Program-made: the position numbers and the translations under genes | Assembly (NCBI GenBank): GCA_037043015.1 | Contig: CM073321.1 | Span: 32,342,101 to 32,406,100, forward strand | DNA length: 64,000 bases | Origin: Bryum argenteum | Lineage: Eukaryota; Streptophyta; Bryopsida; Bryales; Bryaceae | Direction of reading: 5' to 3' | The notes under the pieces: generated by a model | What the model was told of the DNA's origin: nothing | The model's database searches: none | Seen by the model: only the letters and a program-made list of their open reading frames with translations | Shown here: positions 1 to 64,000 of the stretch, piece after piece | Layout: every line of letters begins with the position of its first letter | Position numbering within the stretch: position 1 is the first letter of the stretch

Positions 1-187
1 GGATGATACAAATGGACACAAGAGCCTAAAGCCCATCCACCCTCAGGTCCAAATGGATTTGGGCATATGGGACACGTAGAGTGATCCAATACAAACTGCG
101 GAGGGTTGGGCCACAATTATGTCCAGGATTCTACATCAACATGTGCCGACATGTGGTGTTTGAAATTCCACCCGGCCTTGCTCCAAT

Positions 188-1654
188 CTACAACCTCTGT
201 ACAAGTGTCATCTTGCTCTTGATGTCCATCATAGGAAGATTATCAAACAATGTATCCACACTCGGCCACGAGGTCATACCGAACGTTCGCCGACCAGCTC
301 CACTAGTAAAATTCTTATCGATCTTCTCCAGCTCCGCTGCAACTTGTCTCCCTCTATCCACCGAAAGTATACATGCCACCTTCCAATGGTAGTAAGTGGC
401 AGACAACTGCTCCAAACGGGCTTGCAGTTGTTGCTTTTCCTTTAATAAGGAGTTGTATCCATCAGACGACATGAAAGGGGGATTACGAATAGGGGGGAAC
501 AGCGGTAAAGATAAAGAATCTTGAGAATCACATCGTACATCTTCTTCTCGTTCGAGGCCCGACATATTAACAACACATGGCTGAGCTTTCACAGGACGGC
601 GCAATGTAGGGCGTTGCGGTGACATTTCTCCAAATGCCAAGTCCTCTCTAAGGTTCAAGACAACTCTATCAACATCCGCCATGTCAGATTTCTCTACATC
701 TCCACGAATGTTACGTGCGTGAGATAGTTCTTGCATCTTCTTGCGCATGCGTGCATATTCCACGGAAAGCTGGTCCCCTTCTTTCACCTTCTCCTCATAC
801 ATTGCTCGTGTTTTTTCGAGATCCGCTTCCAATCTTGCTATGACGTCGTCTTTACTCTTCAGAAGAGCTTTGAGATCAGAAGATGTGTCAAGTTCTTCCA
901 ATGGTAAGATGCAAGTACCATGGGGCTCTACTACGAGTGAATTACTTGCTATTGCAGGGCGAGAGCCACCTATTTCAGGAACGCGGCCAGGTAAATTATG
1001 ACGCTGATCCGCATCAATCACAACGCTGGCGGGAGGAAGAGGTTGTTGTACTTGACGCACCGCCTTACGAGGCCGCGAACCATCCGAGTCATCGTCCTCT
1101 TCCGATGTAGCACTATGATAGGCAGCCTCTTCCATAGCCTTGGTAATAGACCTCGTCACCGCCATGCCACCATTAGGAGCGTTAGGGAATCTTAGAATGC
1201 CTGTCGGAATGTCACTAGTTGAAGGTCGTGTTACATGCTTCCCCTCTTTGACGGTTGTCCAATCCACTCGTTTACCAAGAACAACCTCGGCGTATACTCC
1301 ACGAGCAAGAAACAATGGAACCTCGTTGCGCTCCACACATGGCGTGCCATACAGGACTTGGTAAACCTCAATGCATCGTTGCTTGAAGTTTGGGCAATCG
1401 CAAAACTTAAGATTTGCCTTGTTGGTGCGCCGATGAAAATGGTGACGAGACAGAGGGAATTTCTTGTCAATGTGACACCATTCAATGAACGATTCGCAAG
1501 TGGCCATCGTCCACATATCTGGTTCATCTTCCCAACCTCTGAAGGCAAGCTTATTTGGATTTTGAAGCACGTGTAATCTTTTCCGTTGTGGAGCGCCCTT
1601 CCTCTTCCTCTTCTTGTCATTCTCTTCCTTCCAAAGTTGCCCGAGAGTAGCCAT
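188..1654 (-). CDS. Unrecognised protein with central coiled coil, divergent partner of the kinase-like gene
   Basis: A single uninterrupted frame encodes 488 residues from the ATG at 1654, whose context is good (TCCATGGC); the frame is also open for 36 codons upstream, but that part would begin too close to the TATA box. I do not recognise the family. The N-terminus is basic (DKKRKRKG, PQRKR), a nuclear-type signal. A Cys/His-rich stretch follows at about residues 65-100 (WCH, RHHFHRR, FCDCPNFKQRC) and could bind metal. An acidic serine patch (SEEDDDSD) lies near residue 185. Residues about 255-315 are strongly heptad-like (SKDDVIARLEADLEK onward), and a shorter helix-prone segment near 395-420 (LLKEKQQLQARLEQL) suggests oligomerisation. 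It is transcribed away from the kinase-like gene, and the two share the repeat-bearing intergenic region. No introns are needed. The gene is intact as far as seen; the TAG ends at 188. Function unknown. Confidence 0.6.
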   Translation of the reverse strand: MATLGQLWKEENDKKRKRKGAPQRKRLHVLQNPNKLAFRGWEDEPDMWTMATCESFIEWCHIDKKFPLSRHHFHRRTNKANLKFCDCPNFKQRCIEVYQVLYGTPCVERNEVPLFLARGVYAEVVLGKRVDWTTVKEGKHVTRPSTSDIPTGILRFPNAPNGGMAVTRSITKAMEEAAYHSATSEEDDDSDGSRPRKAVRQVQQPLPPASVVIDADQRHNLPGRVPEIGGSRPAIASNSLVVEPHGTCILPLEELDTSSDLKALLKSKDDVIARLEADLEKTRAMYEEKVKEGDQLSVEYARMRKKMQELSHARNIRGDVEKSDMADVDRVVLNLREDLAFGEMSPQRPTLRRPVKAQPCVVNMSGLEREEDVRCDSQDSLSLPLFPPIRNPPFMSSDGYNSLLKEKQQLQARLEQLSATYYHWKVACILSVDRGRQVAAELEKIDKNFTSGAGRRTFGMTSWPSVDTLFDNLPMMDIKSKMTLVQRL

Positions 1655-1780
1655 GGATGAAATAGCCAAAAATGGCAAATAGTTATTACCTACCCCGCAC
1701 GAGCATGCAGCCAATTTAATGGATGTAAGACAACGCGCTAGGCCAGTAAACCCAAATAACAAGTTTAGATACGATGGGGG

Positions 1781-1788
1781 AATATATA
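1781..1788 (-). promoter_or_regulatory. TATA box for the minus-strand coiled-coil gene
   Basis: TATATATT on the minus strand lies 127 bases before the chosen ATG at 1654 and just outside the palindromic minisatellite. It mirrors the TATA box on the other side of the array, which supports a two-sided promoter. Confidence 0.5.
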
Positions 1789-1806
1789 CGCCGGGGCGAC
1801 CAGAAA

Positions 1807-2250
1807 TTCAAGGCGACCGGCGGTCCAGATAGAGATATGACGTTGCGTGGCGACCGCCGGTCCAGTGAGAGCGCGACCGCCGGTGCAGCTAATCGCGACA
1901 GCGGGAGGCAGGGCGACCGCCGATGCAGCTGTTCGCGACAGCGAGAGGTAGGGCGACCGCCGGTGCAGCTGTTCGCGACAGCGAGACGCAGAGCGACCGC
2001 TGGTCCAGCTGTCACGACTGCGGGACGTAGGGCGACCGCCGGTGCAGCTGTCGCGACAGCGAGACGTAGGGCGACCGCCGGTGCAGCTGTTCGCGACAGC
2101 GAGACGCAGGGTGACCGCCGGTCCAGCTGTCAGGACTGCGGGACGTAGGGCGACCGCCGGTGCAGCTGTCGCGACAGCGGGACCTGGGGCGACCGCCGGT
2201 GGGCGACTGTAGGGCGACCGCCGGTGGGCGACTGTAGGGCGACCGCCGGT
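1807..2250. repeat. 39-40 bp minisatellite with GACCG-C-CGGTC palindromes between two divergent promoters
   Basis: About thirteen copies of GGCGACCGCCGGT(C/G) occur near 1811, 1849, 1873, 1911, 1952, 1992, 2031, 2070, 2110, 2149, 2189, 2213 and 2239. Most are 38-41 bp apart, and three intervals near the ends are 24-26 bp. Each full unit carries three symmetric sites in order: GACCGCCGGTC (5-bp arms around one base), CAGCTG (an E-box) and TCGCGA. The array fills almost the whole space between the two TATA boxes. Such spacing, close to four helical turns, would place the sites on one DNA face. A regulatory array or transposase-binding array is inference. Confidence 0.85.
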
Positions 2251-2259
2251 CTCCAAGGA

Positions 2260-2267
2260 TATATAAA
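2260..2267 (+). promoter_or_regulatory. TATA box for the kinase-like gene
   Basis: TATATAAA directly follows the last palindromic unit. A start site would be expected around 2290, upstream of a short ATG-led frame at 2329 that stops within 24 codons and so may be an upstream ORF or a non-coding leader. Confidence 0.55.
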
Positions 2268-2418
2268 CCCCAACGCGCGGGTTTGATATTACTTTTCCCC
2301 AAACCGCTACCGAATTCTCCTCCGCCCTATGTCCTTGCTCGTCTTAATGATGCGCACTGCCGGGTGGTCTGAGGAGTTTTTGGGGTTTGGTGCACATTGA
2401 TAGCAGGGGGGAGATTTT

Positions 2419-4001
2419 TTGCCGGTTTTTTCAAGAACTTCAGTGTTGAGTAAATCCAAAAAGCACGGGAAGGGACAACGAGCATGGGATCTGGATGCCC
2501 CCGAAACATTTGCACCAGACCTTGGTATGCAACAACCTAGTGGAAGTGGAGGCCATAAGAGGAAGAGGAGACACCCAAAAGAAGAAAGACCCGGATTCCC
2601 AACATCAGATTATACTAAGTTTGCGGAAAAAGCATGCATGGATTGGTATGAGGAAACGGAGGCTCAATTCCTAGAGCACAACTACCTCAGGAATGTTAGC
2701 ACGGGCAAAGAAAGACTGAAGAAGAAATTGGCGGCAGTAATTTTGAAGGCCATGGAGAAAACGAATAAATACCAAGATGTGGATTATCATTCACAGTACG
2801 AGTTGTGGATGGATAATACAGTTGAACAATGCATCTTCAATGTAAAGGAGTTGTGGAAGAAGCGATTTGGACAGAGGCGTCTAACACAAGAGGAGGACCA
2901 GTTTAAACGCAAGATGGATTGGTGGCAACACACAATCCAAAAGCTTAGCAAGAATAAAACCCGAGGGAAGTCATGGAAAAAACCGCTTTGCGCGCCACAT
3001 TTGAACGAGACACAGGGTCGGGGGTGGTGTGGATTCCTCAAGACGCTACGATAGAAGCTCTATCAGGCCGCAATATGGAGGGAGGCCATGGACTGGTGCG
3101 GAAGGTAAAGATACTTGGAGTAGACCACGTTCCAGAAAATGTCGAGTTTGCAGCAAAGCTTTCCAAGAATATGAATCTTCAGAAGAGGAGGATAGAGACT
3201 GCTGCAGAAGCTCTTGTATGTCCTTTGAATCATCCAGGAATTATCAAGTTTTGGGCGTTGCATACAAGGACATTCGAAGCTTACTCATATTGGTGGAATG
3301 GGGGATCACTACACGAGATGTTGAAGTTGGATGAGAAGGTCGGGGACAAACATCTTCACTGGTCGAAAGTGAAGGAAGTTCCGAGTCTCACTCAAGAAAA
3401 GGCTTTCAGAAGTAGCCTTTTCCGTCAGCACAGGATGAAGTTAGCTTGGGGTTTAGTGTACATCATGAATCTCGTGCATAAGACAGGAGTTCTTTACAAC
3501 GACCTATCCCCCTCGAACATACTATTGCATTTCCCAACTTTCGGAGGAACCAAGATTTGTATTGGAGTGTGTGACTGGGGGATGGCATCTCGTATAGTAG
3601 AACAACAGCCTTCACGTTACGGATACCAGACGACGCCAAAAAAACAAGAAGATATGACACGTCGATGGTGGGTGGCGCCCGAGTTGTTCTATACTTATGG
3701 ACCTGAAGGTTCTGATACAAATTTGAACGTCCAGGAACTTCGACATCCAACCACAGTAGCATCAGATTCGTATGCGGTTGGCAAGCTCATCCAGCTGATT
3801 GGTGTGCATAACGAATTCGACAAAGAATTATTACCGAATTCGACGGTGCGAGATTCATTCCTAACGAAAGTGTTTTCAGTGACCAGGCATGAATTAAAAG
3901 AGAGAATGACCTGTGCGGAGGTGGTGAACCGCTTGATGGCGAACCATATCATATGCTTCCACCGGAGCTTGTATTTAGAGAGGACAGTTATTAGTTTATA
4001 A
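2419..4001 (+). CDS. Protein-kinase-like gene with unknown N-terminal domain (frame change near 2.96-3.05 kb)
   Basis: Two overlapping frames make one gene. The first (open from 2404, last codon near 3054) is basic and unrecognised: RKRRHPKEE, then a helical region with DWYEETEAQFLEHNYL and WKKRFGQRRL. The second (from ATG 2973 to 4001) is a protein-kinase fold. It has a Gly-rich loop (GGHGLVRKV), the beta-3 Lys in FAAKL, a helix-C Glu, a catalytic loop YNDLSPSN in place of HRDLKPxN, DWG in place of DFG, and WWVAPELF in place of APE. The catalytic Asp, Asn and Mg-binding Asp survive, while the DLK Lys is Ser, so activity is possible but not certain. The frame change may be a short intron or an indel. 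No ATG begins the first frame before about residue 37, so an upstream exon or later start is likely. It is not a typical plant receptor kinase: no signal peptide or membrane segment is seen. Confidence 0.62.
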
Positions 4002-4395
4002 TATCAGTATATCTTCTTGCAATTCATAGACTCCTTTGGATGACCATCTCACGTCATTGAGTGCTCATTTAGCCATGTAATTCACATTTCATACTTGCAA
4101 TATATACAATCTACTTTTTGACATATTGTTCCAAATCTAATAGATTTTTGCAACTCTTATAATTATGTTCCCTTTTTACACTAGTCACATATGTATGTCA
4201 CCACATTTTTTGTTACGTGAGTTTCAAACCTCATGGTTGATGTTAGCCTTTTCTTCAGGGGTTTGTGGATTGTTGTAATTTGTTTCATCTTGAATTCTTA
4301 ATGCTTCATCTACGTTTAAAAACGTGAACGGAAGAATTTTGGATAATGTTGGATAAAAAATTGACTTATTCTACTCGGGAAGCCTCCAATGCAAG
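4002..4395. other. 3' flank of the kinase-like gene, no gene seen
   Basis: AT-rich sequence after the stop codon at 4001. I see no coding frame or repeat in it before the palindrome array begins. Confidence 0.6.
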
Positions 4396-4690
4396 GCCGA
4401 CCTAGGCGACCACCGGTCGAGGGGCCAAAATAGGCGACCACGGTCCAATGAGACCGCCCGGTCAAAGAAGACCGCCGGTCGCCCTGGGCGATCGTCGGTC
4501 GCTCATGGGCGATCGTCGGTCGCTCATGGGCGATCGTCGGTCGACCTTGGGCGATCGTCGGTCGCTAAGGCGACCGCCGGTCGAGAAGAAAAACGGCCCG
4601 GTCCGCCAAGGCGACCGCGGTCTAGATGACGCGATCGCGGTCCCGATCCCTACGTGGCGCGATCGCGAACCGTATTCTTGGACAAAGCGA
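4396..4690. repeat. Second GACCGCCGGTC / CGATCG palindrome array
   Basis: At least a dozen variants of the palindrome seen at 1.8-2.25 kb recur here: GGCGACCACCGGTCG, AGACCGCCGGTCGCC, then four consecutive units of GGGCGATCGTCGGTCG spaced about 20-25 bp apart, then GGCGACCGCGGTC and CGCGATCGCGGTC. The sites are closer together and more varied than in the first array. Finding the same motif on both sides of the kinase-like gene ties the two arrays to one element or regulatory domain. Confidence 0.8.
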
Positions 4691-4691
4691 G

Positions 4692-4701
4692 GCCACGTGG
4701 C
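4692..4701. promoter_or_regulatory. Perfect G-box palindrome GCCACGTGGC
   Basis: A ten-base perfect palindrome with a CACGTG core, followed within six bases by a half copy (CCACGTA). This core is a known plant bZIP/bHLH binding site. It sits at the edge of the second array with no promoter recognised beside it. Confidence 0.35.
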
Positions 4702-4734
4702 AGCCACGTAGGATGCAACGTGGATAGGGTAAAT

Positions 4735-4845
4735 CCAGGGTAAAAAAAAGATTATGTAGATTCTATTAGACATTCTGAGGCTCAATGTCTGTCTGACATG
4801 TCGTGCCTGTCTGACGTCCGTCTGTGTCTAATAAGACGACCCTGG
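4735..4845. repeat. Imperfect 110-bp inverted repeat at the end of the kinase island
   Basis: CCAGGGT (4735-4741) pairs with ACCCTGG (4839-4845), and TATTAGACA (4764-4772) pairs with TGTCTAATA (4825-4833). The loop holds repeated GTCTGAC words. It may be a hairpin-like element end or a small foldback element. Its position between the palindrome array and the start of G-rich sequence suggests a boundary. Confidence 0.5.
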
Positions 4846-4960
4846 GGGTAAGGGGGGGGTTGGAATAGGGGAGGGAGTAAGGGGAGGTATCGGAGGTTGC
4901 TTCGTTTTTTAAAATTTTTTAAAATTTTTTATAAAAAAAATGTTATTTGAAGAATAATGA

Positions 4961-5489
4961 AATAAACATAATACCACCGACCAGTGTGTTCTTTAGTCTT
5001 AATATAAATTTTGATTTTAAAATCAAATATATGATTAAACCATTATGATGAAGAATTTATTTGCAATATAGCATTGGAAAGAAGATTGAAATAAACATAA
5101 TACCATCCAGCAATATATTTTTTAGTCTTAATATAAATTTTGATCGTAAAATCAAATATATGATTAAACCATTAAGATGATAAATTTATTTATAATATAG
5201 TAGTGGGAAGATAAATTAAATAAACATGATACCACCCACCAGTATATTCTTTAGATTTAATATAAATTGTGAGCGTAAAATTAAATATATGATTAAACAT
5301 TAGGATGATAAATTTATTTGTAATAAAGCATTGGGAAGAGGAATGAAATAAACATAATACCACCCACCAGTATATTCTGAAGTCTTAATATAAATTGTAA
5401 GCGTAAAATCAAATATATGATTAAACCATTAGGATGATAAATTTATTTGTAATATAGCATTGGGAAGAAGAATGAAATAAACATAATAC
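4961..5489. repeat. 129-bp AT-rich tandem repeat, four copies plus a partial
   Basis: The word AATAAACATAATACC recurs at 4961, 5090, 5219, 5347 and 5476, giving periods of 129, 129, 128 and 129. Each unit also carries TTTAGTCTTAATATAAATT and AAATATATGATTAAACC. Divergence between copies is modest. The fifth copy is cut off where the GC-rich block begins, right after ATAATACCGCCC. Confidence 0.9.
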
Positions 5490-5490
5490 C

Positions 5491-7256
5491 GCCCTACCCC
5501 TCTCGGTACCCGCCCTTCCCCCGCCCCCGATACCTGCCCTACCCCCTGGTACCCGCCCTACCCCCTGGTACCCGCCCTACCCCCTGGTACCCGCCCTACC
5601 CCCTGGTACCTGCCCTACCCCCCGGTACCCGCCCTACCCCCCTCCGGTATCCACCCTACCCCCGCTGCAGATCGGCCCCTACCCCCTCCCGTATCCACCC
5701 TACCCCCGCGCAGATCGGCCTACCCCCGCGGTACCCGCCCTACCCCCTGGTACCCGCCCTACACCCCCGGTACCCGCCCTACCCCCCGTGGTACTCGCCC
5801 TACCCCCTGCGGTACCCGCCCTACCCTCCGTGGTACCTGCCCCTCCCCCCCGTAATCCACCCCTCCCCACGTAGTTTTTCAAAATTTTTTGCAAAGGTTT
5901 TTGTCATCTCTCTGACCAATCTTATGTTTTGCAAACAAGCATCATTAATGGGATAAGCAAATCCAAACATTCCCTCATTAAAGCCGGGATTTGGAGTATC
6001 CCGGATATAGTGGGGAAATGTTTGGATTTCCAATGATTTGATAGACCATCCTTCCACTCCTCTTCCCTTCCTCCTCTTCTCTCCTCTTCCCTCGCCTTCT
6101 CTCCTCACTCCTCCCTTTCTTTTCTTCTCTTCCCCCATCACCCGCCCTCTCATCCTCCCCCCCCTCAACCCCCCACCTTCACCCCCCCCTCACCCTCGCC
6201 CTCACCCCCCTCACCTCCCTCACCCCTCACCCACTCACCCTCACTCCCCTCACTCCCCTTACCTCCTCCGCCTTACCCCCAGACCCGCCCTAACCCCTTC
6301 GGTATCCGCCCTACCCCTCCTCCAGACCCGCCCCCCCCCCCCCGATCCGCCCTACCCCCCGGTGCCCGCCCTATCCCCCTCTCGGTACCCGCCCCTATCC
6401 CCCTCTCGGTACCCGCCCTACCCCGCGGTACCCGCCCTACCCCCGCGATACCCGCCCTACCCCTCGTGGTACCCGCCCCTCCCACCTCGTAACCCGCCCT
6501 ACCCCCGGACCCGCCCTACCCCCTTGGTACCCGCCCTACCCCCCGTGGTACTCGCCCTACCCCCTGCGGTACCCGCCCTACCCTCCGTGGTACCTGCCCC
6601 TCCCCCCCATAATCCACCCCTTCCCACGTAGTTTTTCAAAAATTTTTGCAAAGGTTTTTGTCATCTCTCTGACCAATCTTATGTTTTGCAAACAAGCATC
6701 ATTAATGGGATAAGCAAATCCAAACATTCCCTCATTAAAGCCGGGATTTGGAGTATCCCGGATATAGTGGGGAAATGTTTGGATTTCCAATGATTTGATA
6801 GACCATCCTTCCACTCCTCTTCCCTTCCTCCTCTTCTCTCCTCTTCCCTCGCCTTCTCTCCTCACTCCTCCCTTTCTTTTCTTCTCCTCCCCCATCACCC
6901 CCCCCTCACCCTCGCCCTCACCCCCCTCACCTCCCCTCACCTCCCCTCACCCCCCTCACCCACTCACCTTCACTCCCCTCACTCCCCCTTACCTCCTCCG
7001 CCTTACCCCTCGGTACCCGCCCTAACCCCTTCGGTATCCGCCCTACCCCTCCGGTACCCGCCCTACCCCCCCCCCGGTATCCGCCCTACGCCCTCCCGGT
7101 ACCCCTCCTACCCCCTCTCGGTACCCGCCCTACCCTCTCCCGATACCCGCCCTACCCCGCGTGGCCCCCTCCTCGCCCGCCGCCTCTTTTCCCGCCTTGG
7201 CCCCCCTTCTCCCCGCCCCGGCCCACCCTCACCCGCCCCTAACCCCTTTCACCCGC
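5491..7256. repeat. GC-rich minisatellite block (GGTACCCGCCCTACCCCC units) with polypyrimidine tracts
   Basis: Units close to GGTACCCGCCCTACCCCC repeat about every 18-20 bp in three runs (about 5500-5850, 6290-6600, 7005-7160), each unit carrying the palindrome GGTACC. Between the runs lie pyrimidine-only stretches of CCTCTTCC type (6040-6260, 6805-6995). The strand asymmetry is extreme: the minus strand reads GGGGGTAGGGCGGG, with four G-runs within short loops, so G-quadruplex structure is expected there. Long open frames on both strands, rich in Pro or in Gly/Arg, are by-products of the repeat and I do not call them genes. Confidence 0.85.
5780..7055. repeat. Tandem duplication of a ~530-bp segment inside the GC-rich block
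   Basis: The segment from about 5780 to 6320 is repeated from about 6537 to 7055, offset 757 bp at its start and 731 bp at its end. Between 5880 and 6060 the two copies are nearly identical, including a unique non-repetitive core (GACCAATCTTATGTTTTGC, then the start of CATTCCCTCATTAAAGCC). The near identity of unique sequence argues for recent duplication. Confidence 0.85.
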
Positions 7257-7441
7257 CCTATTGTCAGTCCTACGTGGCGCGTAAGTGGCGGCCAAGTGGC
7301 TTAGTTTTTACCTAAACCCTTGCCACGTCCTCTGTTTTTTACCTAAACTAAAAGTCAACAGAGGTTTGACCGTATCGGGCGAGCGAGAGCTCTATCGGAC
7401 GGACAAGGCGGACGGACAGGCGGGCGGCGTGCCCGCCCGAT
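7257..7441 (+). promoter_or_regulatory. Upstream region of the phosphatase-like gene with a start-proximal hairpin
   Basis: Non-repetitive sequence between the GC-rich block and the ATG at 7442. Just before the ATG, GGCGGGC (7419-7425) and GCCCGCC (7431-7437) can form a strong seven-pair stem with a five-base loop. A run of GGACGGACA words precedes it. No TATA box is evident. Confidence 0.35.
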
Positions 7442-9921
7442 ATGACAACCTTGGCGGCTACTGATGGTGGCGATATGGTAGGATTTTCGGAGGAGTTGCA
7501 ATCGCCATCCACAACGGTTGTAGATTTGGTCGACTACGAGTTGAAAGCTGAGGACATTGCTGTCACCAGTCAAGGAATCTCGCCTCCTCCTTCCAATCAA
7601 CCTCCCGCCGTTGACGATCCCAATCAGGTACAGGCAACTGACCTTTATTATTTTGGGTGATTTATCTTGCATAGAGTCTTCCATCCGGCACTCTAGAAAC
7701 CGCTTCTAGTAATGTTCTCTAGTATAAATTCATTCGTCTTGATAGGGTGTCAACACCGGTTCATGATGACTTACGCGAGGACAACCACCCCGTCTGTGAC
7801 GACGTTTTGTGTACTCTATTGTACAATAGTGTTTATGAGTTGTCCGAGTTTATACTGACTTTAGAGATGTACATTACTTCAAATATTAATATGAAGAGTG
7901 ACAATTTTTTCAGAGACTTGCGCATGTGTCTAATTGTCATTGCTTATTAATGTTTATGATGCCGAGCTCCGAAACAATATATGCTTGCATCATCTGCTTA
8001 CCTTGGAAGCTCATCCCTCCTATCCACTCCCGGCCTCCCATATCTCATCATTTAATCAGATATCATCATATCTTTGTGTGTTGTGTATTGATCAGGTAGA
8101 TTGTGTCGGGGGTAGGAGGGTGATCGTTCCGATACCGCCGCGTCCGCTGCGAAGGAAGGTGCTGAATATTGTCTTCGACTTAAACGGTATACTTTGTCAT
8201 ACAGCGTTGAAGATGACGCGTGTTGGACAAAGGTCGTACAAGTTGAAAGACAATATTCTCTGCCACCAAATTCCAACTGTAGTTGGTCCTAAGGTGCTTT
8301 TCGCCCGACCAAATCTTGGAGAATTCCTACGCCAGGTTTTCTCAATGGCAGATAATGTCTTAGTGTGGACCTCAATGCAAAAGCAGAATGCGGAAGCCAT
8401 TGTGGGCCACCTCCTTCGCGATACGAAAGGTCTTGTCGCGATCCTTAGCCGGGAACAATGTACAAAATTGAGCTCTCTCCTAGGTGCTTCTTCCACGTTG
8501 GTCAGAAATTGATGCATATGAAGGTCCTCTCAGAGACCTTGTTCACCAACCCTACTAGGGGCGCATTCTTTTCCCCTGATAATACCCTTCTCATTGACGA
8601 CTCTCCAATTAAGAGCATCTGCAATGAGAATGGCAACGATGTGTTCCTTTGCACTTGGAATCCTCATGTTGGAGAGGACGACTTCCTTCTGAGGAAACTT
8701 TTACCGTGGCTTCAAAGGTTAGACTCTAGGTGCCAACCGGGTGACCTACGGAGATACGTTGATAACCAACGAATTGGTGTCAATCCATTGAGTGCGGGTA
8801 ACTTGGCTTAAGATTACCGCATCGATTGGATGAAGGAGTCTTTGAAGAATATGGGGACGCGGTTCAATCTTTCTGGGTTGGATATGGTTGTTGAGGGAGG
8901 AAGGGTTAGATCTAGGTCCCCGCTGCGGGCATTGGGTTTAGCATAGGTAACAAACATTTTATCTAGGACGCAATTTGTGTACCATAATTATTTGTAATTG
9001 ATTTAATCCAAGCTTGGACTAAATGTTTATTTGTAATTAATTTCCAGTGTTTGTATTCTATGTTGGATTTTGCTGGTTTTGAATATGCTTGTTGGTGTGC
9101 GACAAAGTTTATACTAAGCATTGTATATAACAGGATGGATATACTAGCATCCTCGAACCGAGGAGTCCTTATGGGTTGAGTAGAAGTCTTCGCTCTAGAT
9201 CAGATTCTGAAGAAGCCAATTGCGACTCACTTCCATATTACAAACCATACTTGTTGCGATCTACGGCTGACGCCATATCTACGGCCATAGACTATTCCAA
9301 AGCGGACATCGAGGTTGGCGTGGTGAATAGTCCCCTTAGTTGGAGTCCAGTCAGAAGTCCCGTGTATTTGCTGTCTCCGTTGAGGCGCGTATCGTTGAGT
9401 CGAGAGGATTGTTTTTCGCCGAATGGGCCAGCTGGCGAGGGGACCAACCGTAAACTTAACCTCCTCATCAAAGAGACGCCCGAACCTCAATAGGTGAAAG
9501 AGACGCATGAGGTTGTTGTTTTTGAGCCAACTGTACTATAGCCGTCATCACTAGATCTCCATATGTATGGAAGGGAAGTCTTTCTAGGGACCCTGTAGTT
9601 GTCGAAATTGCTCACACTGAACCGCGACAACCAACAAGTATTCCAGTTATGTATAGAAAGAAGCTCAATGCCACAATGTCCCCGCTTCCTCCTCTAGGGA
9701 CATGGTCCCTTTCGGAGGGCAAGGTGGGCAAGGCCTCAGATAGCAGTGGAAGAAAAAAACCAAAATACGAGAGAGTAGGATACAATAGTGCATGTTATAA
9801 TGCGGCAGGTGTGGGTTATACCTCCTTTCCTTCACGTCGGAACGATATCATGAGAGGTTTGGCCAAACTAAAAGCAGAGGAAGGTGCTAAGGTAAAGGAG
9901 GAAGCATTTTTGAAGAAGTGA
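7442..9921 (+). pseudogene. FCP1/NIF-like HAD phosphatase gene, multi-exon, decayed
   Basis: Exon 1 (7442-7627, 62 codons, phase 0) ends at CAG/GTACAG. Exon 2 starts at 8096 after TTGATCAG in the same phase. The protein has the HAD layout: motif I is FDLNGILC (first Asp kept, second Asp replaced by Asn), motif II region is VWTSMQKQNAEAIVGHL, and the late acidic motif is TLLIDDSP, followed by GEDDFLLRKLLPWLQRL, as in CTD small phosphatases. The reading frame shifts once within REQCTK (about 8460) and again near 8810. Candidate later exons run from 9134 after AACAG (an RS-rich stretch, RSLRSRSDSEE) and around 9649-9921 (basic, KAEEGAKVKEE), separated by in-frame stops. The motif I change and the breaks suggest a dead copy. 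The family acts on phosphoserine in CTD-like tails; here the substrate is unknown. Confidence 0.65.
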
Positions 9922-10780
9922 GCTCTCCAAGAGAAGATTTTTGTTTAAAATAAGTCTTTACCTATGTACAGCCTTTTTCCAAGAGTTTAATAAAAAACCC
10001 GAGGGCAGTAAATAGGGGATTTTTTTGTCTGGAGAGTCTAAATCGGTCAGAGTTATGCGATTACGGTCACAAAATAGAAGGTAAGTCAATAATGATATGA
10101 AATTAAGGTTCCAATTACATTCTTTTTTCAATGTGCGATTCCTCTCGGAAATCAAAACTCATCACAATACTCTCAAGTTCAATGGTAATGCATAAAAGTT
10201 ACTTTGTAGCATCCAGCACTTCGAACCATGTTCACAATCTCTATAATTAACATTCACAATTCTTCATTAACACATGCAATGTATATAATTCTGATTTTAT
10301 ATTAGACAATACTTAGCAATTTTACACTTCTTGTTATAACAACAATTGTTCCAGTTCTCTCTTCTACTTCAAATTCAAATTCAAACTTAATTACACTTTC
10401 ATGAGTGTGGGATACACATTCTCTTGCATGTATTTAAAACACAAATGAGGTTGTTTCTCCTAATTGTATCTCTCAATTTTGTATTTACAACTTTTCATTT
10501 CACTCATGACGGTTCATTTACCAACTTTTCACTTAATTCCCCTTCTAATATTATTTAGACTCCAATTCACACGTAGAAAGGAAAATAAAAAGTAAATTGG
10601 ATTTATAACACATGAAAAGTTAAAAGTACACTCAAAGTTCCAAATTTACGTACTACATAGCTTCTTCCTCTATGTGTTTGCGTCCCCGCAAACAAAATAG
10701 AAGAAACAATACAGAAATGAAGTAAGTTGAGAAAAACATTGGCCATAACCTCCTCATGCAAGTCTTTTATTGAATCCAGT
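9922..10780. other. AT-rich spacer, no gene seen
   Basis: Low-complexity AT-rich sequence with repeated ATTCAAATTCAAA-like words near 10370. I see no coding frame of note and no palindrome cluster until 10781. Confidence 0.6.
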
Positions 10781-11318
10781 GACTATAGTCCTCATCTGTC
10801 CTCCAACGTATAGGTAATTATGATAATCCTGTGAATTGTCTTCCTTTTTTCTATAGTCAATTGGTAAATAACCCATGCCAAAGGAAGACTATAATCCGTC
10901 CTTGTTCTTTGATCACCTTTAATAATGGATGTTCTTTAGAGACTATAGTCTTTTCTCTTCGTAGTTGGGTGGCGACACACAGTCAGACTATAGTCTTTAC
11001 TCATAATTTTCTCGTAAAGAGCCGAGGGTGGGCCCCTCAGGTGATACATCCATTCATAAGGGCTATAGTCTCATACGGATGGGTGGCTGGTTTGTTCATT
11101 CAAACAGGCTATAGTCTTACGATGTATAAATTTCATCTTTTGCTTACATCCTTGTTATTGACTATAGTCTAGCCAGATCTATCAGATGCATAGCCATTCC
11201 GGATCATACAACTTGGTTCCTTAATACATTTCCAAATTTATACTTAATTATCTTATGGTGCTATGAATAGCTTACGGTTACCACCTGCTAGAGTCCAGTA
11301 TGCTCCAAGACTATAGTC
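10781..11318. repeat. GACTATAGTC palindrome cluster I
   Basis: The ten-base palindrome GACTATAGTC or a one-base variant occurs near 10781, 10851, 10888, 10939, 10986, 11071, 11108, 11160 and 11309, about nine times in 540 bp. The sequence between copies shows no common period, so this is dispersal and not a tandem satellite. A second cluster lies at 29.9-32.5 kb. Confidence 0.85.
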
Positions 11319-11381
11319 CATGCATGCTGCATTCGCAGGCTTGTTCATTGTAATAAAAAAAAAACAAAACAAAATTCAACT

Positions 11382-11894
11382 CTAATGATGTCTATCACGA
11401 GAAGAAGACCCCATCCGATCCATTTGCTCTATCGCTCCACTACTCGCGGTGTCTGTGGCTGCAAGCTGTAGCTTGGTTCGTCGTTGAACCTGCAAAAAAC
11501 GCTGGATAGGCTTCATTCTCAGATTCCCAAACTCATTTATCATGGTCAAATCGGCACCAATGATAAAGTGAGTTGGGCACATGGCCTCTAACATCCGATT
11601 CACTAGAGTGCATTGGTACAGTAGCTTGAGTGTGAGCTAGAACTCCGGATGCTCCACCGTATGATCCTTTGCAGTGTTGTGAATATCCACATCTATCCAT
11701 ATTCCAAAATCCAAGCACCACTTCGCAAGTATTTTGCAAAATACCGCCGCTTTGTAACAAACTAGATCCTGGTAGTTTCGGTGGTGCATCCAGAAATCGG
11801 GGAACGTAGAGGCGTGAGCGTAGAGCGTAGAGCGTAGAGCGGTGAGCGGTGAGCGTAGAGTGGTGACGGGACAATTTTGACTATTTTTTAACAA
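11382..11894 (-). pseudogene. Unrecognised gene remnant beside GACTATAGTC cluster I
   Basis: Minus-strand frames that switch once or twice carry coding-like sequence: FPDFWMHHRNYQDLVCYK and KWCLDFGIWIDVDIHN upstream, then NRMLEAMCPTHFIIGADLTM and a Gln/Arg-rich tail ending RDRHH at 11382. I do not recognise a family. It lies just beyond the palindrome cluster, as the 30-31 kb remnant does for the second cluster, so both may belong to one element family, although I could not align the two proteins. The upstream end is lost in a short tandem repeat. Confidence 0.35.
11805..11875. repeat. Seven-base microsatellite (GCGTAGA / GCGGTGA)
   Basis: Runs of GCGTAGA alternating with GCGGTGA type words, about nine units. 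It sits at the 5' end of the minus-strand remnant and probably arose by slippage. Confidence 0.75.
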
Positions 11895-12284
11895 TTTTTT
11901 TTCAAAGTAAAGTACCCTATTACCACTTAATTTTGTTCTATACTATTTTAAAATGTCTATTTTTAGGGTTTAGGGTCCCTAATTCCGTGGTGTTGGGTCT
12001 TCTTTAAATGTGGGTCCCACCTTGCAAAAATATTTCATTTGTATTGTCATGATGATTTTATGTGAATATATTGAAAGTAGGGCTGATGTCATCATATTGG
12101 TGAACGTGTGAATTGGAGGCATGACTATTTAAAGGTTATATTGAACATATGATTTGATATCATTCACTAAGTTAGTCTCAATTAGATAGCGAACGATGAC
12201 TTTACTCTTTTCACTTCAAAACATCGTGAAGTGTTTTTAACGAGGGAGATCATCGTTCGAGGAGGAGTGTTGTGAAGTGTTCCT

Positions 12285-12500
12285 CAGTCGAGGAGGAGTG
12301 TTGTGATAAGCGACCTCGGAACCTTCTAGAACCTTCTAGCAGATCTAACTCTCCGGTTAGTTCGAGTTAAGTAAAAGTCTAAAGGAAAAGTATCTAAAAT
12401 TACTACCCTAACCGGGGTATATATATGTGAACCATATAGAGGTTCAAGAAGATCTTTCAATACCAGTTATATATTGCTTCCTCATAAAATCATAAAACTT
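12285..12500 (+). mobile_element. Copia-like LTR fragment (fossil)
   Basis: A purine-rich stretch ending GAGGAGGAG precedes TGTTGTGATAAG, as at the junction between a polypurine tract and a Ty1/Copia 3' LTR. A TATA-like TATATATATG at about 12417 follows. The purine-rich word with its TGTTGTGA occurs twice, 28 bp apart. No internal coding region is seen nearby, so this is a lone, old end. Family and limits are tentative. Confidence 0.35.
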
Positions 12501-12626
12501 GTTTTTGGATTTACGGTTTAGGGATAAATTAGGGCTGACGTCATCATGAAAATACAACAAAAATTCAGCGAAAGCAAAGAACCCTAGAGATCTATACTAC
12601 ATCCTTGAATAGTTGCCTCTTATGTA

Positions 12627-12841
12627 ACGCGCTGCTCACACGAGCCCGGCAAGGAATATTGCGCATGTTCGAAACTGTCCTGATAATGAAAAAAATATAA
12701 ATGGCAAAGGAATATATAATCCAAATATCAGTAATAGAAACTGTCTCATCGTTTACTCTAATGTAGTGGATGGTTTAGACATAACGATGGCATAGCGAAG
12801 GTCTGGGTTCGATCCCCATCGGGCTCGTTTGAGCATCGCGT
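12627..12841. repeat. 215-bp element with 22-bp terminal inverted repeats and a tRNA-like B box
   Basis: The left arm (12627-12648) and the right arm (12820-12841) match as inverted repeats at nearly all of 22 positions, sharing GCTCA-ACGAGCCCG. Just inside the right arm, GGGTTCGATCCCC fits the B box / T-arm of a tRNA gene, but the 5' half does not fold as a tRNA. It could be a MITE-like foldback element, or a tRNA fragment within one. Confidence 0.5.
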
Positions 12842-13169
12842 AGCGCACAAGGCAGCTATCCTGAGCTAATAGGGACAAGATAGAAGCTCCTATAGACATT
12901 GACAAATTTAGGGAAGCATTGACCTATAAGACCTTGTATACATTTTAGAATTTTAAATGTCATTTGAAATAGTGGGGTATGACAAATGAATCCAACATAT
13001 AGATTGAGTACAAAATTGGACTTTGAAATTATTTCATACGGTTTAAGGCAAAGACACATATATTGAAAATAATGTAAAACATATGAAAGTAATGACTTGT
13101 AGGGTAAGGCAACTCATGAGAGTTGGCCCTACATAGTCATCTCTGAAATAGTAAAAAAAAATAAACACA

Positions 13170-16100
13170 CTACGATGAAGGTGAAGCACCATTAAAATGG
13201 TGGTCACACTGATCTTCCTCTAAATCAATGTACCTAAGCACACCAGCTCTAAAGCGTCGGCGTGAAGCATTCGGTACAGGAGGAGTTGGAGCCGCGACGA
13301 AAGCCCGAGCAACATGCTCCGCATAAGAGGGTAGAACAAGTGTAGGAGGTGGGCTATTGATGAGATGAGCATTTTGGGTCAAGTGTCTTGAGATGCCTGC
13401 ATAGCTAAATAATCATAACCAGTCAATGCTCTGATTGTAGTACGGACTTTGAAATCACAAAAAGTCAATGAATTGAATAGAGTACACACCAATATAAGTG
13501 CGAGGTTTCTTCAGATACGGTTCATCGGAGTCGTAATCGTCACCAGAGGCTGATTCCCCACTCTCTTCTTCCAACGGTTTAGGGTGTTTGAAGGTCGCCA
13601 AAAGCCCATCAAAAATCTTCTCATCTGCCTCAAAAGCTATGAGGTGACGATTGGAGCGTGCACATGCGATGATTGAAGCACGTGCACATTTGGAAATCCA
13701 CATGAGTATTGAAAATATGAATTTGCAAACTTCTTATAAATGGGTAGTCAAATTGTTACCTGTACTAGCGCTGAAGTCAAACACGATTCCTCCATCGTCA
13801 GTGAGGCAATCCACGAAGCATTGCAAAAACGACGGATCCTTCTCCCGTGCGCCGCGCCACGGCTTCCCGTTAGTGCGGTACGTAAGGGAACTCGCGTCAG
13901 CAAAGTTACTGACCATGTCATCCTCGTCAGGTATGATCGCGAATCCTGCGTATGCTTGCGCCACCTGTCGTATATTGAACATCTTCACGAAGTCCTTACG
14001 AGCATAAACCTTGATGGTAAAGTTATGGGTCTGCAATAAGCAATTCAAATTAAGAAAACGTAGTGTTGAAAGGAGAGATTAAATCAAGTGCAATATTCGC
14101 AAAATACCTCTCTTGCAGTGGCGCCAGGTCTGACCAAAGGAAGGGGGTTATATGCCCACCACTCTCGCACAAGCCGGAAATTGTAAGTACTGGCACGATC
14201 GTGTAGGATGCGGTCAATTTTGACGTCCTTGGGGTGCATAATGAGGATAGTCCCAAGGTTAGTCAAATGGTATGAGGCGAAGACAAACGCTGACTCAAAA
14301 TAATACGATGCACGTTTGTTCCAGACGGGAACTGCGTCCGGCGAGACACCAAGCACAGGCAAGTTCTCGGGAACGTCTGCAAAGATAAGGTCAATCCCGG
14401 GGTGTTTGGGCTTGTACTCCATCTTCTCGCAAGGATAGTCCCTACCCTTTCCAACCTGTAGATTAGACACAAAGTAATTAGAAACCAATAAACATGATAA
14501 TTAAATACAGTAAGAAAGCAATCCATTTTTAGGGAGGAATTTACTTACTTGATGTGTTGAACCATAGCCTGGATAGCGTCTACCCAACCTGCACCCTTTG
14601 TAGACTGATCAACCAAGGCCGCCGTGTCTCCTTTCTCAAGGAACATAGGGAGCGTCACAGTTGTAGGAGAAGATGAAGTACTACCCACATTTTTGGGAAT
14701 AACTATAGGACGCATGGGTCCATTAGATTGCGTCGGTCCATGTGACAGAGGGGATTCACGAGGGGCTCACGACGATGGAGGAGTAGATCCCACATTCAAA
14801 ACCCCACCCTCAGATGCTTGTGTCCACCCTCGAGCATGCGTTTGTGGCAGAACTGTCTGCCTCTCTGAGGCAGCTGGACCTCTTACACCATGCCCACCGT
14901 TGTTGACAACCGTCCCTTGGGAAGCTTGTGTCATAACAACTTCTCTTTGAACTTTGATGTATACAGAAGCGCACATGTTAGATAAATAACAAAGTACACT
15001 AGGAAAAGGTAACTTACATACATTTCAATCTGCACCACCTGCAAGCTCATCGGGAATGGGAACATCTCCATGCTCTCCTTCGTCGTCTTCATCATTCTCT
15101 TCGTGCTCCTCCACCTCCTCTTCTTGTTCCTCCTCCTCTGGCTCAGGGGAAGGCTCTTTTTTGCAACATTTGCGGCTGCCACTTGCATTACCTCTACCTT
15201 TCGGTGCAGCCGGAGGGGGGGTGGTGGAGCACCCGGAAGCATGCAGAAGTCGTCATCATTATCATCAACCAGTAGTGCCACAGGAGCGGCGTCGACCGAT
15301 TCCGCTATCTGCACAAGATGCTTCTCTTCCTTGTCAACATGGTGGGTTTGAGACTCTAGAAACTAACTACCAGTCAACAGTAAAGCCATCTTGAACCGCT
15401 GCCTCTGATCATTGAAAAAAATCGACATCGGTTTTTTCTTCAAGTACGGGACTTGGAATTCAGATGGAATGCCCAGTGTGTCGAGACCACCCTTAGCAAC
15501 GAGCTCTTGTTTGAGATATCTACAAGGAATACAATCATTTAGAAACATTTGGAAGTGTTTGATGCTAAGAAAGTAGACAATATGCAACGGTGTGGTCGAA
15601 CCTGAACATCAATCGCTTCTTAGTTTGAGCATTACCGCCAATCTTATCGATGTGGGAGCCTTTAATGAATTTAGGGCTGGCTTTAGGCCCTACGTAAGTA
15701 TCAAACGCCTTATCCCATAAAAGAAGACGTCATTTTTCGACGTACTCTACGGGCTTCAAAATGGCGTCAAGGTTCGGGATGTGGGGATTCTCTTGTTTGA
15801 AGAACTTGTCCACCTCCTCCTTAACATACGTCGCTAACTGTGGTCAACATTTTCAAGTTAGTAACATAAAGTATAAATTTGTATGAACATAATGTTGTAA
15901 CGCATGTGATTGATATTAAGTACCTGCGACCAAAGTGTAAGGTGTTGGAGGCATGGAAGGCCGGAGCGTCGGAAGGCCGGAGTGTTGTTCCACCAACGAA
16001 GCCACATGGTTTTCACTTCCTTCGAAACGTTGGTGGTGGGGACTTTCTGGAGGCGCTCCAGAGACATCTCGGGATCCTTCAGACGGCTATAATGAAGATT

Positions 16101-17868
16101 GATCTACATCGAAAAACAACAAAGACATTAAGAATTTAAATAGGGGTTATGGACAAGGGATTGGGAGAAAACACCGATATCCGTCGAAAATATATATACC
16201 TCTTGCTCAAATGCTTTTCCTAACTCTGGATTAGCAACGGCAAGCATCTTGTCAAAATCCTTTTGTCGGATTCGTTTAATCTCAGCCTTGAGAGTCTCAT
16301 CCATTGCCGTCCACACTCCTTGCGCTGTCCTCTCGTTTACGGGAGTGTCCTCGTAGTACTGGGCTTGGGCTTCGTCGGCAACCTTAGCGCATTGCCTCTG
16401 GACGATCGAAGAACGCATGTTAGGGAACGTAAAAAGCCATGTTGAGAATTAATCAATACAGAAGATATGAATAAAAACGCACCGCGTAGAGGAACTTGAT
16501 GAAAACGTCTTTAGTCACAAAGTACCAAGTTGGCCTCAACTTATCCTTTGCAGTGTAACAGTACTTCCAGTCCTCAGCAGAGATCAGGGGTTTCCATTCT
16601 TCAAGTGGCATCTTGCCAAATTTGCGCATGCGTTGCAACCTCGATGGAAGGCTATCTTCAACATGATCATGCTCTGTGGACCTGTTCATAAAGTGAGTTA
16701 ATAAATATATAGAGAGTGTGAGAAAAAGAGTACATTCCAAGAATATTATACGAAATTAAACTCACCAGTTGATATTATTCATCGCGTCGATTAGTACTTT
16801 GTATTCTGCACGTCCGTCAAGGACAATGCAGCCGACAAAGAAGTACCAATCCGGATCATCTCTGCGCATTTGCTCAATGTAACGCATCCATGCAGTGACG
16901 CGATGATTCCCCTCATAGACGTAGAAGTATTTACCACTGAATTGGCAAAGGTCCGGATCGGCTTGCAATGTCATTTCGAACCGATCATTTGCCGCTTTCT
17001 AATGAGGGTTATTCCAAACCGCGTCATCGTCCTTCACCAAGCGCTGCTTCCCATTCTTGCTGAAGGGAGAAACATATAGAACGCGATCGCCTTCTCGGTA
17101 GCCTTTGACAAACTCGTTTGCCAACTTGCAAACATCTGTTTCAATAATGGGACGGACCTTGGGGTAACAAGAAAGGCGACAAATGGGAATACGAAGTCGA
17201 GATTTCTCAACAGGTTTTATTCTCAACCTAGAGATGGTGCTGATGGAGTTTCCCTTGTGTTGTGCTCGTAACTCATCGGCACTCCACATAGTTGGAGCCT
17301 CTCCAACCAAAATTGTATCCCCTTCGTCGTCATCATCAATATCGCGCGAAGGCTGTGTATCCGGAATGATTTCTTGAGGTGGGGTCTGCTTAAGAGAACC
17401 GATGAGATTTAGTAAACAACAATGACAAATCATATAGAAATAGGGTAGTGCAAAAAGTGTAAATAAAAAGCACATGAACTGTGTCATGAGCCCTTCGCTT
17501 TGTATCAAGTCAGAAGATTGACATGAAGATGAACAATATAAAACTAGTTAGACTTCGCAGCAATCCTATTAGAACGTCGCGGGCAAAGTTTGGCACGAGC
17601 TAGAGCTTCCAAGCGCAATTGCTTATTTCGTGCCTTCAAATCCTGCATATAAGTAGGTTGTTCTTCATCAACAATGGTCTCTAGCGCCGTCAATGGTGGT
17701 TGAATACAATCAGTGTTAGTATTTAAGGTAGCAGCTGGAAGTGCCCGAACCAATGTGCGATTATCCGCTATGTCTAAGACTAAAGGTTGCATGCTAGAGA
17801 AACTGCTATCGCTATCAGACTCCAAGTCCTCCGACTCCAAGTCCAGCGGCTCGAAATCAATTGATTCC
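13170..17868 (-). pseudogene. ParB-like domain plus beta-class N4/N6 DNA methyltransferase gene, about 12-13 exons
   Basis: Exons read on the minus strand with GT-AG borders: about 17387-16766, 16681-16483, 16397-16200, 16103-15924, 15839-15602, 15520-15370, 15354-15018, 14969-14551, 14457-14106, 14030-13771, 13690-13490 and 13408-13170; 17868-17544 may be an earlier exon. Phases agree at most joins. The N-terminal part has a ParB-type core (KYFYVYEGNHRVTAW, with GNHR). The middle is acidic. The C-terminal part has methyltransferase motifs in beta-class order: IV as DLIFADVPENLP (DVPE where DPPY is usual), a TRD-like stretch (REWWAYNPLPL), motif I as GGIVFDFSASTG, then RHLIAFEADEKIF. ParB-methyltransferase combinations are known from phages, and bryophytes have N4-cytosine methyltransferases. 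About four frame breaks and one doubtful acceptor indicate a decaying copy. Degenerate motif IV may mean binding without catalysis. Confidence 0.68.
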
Positions 17869-18431
17869 TACATCATAAAACACAACAAAAATTGTGGGTG
17901 TAAGCAAAATATTCTCAATAAGAGAGGAGAAGAAATATTGGTGTTAAAATTTTAATGATGAAACGTATAGGTCTAGAGCAATCCAACTCATGGTTTCCTA
18001 CATACCGTGATTGATATCAATATCCCACCTAATCTTTGAGATCCCCATAACAGCAATCAACAAATTCACATACGAGTTAACAATTCAATCTCAAAAATCA
18101 AGAGCTTAAAGAAAGTTTACCTCTGCCACGAAAAACACCAAAAAAAAATACTGATGTCATCGCTTTAGTGGTTAATTTGCAAACAGATATACCAACTCTA
18201 GACCTAGTGTAAAACCCTACTTAAAGACAATACGGACCACTCATCGTCATACTGTGAGCAAACAGAGCATAGCATTGAAAATGACAACAACTGTAGTCCA
18301 AGTCAAGGTCCAAGTCAAGGCTAGTAAATAGCAATTTTGTCTACAAAACAGTCAACTTAGCGAAGCAAAATCCATGATGTAATTGGCTTCATATTTCAAT
18401 TACCGTACCTGAGATCTAGAAAATTCCATAT
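17869..18431. other. Upstream region of the ParB/methyltransferase gene
   Basis: It may hold the first exon: an ATG at 18160 (minus) opens a short frame ending CAGAG/GTAAAC near 18120, but joining it to 17868 does not stay open, so I do not call it. Otherwise AT-rich with no repeat seen. Confidence 0.4.
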
Positions 18432-21400
18432 CTTCCACAATTAGAGTAGATTCGTCAATGAATATATCTATTGTCTACTTGTTAGTTAGTTCTGGAACAA
18501 GGTATCTAATGTCTTCAATTCAAAAAGAAATCGATATGAAAGGCGAGTCCTAGGGTCAGTCCCAATACTCTTGCATGTCCGAGCTTCATACCTGCCAGAT
18601 TCGTTGCCAAAAGCAGCATAGACTGCCCTAAAAAAAGTGACTTCCAAGAGCGAAAACACCATGAGCACAAGACCTTAAAAAAAGTGGATTCCAAGACAGT
18701 ACAATATTCCAGTATTTCGGGGGCCAAGAAACAGTAGATTCGTCGACGAACCTGGCAGTGACGGCACTTTCCCAGATTCTTCAACATGCACATACTCAAG
18801 TAGCACATTCCAGACAGAAGCAGCCAACGAAATCCAAATATCGGTTTTGACGAAATGAGAGACTCATGCACTCCCTGTAGCCCGAACCAGAGCCTCGCCA
18901 TGTACACAATCCAACAAGGTCGCAGCACCTGCTGTTAAGAAGTTCGAGTCCTGGCTAAGACAGCAGTAACGATTCTGCTTTAGACAGTCGATCTGGGCCG
19001 AGATCAAGCTCATCTCAGGACACAGATGATGATGATTCGTCGACGAAGTTGGCACTACCGGCACTTACATACATGATCTAAGTTCACAGACTCCAGCAGC
19101 ACAATCCACAATGAATGCAGCACGGTGTGATTAGCACCCGGAGGACCCAGTACAAGTCCTAAATACATTCTTCCGGTGATTAGAAATTTGCACATTCGTT
19201 GACGAAAGTGGGGAAGAAGACACACGTGATCCCGGGCCAGTACAGAATTCGATCCATTCGGAGGCCAAAAGACGATGGATTCGTCGACGAATCAGGCAGT
19301 GACAAACCAGGCACTGACGAAAAATAGAAAAAGTAGATAAAGTAGGAAAAGTCAAAAAATTAGAAAGCACAAACTGGAACACTGCTAGATGCCACCGAAC
19401 ATTCCGTATCGCACCGCTACTCGGTCGATCTGGCGGTGCCAAGATCAAGCTCATCCGCAGCACCAGCTCCCTCGATATGACAGACCAAAAATTCTAAAGC
19501 AAGGCACTGAAAATTTAGAGCCACTTTGAGTTGCGAGCATTTCGATGGCCAAGAATCGATTCGTTCGTCGACGAAGCTGGCACCGACAGCACATTCAAAT
19601 GATTCAAAAGGCACAGAATCCAGGAGCACAATCCAGAAAGTCGGCGGCACGGGCTGATGAGCACCCGGAGGGCCTACTAAAACTCTACTCTTATTCTTTC
19701 GGTGACAAGAAATTTACCGTTTCGTTGACGAAAGTAGGGAACTAGTCACTCATGATCCAGAGGGAATTTGAGATTTGAGCATTTCAGAGGCCAAAACGAT
19801 GGCTTCGTCGACGAAGCTCGCACTGACGGCACTCAAACAGATGAATCCATGCAAAACGAGGTCCAGCAGCACAAACCAGCATTCTCCTACGCAATTTCGT
19901 TGACGAGATCAAGCTCATCCGCAGCAAGAGCTCCATCGAAATGACACACAAAGAAAATGAAACATGGCTCTCAACAACGAGATCAACTACGGTATCGAGC
20001 ATTTCGGAGGCCAAGAGTTGATGATTCGTTGACGAGGCTGGCACTGTAGTCCCTTACACAGATGACTAAAAATGTATATTCCAGCACCACATTCCGGAAT
20101 GAACTCCTGGCCAATACTGCGGTAAAGAATCTACTACTCAGTCGAGCTGGCTGGGCCGTGATCAACCTCATCCACAGCACACAGCTCCCTCGACAATTCG
20201 TGGTCCAATAGAAAGCAAGACACTTTAATCCAGGGCCGTTACGCGTTTCGGGCTTTCCGAAGGCCAAACATCGATAAATTCGTTGACGAACCTGGCACTA
20301 ACGGACTTACACTGATAAATCAAATTGCACAGACTCCAGCTGATGAGCACCCGGCGGCACGAGCTGATGAGCACCGGGAGGACCCATTCAAATTTCCTTG
20401 TTTGAGTTAGTAGAGTATCATACTTTTATTGACGAAAGTGGGGGAAGACGGCACTCAGGATCCTAGGCCAGTACGGGATTCGAGCATTTTTGGGGTTAAG
20501 AAGCGCTGGATTCGTCGAGGACACTAGCTGTGACGGCACTTACATTCGCTATGCATATACTCATGCAGCTCTATCCAGAAAGAAGCAGGTCTGGCTAAGT
20601 CGGCAATGAAGACAGTGGACCTATCTAGGCCGACATCAAGCTCATCCGCACAGACTCCATGTGATGAGCACACGGCGGCACGGAATGATGAGCACCCGGA
20701 GGACCCATCCAGATGTCATTCTTTGAGTGATTAGAGTTTTGTTGATGAAAGTGGGGGAAGACGACAGTCAGGATCCTAGGCCAGTACGAGATTTGAGCAT
20801 ATTTGGGGCAAAGAAGCGCTGGATTCGTCGACGATACTGGCTGTGACGGCACTTACATTCGATAGTCATATACTCATGCAGCACTATCCAGAATGAAGGA
20901 GGCAACCAAAAGCGAATCTCGGACCTCACGAAATGAGGGACTCATGAACTACCTCAAGCACGCACGACATCCTCGACCATCAACTCAATTAGAAAAGGTC
21001 GCTTATAATCGAACACGAAAGCCTAAATTGATCCTGGTTTTAATGTAAAGACAGCACTCGAGATGGCACTAAAGACGAAGCTTGCTCGACAGGCAACTGC
21101 GGGTGAGTTGTTTGACAATATCCAAGTCCCACCTTGATTAGCCTGATCACGTCGGGAAGATACTGATCAACCATCTATTCGATTTCTGAACAGGGCTGTG
21201 CACCAGTTTGTTCGACTACTGTTCAGGTCGTTGTCGACATAATTCTGAGAGCGTGGTAAGCACTCTGAACAACTTTGACACTTGATTAACGTAAGAACTC
21301 TAGCATGGACTTGATCCTAATGCGTCCTCATGGTTCAGGTTCACGAAAATGCCTATGTGAGTGGGGAACATCATTGTTTCGCAACACAATCTGCTTCACC

Positions 21401-22130
21401 TGGTATGGTTCTAATCTCTCTGCTACTACTCTTATAATAACCTCGAGCATTTGAAGCAGTAAAGAAACGCGAACTTCCTCGTTCATAGTCTTGTTGTTTG
21501 GTTACAGGTGATCCAGTGGATACGGGTGCTACCACCGAACTGAGAAATTTATCTGTCCTTGTTGGCCGGTAATGGATTTGCATCTTTTCAAACACCAATG
21601 CATGATCCGCATCTTTCTTTGCATGAGTGCTTAGTGGTTAACTTCATTGTTTTCTTTGAACTATCAGTTTTGGTGCGTTTTCTTCTGGCGTCCCTTACAT
21701 TTTACAAGGCACTCTAATAAAGAGCCACTACGGATTTCGAGCTTTCCGAATGCCACGAAATCATGATTCGTCGACGAACCAGGCATAATCGGCACTTACA
21801 CGGCTATGTGCACAGACTCCATCTGATGAGCACACGGCGGCACGAACTGATGAGCACCCGGAGGATCCATTCAGATGTCAGTCTTTGAGTGATTAGAGTT
21901 TCGTTGACGAAAGTGAGGGAAGATTACACTCATGATCCTAGGCCAGCACGGGATTCTAGCATTTCGGGCGATACTGGCAGTGACAGCACTTACACTCGAT
22001 ATGCACAATCTCATGCAACACAATCCAGAAATAAGTAACGAAAGGAAACTCCCTTCAGCTCGAACGAGAGCCTCGCCCATCAACACATTCCCACAAGGGC
22101 GCAGCACCAGATGTTGAGATTTACAAGCCC
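18432..22130. repeat. Diverged satellite built on the palindrome TTCGT(C/T)GACGAA
   Basis: About seventeen copies of TTCGTCGACGAA or TTCGTTGACGAA occur, for example near 18737, 19036, 19194, 19278 (a perfect 16-base palindrome, 19278-19293), 19562, 19718, 19804, 20022, 20277, 20822, 21764 and 21898. They sit in degenerate long units that also contain GAGCATTTCGGAGGCCAAGA, TGGCACTGACGGCACTTACA, CTGATGAGCACCCGGAGGAC and AAAGTGGGGGAAGA in a shared order, repeating roughly every 200-500 bp. The stretch 20.9-21.7 kb is mostly free of the repeat. Units are too diverged for a young satellite. Confidence 0.8.
21368..21600 (-). CDS. Candidate exon of an unrecognised gene
   Basis: A minus-strand frame open into this segment reads KDADHALVFEKMQIHYRP, then GSSRFFTASNARGYY, and stops at a TGA near 21371. 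Composition and codon use look coding, unlike the satellite around it. It could be the last exon of the gene whose first exon lies at 22311-22536, with satellite in the intron, or a captured gene fragment. No family recognised. Confidence 0.3.
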
Positions 22131-22310
22131 TGGTCCACGTTCTAACCGGACTGACGAGATCGAGACATTTGAATGAACTACCCGAACCTCACATGCTGAC
22201 AGTTTCGTCCAAGACTGAAGATTCGACTCTCAAATTCAGGCATACCAAATAAGGATCCTATCGTGGAATCTAGATGAGATCTAATATACATTGCAAGAAC
22301 AAAAGCGTAC

Positions 22311-22536
22311 CTGTTGAGGAATGCGGAAGTCGATGCTTGGGTTCATCACCTCTTTCGTCAGCTCCCGTTTCCTTTTTGATTTGCACTGCATCTTTCTCCA
22401 CCCAGAGATCAGGAAGGTGGTGGGGGGGAGGAAAAATGCTTACATCGACGCTTGACCTCCGCAGCGGCGTGACCTCCCCTCCAGGACTTGTAACCTCCCC
22501 TGCAGGACTCGAAACCTCCCCTCCAAAACTTGCCAT
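22311..22536 (-). CDS. Candidate first coding exon of an unrecognised gene
   Basis: From ATG 22536 (context GCTATGGC) the frame gives 75 codons and ends at a good donor, AACAG/GTACGC. The N-terminus has three near copies of GGEV-SP type repeats (SFGGEVSSPAGEVTSPGGEV), then FPPPHHLPDLWVEKDAVQ. The pyrimidine-rich region 22560-22830 upstream looks like a 5' leader. No family recognised. The following exon is not certain; 21368-21600 is a candidate. Confidence 0.4.
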
Positions 22537-24229
22537 AGCTGAAACTATCTGCAACTAACAGATACAAAAGCTTCTCTCAGTTATCTGCAACGAAGTATTC
22601 TCACAGTCAATCGCCCTCCTAACGGCGCCTAATCGGACCCCGTCCTCACAACAACAGCATCTTCCACCTCTCGTACAACAATCGCTACAAGAATCGCCGT
22701 AATCCTCACACCAAGATTCTCCATCCTCTCTGGGAATCAGCTCCCTTCACAGGTCATCGGCGGTCATCAGAAAAGGGCAAGGCGGCCTCGAACCAGATCC
22801 GAGCTACACTCACTCTCCATTCCGAATCACATGGTGGCAAGTCTAATCGGCGCCCTTGCCGATTCCCCTTATCAAGCGGCAGGTGGAGCGCTGACATGCG
22901 CCAACCAGTCTCTGCCTGGTGCTGATAGATGGGATCTTTGTCGCCGTCCCGATGATCCCGATGATCCCCTTTCTGCCAGCCCGATGATCCCCTTTTTGCA
23001 TGTGCCCGCGCTCATCCCGAGGAACCTTTCTGTGGCAGTTCATTTTTAGCATCCGGAGGATGTGGCTGATGGTAAGCCTCTGATAGGGATGACTACGGAT
23101 GCGTAGGATACGAAAGACATTGACATTTAAGGAGTTCTAACTGGGGCGGCACATCACCTAGTAGCCACCAGTGAAAATCGAATTCCTTACATCTATTACT
23201 TTTTGCTAAATTCCATTACATTTCTGTAGTAAAGAATCATGCATGGTCTAATATAATATAATGATTAGTGAGCATTCTGGAAACACTAAGCAATTACGAT
23301 GTAAATTCAATGACGTTGTTATAAAAATTCAGAACCCGAATAAATATTCTCGCAGAGAAGGACAAACTATTCTAGTTCACTGCTAGCATTACATACCCCA
23401 ATTCAATGAAGATGGTGATTTCTCTATTGACTACCCCGTAAATTAAGGATATTGATGATCCAATGTGTCATGACTGATTAACGTGAAGTCCGGTAAATTA
23501 TAGATAAGGTACCTCTTATTTTATTTATAATATTTTCGGGAAATATTTATTATGACTTAAGCATCTGGATGGAGTATCATTCTGCGGTGTGCAAGAGCTG
23601 TAAGACCTTTCAGATATGTGGAATTTCATGAGCATCAAAAACCGCAAGTCTAAACGATTCCTATGACTGTGAAGACCATTACGCACTTGCTTAAATATTA
23701 GTCTTTTAACGACCAAGCTCCTTAATCCCTGTCAAATATTTGGAGAATTCTAGGTTTCAATTTCCATGCACAAAGAACTTATTGACTACCTCAATCACTT
23801 TCATTGCCGTCAGAAAACAAGAATTCCCAATTGATTGGTATGGATCAACACCTACAAGGACATCCGTACTATCATTGTTTTTTGCAAGGCTTGGTTTTCT
23901 GGAGTGTGTCCAAAGAACATGAGTACAAATCATTCCGTATTCAAAGGATAAGAGCATTCGAGAGAGAAAGGAATTTTTGTCAGTTAAAATCAAGTACAGA
24001 AGAACATGCTAGTCATTGTTTAATAAGAATTTTGTGACAATAATCTTAACTTATAGGCGACTACCTCACATAAATTTTGACATTTCTAACGCTACATCCG
24101 ATGTTTGTTTAAATACAAGTATAAAAAAAGGCTTCATTGTGTCTACATACTAGTGACACATTAAATACCAGCATCTACTTCGTTCACGTCCTCACTGTCA
24201 GCCCATGGAAACTCATTATTATCTATCAA
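22537..24229. other. Leader-like region, then AT-rich spacer
   Basis: 22560-22830 is CT-rich leader-like sequence for the minus-strand exon. 22830-23050 is GC-rich, with a repeated GATGATCCC word. From 23050 to 24229 the sequence is AT-rich with no supported gene or repeat. Confidence 0.4.
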
Positions 24230-24954
24230 CTAGCATTGAATGAAGCCATTAGGGTGTTCATATATCATAAACTCAGGTCGACATCCTGGATCAACCTCCT
24301 GTCCAAGGTTTGGGATTTGTACCATAGATCGGTTCGGGTCTAATTCCACTTCGTCTTTTTCTTGATCGCCATTCATTGCATTCCGTTCTTCCACTTGACA
24401 ATCTTGGGTTGCTCCATGTGCTTCTGCTTCAAATTGCTGAGGATGAACACCAAAGATGTCATCAACGAATGTCTCCATATCATCCCACTGAACAAACCCA
24501 TCAAAACATTTAAGACAATATATCACATCAAGTATAACACATAATGCAAACCCACACTCCCATTTAAACTTACTACTTTTTCGAACTCTTTATCCGCGCT
24601 CTCACGTTCAAATTCTTGACTGCTCAGCGATTGCTTACTAGACTCTAGCTCCTCCACTCCTTCGTTCCAATCAATCCTTTCTCCTTCGTCTTCACAGCCT
24701 GTATTGTCATTAATGGCGTCCAAGTTCAACATTCGCATCTTCACATTCTTTCTAGACCTCCCTGGGAGGAACTCATCAATCGTTTCATCTGTATCTTGCA
24801 TTGGATCGTCATCAGACACATCCGGCGCATCTCTCTTCCGCATCGCACTCCGTCGCAAAGCTTTCGATCCAGAAAACTTTATGCCACCTCTTCTCTTCTT
24901 CTTTCCGCGTCCCCCATCCTTCCCTCTCTCTACATGACTACTGTCACCCTCCAT
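24230..24954 (-). CDS. Small basic/acidic protein, divergent partner of the MULE transposase gene
   Basis: Exon 1 (24954-24574, 127 codons) ends at AAAGTA/GTAAGT. Exon 2 starts at 24487 after TTTGTTCAG and ends at 24230, both joins in phase 0, for 213 residues. The N-terminus is strongly basic (RGKKKRRGGIKF, KALRRSAMRKR), nuclear-type, and is followed by acidic stretches (DVSDDDPMQDTDETIDE) and a Glu/Ser-rich helix. The second exon contains WDDMETFVDDIFG and ends HPNGFIQC. No family recognised. It is intact and transcribed away from the transposase gene across about 650 bp. Some MULEs carry a second gene besides the transposase (mudrB, VANDAL vanC), so an accessory role is plausible but unproven. 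Confidence 0.55.
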
Positions 24955-25603
24955 TGCGAACAATTACCAACTCCTGCCTCTTAAGAGACGATATTCCGGA
25001 AAGCGTGACTCTGAGAGTACAACTACATCATACTTCTCAGACTCAAGATACTAATGATTGCAGAAACAAAGAGGATGATCTCTTCTAACCCGTTGACTTT
25101 ATACTCTTTGAATGCGCCGTTCATCCAACCCTAACTACTCCAAACGCGTTTCCCAATAACACTCATAGCCACTTCACCACTCCAATACAGTAAAAAATCT
25201 TTTCCTTTGATTCCGTGTCTGACACTACATACTAATCTATTTTCAAGTAGCCTTTCTGGCCCTCTTATTCTCTGACAGAGGCGGCCGCCGTCACAAATTC
25301 AAACCTTAATTCCTCAATTAGTTTACCCATCTTTATACTTGTGCTTAATTAAGGCATGTGTTCAATATTTAAACAACGTGGTTACATGATACGTTTTACA
25401 TACGTATACATCGAGGACTTCGTGAGTCCAATTTTAGCCCTACAGTCGAACTGTTCGAATATCTTCCACTAGATGAACTTGCAACTCTTTTTTACATTTA
25501 CTATTTACAATAGTACATTATTTCAGGACATAAACATCGCCGCAGGAACTCATTATCTCTTTTGTACCACTTGTATGTCCATTCTCTTGTACTAGCTTCT
25601 ATC
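24955..25603. promoter_or_regulatory. Intergenic region between the divergent accessory gene and the MULE transposase gene
   Basis: About 650 bp with a GCGGCCGC site at about 25281 and AT-rich flanks. No palindrome array of the kind found between the other divergent pair is seen, and I see no clear TATA box. Confidence 0.35.
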
Positions 25604-25819
25604 ATGGCTTCCTCCTCTCAGCAACCTTGCCCAGATTTGCTCGAGAATAAGTCACTTGCCTCTGATGTCCCTGTCTGTCTTCCTCCTCGCCCTGAAGGTG
25701 TGGCTGAAGTCATGGCTTCCACCACTGAGCCTCCTTCTGCGAATTTGATTGAGATTAAGTGAGTCGCCTCTGTTGTTCCTATATGTCTTCCTCCTGGCCC
25801 TGATGGTGTGGCTGAAGTC
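25604..25819 (+). repeat. Two 108-bp direct repeats at the start of the MULE gene
   Basis: ATGGCTTCC begins each of two 36-codon units (25604-25711 and 25712-25819), both ending GTGTGGCTGAAGTC. They encode diverged copies of a Pro-rich segment (VCLPPRPEGVAEV, ICLPPGPDGVAEV). Confidence 0.85.
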
Positions 25820-28800
25820 ACCTCTTCTTGGCTTGCAATCCGCTTTGGCTATGACGTCTCTACATTGTGGTTAGAAACCGACGTTCTTGATCCGCATACT
25901 CATCATGTCCTGTACTCCACGGTTGTGGAACCGGTCGTCTTAGATAATAACGCTACCATGTGGAAGCTGAAGTCAGGAAAGTATCACCTATACGGTTTGA
26001 CAAAGTCAGTTATGAACGCGTCCACTCAACTTCTGACACCTCGTAGCTCCTCCACGATCTCTAACGTTGGTCCCCCTCTTTGCTCGTGTCAAGATCGAAC
26101 GAGGCAGACGTGTTAGTATCGATATATCAGATTCATCTGATGACGAACGAAATCCATCCGTACCACCCCGTCGTTCTTTTGCTAAGCTTCCATCCATCTC
26201 CTCCATTTCTCAGAACTCTTTTCTATCAACGCCCTCTTCCTTAGCCGCTCCCTCACCATCTTCTCAAACAGGAAAACCCAAAAACATTCTCCCATGTCTA
26301 CGCAAACTTGGTAGCATGCCCGGTAGCAAGAATATTCTCAAGAAATTAGATTTCAATTCCATCCCTACTCACACAGTATCCTTTCTACATCCATCTTTCA
26401 ATGGAGATGCCCTATATGTCCTCCCCCCGACACTTCCTTCTGCTGTACTCAAGAATGCAAGATCAATGGAAGGGATGGACAAACGTTATGACGGACATGT
26501 CTGGACTAGGACGATGACAACTAACATCAGCAACACCCTGGGCTTGTCATTTCGGTATTCAAATTGCGTAGGTCATCTCCAATGCCACAATGACAAGTGT
26601 CCTTTCTTGGAACGCCCGGATCGTGCAACGGGAGTCAATGAGGTGGAGTTTGAAGGTATCACCAAAGAACCTTTCTCAGTAAGTGAACCGCCTCCCTCAT
26701 CGTCCACCCTAGTCTGTAAGATTTGCAGAGAACCTCCAGTCTGCGTTGCTTTGTGTCATGCCAAAATCTTCTACGTCTTTGGAGATGAAAATCAAGAGCG
26801 TGCTTGTGTGCATATCGGTACACACAAGCACCCTGTCAAAGTTGGAGACTATAGATGCGCACGTCATATGATAGATGAGTTAATCGAACAGCATGTTGAC
26901 CGCAACCCCCAAGCAACAATTTCGAAAATTGTCTTGGAGAATAGCAAGGACGTAGTAGGTAACATTCTTCTACGCGACGAAGATGACCCCAAATTTGGAC
27001 ACCTAACTCTTGAAGAACTTGAGCCAATCTTTGATCGATGTAAACTCTTGAACTCTCCAAGCTTGCGGAATCGTATCTACTCTTTCAAGTACATGCGCAG
27101 ATTTGACATCCTTGATGGCATCACAAAGCTTAGAGGACTCAACAACTGGGCGTATGTGCAACGCAATATGTTCCCGGGCGAAGGAGACGATTCTGATAAA
27201 GTCTTCAATTTTAAGATGTCAGAAGTTGGACCCGGTAGTGGTGTCGACCTTGTCCGCCGGATGCAGCCTATAGGCGACCTCTCCAATGCATGGATGATGT
27301 TTGACCATGTCAAACGCGTCAAGCCATGGACTACCATGGCGTGCCATGTGTACGACCCTAATTACCAGCGCATTCTAACCATTGCATGTTCAGATTTTCA
27401 ATCTGAAGATACTCAAGCTCAACTCGTCTTCTGGAGGAATCTCAACCACGTCATGGCTAGGCACGGAGTATCCAAGCCTAAGTTTCAAAGATTTATGGCT
27501 GACAGTCCTCAAGCCAACTGGAACGCAGTGCCCATTGTTTACGGCTCTGGAGATCCTTCAATTCCGATGGAAGACCAAGAACGTACTTGTTACTTTCATT
27601 GGACGCAATCATTAGAAACTCATACCAAGAAGTACATCGTCCACGAATTGCAAGATCAACATAGGGTCCTTTGTAAGCAATACAAGGATGCTCGTTCATC
27701 CGATGAAGCTGAGACCCGGTATTTGGCAATCAGAGCGTGGTGGTCATCCTCAAACGCCACCTCCGAGAATGGCCTCTACCACCTAGGCCTATGGCTTTTG
27801 TATTGGCATCACCGCTATAGACAGTGGGGTGGATTCATGGAACTGGTAAGTAAATACTTACTACGGTAATTTTCAAGTTATAGTCATTTCGATTTTACAA
27901 TTAAGTCGGGATAAACGTAAATTATTCTCTCTTTCCCCAAAAAAAAAATAAAATAAAAAAAATCTATTTTTAGGAGGCAGTTTCGTCAACGAAATTACGT
28001 CTTCCTGCACTTTGAGCTTGACATCAATACTTATGTTCCTGGCAGGAACAAAAATTATCTACAGAAGAGCTAGCAGAGATGCCATCCTGCAACCTTGCAG
28101 AATCCATTCATAACAAATGGTTGCAAGCTTCGGGAAATAAGGGTGGTGATCTCTATATGGCAGCTGTTGATGATTATGTTCGTGCTTTCCTTCAAGTTGT
28201 AGGTTACTATCAATACACCAAAGGTGGAGCGGGTGGACATGGTCCGTCTAGGGAGGAACTCCGACTTCGCAGTGCACAACGTAAGGCTCATAGAACCGGC
28301 GATCCATCAGCTCTCAATAAGGCAGTAATAGAGTTCCCGGAGGCTGAAATATTTTGTACTCGCGATGCTCACTTGGAGGGTGCCGAGATTTTTGGTTCGA
28401 AGAAACGTAAGCGTGATGTTCCAATCGGAGCGGAAGAGGAAACCCATAGGCCTGACACTGTGAATTTCTCGCGTCCCCGAATCGGCAGAAGGGTTACCCG
28501 AGGTTGTGGTGAGAGTCTGACAACTATTCACGAGGACGACGAAGATGAAGCACGCCCAATCGAATCTTCCACATCCGCTGGTGCCTCTATTAATCGGGTG
28601 ACAGCTGTACAAGAGACAGAAGTGAACAAAAACTTATGGCATATTGCTCGATTGAAGGAGTCCTCAGCCAAGTCCTGTTGGGCACAGCATGCAGTGACCA
28701 AGAAGAAATGCGAGTCTCGTATAGTGCAAAACGGGAAGTCCACACCTGCACCAACTTATACCGGAATATGGATGCCTCCTAAAAATGGTCACCGCAAGAA

Positions 28801-29494
28801 AGTGGAGAAGTTTTATTTCTGCCCCGACGATATTGAGAGGTGTGTGAAGGGCACTCGTCGGAAGTGGGTGGAGCCGTTCTCTCGAACTGAAGATCAACCC
28901 CCAATCCCAACAACTTGGCCCGTAAAGATAGGGACAAATCTGACACGGTCGGAGATGGAGGCGTTAGAGAATGTTGGTTTCCGGCTCTCTCAGAAGGAGA
29001 GACTTCCACTCAACCGCACTTTCAACACTGCATCTGCGCCACGGGACCTGTCACATATTCCAGTGCCGGAGAATGCAGATGTCTTCCCAAAATCAAGGAA
29101 GTCTAGGAACCTCCGTCGCATCTGCAACGTAACTTCGAAGCACACATGGAATATTGATTCCGCCCGTGCGATGCAGGCGAAGATACTAAAGGTCACTATG
29201 GTCCCATCGCGAGGAATTGGATGCATTATTTCCATGGAGTCAGATTCGCAAGCGATTTATCAACTATCAATAGGTGCATTACCAGATTGCACTTGTCCGG
29301 TGTTTAAAAGCACAATTGCAAAACTAGGGCGGAGAGGAGAACCGTATAGACCTTGCAAGCACCTATACTATGTCTTTGTGTTGGTATGCAAGTTTGAACC
29401 AGATGTAGACCTCTTCATCCATGCGCCTACCCTAAGTTTCAACGAGGTGAAAATGATCATGGAGAGAGGCATCCTTGAGCTCGCCATAGTTTAG
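25604..29494 (+). CDS. MULE-type transposase with DDE core and SWIM zinc finger
   Basis: The main frame (open through 26067-27845) continues through a 200-bp phase-0 intron (27846-28045; CTG/GTAAGT and GGCAG/GAACAA) to 29494. Order of parts: Ser-rich N-terminus; a Cys/His zinc-binding region (HLQCHNDKC, CKICREPPVC, HIGTHKHP), as in MuDR-like N-terminal fingers; a DDE-type core with VYDPNYQRILTIACSD, FMADSPQANWNAV and CYFHWTQSLETHTKKY (the C-x2-H motif of MULEs); and a C-terminal SWIM finger CTCPVF...PCKH. This marks a cut-and-paste DNA transposase of the MULE group. The 5' part (25604-26100) is in another frame and has one in-frame TGA within a GTGAGT that could be a splice donor, so either an extra intron or a frame break lies near 25.76-26.06 kb. 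The remaining roughly 1,070 codons are open, so the copy may be young. Confidence 0.75.
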
Positions 29495-29864
29495 ATGTGA
29501 TAGTTTTCCACACTATATTCCATATTCGCCCTAAACCCTAGACTGTGTAGTTAACACGTTGTGTGACTATATTTTGCAATATAGCTTAAAAAAAAATATA
29601 TTAGTATCTATGTCCACAAAATTGTTTAAGTAATGTCACACCATAAGTGTCTCCATGTCTTTTGAATGTTATTGAAGTTTGCCAAATTTCAGAATTTTTT
29701 CCCTCATTTCCACGGGTTCAGGTTCCAAATCCACGGTAATAAGTCAGGAATATTCGAATATTCTCTAGAATATTATGTATAAATTTAGAATTTTATATTT
29801 TTAGTAAAATTTTCCAAAGAAATGTTCTCACCACTGCTCGAGTTCCCCACAAACTCCGTCTATA
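29495..29864. other. 3' flank of the MULE gene
   Basis: AT-rich, with several TATTCGAATATTC / GAATATTATG words near 29750-29790. No gene, and no terminal inverted repeat that I could pair with the other side. Confidence 0.4.
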
Positions 29865-32500
29865 GTTTGACTAACCACAAGATTGTAGCGCCGCTCCGAT
29901 AAGCTCTTCTTGAGCTAGGCTATAGTATGATGCTGCGCGCGGTTATGCTCCTGTGTGGTGGCAATGTCTTGCTTCATGCGCCGTTGATTGACCTGGAGCC
30001 GGCCAATGGCCTCAACTGTGGTCTTCTTTTCTTGTTGCGCATCTCCCACCTCCTTCCTTAACTGGTCTATAATCGCCTGATTGTTACTTTTCTCCCTTGC
30101 CAGCTCTCGTTCCCACTGTTTCACCTGCGCTTGCAAAATACTAATTACCTGTTGTTGCTCCTCGTATAACTACGCAGTTTGGGTGCGGGCATTGAGCAAC
30201 ATCTCCTGTTGGCGCGTGTGAGCGATTGTGGACGCTTGTGACATCGCCGAACCCCGGTCTATAGTCCTTTATAATTGGGCTATAGTCTCGGCCTGCTGGT
30301 TGGTGTGATTTAACAGGTCCCTGACCCGCTCTACCATGTCACTCACCTTGGACAATTCGCATGCAAGGCAATCCTCCAGCTGCTCTCGCTATTTCACTGT
30401 TAGCCCGGCCTCCTCTTGCTGCGGTTTTTTCTTCTTTGGCTGCTGTCTCGGTTGTGGATTGATTGCAGACTGTTGCCCTGAAGCTGCCCTCATGCATTTT
30501 GAAGTTGGCCTCTCACAACAGCTGTTTGCTACGTTGACCGGCAAAGTTGAGGCGCCTTCTTGCAACGCCATTGTACACAATAGAGTGAGGTACACCTGAA
30601 ATTTGTGATTCTCAAGCAGTTCTCCCTGTTTCTTCTGGATTTTTTTTATCACTTCTTCTTCTATCACACAGGCCCAATTCAGTTGAATGCCGTTCCAGGC
30701 TGCCAATGCCATCCTTCTCAAATCTGAGCTAAGGGAGAGGGGTGTATCTTCAAAAGCAAATTTCAGGTTTATGAAGTTAAGCCATTCCTTCCATGGCTCC
30801 AGAGCTTCATCGATATGCCAACCAGTTGCTTCATAAGAGGTAAAATCTCTTGTGAAAATTCTTTTGGCTTTGCTTTCAGTGATGTGCTTGGCTGCATTCA
30901 ATGGCAATCCATTCGTTGGTCCAGGAATGTGCGAAGCCTTGCAGATGGTTTGCGCTGTGATGTGGATATGCCGATTTCCGATCCGGCCCACCAACGTTGC
31001 TAGATTCACAATCGAGGCAATGAAAGGCAGCATATAGCTCTCGTTTGGCCATGGTCTAGAGTTGTGTTCCTTGATGAACGATCATATTCCTGCTTGCTTG
31101 AGCTTCTCAACATTTCCTCGCCATAGTATGGTCTATTTAATCTCCTTCTTCATCACTGTTTTCTCGCCTTTGTCTGTTGTAGGTGCAGCAGGCCGTGATT
31201 TTGGTTTGGCTATCACCAGTATCGGTTCTGCTCACCTCTGGTTGGTTGGAGGTTGAGAAGTGCGGGCCGCTCCCGCTTTCGCTACTAGTTCATCTTCCTT
31301 CCTTGCACGCCCCATCTCGACCTGTTTATAGTCCGTTGTCAGCTTCAATGATAGACTATAGTCAATGATGGTAAGCAACTCTTGCTGGGCTATTGTCTCT
31401 GATTAACCAAGGTCATTCACCGAGACTACAGTCATTTAACATCTTTGGTTCAACCATTGCATCTGTCTAGAGTCTTACAGGGTGCCAATTCATCACAAGG
31501 TTTGTTTCAATCTTTCCACATTTAACTTGCTCATGTTGCTCCGGACAATAGTCATATTATTATGTTTCAACGTTTGTTCCTTGCATTCCTGCTCAATTGT
31601 CTATAGTCATCTGCATCTACTATTGTCACTTGATTTTCCATGTTTTGGCTACAGAAGAGCAATCGTTTCACTCACAGTGTGGCTAGTGCGTCTGATGCAG
31701 CGTCTTCCCTTTAATACCCTTCCTTCAGCCGCCTCGCACCTTGTTGTGCGTTTTGAGCCCCTGGCTCGGACTATAGTCTGATGTTAAAATTGGCAGTAAG
31801 TCTATAGTCTATGTGCCTCTTACTTGCAGGCCATCGACTATGTATCCCAAGACTATAGTCTGATTGAGGTCTGCTCATTTGTTCTTTTTCATCTGAGACT
31901 ATAGTCTTTAACTAGCAAGCATCTCTACGCAGGTTCTTTTTACAATTCGTTCGTGCAAGAGAAGGGAAAAGAACGGTCGTCAACCATACTTACAGGCTTG
32001 CGGTTGACTCTCCCTGTCGAGTCTCCTCCTGGCACTTCGGTGTCTCGTTCTGCTCCACCGTCAGAATATAGTCCTCTCCGTAGTGACCTCCGATTCTCAC
32101 TCACGACTATAGTCTTATTGTTCTCCATGTTTGCTCACTCGCCTCCTTTTCACGCCTTTGTTGCCCTTCTTCTAAGCACCAACTATAGACTTAGCGGCTC
32201 TGTCTTCTGCCGAAATTGACTATGGTCTCCCTCGATGCCTTCTCTGCGCATACGTTTGCACGACTATAGTCTCCTCAGCGTGGAAGAATGCAGAAAGAAG
32301 AGAGAGATCAAGAGGAGAGTCGGAGTGACATAGCTTGGTTGTAACTGCTTTTTGTAACCACCTTTTCAAAATGCCGTCATTCCTGCCTAATCACTAGTCC
32401 ATTCACTAATCTTGTCACTTTCGACTATAGTAAGTTTATCCATCGCATGGCGGCTCATGATGACCATGCCGTCTTTTATCACTATAATAAGACTATATAG
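29865..32500. repeat. GACTATAGTC palindrome cluster II
   Basis: More than twenty copies or near copies of GACTATAGTC, for example near 29869, 30255, 30280, 31321, 31354, 31599, 31769, 31800, 31850, 31896, 32103, 32262 and 32423. Two are perfect twelve-base palindromes (AGACTATAGTCT at 31850-31861 and 31896-31907). Density is highest between 31.3 and 32.3 kb. Spacing is irregular and the intervening sequence does not repeat, so the motif has been spread or kept site by site. Confidence 0.85.
29915..31033 (-). pseudogene. Unrecognised coiled-coil protein gene, broken, overlain by GACTATAGTC motifs
   Basis: The upstream part (31033-30389, 214 codons) reads VGRIGNRHIHITAQTICKAS, then WHIDEALEPWKEWLNF, then a Gln/Lys/Pro-rich tail. 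The same frame continues downstream, after a few breaks, as a long heptad region (QAQVKQWERELAREK, QQEKKTTVEAIGRLQV) to 29915. I do not recognise the family; it has the general look of plant transposon proteins of unknown function. Two copies of the palindrome (near 30255 and 30280) lie inside the reading frame itself and not only beside it. Confidence 0.4.
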
Positions 32501-32895
32501 CCTTTTCCAAGACAGCCTACTTGCTTGTTTCAGTCCTGTTCTAGTGTACTATTTTCCACTGTACTTCATTGCAATTTTTAATCTTTAAAATTAAACCTCC
32601 TCCATCTATTTTTATTTTTTATTTATTATTATTCAATCCCATTGTCTTTGATTGTTTCTCAGTTTTTTATATTTCACAAGATTTGCTTTGGTGGAATTTC
32701 TTCATATTCATATTCCATTTGAATGTCGATAGTCTTGATAACCGGAATATCTTTCTCCTACTTTAGTTCAAGTAGATAAAGGTTTGGATACAAGGAATCA
32801 TTTTTTTTAAATTATATTTTGTTATCTTATCTTATGTAATTGTTTACTTTTTTTTTATTTTAAAGTTTTAATTTTATTTTATTTTAAAATTTGCA
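32501..32895. other. AT-rich sequence next to the Gypsy fossil
   Basis: Very T-rich on the plus strand, especially after 32780. It may include remains of the left-hand LTR of the Gypsy fossil, but I cannot pair it with a second LTR. Confidence 0.35.
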
Positions 32896-35800
32896 TGCCT
32901 CCCCCCTTCTTTAGCATGAAACTTGTCCTCAAGTTTGATATAACTTGAGTTGATTCCCGTTATATCGCGTTGGGTGGATGTTTCCTTGTAAATCTTGCAA
33001 ATCCATAGACCCATTTTCATAAATTTTATAAATTTTGTATGGGCCAAACCACCGCATTATGAATTTCCCTAGAAATTTTTGAAAACAACTATTATATGAT
33101 AATACCAAATCTCCAACTTTGAGTTCTTTGGGTTTAAGTTTGCTATCGTAATAGCTTTTACGCCTATTTTGCATTGATGCCATATGTAAATAAGCTTGGG
33201 CTCTTTTTTCGTCCAATTGTTCTAACTTAAAACACCTTTGTTTAAGGGATTCGACGTTCAATCTATTGTCTATTGCTATACGTAATAATTGAATTTCAAA
33301 CTCAATCGACAAAATGGGCTCTTGGCCATAAGCCAATTGAAATGGTGTATGTTTTGTTGTTACTTTGTATGCCGTGCGATAAGCCCATAGGGCATCTAAA
33401 ACCCTTTCATCACAGTCTGTATTGGATCCTTGAACGGTTTTGGTAATTATTTTACATAAAATAACATTGGTCCTCTCAGTTTGTCCATTGGCCCTTGGGT
33501 GATATGGTGTTAACTTCCTATGTTTGATGAAATATTTATTCAATAAATCCTCAATGATCATATTCACAAAATGGGTGCCTCTATCACTTACAAGTTCTTT
33601 GGGGCATCCAAAATGAATGATTATGTTTTCATAGAGAAATTTAGCAACGGTTTCCGCATCATCCGTTTTTGTTGGCATTGCTTCCGCCTACTTAGTCATA
33701 TATTCCGTAGCAATTAATATGTATCGACATCTTCCCTGTCTACTTGGAGGTTTGATTGGTCCTACAAAATCAATTCCCCATTTTTCAAATGATATCTTTG
33801 CCAAAATTGGATGTAAAGGCATAGCCAAGCTAGTTGTTGGTTTTCCAACGCGTTAGCATGGATCACATCTTTTCACATATTCTGCTGAATCTTTGAATAG
33901 AGTTGGCCACCAATAGCCAGCATTTGAGGCTTTTGTGGTTGTTACAAATCTTGCAAAATAGCCTCCACAAATTGAGTGATGGCATGCTTCCAAGATTGAT
34001 GGAACTTCGTTTGGATTAATACATCGCCTTAAAATTCCATCTTTTTCTTTCTTGTACAACACTTCACCTATCATAGTATAAGGAGCCGCTTTGTAAATTA
34101 ATCTATCTCTTTGTTTAGAAGTGTACTCTATTGGAATAGTTCCATTTTGCAAATAATGAATAATCTCGGCATATTCAAAAGGTATCACGCCTACTTCAAA
34201 GAGTTGTGCATCCGGTAAGTCGTCATTTATTGGTTCCGAGTTTACTTTATTGGACATACGTGATAAATGGTCCGCATTTAAGTGGCATTTTCCGGGTGTT
34301 ACTTGTATAATAAAATTAAATTCTTGTAATAAAAGTACCCATCTTGCAATCCTTCCACTAAGTTGTGGTTTATTTATCATGTACTTGAGCGCGTCATGAT
34401 CCACATGAAAAGTGAATTTGTAGCCTATTAAACAATGCCGATATTTTTGTACAGAAAAGATCATGCCTAAAGCTTCTCATTCCGTAACCAAATAATTTCG
34501 CTGAGCAAAGTTTAATTGCCGACTTGCAAAATATATTGAGTGGTCTCTTCCATTCTTGTCCTTTTGACTTGGTATACTTCCTATAGCCTAGTTGGAAGCA
34601 TCTACATACACCTCAAAGTCTTTATCCCAATTTCGGGGAGACCAAGATTGGTGCACTTATCAATTTTTGCTTCAAAGTGTTAAAAACTTCAACACAAGTA
34701 GGTGTCCATACCAGAGTAGTTTTACTTTTCCTCAAGAGATGCGTCAAAGGGAGTGCAATGTCAGCATACTTGTAAATATACCGTCTATAGTAGCCAACAT
34801 GGCCTAGAAAACCTTTGACTTCCGAGACAGTGTTTGGTGGTGGCAAATTTGCAATTATTGCTACCTTATCCGGATCGGTTGCCATGCCATCCTTTGATAC
34901 AATATGGCCAAGCAATTTTTCAAAAAGAACAATAAATTGTGACTTTGCCGCATTTATGGATATACCATATTTGTTACATTGTTGAAAACACTTGGATAGT
35001 CGGTCCGCATGATCTTTTTTTGAGCTAAATACGCAAAAGTCATCAAGAAAAATTTCCATGAATTTTCTCAAATACTTTTGGAAGGCCGTAGTCATTGCTC
35101 TTTAAAATGTAGCTGGCGCATCGCATAAGCCAAATGGCATTTCATTATATGCAAACGTACCCCAGTCTGCTGTAAAGGTCGGAAGCGCTCTATACTCCTT
35201 GGCAATTTGAACTTGGTTATTTTTAGAGAATCCATGAAGAAAGGAATACGTTTCATGTCCGGCTACACTATCTAATAGTGTGTCCGTAAATAGCAAAGGA
35301 AAATGGTCCTTCTTTGTTACAGCATTCAATTTCCGAAAATCTTGGCAAATTCGAAGTTTGCCATCTTTCTTTGGTACTACAACAATCGGTGAAACCCATT
35401 CTCTATATGGAATCGGATAAATTTATTCGCATTCACTATATGGAACTCGATAAATGAATCCGCATTCTAACAATTTATCTATTTCCTCTTTGACAATGAG
35501 TGAATATTTTGGATTCATGCGATATTGTCTTTGTCGAATAGGTTATGTATTTTCTTCTAAGACAATTCGATGTTCACAAATTTCAGGTGGAATACCTCTA
35601 AGGTCTTTGTATGTCCACGCAAAGCTCTTCTTATTTGCTTTGAAGAATTTGAGCCATGTTGTAAATTCCTGTGAAGTTAATTCTTCATATACTTTTATTA
35701 CTTGGGGTTCTTCCTCAGTTCCTAAATTCATATCTTGGCAATTTAATTTCAAAGATCCAAGTTGAGTAGGATCTTGATCTATATCACTTGGAAACTCTTC

Positions 35801-36078
35801 ACCATCTTTAGAATCCGAAGTGGAATTAGGCAAACTACTTCATCTATAATTCGTATTGTACGACCTCCAACAATACTTCCAACTCTCACTTCTTGGACCA
35901 CACCATGAGCAACCTCTGTGCCATCAATGTTAAATAGAGAAACAAGTTTTGAATTCTCAAATTCAGACCATGTTCTAACTGATGCCGATCCTTCTGCACT
36001 TGAACTAGGGCCTCCACCCGAAGATAGACTACAACGTAAAGCCCCATTCATATCTGCATAAAAAAAATTGAATGTCAA
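32896..36078 (-). mobile_element. Ty3/Gypsy LTR retrotransposon fossil, pol region
   Basis: On the minus strand the order is protease-like region (about 36078-35540), reverse transcriptase with a FLDDF active-site motif, RNase H, the H2C2 zinc-binding and core domains of integrase, and an integrase C-terminus ending at 32929, followed by a purine-rich tract (32896-32911). This order is that of Ty3/Gypsy elements. No gag and no clear pair of LTRs were found. The coding region is broken in several places, so it is an old, dead copy. No chromodomain is evident. Confidence 0.85.
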
Positions 36079-36087
36079 ACAAGTAAG

Positions 36088-37105
36088 GGGTTAGGCATGT
36101 GCCTACCTCTGATAAAACATGTGAACGTACAAATAAAATGATTCTTGTTAAAGAAGTAACAAAGAAGTGGCCGAAAATCCAAATCCAAGTCAGCAATTTT
36201 TATAAGGGTAGGCATGTGCCTACCCTTCACGTAGCTTACAAATATACAATTGTTGAAGGAGGTGTGAATTTTGAATCCACTCTCCATTCACCAATTGTAA
36301 ATAAATGATGTTAAAGACTTACAAATTGTCAGTACTTCAATGAAAGCTTACAAATATAAGTGAATGTTTTTATAAGCGTAAGCATGCGCCTAGTACGTAT
36401 AATGGAACATACAAATATACAATTATTGGAAGCAGGGTAGGCACCTGCCTACCTTAGATAAAACATATGGATATATAAAAATAAAAGTCATGTAAAAAGA
36501 GTTCATAAGGGTAACAGATACGGTACGACTCTAGCAAAAAAATCGAGATCCAAGTGACTAAATTTTATCAAGGTTGGCATATGACTACTCCTTATACAAA
36601 TTTACAACTAACTTACAAATATAAAATTACTGAACAAGGTAGGCAAGTGCATACCACAATATATTAATAATTTGAGAATGTTAAAGAAAATAATGTAAAT
36701 AATGTTCAGGAACTTAAAGACTCGGTACAACGCTACAACGCAATCCGAAATCTCTAATACAAGTAACCAAATTCCATAGGGGTTAGCATGTGCCTACCCT
36801 TCATGGAACTTACAAAATATCCAATTATTGGAGGCGGGTAGGCATGTATCCGTCGGGCTTCAATAATTTACACATGGTTAGTTTTTATAGGTAGAAGTTC
36901 CAAAATGGGTACAACCTGCTTGACATATCCCAAATACAAGTGATTAAATTCTATAACGATAGGCATGTGCATACCACAATAATTCAACAATGAGAGAATA
37001 AATAATGTTCAAGAACTTAAAGACTCGGTACAACGCTACAACGCAATCCGAAATCCCTAATAGAAGTAACAAAATTCCATAGGGGTTGGCATGTGTCTAC
37101 CCTTC
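36088..37105. repeat. Palindrome family GTAGGCA-NN-TGCCTAC, dispersed part
   Basis: Ten copies near 36090, 36206, 36377, 36436, 36573, 36640, 36781, 36836, 36959 and 37085. The best, at 36206-36225, has nine-base arms (GGGTAGGCA / TGCCTACCC) around TG. Intervals fall near 55-67 or 118-140 bp, as if built from roughly 60-bp modules. Some blocks recur, for example AAGACTCGGTACAACGCTAC at about 36717 and 37020. Confidence 0.8.
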
Positions 37106-37820
37106 ATAAAACTCACAAAATATCCAAAGCGGGACCGGCATAAGCTTGATGTGGAGATGCTGAGCTTGAGTTGTATCCGACACCGGAATTTGGTTCACTT
37201 TGCGAGAGGTTCACCGGAATTTATGGCATGCATTTGGTTAAGGCAAATTTTGTTTTTGGGTTAAAAATGCACCCGATACTACTTGAGGGCTGATTGGCTG
37301 GATTTTGTCGCTGAGCACCATCTTCACGAAGGCCAACACCTTCTCTTCACTCTCGTTGCCGACTCACTCCTCGTCGTGCGAGAAGTGACCTTTCTCAACT
37401 AATGACTCAGAATCTTGACTAGGTGCAGATTGTCATTAGCTCTTGACCTGCAACCATGAGTAGTTTGCAAAAGCATGAGAACATGAATAGATTGCAAAAC
37501 ATGAGAACGTAGCTGAATAGTTTCTGATGCGATTTTGTTACTCATGCAATCATGTTATTTTGAAGTATCGCTCGAGTTTCTTATCCTGTTACGTTCCCTT
37601 TTCTGGAATGATCAAACAAAGCCAGTTTACAAAGGTGAGCCAAATGGAACGTTATTAGTGAGGCCTTTGCTAATTGGGCGTAGGAAGAGGTGCACAAATC
37701 GTACCAAGCGGTGATCCTCAGAATATTGACAATTGATACTCTCTCATTTACGCATGAGGTATTTCTCAAGAAAATGATATGATAGTAACATCCGTACTTG
37801 AGATAAACATATCAGATTCT

Positions 37821-38665
37821 TGGAATATGAAATGGTTGTCTTGTGTGCAAGTAAGATAAGCGAAGCTTTCAACTTTCTGGTCCTCTTGATTGCAGATTTG
37901 TATCACGCAGGGCTTGACAAGAACATCCATAACTTGAAGTCGATTGGCGGTTAGAGTGCTGGAATGTTTTCCGAGGCAATAGAGCTTGGTGCACCCACCA
38001 GCTTTGGCTCTATCTTCATATCTTTCCGGAGTGACATATATTTGTGATCACGTCATAGTTCACGTCTGCTCCTTTGATGGTTATTTAGGAGGTGAGTCAA
38101 CTTTGTTCAAAAGCGTGAGATTCGGACAAATGTGATGTGTTGCTCTTAACGTTAGAATCTACTAGTGGTCTATCATATCCTTGGAATAAGAAGTGGTTCT
38201 TTTTTGTGCACATACGAAGAAGAACTCGTTCAACTTACTGACCAGTCCTATTGGATTGCAGCTTAATTTTACGCACAAAAACATTCAAAGCCTGAAGTCA
38301 ATTCACAGTTTGAGTTCTTGAATGTTTTTTGAGGTAGTGTAGGTTGCCGCATGCATCAGTTTTGGGCTTGGCTTCATTCTGCTTCGCTCTCGTGTAAACT
38401 CCCGTGCATGTACTTCCGGTCACGTTATCGTCTTTATCTGCACCATTGATCAACAGTTATTCTCGAGGTGAGTCTGCTTTGTGAGATCATGACTTGTGCT
38501 CAGACTGACTGAGGAGCATGTGATGTGTTGCTCTTGAGTCTTGATGTGAAGATCTTTTTGATGGTTTATCATATTATTGGAATGCGAAGTGGTTGTAGGC
38601 TGTGCACACAAAAAGGAGGATTTCTACTTAGTGGTCCTCCTGGATCGCAACTTGAATTTATGTTT
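37821..38665 (+). repeat. Diverged 361-396 bp tandem repeat, two copies and a partial third
   Basis: Starts are marked by TGGAATATGAAATGGTTG (37821), a variant at 38182 and another at 38578. Each unit then has GGTCCTC/CAGTCCTA-type words, GATTGCAG, AACTTGAAGTC and GAGGTGAGTC near its end. The repeated GATTGCAG and GAGGTGAGTC resemble splice borders, so these may be repeated leader exons or promoter units for the gene at 39.2 kb. Confidence 0.65.
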
Positions 38666-38694
38666 TCATTTAGACTTTGTTTTCGTGAGTGCAA

Positions 38695-39130
38695 AAAATG
38701 AAGGGTAGGCCCATGCCTACCTCCTCTTTGTAATAAAATTTATTTTTGGTGAATAAGGAGGGTGGGCACATGCCTACTTCTTCTTCGTATTGAATTAAAT
38801 GTTAGTGCATGAAGAGGGTGGGCACATGCCTACTGTATTTTCATTTAGACTTTGTTTTCGTCAGTGCAAAGAGTGAAGGTTGGGCCCATGCCTACCTCCT
38901 CTTTGTAATAAAATTGATTTTTGGTGAATTAGGAGGGTGGGCACATGCCTAACTCTTCTTTGAATTGAATTAAATGTTAGTGCATGAAGAGGGTGGACAC
39001 ATGCCTACCATGATCTCATTTGGACTTTGTTCTTGTGAGTGAAAAGCTTGAAGGGTAGGCACATGACTACCTCCTCTTTGCAATTAAATTGGTTTTCGGT
39101 GGATAGAGTGGGTGGGCATATGCCTACCGC
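38695..39130. repeat. Palindrome family GTAGGCA-NN-TGCCTAC, tandem part with ~175-bp higher-order unit
   Basis: Eight palindromes near 38704, 38760, 38818, 38878, 38936, 38991, 39055 and 39111, spaced 55-64 bp. Three different roughly 58-bp subunits alternate, giving a higher-order unit of 174-177 bp (38704, 38878, 39055). The array ends about 70 bp before the reading frame at 39199. Confidence 0.85.
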
Positions 39131-39623
39131 CTTTTTTCAAGACTTTGTTTTCCTTCGTATAAACTTGTATCAATAAAATTTGAAGCTGATACATTTTTTT
39201 GCTGTTGTCCTTGGTAGAAGATGGAGAGCCAAAAATCACCAAATATTTCCGATGTGGTTTCAAGGATCAGGAATGGTGGTTGTCTCGAGCCAAAAAAATA
39301 CCAATTTTGCATATCTTGGAATATGCATGGCTAAACAACGGCGTCTGGTGTCGGTTGACAAATTTTGTTGGCAAAGTAATTAAGATTGTTGAGCTTGCTC
39401 CAACGAATGGTGAAGGCTTATGCGAGGTTTTCTTGGGCGGCCCAAATAAAGATGAGCCTTCATCATATATCTTGAAGTCCAAAAAAATTGTTCGTTATGC
39501 AGATTACTTTGGAATGCGATTCATTGAACTTGCGAAATATTCAAATTGGTGGGAGAGTATTGATATTCACCAACAAGAATTGCGTGAAAGGATTGTGATC
39601 ACCGTGACAAGTATGAGCGAATT

Positions 39624-39813
39624 ACCTTTACTTTTATACAAACATAACAGCTCACTAGGTCTGGGACCTTTTTTCATATAGTGTCCACCCTGAGAGGGTA
39701 TTAGTAGTCCTATACCACTGTTGTTAGGTCCTGTGGGCATATCATCAAGGGTAGGTCGAACGGACACTTTATTCACGCCAACCCTTACGGGTCTGGTGTT
39801 CTTCTTCTTCTTC
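39624..39813 (+). mobile_element. 190-bp SINE-like insertion with 12-bp target site duplication
   Basis: TATGAGCGAATT occurs at 39612-39623 and again at 39814-39825, exactly flanking a 190-bp segment that ends in TTCTTCTTCTTC. The host frame is the same on both sides. A simple-sequence tail plus a long target duplication is the mark of a retroposed SINE. Within it, GGTAGGTCGAACGGAC is weakly B-box-like, but no convincing A box was found, so the parent RNA is unknown. Confidence 0.7.
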
Positions 39814-42540
39814 TATGAGCGAATTGGAAATTGAGAAATTTAGGATTTATATGGAAGAGTACGAAAGGCGAATGCATGGGACGGGAACATTATCGAATGA
39901 AACTGGAGTATTGGCCGCCAATGATCCTATAATGTATGGACTCTTGTTTCCGCACGAGATGCTTCTAGACTTGCACAATTATGATCAACTCCATCGTCGA
40001 TTGGCTTCAAATCTAAAAAGAGAAAAAACATAAAAAATTCTCGATTATCTTAAACTCAAGGTGGAGCACAAGTTGGACGCGAGAATGAAGGATTAACAGA
40101 GTTCGATTTTGTTGAAACTATACAACCATCTTTGCAAAGTCGTGGGAACACTAATCAGCTACTTTCTGCTGATATTACTCCACAGAAAGCTATCAAGGAT
40201 GATGAACTAATATTGCAAACTCAAAGCGAAATCGATTCGAGATTTGTATTTGAAAAAGATTTCTCATTTGGAGTGGATGTCGCAGAGATACGACCAGCAA
40301 TCAACATTTTAACAAATCAACGCATGCTAAATGTTGCACATGCAAACTCTGTTTACAAGAGACTAAGGAAAATTCAGTTTCCCGAAGCAAATATAATGAC
40401 TCTACAACAGATGCACTATGTACCACCTATGATTCTTTGAATGATTTTGGAGGGAGTTTGGAACCATACATATTCAAGAAAGTAGGAGTGATATTTTGCG
40501 ATGCCTTGACTTGATGTTAGGCAATACTCTACAGGAAAAAAGAGATAAGTTTTTACTTTTTTTGACATGAAAACTTGTTGATCGTCAACATATCATACAT
40601 GCTTGTCAAGTGCTAGCAAAGAAAGATCGGATACTTGGTATACTATCGGATGAAGGGTTTCGAAGGTTGTTTACTAAGCGACCGGCATTAGTTGTGGTGT
40701 AGAATGAAGAGTGGAACTATCTAGTGACATCGTACAAGAAGAACGAGGAAAATACAATGAGAAAGTACCATAGTACGGTAGGAGAAACCCTTGAGAAGAT
40801 ACGTATGATTTGGAAAGAATTTGGTTCACCTAGTCCGTACAACAATGAAGATGTGGAGAAGAGGCGTCTATTTCTTCAATGTTTACCTAGCATTACTAGT
40901 AGTCCTATCGACATTGCAGATATAAATCTATCTATTCAGAAGATGAATCTTCTATTCAGAGACTATATTTCTATGGCAACAGACAATGATGACTGTTGGA
41001 TGGGTTTGAAGGCAATGTGTAATGTATATGATTACAGGTTCACACATTTTTCTGAAAAAAAGAAGGTTCACGAGTTACAAGGAGTCAAAGGAAAGCAAAA
41101 GAAATCAGAGACTTATGAACGTAAGCGTATGGCCATTTCATGGTTAAGACCATTGCAAGAGACTACTTGAAACGATTTTATTATACTGTGCCAAGGAGCT
41201 ACTATAATCGCAGCAAGTATAGATCAAAAAGTTCATTTTGGTCCAAAAAGTATTGATCCCATTCTACACACATTGTATGCTTGGGCCGAGAAGTCAAATC
41301 TTTGTGCAGGAGTTCAGAATGCTGTGCGATGGCTTGACACTGAAGCAACATGTGAAATACAAGAGAAAAGAATTTGGTTGGATCGTGAGATTACACAGTA
41401 TGGAGAGAAGAAAGCAATAGCTATTTTGGGGCGTGATGTTACGAATGGATTCAAAAAGAACTGGATGCACATTAAAGATTTGACGTCATTCGAGACTATG
41501 GCTAAATACAAGTTTCTAATACCTTTCAAGATTCATAATCACGTGAAATTAAATTTGGAAGGAAAACTTGGTTTATTTGCCAATGGAAAAGAGATTTTTT
41601 CTGATGGTGAAGATGGAGCTTGGATGATGGAGTTCAATTTTGGAGAAGGTCAACGGGGTGCAGGTCTCAAGACGAAGGTGAAAGTGGGTGGATTCTTATT
41701 TGATGAAGGAAACGGAACATTATGTCGCCCTGCATTATGGACTTTTGATTGTCGAAAGGGTCCAAATGGACTTTTTTGGACCGAGCTTGAGTACAAGTCT
41801 ATCATCCAAAGAATTTCGATTTGGATGGCTGATGTCGAGCGTTGAAACGCAATCTTCATGCTTCTAGCTGTTGAGAATGCAGAGTTGGTGATTTCTGCAT
41901 TGGGTGTGTCGAACTCACCATGATGGCATATTATTACACGTATTTATGCTTTTGCTCCACAAACTCAAGCGCATGGACAAACAATAAAAGATTGTGGTAA
42001 AGTGATCGCAAAATACACTCCACTAGGTCCAATTGTTTTTGTAATGCATCATTATTAACAACATCAACTGTGGAGAATTTCGCCAAAGATGTTCAGGTTC
42101 TTGATTCTTCATTTATGAAGCCTTTGAATGGTTGGGATATGTGTTCGAAGTACCGCGATTCGCGTGTTCAGGAGTTGTAGATGAAATTATCTCATCGTAT
42201 TTTCGATCGGATTTGTGGATGATTATTGGTATTGGAATTTTTCATATGATTCATGCTTTAGCTGGCAAAATAACACATCTTGTTTTATTTGAATTCGACG
42301 AGAACATGACCCTCTAGCTTCGCAAGTGGAAAGTAGAAACAATAGATGGAATTTCACCGAAAGATGGAGATGAACCGTTGTGGAGAGATATGGAATTGAA
42401 CTCTTCATCCGATGAAATTGATTAAAGTATTGAGAGCAGTGATGAAGATTGCAGTCATCTACCAAAGAAGATGCGTAGGCAACCAAGAAATGCACCTAAT
42501 CTTCAAGGTACAAATACGGCAGTGAACATTACAAACATGG

Positions 42541-42690
42541 AAGGAGTTGCAGGAATTGCAGGAGTTAAAGAAGTTGGAGGAGTTGGAGGTGTTAGAGGGG
42601 TTGGAGGCGTTGGAAGAGTTAGAGAATTTGGAGGAGTTGGAGAAGTTGGAGGAGTTGGAGGAGTTAGAGGTGTTGGAGGAGTTGGAGGAT
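42541..42690 (+). repeat. GGAGTTGGA-type coding minisatellite
   Basis: Nine- and eighteen-base units of GGAGTTGGAGGAGTTAGAG type, reading GVGGV in one frame and EELEE in another. It lies near the 3' end of the unrecognised gene and probably grew by slippage. Which frame was coding is not clear. Confidence 0.75.
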
Positions 42691-42895
42691 CTTCTTCTCA
42701 AAATTCCTTTCACGTTTCTCCCACCCAGATTTCTGAAGATCAAGATATGAATGAAGACGGTTACCGTTATTTTCCTGCTTTTAAACTTTGGTTTGATGGT
42801 AATCAGTGGTATACACGCAGAGAATCACCAAGTGCCTCGAATGAATGTTCTTTAATTTATACCTGCACTGAATTACCGTCGTATCATAATACTTA

Positions 42896-44440
42896 GGAGT
42901 TAACTGCAAGGGAACTTGGTGAAGTTGATGTTGGTGTAAACGTAGCAATGGAATTTGTGGAGAATGCTTTGGTATATCCATCAGACAGAGATCCATTTAG
43001 TTTGAATTTACCAAATTCAACCGCGTAGATTGTACATAAATGATAGAGCTTGCATTATGAAGAAATATTTTAATTTATGTTGATTATATAAATATGTACG
43101 TGTGTTGCAATTTCCTTTAAATAAATTGATTTCTATTGTGTCTATTACGTATTTGAATGTTGTCATTTGAAAGAAGTCTTCTAATAGTGATGACTTTACT
43201 TTCAAAAATTTCAAACACCAAAAGTACAAAAGAAGAATGGAGTTTGGGGTACGCATGTGCCTATGTCCGATAAGAGCTTTGAATCAAGAAAACCTAGACT
43301 TTGAAAGTAGAATAGGCCTACTTTGAATCAATCCGGCGTGTTAGTAATTTGATGTAGCCAAGCAAGCATTGAGATACCGTTCACAGAATACAACACAATT
43401 GCTTCGTAGCAGTTGTACAGGAGAGGCAAATATTTATATATAAATTCACTTACAGTAATGAATACAACATCAGGTCAAGGGAAATAATATAATTTATCAC
43501 ATCATACACATTCAATGATTGTTACGAATCTCGAAATTTCTGCCTCTAAATTTTCAGTTTCAACAAATGTAAATTCCTCTAAATTAAAAATGTGAGAGCA
43601 ATCGCATGTTTAATAGCACACTATGAAATAAGCTATACAAGTGAAAAGCCATAAGTTACAGAGACAATATCCAAGAAAGTTACCACTTTGTAGGTCTTCT
43701 TTAAAGAAAACGTATTTTCCAACAAACAAACAAGTGCACATGCCTATGAGCACTTTTAAGGAAGCAGATGTTTTTCGTATATCAATCTTCATTTTTCTTT
43801 GTCGAAGAACTTTATGATCTATCATTGATATCTTCATTCTTAGTAGACTCTTTATTTCTATTTTTATTTTGGTGTTTTATAATATTTAATATTTAGTTTT
43901 ATTTTACAAAATTCACTTTATTTTTCTTACCTAATATGTTGAGATGCAGTATTAAATCAATTTTCTTTTCCATTTTCATTTATTTGTGTTTATTTGTTTA
44001 CTTCCAATTCTTGGTATTAATCAAAGTATTTGTTTATGAGATGTTATCAGATTACTTCTCAGATTCTTATATCCGTACTTTGTAATTTAGATTGTACACT
44101 TTATTTAGAATACCATTTTTTAGTTTTGTTACATTTTGTAATTAAATTTGTAATTTTTTTGTATCATACTTTGGATTATAATTTGTATTGTAGTTTGTGT
44201 TCAATCTCTTAAAACACTTCTTGTTTAGACTATGTATTTTACTCCATTTTCTAATTTATACTCTAGTTCTAATATATATATTCTAAAATAATTTGTATTC
44301 TACTCCATCTTCTTTGATCAATCCTACTTCATAGTTTTCTTTATCTTCTGCTCTGCATTTGACTTTCTATTCTATTATGTCTTCTACTTTGTATATTTCA
44401 CTTTGTATTTTAATACATGTTCTAAATTATATATTACAAC
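42896..44440. other. AT-rich spacer with two stray palindrome copies
   Basis: No gene seen. Degenerate copies of the GCATGTGCCTA / GCACATGCCTA half of the palindrome occur near 43252 and 43737. From 43.9 kb on the sequence is strongly T-rich. Confidence 0.5.
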
Positions 44441-44940
44441 TACGTTTGGCAAATGAATAAAAAATTATGATATTTAGACGACTTTTATATTTATTCATCA
44501 TTGTCATTCACAAATATTATGATAGTAAAAATATGTAGGGACGTTTGGCAATCCAATAGTAAAACATCATGATATGTACACGACCTCCATTTTCACTTAT
44601 TATTATGAATTTCAATTATCATGATAGTGAGGATATGAAGGATCCTTGGCAATTAAGTTATACAACCTTCAGTTTAAATAATTTCAATAAGAAGCCTTCA
44701 ATAATTTTTAGTAGTTTTCAGTAACTTTTAGTAGTTTTAATTACAGGGGGTGAAGGCCACACAAGAGCAAATTATAAGAGGCAAGGGCTAAAAGATTGTA
44801 GGCTTGACCTCCATAATATTTATTTTAGTAAAAATAAAGGGTTGCCAAAAAGATGGTCACTCACAAATATTGTGATTTTGCTAATATCTTGATTTAGGGT
44901 GAAATATCATGATATTTGGGTGGTTGTCAAACGCACCCTA
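44441..44940. mobile_element. MITE-like element with CGTTTGRCAA inverted ends
   Basis: The left end TACGTTTGGCAA and the right end TTGTCAAACGCA are inverted matches, each followed inward by ATGATATTT-like sequence. A second direct copy of GACGTTTGGCAA occurs at about 44550. The size of about 500 bp and terminal GGGTGCGTTTG-like sequence resemble hAT-type MITEs of plants. No clear target duplication was found. Confidence 0.4.
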
Positions 44941-47900
44941 CTTTAAATTACATTTTGTGTTCAAATTCGTATAATATCATATATATTTTACTTCGCATTT
45001 TGATTGGTATAGTATTTTATTCTTCATTTCAAATTTAGTTTTACTTTATCTTGAGTTAAAGTTTAAGAGTTGTATATTGGGTGACTATTTTCTTTTTGTT
45101 TCTCATTAGTGAGCTTTTTGAAAGGAGTAATTGGTATGAGATTGGTAGGTTTCATAAATACCTTGTTGTTCATAATACGTTTGGAAATTGAAATACAACA
45201 ATGTGTAAAATGGTGGAATTTGGTTGTTTTTGCTAAACGTGTTTTGACCTCCGTATATCACTATCTCTTATCTTGTCACATAGTTGTCTATTTTTCACAT
45301 TGGATTGAATTGTAACAACTATGTAAAGTGTTTGAAGTAGCTTGATTGTATTTTCAGCCAATTGGACTTCCACCATGTTATTGTACCTTGTTGCCTTCTT
45401 AGTTTTGTTAATTTCCATGCTTTCAAATAATCTTTATCTAGGAGCGTTAGTCTCCAAATTGCGACATTGACTGCACTTTAGAGACCTGACTTGGTATATG
45501 CTTCTCTTAAAGTATCTTGTTTTGTATCAACCAGCAAGCAGATACATTGTATAGCTCATAGAAGGTCAACCTACCTAGTTTAGTAGGCTTATGTGTATCT
45601 CCAATACTCTTAAAATTAGAGATAATTTTGCATAATTAAGTATTATATATATTTTTAAGTTATACATTATAGATTGTCTTGTTTGAACACTTGAGATAGT
45701 TTATATTGATATTTTGACATTCTCAACATGAAATAGATGTCCAAAATAATATTAATATTCATAAAACAAGTAGATATTACTTATGATTTTTCCTCTAAAA
45801 AATAAGTGAGCTTAATTATTTTTGTGTTTATTGAAATATATGGCAACATATTTTTCTAAGTTCTTACATCGTTGATTTAGCTTACTAGAGACTTCTACCT
45901 CTATTTTGTGTGTTTTCAAAAGTTCTATTGAGTGATCCATGTATTGAACCCCTTACTTAGGCACTAGTAGGAATTAAAACCAAAAACATTGTGTGGAATT
46001 ACGTGTCGAGATTTCATAAGAGATTTGTGCGTGAAATGAATTAGAATGGCTTAGAATGAGCAACAAACAAAAACCAGGGCTAAAGAATTAGTGTGGCCCT
46101 AAATATAGTCTCTAGCTAGAAAATAGTATGGCTGCAATTGACAAATGGCTTAGATATACAAATTTTAGAGTTTTTGAACCTCAATATCGATAAAGTGAAT
46201 AATTTGCAATATCGACAAGTAATATTGCAAAATATATTGCCAATTTAACTTTAAGTTTTACAAGTATATAAATGTGTTTATACTCATAAACAAAATACAT
46301 TTATATTAATAAAGATAGGAACTGAGTCTTTTCGGAACGTCTCACACACTTCTTTAGGTGATCATGTTAAAATCTAAGAAAATTTATTCATAAGCTTACT
46401 TTTGACGTTAACTTCTCATATTCTATACTCTTTCTAGAACTATTTAGAACCACTTCTTTTATCATCAATGCCTAGTTCATGCTTAGTAACTAAACCAATG
46501 GATCTAAATCGTCTAAAGAATATTAAAATAAGTTTGTTAAATAATTTATACAAGTTTTCATCCAAAATTTCTACCATTTATATTGTCGTGTCCGCACAAA
46601 GAGCGCTTTCCAATATTACTTACTTTTAACTATTCATATAAGTACACTTACGTGGCTTTGCCGCGCTCATACAAATGATTCCCAATATTTTATATGGTCA
46701 ATACTTTGAAATTCAATATCTTGGGATCCATCGAACTAATTTGTGATCCAATTGTTACTTTGCACCCATACGTAAAAATCAGCTTCCAACAACACCCATA
46801 TTGTACAATCCAACTAGTCGTGCCGAAGATAATAATGTCACTTGCAAATTAAAACAAAACAAACTATGAGATGTAAGAGAAAAAAACTTAGAAGTGCAAT
46901 TTGCATGTCATAATTACTTCTAATTTGTGAAATGAGTCCGTATTTTCATTATGTATATTTGGTTCTACCAATTTATTATGTATATTTGGTTCTACAATTA
47001 TTATTATTAGTGACCAACTATTTGAGGGGTAAGTAATCTTTTTGAACCATGCTTGCTTCAATTGTTTGTTGGATCGACGGCTTATAACATTGTCGCTTAT
47101 CTCGTTCCTCTTGCTCTTATGTTAATAACTTTTTTGATGTAACAACAAATGTGATGAGAGCGTTAGAAGTTGTCTTGTGTGTGGCTCTTCATTCATCCGA
47201 ATGATAGTAACTTCGGTGTTGAAGGAGGCGGCAATTGTTGCGTAGGCCTATGTAGTGTCTTGGTAATTAAAATATAGTATTGAGTAGAAATAGGGGTTGG
47301 TGTGGCTATAGAAGTTTAGAAATAGTGATATTATTGACACAATTCTGACCATTGGTTGCTACCTACGACCGATTACTTTCACATTGCACTTTTTCTTACA
47401 ATGTTCCCACATAGTGTTCAAACAAAAATATGCCGCTTCAATTGTATCTCCTTCAATAGTTTTTTTTCTTTTTTTGTCTTTTTTTGGATCTCATCTTTTT
47501 TACTTTTTGATATTGGAAACACCATCAAAAAAATTTGAATATCTCTCTAAACTTTTGATATAATTTCTAGACATGTATTATACTCTCAAGAAATTTTAAA
47601 AAGCAACTTGGTTTCCCAACTTTTTAGTTTTTCTCGGCAAGTCCAAATAATCTGCTTGTATCTTTCAACACCTAATATCTTTTGGTACATGGTGTTAATC
47701 AACATGATTTTTTATCTCGCATGTAGAATGTAATAAAAAGAGGGGTTTCCCTCAAGGATTGCAATTAACTAAGAATATAAAAATAATGAGAGCAGGAGAG
47801 TATTTTGAACATTTTGATCTATGGTATCGATCTAGATTTTTAGTACTCGAGTTGTGAAAGATCCATTGCATTTGTTGCACTCTTTAGCTTTTTGTTTTGA

Positions 47901-50900
47901 TATGTTAACTCCTCATTTCAAAATTCCTTTATGTATTGTTGTTACTTTAAAAACATGAGGTGAAACACAAACATTAGAGTTTTGTATACTTATACGTGAT
48001 GCAAGATTTTGTTTGGTCGCCTACTTTGGTACATTACTAACTTTTCTCTTGATCATTGACGAGTATCTTTTACAGCTACCTTGACTTCAAAAGATTTTTG
48101 GCTCATGCATTAGTAGTACAAGCGTTTGCAAGGGTAGGCTTTTCCTAGACATCACTTTTTATGCTATAGTTGAATACCTAAAGAGGTTAACAAGGGCCTC
48201 ATATGTGATCTTTCATGGGTTTGCATACCGTTTTAGACTCAACTGTCCTGTGGTAGACACTGAAAGTTGTGAATACAACTAGTATATTGCCTCCATTGGT
48301 GTTTACTGATCAATCAAGAAGAACTGTTTCGAGATAATCTTAGTGGGTTGTAAATTCAACATTCTATTGTGTTGACAAAGTCTACTTTGCCAACCAAGGT
48401 GCCTACATAGTTCTTTTAATTTGGAATTTGGCAATTCAATCTTTGTTTCGAGTACATGAAATAAAAAAGTTTCATTGTTTCTATATGAAGAGTAGCCATC
48501 TATTACAAGCGTAGCTATCTCTTCAACCGTTCCCAATAATGGCTCAAACTTCAGTATGGAAAATATGTGGTGAATTCCTTAGTGCAACTATTCATTCTAT
48601 ATGAAGAAAGTAAATTAAAAAATAGTTCTAGTGGATATATATTTCTGTACTTTTTTACAATGTGTTATGTATTTCAAGAAGTGGATACATAAGCGTTCGT
48701 AAAATGGTGCTCTAACTTGACACCTTATAATGTATGTTGTGGATACATGATTTTTTTGGATTGAGAAGTTGTAATCTACTTCTAGGTGAAGAAGCCTAGA
48801 GCTCCATCTGGGGTACAATTCCATTTTAGAGCACTTTTCAATATATATATAAGAGTAATAACATGAATCATGTGATCTTTAATGTAGAGATAAGTATTCG
48901 TGTTCCTCAGACCTGGTTGGTTTGTATATTTAATACACTCAACCAGATCTACCAATATTGAAATGCAACAATTACTGATGTTCAAGCTTGAAGTTTTTCA
49001 AATTAGATATGGATCTATATCTCAAAGTTGTATAACCGACTCAAGCCTTACTAGTGTAAGATCTCTATCTTGTGTTGTTTTTTAAGCTTTTATTTGTGCG
49101 CAACTGCATGCTAACATACCAACCACTCTTGCCTTCACCTATATTCACAAAGTTGTCATGCAATACACGAAAGAGTGCATTAAGAGACTAATATATCTGC
49201 TCCTCATTTCTCTCTTGATTACAAAATATGATACTATTCTCTCCTTATCATGCCTGGTCATACGATGATTCATCATACATGCCAACATACATCCAATGTT
49301 TATACCATCCACCATCATCTATTAAGTAAATGTATATAGTGATAGGAAAAAAGTTTAATATGAATTCTAAAAAAACACTATCTCATGTTAGAATACATAT
49401 TATTTTGTTTTCACATTTTTTAGAATGCAAGGTTCAGACTATCAATGATGAATCAAATTTGTAAATACTGATGTTAGCAGGTGACGTAAGTTGGCATTAG
49501 CATTTTGGGTAGATTGATTTCTTCATTTAGATGTCAAAGGTGCATTATTTTCTAGAACCTTGAACCAAGTGTGATGATTAGATTAGAGGTTGAGACAATC
49601 ATCATTGTTGTTCTAGATCACAATGAGTCTACAACATATGCAAGACAAAATAGTATATACAACAGCTAGAAATACTCCCCCTACTCGTATGTGTCCAATA
49701 TAAACAAAGAAAAATAAGTTGCTAAAATAGGTCTTATGCATAAAAGAATACATGCACATGTCCTTTCAACTACTATGAAAATTTGCGCCTTTTAGAAGAA
49801 CATAGGAACACACGTCATAAGATCATAAGTGCAACAAAATAAACTTTGAATCTTTAGAGCAAGTTATCTGTTGATAACTAGAAATTTGTGCAATCTAAAT
49901 TCACTATGCACTCATATTACATCTCCTTATATTCGAGCTTGTTAATAAAAATGACTTGATAATGTCGTCACAACCATTTACGGAATGGTTGTGGAATTTG
50001 TTGTTCTTATCTTCATTGCCCTTATTTGCTCGTAAGGTTTTAGTTCATTTCAAAGTAAACTTTATTGTACAGGTCATAAAATCATTTTGTCAAGACATAA
50101 CTATGTCTTGAATAACACAAAGTAAATAAGTAGACACTTACTATCATTGTTACACATTGTGTAAATACTAGTTTTGCAAACATATTAATCCATAGTTTTA
50201 TTGCACTTGATGTATTTTCTCAGCAAGTTTTACACGCCTTTGTTACTCATTTTTGTAACATTTCTCCGTCAAAAGTTAGGCAAGCATCATATCCAAGACA
50301 TATTCATACAACAGATTAATATGGTTTTGGTTATAAATGGTCTTGTAGAATAATTGCTTAGAGGCTAAATTGTGTGTTCTTTAAACTTTTGCACTCATTT
50401 GTTTCCTTGGTCTTTAGTGAAATTAGTATCATCCAATAAAAAAATGTGTATGGTGCGACACGAAGGAAAACCGCCTACATGTTGTCAGGCTTCTATTGAT
50501 TTAAATGCTTCTAGTCTCTAAAACTCACTCAAGAAATGGTCGCAAAAAAAGCGTTTTTAAGAGAATTGACTGATGGTGAGGTAGCAAATTTAAATGATTC
50601 AGAGTAATCATTTCACTTTGCAGACAACTTGGTTTCAAGAAAAATTAATCTCTAAATTTTCTTATGTTTTTGAAAGCTTGAGATTACAATTTCCTACTAT
50701 TATGCACTATTAGGAAACGAACCAAATTTCTTTTTAAATAATAATTAAAAAATCTGCACTTCCAACTATAATATCTTGTAACCAAGCCTATCTGTAGTTA
50801 TTGTTCTGGAAATTGAGTGTTGAATGCTTATTATTTGTAAATTTGTAAAATTGTTCAATTGTTTATTGAGCATTGTTTGGAGCCATAGGATACTATGTGT

Positions 50901-52546
50901 ACAATGAGACTTCATGATTCTTACATCAAACATTTCTCAATTTTTTTTCATGTAGATGATTTACTTAAGAATGCCCTAACAAAGTTTTTGAGACTTAGAA
51001 TTGGTTTATTCTACAGTAAAATAGTCTACGGGTCATGAGCTAAAGGAGAATTTTCAATTGTGATTGGGCAAAATTGCAAGTTTTGACTACCGTAGGTCAT
51101 GTTTAGTTTCAATAGACGAGAGACAAAATGAATTATTTTAACTGGCAAATCTTTCGGCAATAGAAATACAGATATTCGAGATTTTGAACTTCGCCAGCAT
51201 GTTTATTCTGCCCTTTTGGCGTATTGTGGGGTCATTATTAATGGTTGGGCCAGGTTTGAAAGAGTGACAAGAAATATGCTTCACATAATAGTTTAGGTAT
51301 GCATTTTTTGATCTGAAGATTTGATTTGCAAAATAAAAATCACTTCTATAACCAATGAGTTTTAATTATGTGTTTCATGCTTTGGATTACAGTGCAAAAT
51401 GAAGACAAAACAACATATGGTGGTTGTAGAGTAGGACCATTGTGATGCTTCATCAACATGCACCTTGAAGCAACTTTAATAAAGTGTTTACCATTATCAT
51501 AGTATTTGTATTGATATAAGATTGGGACGTTTTATTTTTGTTTGAGAACGAGTTGTATTTTTAAACTAAAGCAAAATTTTTTCTATATCTTGTATTTTAT
51601 ATTTTTCCACTTTAGTCTTTGGAAATTTGCAATTTCAAACAACTATAATTTTATCAAAAATTGAGCAATAAGGCTTTATAATTTTTGCACTTTCAACAAA
51701 TCCTAACACATAATTTTCCAAAACATTCAACATTCTTGGTTTGAATTAATTTTTGTCAAAATTGACCACAAGGTAGGGTAGTAGGTGTTTAAACTAGGTG
51801 AAGTTTTCACCGATGGTGAATTTTTTCTCATGGATGAGAAAATGATATGACAATCTATGTAACAACGCTTTTTGGAGAGGCAGTTCTTGAAGGTTAATCT
51901 TTTTGTCTTGACTAAAACCCTCGGACAAGAAACTCCACCTCCAAAGAAATTCAACTTCATTATAATAATATAAATCAAATCTCATAAATAGCACTATGAG
52001 TATGCCGTCACTAGAAATGCCTGTTTAATTGAACAAATAAACAACAAAATTACATTGATTTCTGCACATTGACATGGCTGGGATACTAAACCAACAAAGT
52101 CATAAAATTGAATCAACAAGTATGATTGAAAATAACTATATTGATTTGGTTAGTAGAGAGAAGAATCAAATTTCAAGTGGATTAAAGTATCACATGGCAC
52201 GTTGATATTTTCACTTATTTTCAATTAGCTCTTATCTATATCATTTTCTTTGGTATGAAAGTTTAGACTTTACGATGTAATTTTATCTTCTCTGACATTT
52301 GCCCAAAACCACATACACACAACTTTAGCTTCAACCATGGTACAAGGGAGATAACAACCTCGTAACAATCTAAATAAAAAGTCTGTGATAGTTTGTATGA
52401 GGCACCATGATCACCATAGCCCTGTCTTGTCCGACGCGTAAATTCGAACTGCCACCACAATCCTCACAAGTAGGAAATTTTTTATATCACATTGATTTTG
52501 AGTTTGCTGATGATTCCTCCACTCTTTGAACCGCCATGAGTGAGTT
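44941..52546. other. AT-rich gene-free stretch
   Basis: About 7.6 kb in which I find no supported gene, RNA gene or repeat array. The small open frames on both strands (for example near 48.3-49.1 kb) are no longer than expected for this composition in one or two cases and show no recognisable motif. Old element debris is likely. Confidence 0.5.
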
Positions 52547-53100
52547 ATGAGTCTAATTACCATCTTACAGGTGAGAGACCTTGCGCATGGCATGACGTTT
52601 TTCCACTACAACTTGACCATTGGTAGCATGGTAGCCACCTCTGCTGACAGCAAGCTAGTACGGAAACCTTGTAGAAATATTGAAATAAGTGATTTTGAAG
52701 GGCAACGTTTGGGTGAGCGACGTCGCAAAGGTAACAAGTATGACGATGATACCTCCTCGAGCTCAAAAAGTTTGCTTTTGCAAAATTCTCTCCACACTAG
52801 TGGCCATTCCGCATCTTCGTTGTAGCATTAGCTGTAAAGTGAACTTGATAATGATGCTCACCAAGCCCATTCTTATACAAGACCTCCAATCTATAGGGTA
52901 TGGTAGTAGAAGTGTACAAATAAAAATCTCGAAATGCACTGGAAGCAGATTAAAAGGAGTTCCGAACAAAAATGTAGAAGTGAATCCGCTTTGCGCTTTA
53001 GGTCATTTGCTCCACTCCATGATATTTTGTCCATGCAATAGCTGCAACCACATCTGCTGCCCAAGAACAATAATAGTGCCAACTCCGACTCACCGAAACT
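52547..53100. other. Segment with overlapping small open frames, no gene supported
   Basis: GC content rises slightly and several 60-137 codon frames overlap on both strands (plus-strand example: ISDFEGQRLGERRRKGNKYD). None has a recognised motif or a clear exon border, so I do not call a gene. A captured exon is possible. Confidence 0.25.
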
Positions 53101-55250
53101 AGGGTTTTATTATGGAGTGTCAGCATTTTGTTGCCTTGAAATTCCATTCTTGCTTTCATAAAAGGAAGGACAAAGAGAAGATCGAGGAGTACTGTGGCCA
53201 CTAGAAAAGCGACGTGTGGTGATAACTAATGACGGTTGATCTTCTTTTGCTTCCAAAAGATTGGACTTTAGAATTGACTCTAGAAGTCGAATGTAGACCA
53301 ACGTTATTTTTAGTGTAAATGATGTAAAAATTAATTTCTCCTTTGTCTAAAATTGAGAATAAAAGTCCATGTAGAACTTTTAGTATATCCACGTCACACA
53401 AAATGTAAGTCCACAAAATGCAAGTATTAGCCATGAAAATATAACATGGCATGTCTTTAACCGTGGCGGTATACTTACCCCCGCTTTGCATACGCGGTGC
53501 ACTTCACAATCGATGAAGATGATTAACCGAATCATCTTAAGGGGTGATTGAATGAACGCAAAAATGACGGAATTTGGTAACACAATCATATTCTATTGAT
53601 TTTTACAACACCTTTTTGTACAAGTGTACTTAAATAAAAATAAGTGGCTATCATATTAAGCTTAAATTATGCTTGGTGGTCATTTTTGTAAATCAAGAAT
53701 CTAGATTTTTTACAATTGAGCTGTATAGTGGTTCTTTTGGTAGAATTGAAAAATAATTGTAGGGCCCCTCTAGAGGAGAAACTAATCCCCTCAAAGTCAA
53801 ACTGATCTTTGTAAAGGCCTCAACCCTTAATGTATTTATGCCCCCCTTTCATGTTATTGGAACCTCTCATCTAAATTCCCCAAATAATTATGTTACTTAA
53901 TTCTTTTAGAAGTAACTAGAGTCTTGAAAAAAAATCAAATAGTTCTGTATGAAAATTGAATACAATTATAATACATTGGACTGTGTATTCTAATATTGGA
54001 AGTGAAAATGTATCAAAGTAATAAATATTCTATCCCACAATTTGATGTTAAATTTGATTAGAAGTTTACTTGAATTGCCATACATATGCATTTTTATTTT
54101 TATGAAAACAATTTCTGTTGAAATCCTTTTCATTCAATGTACATGTAGGAAATCATGGATGTATATATTTTGATGAACTTCTCTTCACTGGTGGACTTCT
54201 CTGTTAAACCTGTCTTTGAGGTGTTTAGACTACAATTAGCCAAGACTCCTAAAAAAATATTTTATAGTCTTCATTTTTTCTCGAGCACAATCACCATTTG
54301 CCTCATATAGTTATGTCTTGGCCAAGCATTCTTAACCAACCACTAGCTTTCTCAACCATAGTGTAAATTGACCCTCATTATGTTGTTTGAACCTTCATGC
54401 AATTCTATTATTTGAAGCATGTACTACTTTTAGATTTTTATTTTGCAATATCATAATGTAGAAGTCCGCTGGATAAGGTATCATTTGAAGTGGGTTTCTT
54501 TGTCCTGCTGCAGACAACAATCGGATCACCAAACACGCTGTCAGGTCCCGAGATATTGACTATGATGTATTTATGGCCCCCAAATGACTAGAAATTACAA
54601 AAATTATAGGATTATAGGAACTTTTATTCTTTTTATCATCTTTATAGTAACTTAGTTGAGTATAAAAATTTTGACAATATATATATCCGTCGCAACACCG
54701 CGAGCCATATTAGTATTATCTAAAATACGATATAAAAACAACAATCCAAATGAACATGCATCATATTGATTGTAATAGGTTCAGAAAAAGAGTAAACATT
54801 ATGATTTTCAAAAAATTCATCATGTTTAATTTTGGTAAATAATGAAAGAGATAAACAGAAAATTACTAGAACTTTGAATATTGTTTTTGTAATGTTTAGA
54901 GGCTGCCCTTCTAAGATTGTGTAAGTTCAAAGATGGTTCACTTAAGAGTTTGAGTAGTTATTTTGTTATGGACTCATTACAAAATTTAAGTGTTGTTTTC
55001 CGGCTGAAAACCCAATCTTTGTTCTTGTAGATTTGAATATTAGAATTTGACTTTGTAAAATTTACGACATACACCTTGTAAGTTTTTCCACTTTGACACC
55101 ATATTATAGCCCAAAATACTAAAGTTAGACCTTTCATTTAGGTTATTAAAAATTCCAAAAACCCACTTTGAGTTTTAACCATAGTCAGAAATTTTGACAT
55201 TGTTGAAAGAATTTAGCAGCTCGCATAACTAATTTATGCTTAGCGAGGTT
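53101..55250. other. AT-rich spacer, no gene seen
   Basis: No supported feature. A phrase of ATGTATTTATG-CCCCC type occurs twice (about 53835 and 54568), perhaps the remains of one old insertion. Confidence 0.5.
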
Positions 55251-55852
55251 TGTACAATTGTACTCCATTCTTTTTTTAATAAAAAGTGGGGAAATGTTGA
55301 GGTCGTCAGATACTTAGTACGGTCGTAAGTTTCTCGACCACATTTAGGGTCTCTGCCGGATATCGAGAGGTGCTTCCCCTAATTCCGTTCCACGCGTACC
55401 ATTTGGCACATCGGCGGCACCTGTCATCGCAAGTGCTACAGTTGACACTACACGAGATCGATTCTCCCATCGACCGTTCTCACTCTCAGCATCCGGTGCT
55501 GGCTGCGCGACCGAGGGTTTGGAGCCACTTCCGTGGGATGTGTCCCTGGAGGGCTAAACATTAGAGCGCATGTAGCATTTTAAAATGGACTTCTCGTACG
55601 GCGCGCGCTTAGGACATGGAGGTGGTTGGATCTCGTGATTGCGAGCACAGGTGGTGAGAGGAAACCTAGGGCGGTGGTGAATTATATGGTCCAAGGGCCA
55701 GGAAAATGGTGTTGTGACCGCTGAGAATTCCTTCCAGGATCTGGACTTGGTTCGCGGCTGCGGGAAACCGGTCATGAACATGTAGCAACGCGTGATAAAT
55801 TTTCGAGGGTTTTTGTGCTGGTGGTGGCTGGTTCCTTTTGCCGAGGTTTTCA
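55251..55852 (+). promoter_or_regulatory. Promoter and 5' leader region of the SPL gene
   Basis: Composition changes sharply at about 55.3 kb from AT-rich spacer to GC-richer, non-repetitive sequence that leads to the SPL start codon. The transcription start is not determined; no strong TATA box is seen. Confidence 0.45.
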
Positions 55853-58800
55853 ATGGAGCGTGGATTGGGGCAGTTAAGGGTGGAAGGTCTGCCCTTCATT
55901 CAGCACCAATTCTTTCCTGGAGGTAACTCTGTTTGCGCTTGTAAATCTGAAGTGTGCGGCCATCTTTGATGAAATCCGCCGCTTAGGTTGCCGCACGCAG
56001 AGGATTTTACGTGTCGCTTAGAACTTGAATTGGTTTTTACACATTTATCTTTCTCCATTATCATCATCTTTTGTGGGATTCCTTTGATGAAGAAAATTGA
56101 GTCTGGAGCTGGTTTGCATTCCTAAATTGCTATGGCCTTTACTGAGCTGTGTTGCAGGGGGAGTGACGCCCAGTGATAGAGGGGCCTCTGCTGTTGATCG
56201 TTGCGAGATACCATGGGCGATCAGAGAAAGTGGAACAAATTGGAACTCTAGCGGGATCGGAGATAGGACAATACATAGGAATGAGTGGAATGAACGCTCG
56301 TGGCGTTGGGATGGTGCCGCACTGAGTGCTCAACGAGTAAGTGGAGCAGCAGAACGATCCGTTTCTGACTCCTCTAGAAATGATGCGAACGGCGAGAACG
56401 GTCGGCGAAGGAGGGTAGCCGACGTAGGGCTACAGCTAGACTCGAGGCCTGCTGAAGACAATAATCGAGTGATTCACATTGATGATGACGATGACGAGAC
56501 TGAGCTTCGGAGTCAGACGTTTTTCGGACGCCATACTCCGTCTCCTCCTTCGAACGAGCCGAATCCGTACAGCAGGGGAGACGAGTCACCGGAGGATGAG
56601 GGTGGCCTCGCTTTGAAGCTAGGAGGGAGTTCTTATCCATTCACGGAGGAGAATGGGGCTGGAAAGCGCGGGCGATCTCCTTCTCCTCAGTCACAGGTCC
56701 CTACTTGCCAAGTGGACGGATGCACCGCTGACCTGAGTCAAGCGAAGGACTATCACAGGCGGCACAAGGTGTGCGAGGTGCATTCGAAGGTGTCGACGGC
56801 ACTGATATCGCGAGTGATGCAGCGCTTTTGTCAGCAGTGCAGCCGATTCCATCCGTTGGACAAGTTTGACGACGACAAGCGGAGCTGCAGAAGACGTTTG
56901 GAAGGGCACAACAAGCGACGGAGGAAAGCTCAACCCGATGCAGGCGCAGGTCGATTGGAGGATCAAACAAATGCTAAGGGCACAGACATCATGGCCCTTC
57001 TGGGCGTTCTATCTCAATTAAAAGGTTTTGCACCTGATTTAAGCGAAATGTCGTCTGTCTCTGTGGAGTCCTTGTTGGGCAGTGTGGTTGTTGACTGATG
57101 TAATGAGTGCTACAGATCCTTTGGAGCGTGCAAGTGCTGCTGCTAGCGATCGAGATATTCTATTGCAATGCCTTCGGCAAGCAGGGAATCTGCAGAACAG
57201 TACACTGGAGGGATTGACCAGAGCCGCACCGTCGTGGAATCAGCTGAGTCGCAATTCCGATGCGTCTTTACCGCAGATCGATCTCAGACTGCTGGCGTCC
57301 CAGCTGACAGGCCCTGCCGCAATGTCGCTGCCACCGCAGGACGCCATCTCCATGCTGCTGCAGAACAACCTCTCGAACAATCTGAAGCAAGCTGCCCTAC
57401 TGGCTCAAGGGAACATGCTGAACCGGGCGGGCTTCAACAACATCTTGAATGAACTTTCGTATCCGTCATCGCATGTAGAAACTCCAGTTGGTCATGCAGG
57501 TCCACAGATGAGCAACCCGACATCTACAGCACCTGGAATGCCAGTGGCGTCCTGTTCGAGAGCAGCTGGGAGCATGGATCATGTGCAACTGCTAGCGAAT
57601 GTAGCGTTGTCTTTACAGCGAAGTGTGGCTGCCCAGTCAGCGGGGCTGGGCAACCACCTGGCAGGGAACGGGCACGGTATGGCACAGCCAACTGTGCAGA
57701 GGGTTGTCTCGGAGCATGCGGTATTGGATACGAGAGATGTGGTGAAGCCGAGGTTGGACAGGAATCAGGAGGACGATGTCATCGTTTCCTCACAAGCGGA
57801 CAGACAGCGACTAGTATCGCAGAATGGCGTGTCGCACGCGCAGAAGAGGTCGTGTGTGGACCTAGAGCAGGCACAGATTCCCATACATCGACCTTCAATT
57901 GACTTGCAACAACCTCCTGTAGATCAGTACAGTGATGCTTCTGAAACAGGGTCGGGGTCAGCTTCCGGTTCAGCTTCTGGGTCGGGTCACCAATCGCCTG
58001 GCACTCCGAGTAGAGAGTGGGAGGTATGTTTGCACCTGGATATTTGCACGTTTTGAATGTTTTGAATGTGTTCTAAGTTCACCTGATGTTTGAGTTTCTG
58101 AGTTCACGTTCGGTCGTTCATTGGTTTGATCATGTTGTGGCTGGTATTTGTGAGTTTTGCAGAATAGTCGAATATCTTTGAAGCTTTTTGACAAACATCC
58201 TGGAGAGTTCCCGGAGGGGCTTCGAAGTCAGGTACCTCTGCGTTTGTACGACGTTCAGAATCGTTTTTTAAAATTTTTTATTGACAATTTGCGCTGATGT
58301 GTGTAGTTTCTTTTGGATATGTCAAGTCAGTCAAGTCTGAGGCGGAGAAGGTTCAAGCAAGAGCCAAAATCATAATTCTAGTGATAGTTCCTGATCGGCC
58401 TTTAACCTGGTCAAATTTACCTGTTTCAGATCGATGAGTGGCTATCACACCGACCTTTAGATATGGAGGGGTTTATCAGGCCAGGCTGCATCATTCTAAA
58501 TATCTTCCTATCAATACCTAAGAATGCGTGGACTGTGGTAGATATCTGAACTGATTTCTGCTTCTTCAATTGTATGCTCTTCTAATTCCTTTGATCTTGT
58601 GTTTTTGGAGCTCGAGTATATGTTCTGACAAGGAAATCTGGCTCGATGATGTATAGTCAGTTACACCCGATATTGGGTTTTACCCAATTGCACAGTGTAG
58701 TTTAGTGGTGAAGTGATTTTCTGTTTGTTTTTGAGGATAATTTATTGCTTGATTATGGCGGCAGTTGATTAGCGACTTGCCAGGAAGTTTGAAGCGACTA

Positions 58801-61730
58801 CTCAGCAGTGGCTGTGAATTCTGGTGTACCGGGCGCATTTTGGTGCAGGTTGAACGGCAGTTAGTGTTCATTGTTAATGGTGAGTATTTGTTCAATTGTG
58901 AAGCGATCACTGCATGTCAAGATGTATCATATTTGGGTTCGTACGCAAACGAAGTTTACATTCTGAATAGCGTTTTGACGGTCTGTTTGCATTTGCAGGT
59001 GACATTGTTACGTGTAGAACAATCAGTCCCTTGGAAAGTCCTCACCTGTCTTCTGTGCGACCACTTGCTGTTGTAGCTGGCCAACCCAATCGTCTAGCTG
59101 TGCGGGGATTCAACCTCACCAGAGCTTCTACAAGGCAAGAAATCGTTTTAGCATCTGTTTTGTATATTGTGCGTCTGAGTTCTGTGAATTGCACGGTATG
59201 ACCTAGTACTCGACTAATCTTTGAGCGTGATTTGTGGTTTCTTGTTTTCAGGCTGCTGTGTGCCTTTAGAGGGAAGTACTTTTCAGAGGAGGTGTATGGA
59301 CAGTCTCATGTCAACTATGAGTTGGTGGCCTCTGTTAGCGATTCTGATGAGACTGAAGATACAGCTGATAGCTTGGTTTTGACCGATAGAGCTTTCGAAA
59401 GGGGTGGCGATGATGTCCAGAGTCCAGTAGTGCGTGAACTAATTGATGAGGAACATGCGCCCTCCAGGCGAACCTTTGTTGATGGTACTTCTCCAGCGTC
59501 CTCAGTTGTGGAACTGCCTACATCTGGTACAGATACATGTGAATTGGAGGATTCGGCTGAATACAAGGAGGATAGAGACTTTACTGATGATTGTCCACTG
59601 GCTGATGCCAGCAGCATGCTATTGAGCAGTCAGGCTGTGTTTAATTTGGACAAAAGCATATTTCTATCCACAATGGCAGGTGGCAAGTATGGTCGTTGTT
59701 TCATCGAGGTATGCGTCATGTCTCCGCTAGATAAACGAATATCAAGTGATGTACTTAGCTTTTTCGTGTACTTGATTATAGAGTCCTCTTTCCAATTTTC
59801 GTGAAGGCTACCAAAGGCCTGTGTTGCCATGGAAATCGGCGGTGTGAGCACTATACAATGCGAGTCTTGTGGGTAATATTTTGGGATATGTGTTGAGTTT
59901 CTGGATTCGGTAGTGAAACGAGCATGTTACAAATACTTGGACAATCATGATGAACGATTGTTAGAATGTTTCATGTCATGAAGGTGGACCAGGACACACT
60001 ACAAGGAAACTGGAAGCCCGTGATTGTTGCAGATGAGGTAGTATGTGCAGAAATACGTACCCTGGAGGCTGAGATTGATATGGCTGCCGTGAGAGCTGGG
60101 CGAGTAGCTGAGCGACGTGGATACGACCCGTCAGTCGTCATGTATTTCACGGAATTGGCCAGGGTGGCAGAGGAGGAGGATGTTGCGCAGTTTCTGAATG
60201 AGCTGGGCTGGTTCTTTCAACGTAGTTGCTTCCGGTCTCTGAACTACTCTTCACCCGCATGCCAGGTATCTCAGGCGATCTGTCCACTTTCCTTTTTAAG
60301 GTTGAGGTACCATGAGGTAATTTCATCAAAAGTTCTATGGTACCCGTTACACCAAGATAAATGGATGGTCAGGTTTGTCCTAATGAAGTTTTTGGTCCGA
60401 CATGTTAAAAGGATGAATCCTATTTGACATGAAGTTCGGTAGTTTCGTACACATGGTGTTGATGTTTCTCATGCACCAGCTCGTGGGGTCTTTCTCGTTG
60501 GTACTTTGAATGTATCGTCCATCATCTGAAGTCTTTTACGCTCTGATCTGATGTCGTGCTCCTTGCTACTTCTTTGCATTCTAGTGACATTGTTTCCTTC
60601 TTGTCTGGAACAGGTGTCCTCAAGATTTCATCATCTACTAGTCTATGCTGTGGAACGCAACTGGTGCGCTTTAGTAAGGAAGATGTTGGATATCGCTTTT
60701 GAGAACGACGACTGGGATGCCACATTCGTGGAGCTTTCCGAGATGCTGGACGGAGCCAATTTACTTCACCGGGCAGTAAGGAATAGAAGTCGGTCCATGG
60801 TCGAGCTTTTGCTAGACTATTTGCCTGCATTTTTGGCCGGAATGAATGATTCAGATCTGGAGGGCTTTAAGCGGAGGCTGGAATTCAGGCGAAGATGGGG
60901 GTCATTATTCAAGGCAGACATGCGAGGACCTGGAGGTCTTACTCCACTTCACATCGCTGCCAGTATGAAAGACGCAGAGGACGTCGTGGATGCATTAATC
61001 AGTGGTTCCTTTCAGGTCAGTGCCTACCAGTGAAGCAGTGGGGATGATGTTTTTTATTGCGTGTTTTTGATGTTTCAGTGTCTGCTTTTACTGCTCTATG
61101 CCATATGGGACTTGGTTGAGAAATAATGACATCACTCGTGTTTTAAAGTAGTCAAAGCGGGCAGGTTCTGCTGGGTTGTTCTTTCTACATGGAGTCCAGT
61201 CGAGTGGAGGTATCTTGGGCAGTGTCATGATGGATTTCTGTCGCATCGACTCATAGATCCTATTCGTATGCGTGTAGGCTGGCTTGCATACCTGGGTGCG
61301 TTGTCCAGACGACTCTGGAGCAACTCCCCTTGACTTAGCACTGTTGGGGGGCAACATGAAAGCTGTGACACTAGTAAGAGCCAAAATAGCAGGACTTGAG
61401 AAACTCGACAGCATTGCAGTAGATATAGCACCTGGGTGGGACCATCATCTGAAAGGTAAAGCACTTGTACAGTTAGAGTTGCCACTGTGGAGCACGTCAA
61501 GGGACGAGGTTGGAGGTGCCAGGTTGGTGGAGTCACAGGACTGTAGAGAGGCGGACTTCGCGCGACTGCCTCGCAGTGTGTGTGGCGTGAGGGGCACCAT
61601 GTACCGGCCGTTTTTGGTGAGCATTATGGGAATCGCATGCATATGCGTGTGCGTGTGCCTGCTTCTGAGAGGTCCTCAGAACTTGATAGAGAACTTCAGT
61701 TGGTCAGGGTTGGATTCAGGGAAGGAGTGA
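55853..61730 (+). CDS. SPL: SBP-box transcription factor of the long SPL1/SPL12/SPL14 clade, 11 exons
   Basis: Exons: 55853-55922, 56158-57024, 57116-58023, 58163-58231, 58430-58537, 58765-58879, 58999-59134, 59252-59708, 59984-60265, 60614-61015 and 61278-61730; they sum to 3,867 bases, an intact 1,288-residue frame. N-terminal [12 protein letters not shown] is the clade's WxWDG motif (near residue 65). The SBP domain (about 205-282) has both fingers, CQVDGC...CEVH and CQQC...H...C, and the [20 protein letters not shown]. Then come the conserved [18 protein letters not shown] and [14 protein letters not shown] blocks, ankyrin repeats ([35 protein letters not shown], near 1052-1170) and a terminal membrane segment ([18 protein letters not shown]). 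Proteins of this type bind GTAC-core DNA. The start is set by the phase-1 join at 55922/56158. Intron 7 uses a GC donor (AAG/GCAAGA). The 91-bp intron at 57025-57115 is the least certain join. No miR156 site was noticed, as usual for this clade. Confidence 0.92.
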
Positions 61731-63172
61731 GATGCTTGTCGCGCTCGTGTTGCCGTCGTACCGCTTTACCGATCTAGCAGGCTGGTGCCAACATCGGAGG
61801 GTGACGAGCTTCTTGAGGCCACCACTTGGTATTCCAAGCCCCTGTTGCTGAGTGATGAGCTTTGAAGTTGAAGCTGGAGTTGGAGACTTGGCTCGCATCT
61901 ACAGAAGCTGTCATTTCTTAATTATTTTCTTGGCCTCAGGATGTCAGTTGTTGCACTCTGAATGCCGATTGAAGCACGAACTGTCTCCTTGTAGTCAACG
62001 CGACTTTAGGCACTGAGGGCTTACGTTCAGATGAGAAGTTGGCTTTACGTACATCATCCCGACTGCTGAATGAGGGCGTGCTATCCGGGGAAGTTGGGAT
62101 TGCCAGTGCAGAACAGTGTCGTTGCACATCGAACTTGAAGGGCTGATCGACTCTCAGTTATCAGTAGTAAAATTACTCGTTCATGTCGAGGCAACCTACT
62201 TCCGAAGGAATACATCTGGAGCCTAAAATGACATGCTCTTTTAACTCTTCTTTTGTATCAGTCAAGATTTGAGACGTGTCCGCAAATTGAGTGCTTTCAA
62301 ATGATTTTGATGTTAGTTGAGTTGATTGTTTCGTGGGGTACATTGTTTGGTGTAATCTGTGTCCATTACACTAATTGAGAACTGTTTATAGTTAAGGTAC
62401 ACTAATAATGTAATGTAGTTTTGTAATTACTAAATACAAACCACAGCACTGAACTGAACTCAAACACTAATTATACATTATTGTGGCAATTTGTTTCTTT
62501 TTATAATTTTACAGCTTCATAATTATTGTTGATCAAAACCAACTCACGAAGAGGCCACTCTGGCTTTGCAGCTTGCAACCTGAACTTGATTTTATTCGTA
62601 GGAGCTTTGATCATGGAGCAATTCAAATTGTGGTACGGTTTCAAATATTGCTGTAAGGATGTGTTGTCTTTATGTAGATCTGCTCATCCCGTCCACCATA
62701 CCATGCAGTCAAGACTGTGCAATCGAGTTCTAGACAGCATTGACAATGAGCCTAAGAACAAGGCGATCGAGCAGACAATCTTCCTCGTTAAGGCACAGTT
62801 ACAGGGTTTCGAAATCACAGCATTGTTTTGATTCATGCTGTACGCATTTTAGTCAACGACCTTACAATACCACAACTCTTACAGTAGTTTCAACGAGTTA
62901 AACATATCTCACGAACCCTGGACAACTTCAAGTGAAATTTCTGCACAGTACCGAGGGGCAAGGGCTACGGCCATAGCTGGTGCAAACGCACTGAAGACTC
63001 ACGCACTGAAATTTTTAAGGATATTCGTCATTCACTGAAGCCTAGAAGAGAACTCTTCACTCACCGAAGCTTCGAAGAGTACTCATCAATAACTAAAATA
63101 TCGACGAGTTCACCTCATGGCCCGTTCACACCAGCTTGGACTTGCGGTACGACAACCATCGGTGAACACTAA
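61731..63172. other. 3' flank of the SPL gene, no further gene supported
   Basis: The first few hundred bases after the stop are GC-richer and probably include the 3' UTR. From about 62.2 kb the sequence is AT-rich. One 101-codon plus-strand frame (62526-62831) has no motif or exon borders and I do not call it. Confidence 0.5.
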
Positions 63173-63410
63173 TTAAAACTGAGGGCAAATCATTGTTGAA
63201 GTCATCGTTGTGCGTACTGATACATGTCGAGCCACCGGTCGGGAGATATTCCCGTTGGCATTCATGGGCTTCCCAATTCTGCAGTCTACGAAGAAGTCGA
63301 ACAAATCAAAGGCTGAAAGCGGGTAATCACAGAGCCGGGCGTAGTCAATATCAACTCCTAAAAGCTCAATCAACAATTTCACGGTCGTTTCCGAGTTTTG
63401 AGGAGGTATA
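63173..63410 (-). CDS. Possible exon of a neighbouring gene
   Basis: A minus-strand frame reads TTVKLLIELLGVDIDYARLC, then YPLSAFDLFDFFVDCRIGKP, with coding-like composition, and reaches its stop near 63173. Clear splice borders and a family are lacking. It could be an exon of the next gene or a fragment. Confidence 0.25.
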
Positions 63411-64000
63411 CCTGATTAATTCCCAAACGAGACTGGCCTCACAAGATGCAACATTATTATTTTGATATGTTCTGAAGTATGCAACGGTAAGATCTAGTAG
63501 CTAAGATCTAGTACTTAAACATTTTCAATGTACACCAAATCGTAGATTTAAATATTTCATCATGTATGAGATCATAACGTCCTAAGTTGAAAGAAGATTT
63601 CTTTTCCTTGTTGTAATAGGGATTGAAGTGTTTCTTGAGCCAAAAAAACCAATTTAAAAGAAAAATCTAACAAGAGTCTCTTCAAATTCTTGATCTTAAG
63701 ATAGTTAGGTACATATCTGGATAATTTCTACCCTTATAGAACTTATAAAACCTAGAGAAAAGCTCGATATTCATGAAGAGGTATGCTAAAATTCATATAC
63801 AATGGTTTATCTTTGACGATGAAAAAGGCATGTGAAGCATTATTAAATGGAGACTTCAAACAGTAAAATCATGCCTTAGTATCTCTTTTTCATGCTCACA
63901 AAACAAAAGTTGAAATAAGGTCAATGTTCATTTTACATGAGTTTGCAAAGTTTTTGCATTTTAATTGATTTTAGGTTGTTCACCTCAATTTTCTTAAAAC
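63411..64000. other. AT-rich end of the window
   Basis: No gene, repeat or RNA feature seen. Confidence 0.5.

Follow-up and report, generated by a model that had tools for sequence, protein, structure and literature searches.

Four unrelated transposable elements in a Bryum argenteum locus carry clustered, family-specific palindromic words, putative docking sites for element-linked regulatory proteins

The window, that is, the whole stretch of 64,000 nucleotides analysed here, carries four transposable elements, designated K, A, T and G. They belong to four different, unrelated superfamilies and are adjacent or nested. The first-pass annotation had supposed a single family of elements with their own symmetric sites; the four superfamilies replace that idea. 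The right part of K, a hAT-type element, lies at 1..4844, and its left end is outside the window. The right end is common to the window copy (4844) and to the copies K1 (2464), K2 (7500) and K3 (2040), and reads CGACCCT(G) in the window and CAACCCT(G) in K1–K3. A hAT transposase was detected in K1 between GACCG arrays (DUF659, E 1.7e-22; Dimer_Tnp_hAT, E 8.2e-7), and this transposase and the part of K seen in the window presumably form one unit. The accessory gene o191 (188..1654, minus strand) is an open frame with a coiled coil by eye and without a known domain; it has 92 tblastn matches genome-wide. A gene on the plus strand (2404..4001) encodes an N-terminal region and a protein kinase domain (Pkinase, E 1.2e-10). 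Repeat and palindrome counts define two plus-strand arrays: one of 39-bp units with the word GACCGNCGGTC (1810..2255), and a subterminal one with 21-bp units in mid-array (4396..4640), 204–448 bp from the K terminus. A second palindrome, GCTGTCGCGACAGC, is also present in some of the 39-bp units.

The A element is a Ty3/Gypsy retrotransposon on the minus strand. Its left part (10008..11798), recognised by blastn to the copies A1–A3, contains an LTR-like stretch and GACTATAGTC sites at 10781-11318. Its right part (29838..35829) encodes integrase, RNase H and reverse transcriptase (Pfam rve, RT_RNaseH, Integrase_H2C2 and RVT_1; copies A1–A3) and holds GACTATAGTC sites at 31354-32271. The accessory ORF o30392 (30392..31081, minus strand) is located downstream of the integrase and has 40 tblastn matches. 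The domain scan of o30392 found none, and its relatives in A1 and A2 are merely 31-36% identical. The window's left LTR-like stretch matches the far end of A3, and both LTRs were seen together in none of the copies. The A sequence to the left of T matches A1 and A2, that to the right matches A1–A3, and no copy spans the junction. A has two islands because T apparently inserted into it. The islands reported at 10.8-11.3 and 29.9-32.5 kb most likely belong to one element split by T, judging from these alignments.

T is a Mutator-like element of about 18 kb (11799..29837) with its left TIR at 11799; the right terminus of the window copy is lost. The identity with copy T2 is 95-98% across the main colinear pieces. 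The complete copy T3 has a 9-bp target duplication, AAATGGAAG, on both sides and imperfect TIRs sharing GGCGTGAGCGTAGAG. According to the gene model, an accessory gene with many short introns lies on the minus strand (13455..17867, leaving out the model's small exon at 18152-18160). It encodes a conserved N-terminal domain (16765..17289, minus strand), which contains one in-frame TAG in the window copy and for which a ParB-like reading is tentative. Relatives of this gene are present in T2, T3, T4, P1, P3 and K2, where P1, P2 and P3 are three related (T') copies picked by transposase alone. The palindrome island (18450..21912), between divergent genes, contains 15 TTCGTCGACGAA sites with up to two mismatches, and the first five exact sites are spaced 240-297 bp apart. 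A small gene without a known domain (24161..24954, minus strand) has similar stretches in P2 and P3. The transposase candidate (25604..29494, plus strand; gene model with 3 exons, 1110 aa, 86 tblastn matches) carries a C-terminal SWIM-like CxC..CxH by eye, and against Pfam at E<=1 it gave a weak DUF123 match alone (E 0.025).

G is a DUF7869 TIR transposon (35831..43774) whose left part is missing in the window and whose right TIR ends near GCAGATGT. The TIR ACACCTGCTTCRTTAAAAGTGC was derived from the ends of G2 and G3, and both ends of G2 have TIRs. The DUF7869 gene was found in G1 (E 9.8e-39) within a stretch common to G2 and G3, and no mention of DUF7869 was found in those portions of the literature that were covered. 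The window copy is 85-91% identical to G1–G3 in longer colinear pieces outside the arrays. Two plus-strand islands were located, the first with GGTAGGCANNTGCCTACC (36091..37130) and the second in 56/175-bp tandem units (38703..39128). They are followed by an accessory gene of several exons on the plus strand (39218..43028, gene model), the frames of which are broken in the window copy.

The exact copies of the palindromic words in the window are 6 for K (GACCGNCGGTC, 1815-4572), 11 for A (GACTATAGTC, 10781-11309 and 31354-32262), 6 for T (TTCGTCGACGAA, 18739-21767) and just 2 for G (GTAGGCANNTGCCTAC, at 36208 and 36437), while the form GGCANNTGCC of the G word has 7 copies from 36094 to 39115. 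As the control, 20 first-order Markov shuffles were built in 1-kb blocks and searched with palindrome spacers of 0-4; the maximum copy number of any palindromic word was 4 with arm 5, 2 with arm 6 and 1 with arm 7. With up to two mismatches, the islands hold 15 sites for T (TTCGTCGACGAA), 20 for A (AGACTATAGTCT), 14 for G (GGTAGGCANNTGCCTACC) and 12 for K (GCGACCGNCGGTCGC) against a Markov expectation of 0-0.2. Repetition tens of times, as described previously, is thus reached by counting near matches (12-20 sites per motif) and not by exact copies (2-11). In the 259-Mb genome, the counts of the words exceed the backwards-read control, with 1370 matches versus 1 for the K word and 771 versus 0 for the T extended word. 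The top 8-mer was part of the island's palindromic word in 11 of 11 islands when symmetry was ignored in the count and words with fewer than three different bases were left out. The palindromes are real and clustered, as first described; the four words are family-specific, and each forms part of the word that dominates its islands. The A site is only partly symmetric, with 31 CTATAGTC half-sites versus 4 GACTATAG half-sites. In 68 A sites anchored on TATAGTC, the preceding G, A and C carry 1.2, 0.6 and 1.8 bits, and beyond these no position exceeds 0.42 bits, most being below 0.25, so the flanks are near random. GGTACC had been listed as a possible fifth palindrome. It was rejected: its 22 copies at 5505-7120 sit in a C-rich minisatellite unit of 19-22 bp, so its symmetry is inseparable from tandem duplication.

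The first-pass annotation had also asked whether each motif sits with the same gene family. Linkage in the position lists was far above circular shifts, the counts covering the best gene candidates listed. The T extended word was linked within 5 kb at 10 of 28 ParB-profile loci, two of which correspond to known T accessory genes (P1 and C1:2840608) and the others presumably so (shift mean 0.48; 5 of 20000 shifts reach the observed value). The T 12-mer was linked within 5 kb at 5 of 29 accessory-gene loci (0.17; 7 of 20000), and its exact form is absent within that distance at the other 24. The corresponding values were 9 of 11 relatives with at least 67% identity within 8 kb for G (0.01; 0 of 3000), 5 of 9 loci within 5 kb for A (0.06; 0 of 20000) and 5 of 7 within 5 kb for K (0.56; 29 of 20000). 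The nearest motif is upstream of the linked accessory gene in 10/10 and 5/5 cases for T, 9/9 for G, 5/5 for K and 3/5 for A. Motif clusters with no gene from the lists beside them amounted to 10/20 and 13/18 for T, 14/19 for A, 9/18 for G and 17/22 for K, which is weak evidence either way because the lists hold the best candidates alone. Within each element, the copies retrieved at clusters of its motif share one gene family (T1 in part only). A BLASTP comparison of the accessory proteins with one another gave no similarity beyond one match of E 0.96, and no recognised DNA-binding domain was found in any accessory protein scanned.

The change of sites was compared within and between copies. 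Pairs changed on both sides numbered 7, 0, 0 and 3 for A, G, T and K versus 8.8, 2.5, 1.1 and 15.6 expected if independent, and 0, 0, 0 and 3 of them stay complementary. The impression that variants keep their symmetry does not hold within families. Between the window T and T2, 5.1% of positions changed inside the sites versus 2.4% outside, perhaps due to the CpG-rich word. The differences for A versus A3 and G versus G1–G3 were not significant. Fewer changes in sites were seen only for T versus T3, T1 versus T4 and K versus K1, an outcome favoured by choosing sites for their closeness to the consensus. The sites are not clearly protected between recent copies. The words persist where the non-coding DNA around them has ceased to align. 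Diverged T relatives have a common core, CGTSGACG, within longer palindromes, and relatives without alignable island DNA still keep it there. P1 and P3 carry it in tandem arrays, and T subfamilies with unrelated repeat units retain the same core. The second variable pair of these longer palindromes is complementary in 62 of 63 listed places. Across the wider T family, the core is common and slowly changing, which departs from the proposal that each element has its own unrelated site.

We propose, with a confidence that is evenly balanced, that the words are putative docking sites for element-linked regulatory proteins, anti-silencing or activating for their own family alone. Each of the four elements combines an accessory gene with an adjoining non-coding region full of its family-specific word. 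The word would dock a regulatory protein that recognises this sequence, is probably symmetric or a dimer and is possibly encoded by the linked accessory gene. The protein may work at the promoter region of its own element, keeping it open against silencing or driving the genes, and its effect would be limited to its own family, as with VANC for the Arabidopsis VANDAL elements. Protein binding, the accessory gene as the source of the binder and the anti-silencing or activating outcome are what we infer here. In the literature covered, the transposons described as carrying out site-specific anti-silencing are the Arabidopsis VANDAL elements (PMC5735166, PMC10398659), and VANC21 binds YAGTATTAY arrays in the non-coding regions of VANDAL21 (PMC5735166). 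T resembles VANDAL21 and VANDAL6 in being a Mutator-like element with an accessory gene (PMC5735166, PMC10398659). It also resembles them in its short family-specific motif, arrayed and often tandem in non-coding regions. In VANDAL, likewise, the motif differs between related families and its density is the distinctive feature. However, the VANC21 motif forms single-orientation arrays, whereas the words here are symmetric (A in part only) and span four superfamilies, a retrotransposon and hAT among them. The main texts of PMC5735166 and PMC10398659 contain no word starting with "palindrom", and no report of arrays of palindromic sites in several superfamilies of plant transposons was found in the titles and abstract openings of the literature searched. 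If the arrays work like those of VANDAL, unrelated superfamilies in one genome would have converged on private symmetric addresses. A rule leading from the palindrome that dominates an element to binding by the linked accessory protein would then be testable, and natural pairs of a long DNA address and its binder would be available for chromatin targeting in plants.

A wider version appears unlikely. Here, four superfamilies of this plant lineage, Ty3/Gypsy and hAT included, would have independently evolved a private symmetric array and an element-encoded dimeric binder keeping the family expressed, as a general anti-silencing strategy of transposable elements and not a VANDAL peculiarity, and the T binder would be a ParB-like clamp at parS-like palindromes. 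In bacteria and phages, parS is a palindromic site. The likeness consists of the palindromic site and a GNHR box in the T accessory domain, weakly picked up by the ParB-like phage profile phrog_1033 (E 0.002-0.005 for all three relatives scanned). These E values are not decisive because the window protein o2404 also reaches E 0.002 with an unknown PHROG. Genome-wide, phrog_1033 gave 119 matches, every one starting at profile positions 81-83. They give ParB no independent support because the T accessory gene is multi-copy; 14 of the 119 were assigned to separately located places or to P1 and P3. Against bacterial ParB profiles the domain scored no better than shuffled controls. In hhalign against 36 bacterial ParB N-domains, the score was 12.7, a value exceeded by at least 10 of 40 column shuffles. 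An hmmsearch run with the T profile placed the highest-scoring real ParB 38th of 854, after shuffles; in the reverse run, with the ParB profile, shuffles filled the top 12 places listed. Pfam ParB_N gave one match genome-wide (E 1.5). Searches of Pfam, NCBIfam and the PDB sequences gave no match for the domain, and single-sequence AlphaFold2 gave a mean pLDDT of 36. By tblastn, no relatives were found in plasmids or viral contigs, and two weak matches in phages were both unrelated. The 47 loci of phage P1 ParB relatives are 97-100% identical and of no use for comparison. ParB-like domains in plant transposons were not found in the titles and abstract openings searched. With most tests failed, a ParB-like nature of this T protein is a weak lead suggested by profile similarity.

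Instead of regulatory docking sites, the words could be transposase-binding sites for excision or transposition, which we regard as rather improbable. The TNPA sites of CACTA/Spm and the motifs of hAT elements, both subterminal, are arrays of short sites that are bound by an element protein and needed for these steps. K has a subterminal array at 4.4-4.6 kb, and GTGCACATGCCTA, a near-match to the G half-site, is located just inside the G right TIR; transposase binding is conceivable on this account. T4 keeps the accessory gene and array, and tblastn with the transposase ORFs gave no match in it, as expected of a non-autonomous element; the joint retention of gene and array also counts for the docking reading. 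In contrast to the Spm and hAT arrays, those of T, G and A lie in the interior, next to an accessory gene. The T island keeps a distance of 6.6 kb or more from both ends, with no such word in the T ends examined, and the T, G and K arrays lie between divergent genes. Moreover, A, a retrotransposon, has no transposase, and its sites flank the accessory ORF, while P2 has intact transposase frames, yet neither the palindrome core nor the accessory gene within the 10 kb examined. Host transcription-factor sites, recruited independently by each element for tissue expression, are similarly doubtful. Dimeric plant factors typically recognise palindromes, the form GTAGGCACGTGCCTAC, centred on CACGTG, is frequent among the G words, and the accessory proteins have no known DNA-binding domain. 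Against this stand the genome-wide excesses of the T extended and K words over the backwards control, and shared host factors would not predict four distinct long words that each go with one family in the copies examined. Least probable by a clear step is that the words are passive, functionless tandem-repeat fragments noticed because symmetry catches the eye: tandem arrays are frequent (units of 264, 351, 39, 21 and 56 bp) and recent copies show little protection, but the A sites lie scattered and their flanks are near random, T subfamilies keep one core in unrelated units, and palindrome parts rank first even with symmetry ignored, so that the evidence is against passivity for A and T, and for K and the GGTACC block it is possible.

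Each of the four transposable element families in the window (T, A, G and K) carries its own palindromic word in islands. The word was also followed in other genomic copies (T1-T4, A1-A3, G1-G3 and K1-K3), which were picked for their motif clusters, so that their contents serve as a check of linkage and not as a random sample. The most frequent 8-mer, counted blind to symmetry, was a piece of the palindrome in all of the 11 islands. Words with fewer than three different bases were omitted from this count. Island limits were set by hand so as to enclose motif-rich stretches; for K1 the entire 20 kb was used. CTATAGTC occurred 19-30 times in each of the four A islands, and the next listed word 3-5 times.

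The genome (258.8 Mb, 25 contigs) was searched with each word and with the same pattern read backwards as a control. The G word GTAGGCANNTGCCTAC was found at 47 places against 0 in the control, the T word TTCGTCGACGAA at 193 against 33, and the A word GACTATAGTC at 360 against 138. The longer K word GCGACCGCCGGTC gave 1370 matches on both strands against 1. K-word places are dense at the start of contig C1, which also holds the window (C1:32342101-32406100): at least 100 of the 1370 lie in its first 4.3 Mb. Lone GACTATAGTC words also occur beside weak G accessory protein matches, no more than 20 bp from the match ends, at C1:14169179, 21118900 and 29169014; these three are perhaps a conserved coding stretch and not A elements.

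Transposable elements are stacked over much of the first 44 kb of the window. K (1-4844) has the terminus ACCCT(G), and in copy K1 a hAT transposase sits between the arrays. This hAT-type element also contains a protein kinase domain (2404-4001) with relatives in K1 and K3. T is a single element (11795-29839), and its main pieces are 95-98% identical to T2 by blastn. In T3, a complete copy, the TIRs are imperfect and a 9-bp duplication, AAATGGAAG, is present, as in Mutator-like elements; Pfam gives no recognised domain in the T transposase candidate. By blastn, A lies on either side of T (10.0-11.8 and 29.8-35.8 kb) and carries Ty3/Gypsy domains. This layout suggests that T was inserted into A, and the junction is spanned by no single A copy. 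G follows the right part of A (35831-43774, blastn), with the TIR ACACCTGCTTCRTTAAAAGTGC and, in G1, a DUF7869 gene on the minus strand. A tandem 9-bp repeat, AGGAGTTGG, at 42542-42689 encodes a glycine-valine-rich stretch in the G accessory gene, the element-linked gene beside the palindrome island.

The T island is flanked by a divergent accessory gene and the transposase, and the G island by a divergent DUF7869 gene and the accessory gene. The K sites lie between the divergent o191 (accessory) and kinase genes, with a second set near the element end. The A sites flank a small ORF on either side, between the integrase and the LTR. Linkage, taken as a distance within 5 kb for T, A and K, was assessed by comparing position lists against circular shifts, the T, A and K lists holding only the matches listed. 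The T extended palindrome was within 5 kb of 10 of the 28 listed ParB-profile loci (C1 0-13.256 Mb; shift mean 0.48); only 2 of the 28 correspond to T accessory genes already known, and the rest are presumed. This linkage was reached by 5 of 20000 shifts, and the palindrome was upstream of the gene at all 10 linked loci. The T 12-mer was near 5 of 29 listed accessory loci (C1 to 32.34 Mb, window excluded; shift mean 0.17), upstream at 5/5. The A word was near 5 of 9 listed loci (upstream at 3/5; shift mean 0.06). The G word was within 8 kb of 9 of 11 accessory relatives (window excluded, matches of at least 67% identity only), upstream at 9/9, with a shift mean of 0.01. The K word was near 5 of 7 listed loci (C1 to 4.335 Mb), upstream at 5/5, with a shift mean of 0.56; the observed value was reached by 29 of 20000 shifts. 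Clusters without a listed gene were common: those with one numbered 10/20 for the T extended palindrome, 5/18 for the T 12-mer, 5/19 for A, 9/18 for G and 5/22 for K. Since the gene lists hold the best candidates only, gene-less clusters are weak evidence against linkage, and some of them may be unrelated to the elements. In K1, several diverged o191 relatives (29-47% identical) follow one another, and GACCG sites are scattered over these 20 kb. In K2, a gene related to the T accessory gene (706-3681) lies less than 5 kb from a K array; it apparently belongs to another element adjoining a K fragment.

Conservation of the sites was compared between copies. Changes were fewer in sites than outside for T and T3 (6.9% vs 20.5%), T1 and T4 (2.3% vs 8.2%) and K and K1 (6.0% vs 15.5%), and more frequent in sites for T and T2 (5.1% vs 2.4%). 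Protection was not significant for A against A3 or for G against G1, G2 and G3. Symmetric changes were looked for within families, and the changes were not symmetric. When 68 A sites from the window and A1-A3 were aligned on TATAGTC, which is fixed by construction, the G, A and C before the anchor held 1.2, 0.6 and 1.8 bits and the next two positions 0.8 and 0.6 bits; further out the values were at most 0.42 and mostly below 0.25 bits.

In the T superfamily the core is kept in longer palindromes. T1 and T4 carry AGAC-N-TTCGTCGACGAA-N-GTCT in units of about 264 bp, and each has one unit in which these 22 bp form a perfect palindrome. Three relatives (P1-P3) were selected on the transposase alone. 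P3 has TTCGTGGACGAA in 351-bp units. In P1, TGCGTCGACGCA sits inside a palindrome 58 bp long that occurs twice, once flawless and once with a single mismatch. P2 showed neither palindrome core nor accessory gene over the 10 kb read. The pattern AGACNTNCGTSGACGNANGTCT had 771 genome matches against 0 in the control, and at the 63 places listed the second variable pair was complementary in all but one. Because the T relatives are subfamilies, the changes represent few events.

The inferred reader of each word is a regulatory protein, with the linked accessory protein the likeliest candidate. The arrangement resembles that of VANDAL elements, where VANC21 binds YAGTATTAY, enriched in VANDAL21 non-coding regions, and related VANCs target different families (PMC5735166, PMC10398659). 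Unlike those motifs, the words here are symmetric and spread over four superfamilies. For the T accessory protein, the conserved N-terminal domain (17289-16765) contains YFYVYEGNHRVTAWM, a stretch that looks ParB-like and is kept as a lead only. The ParB-like family phrog_1033 matches 3 of 3 relatives (E 0.002-0.005). For the domain itself, no ParB match came from Pfam, and sequence searches of NCBIfam and PDB were empty. Pfam ParB_N had one match across the whole genome (E 1.5), comparisons of the T accessory profile with bacterial ParB were no better than shuffles, and the single-sequence structure model of the domain was of too poor quality for use.

Other repeats and genes are present in the window. 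At 56-61 kb, an SBP-domain ORF precedes an ankyrin-repeat ORF, a pairing that suggests a land plant. An AT-rich tandem repeat (129 bp, about four copies) lies at 4949-5494, directly past the K element end. Inside the C-rich minisatellite block, a 300-bp stretch occurs twice (97%), 757 bp apart (5745-6801). After this GGTACC-containing block, a gene at 7442-9921 has an NLI-interacting-factor phosphatase domain (E 4.4e-10).
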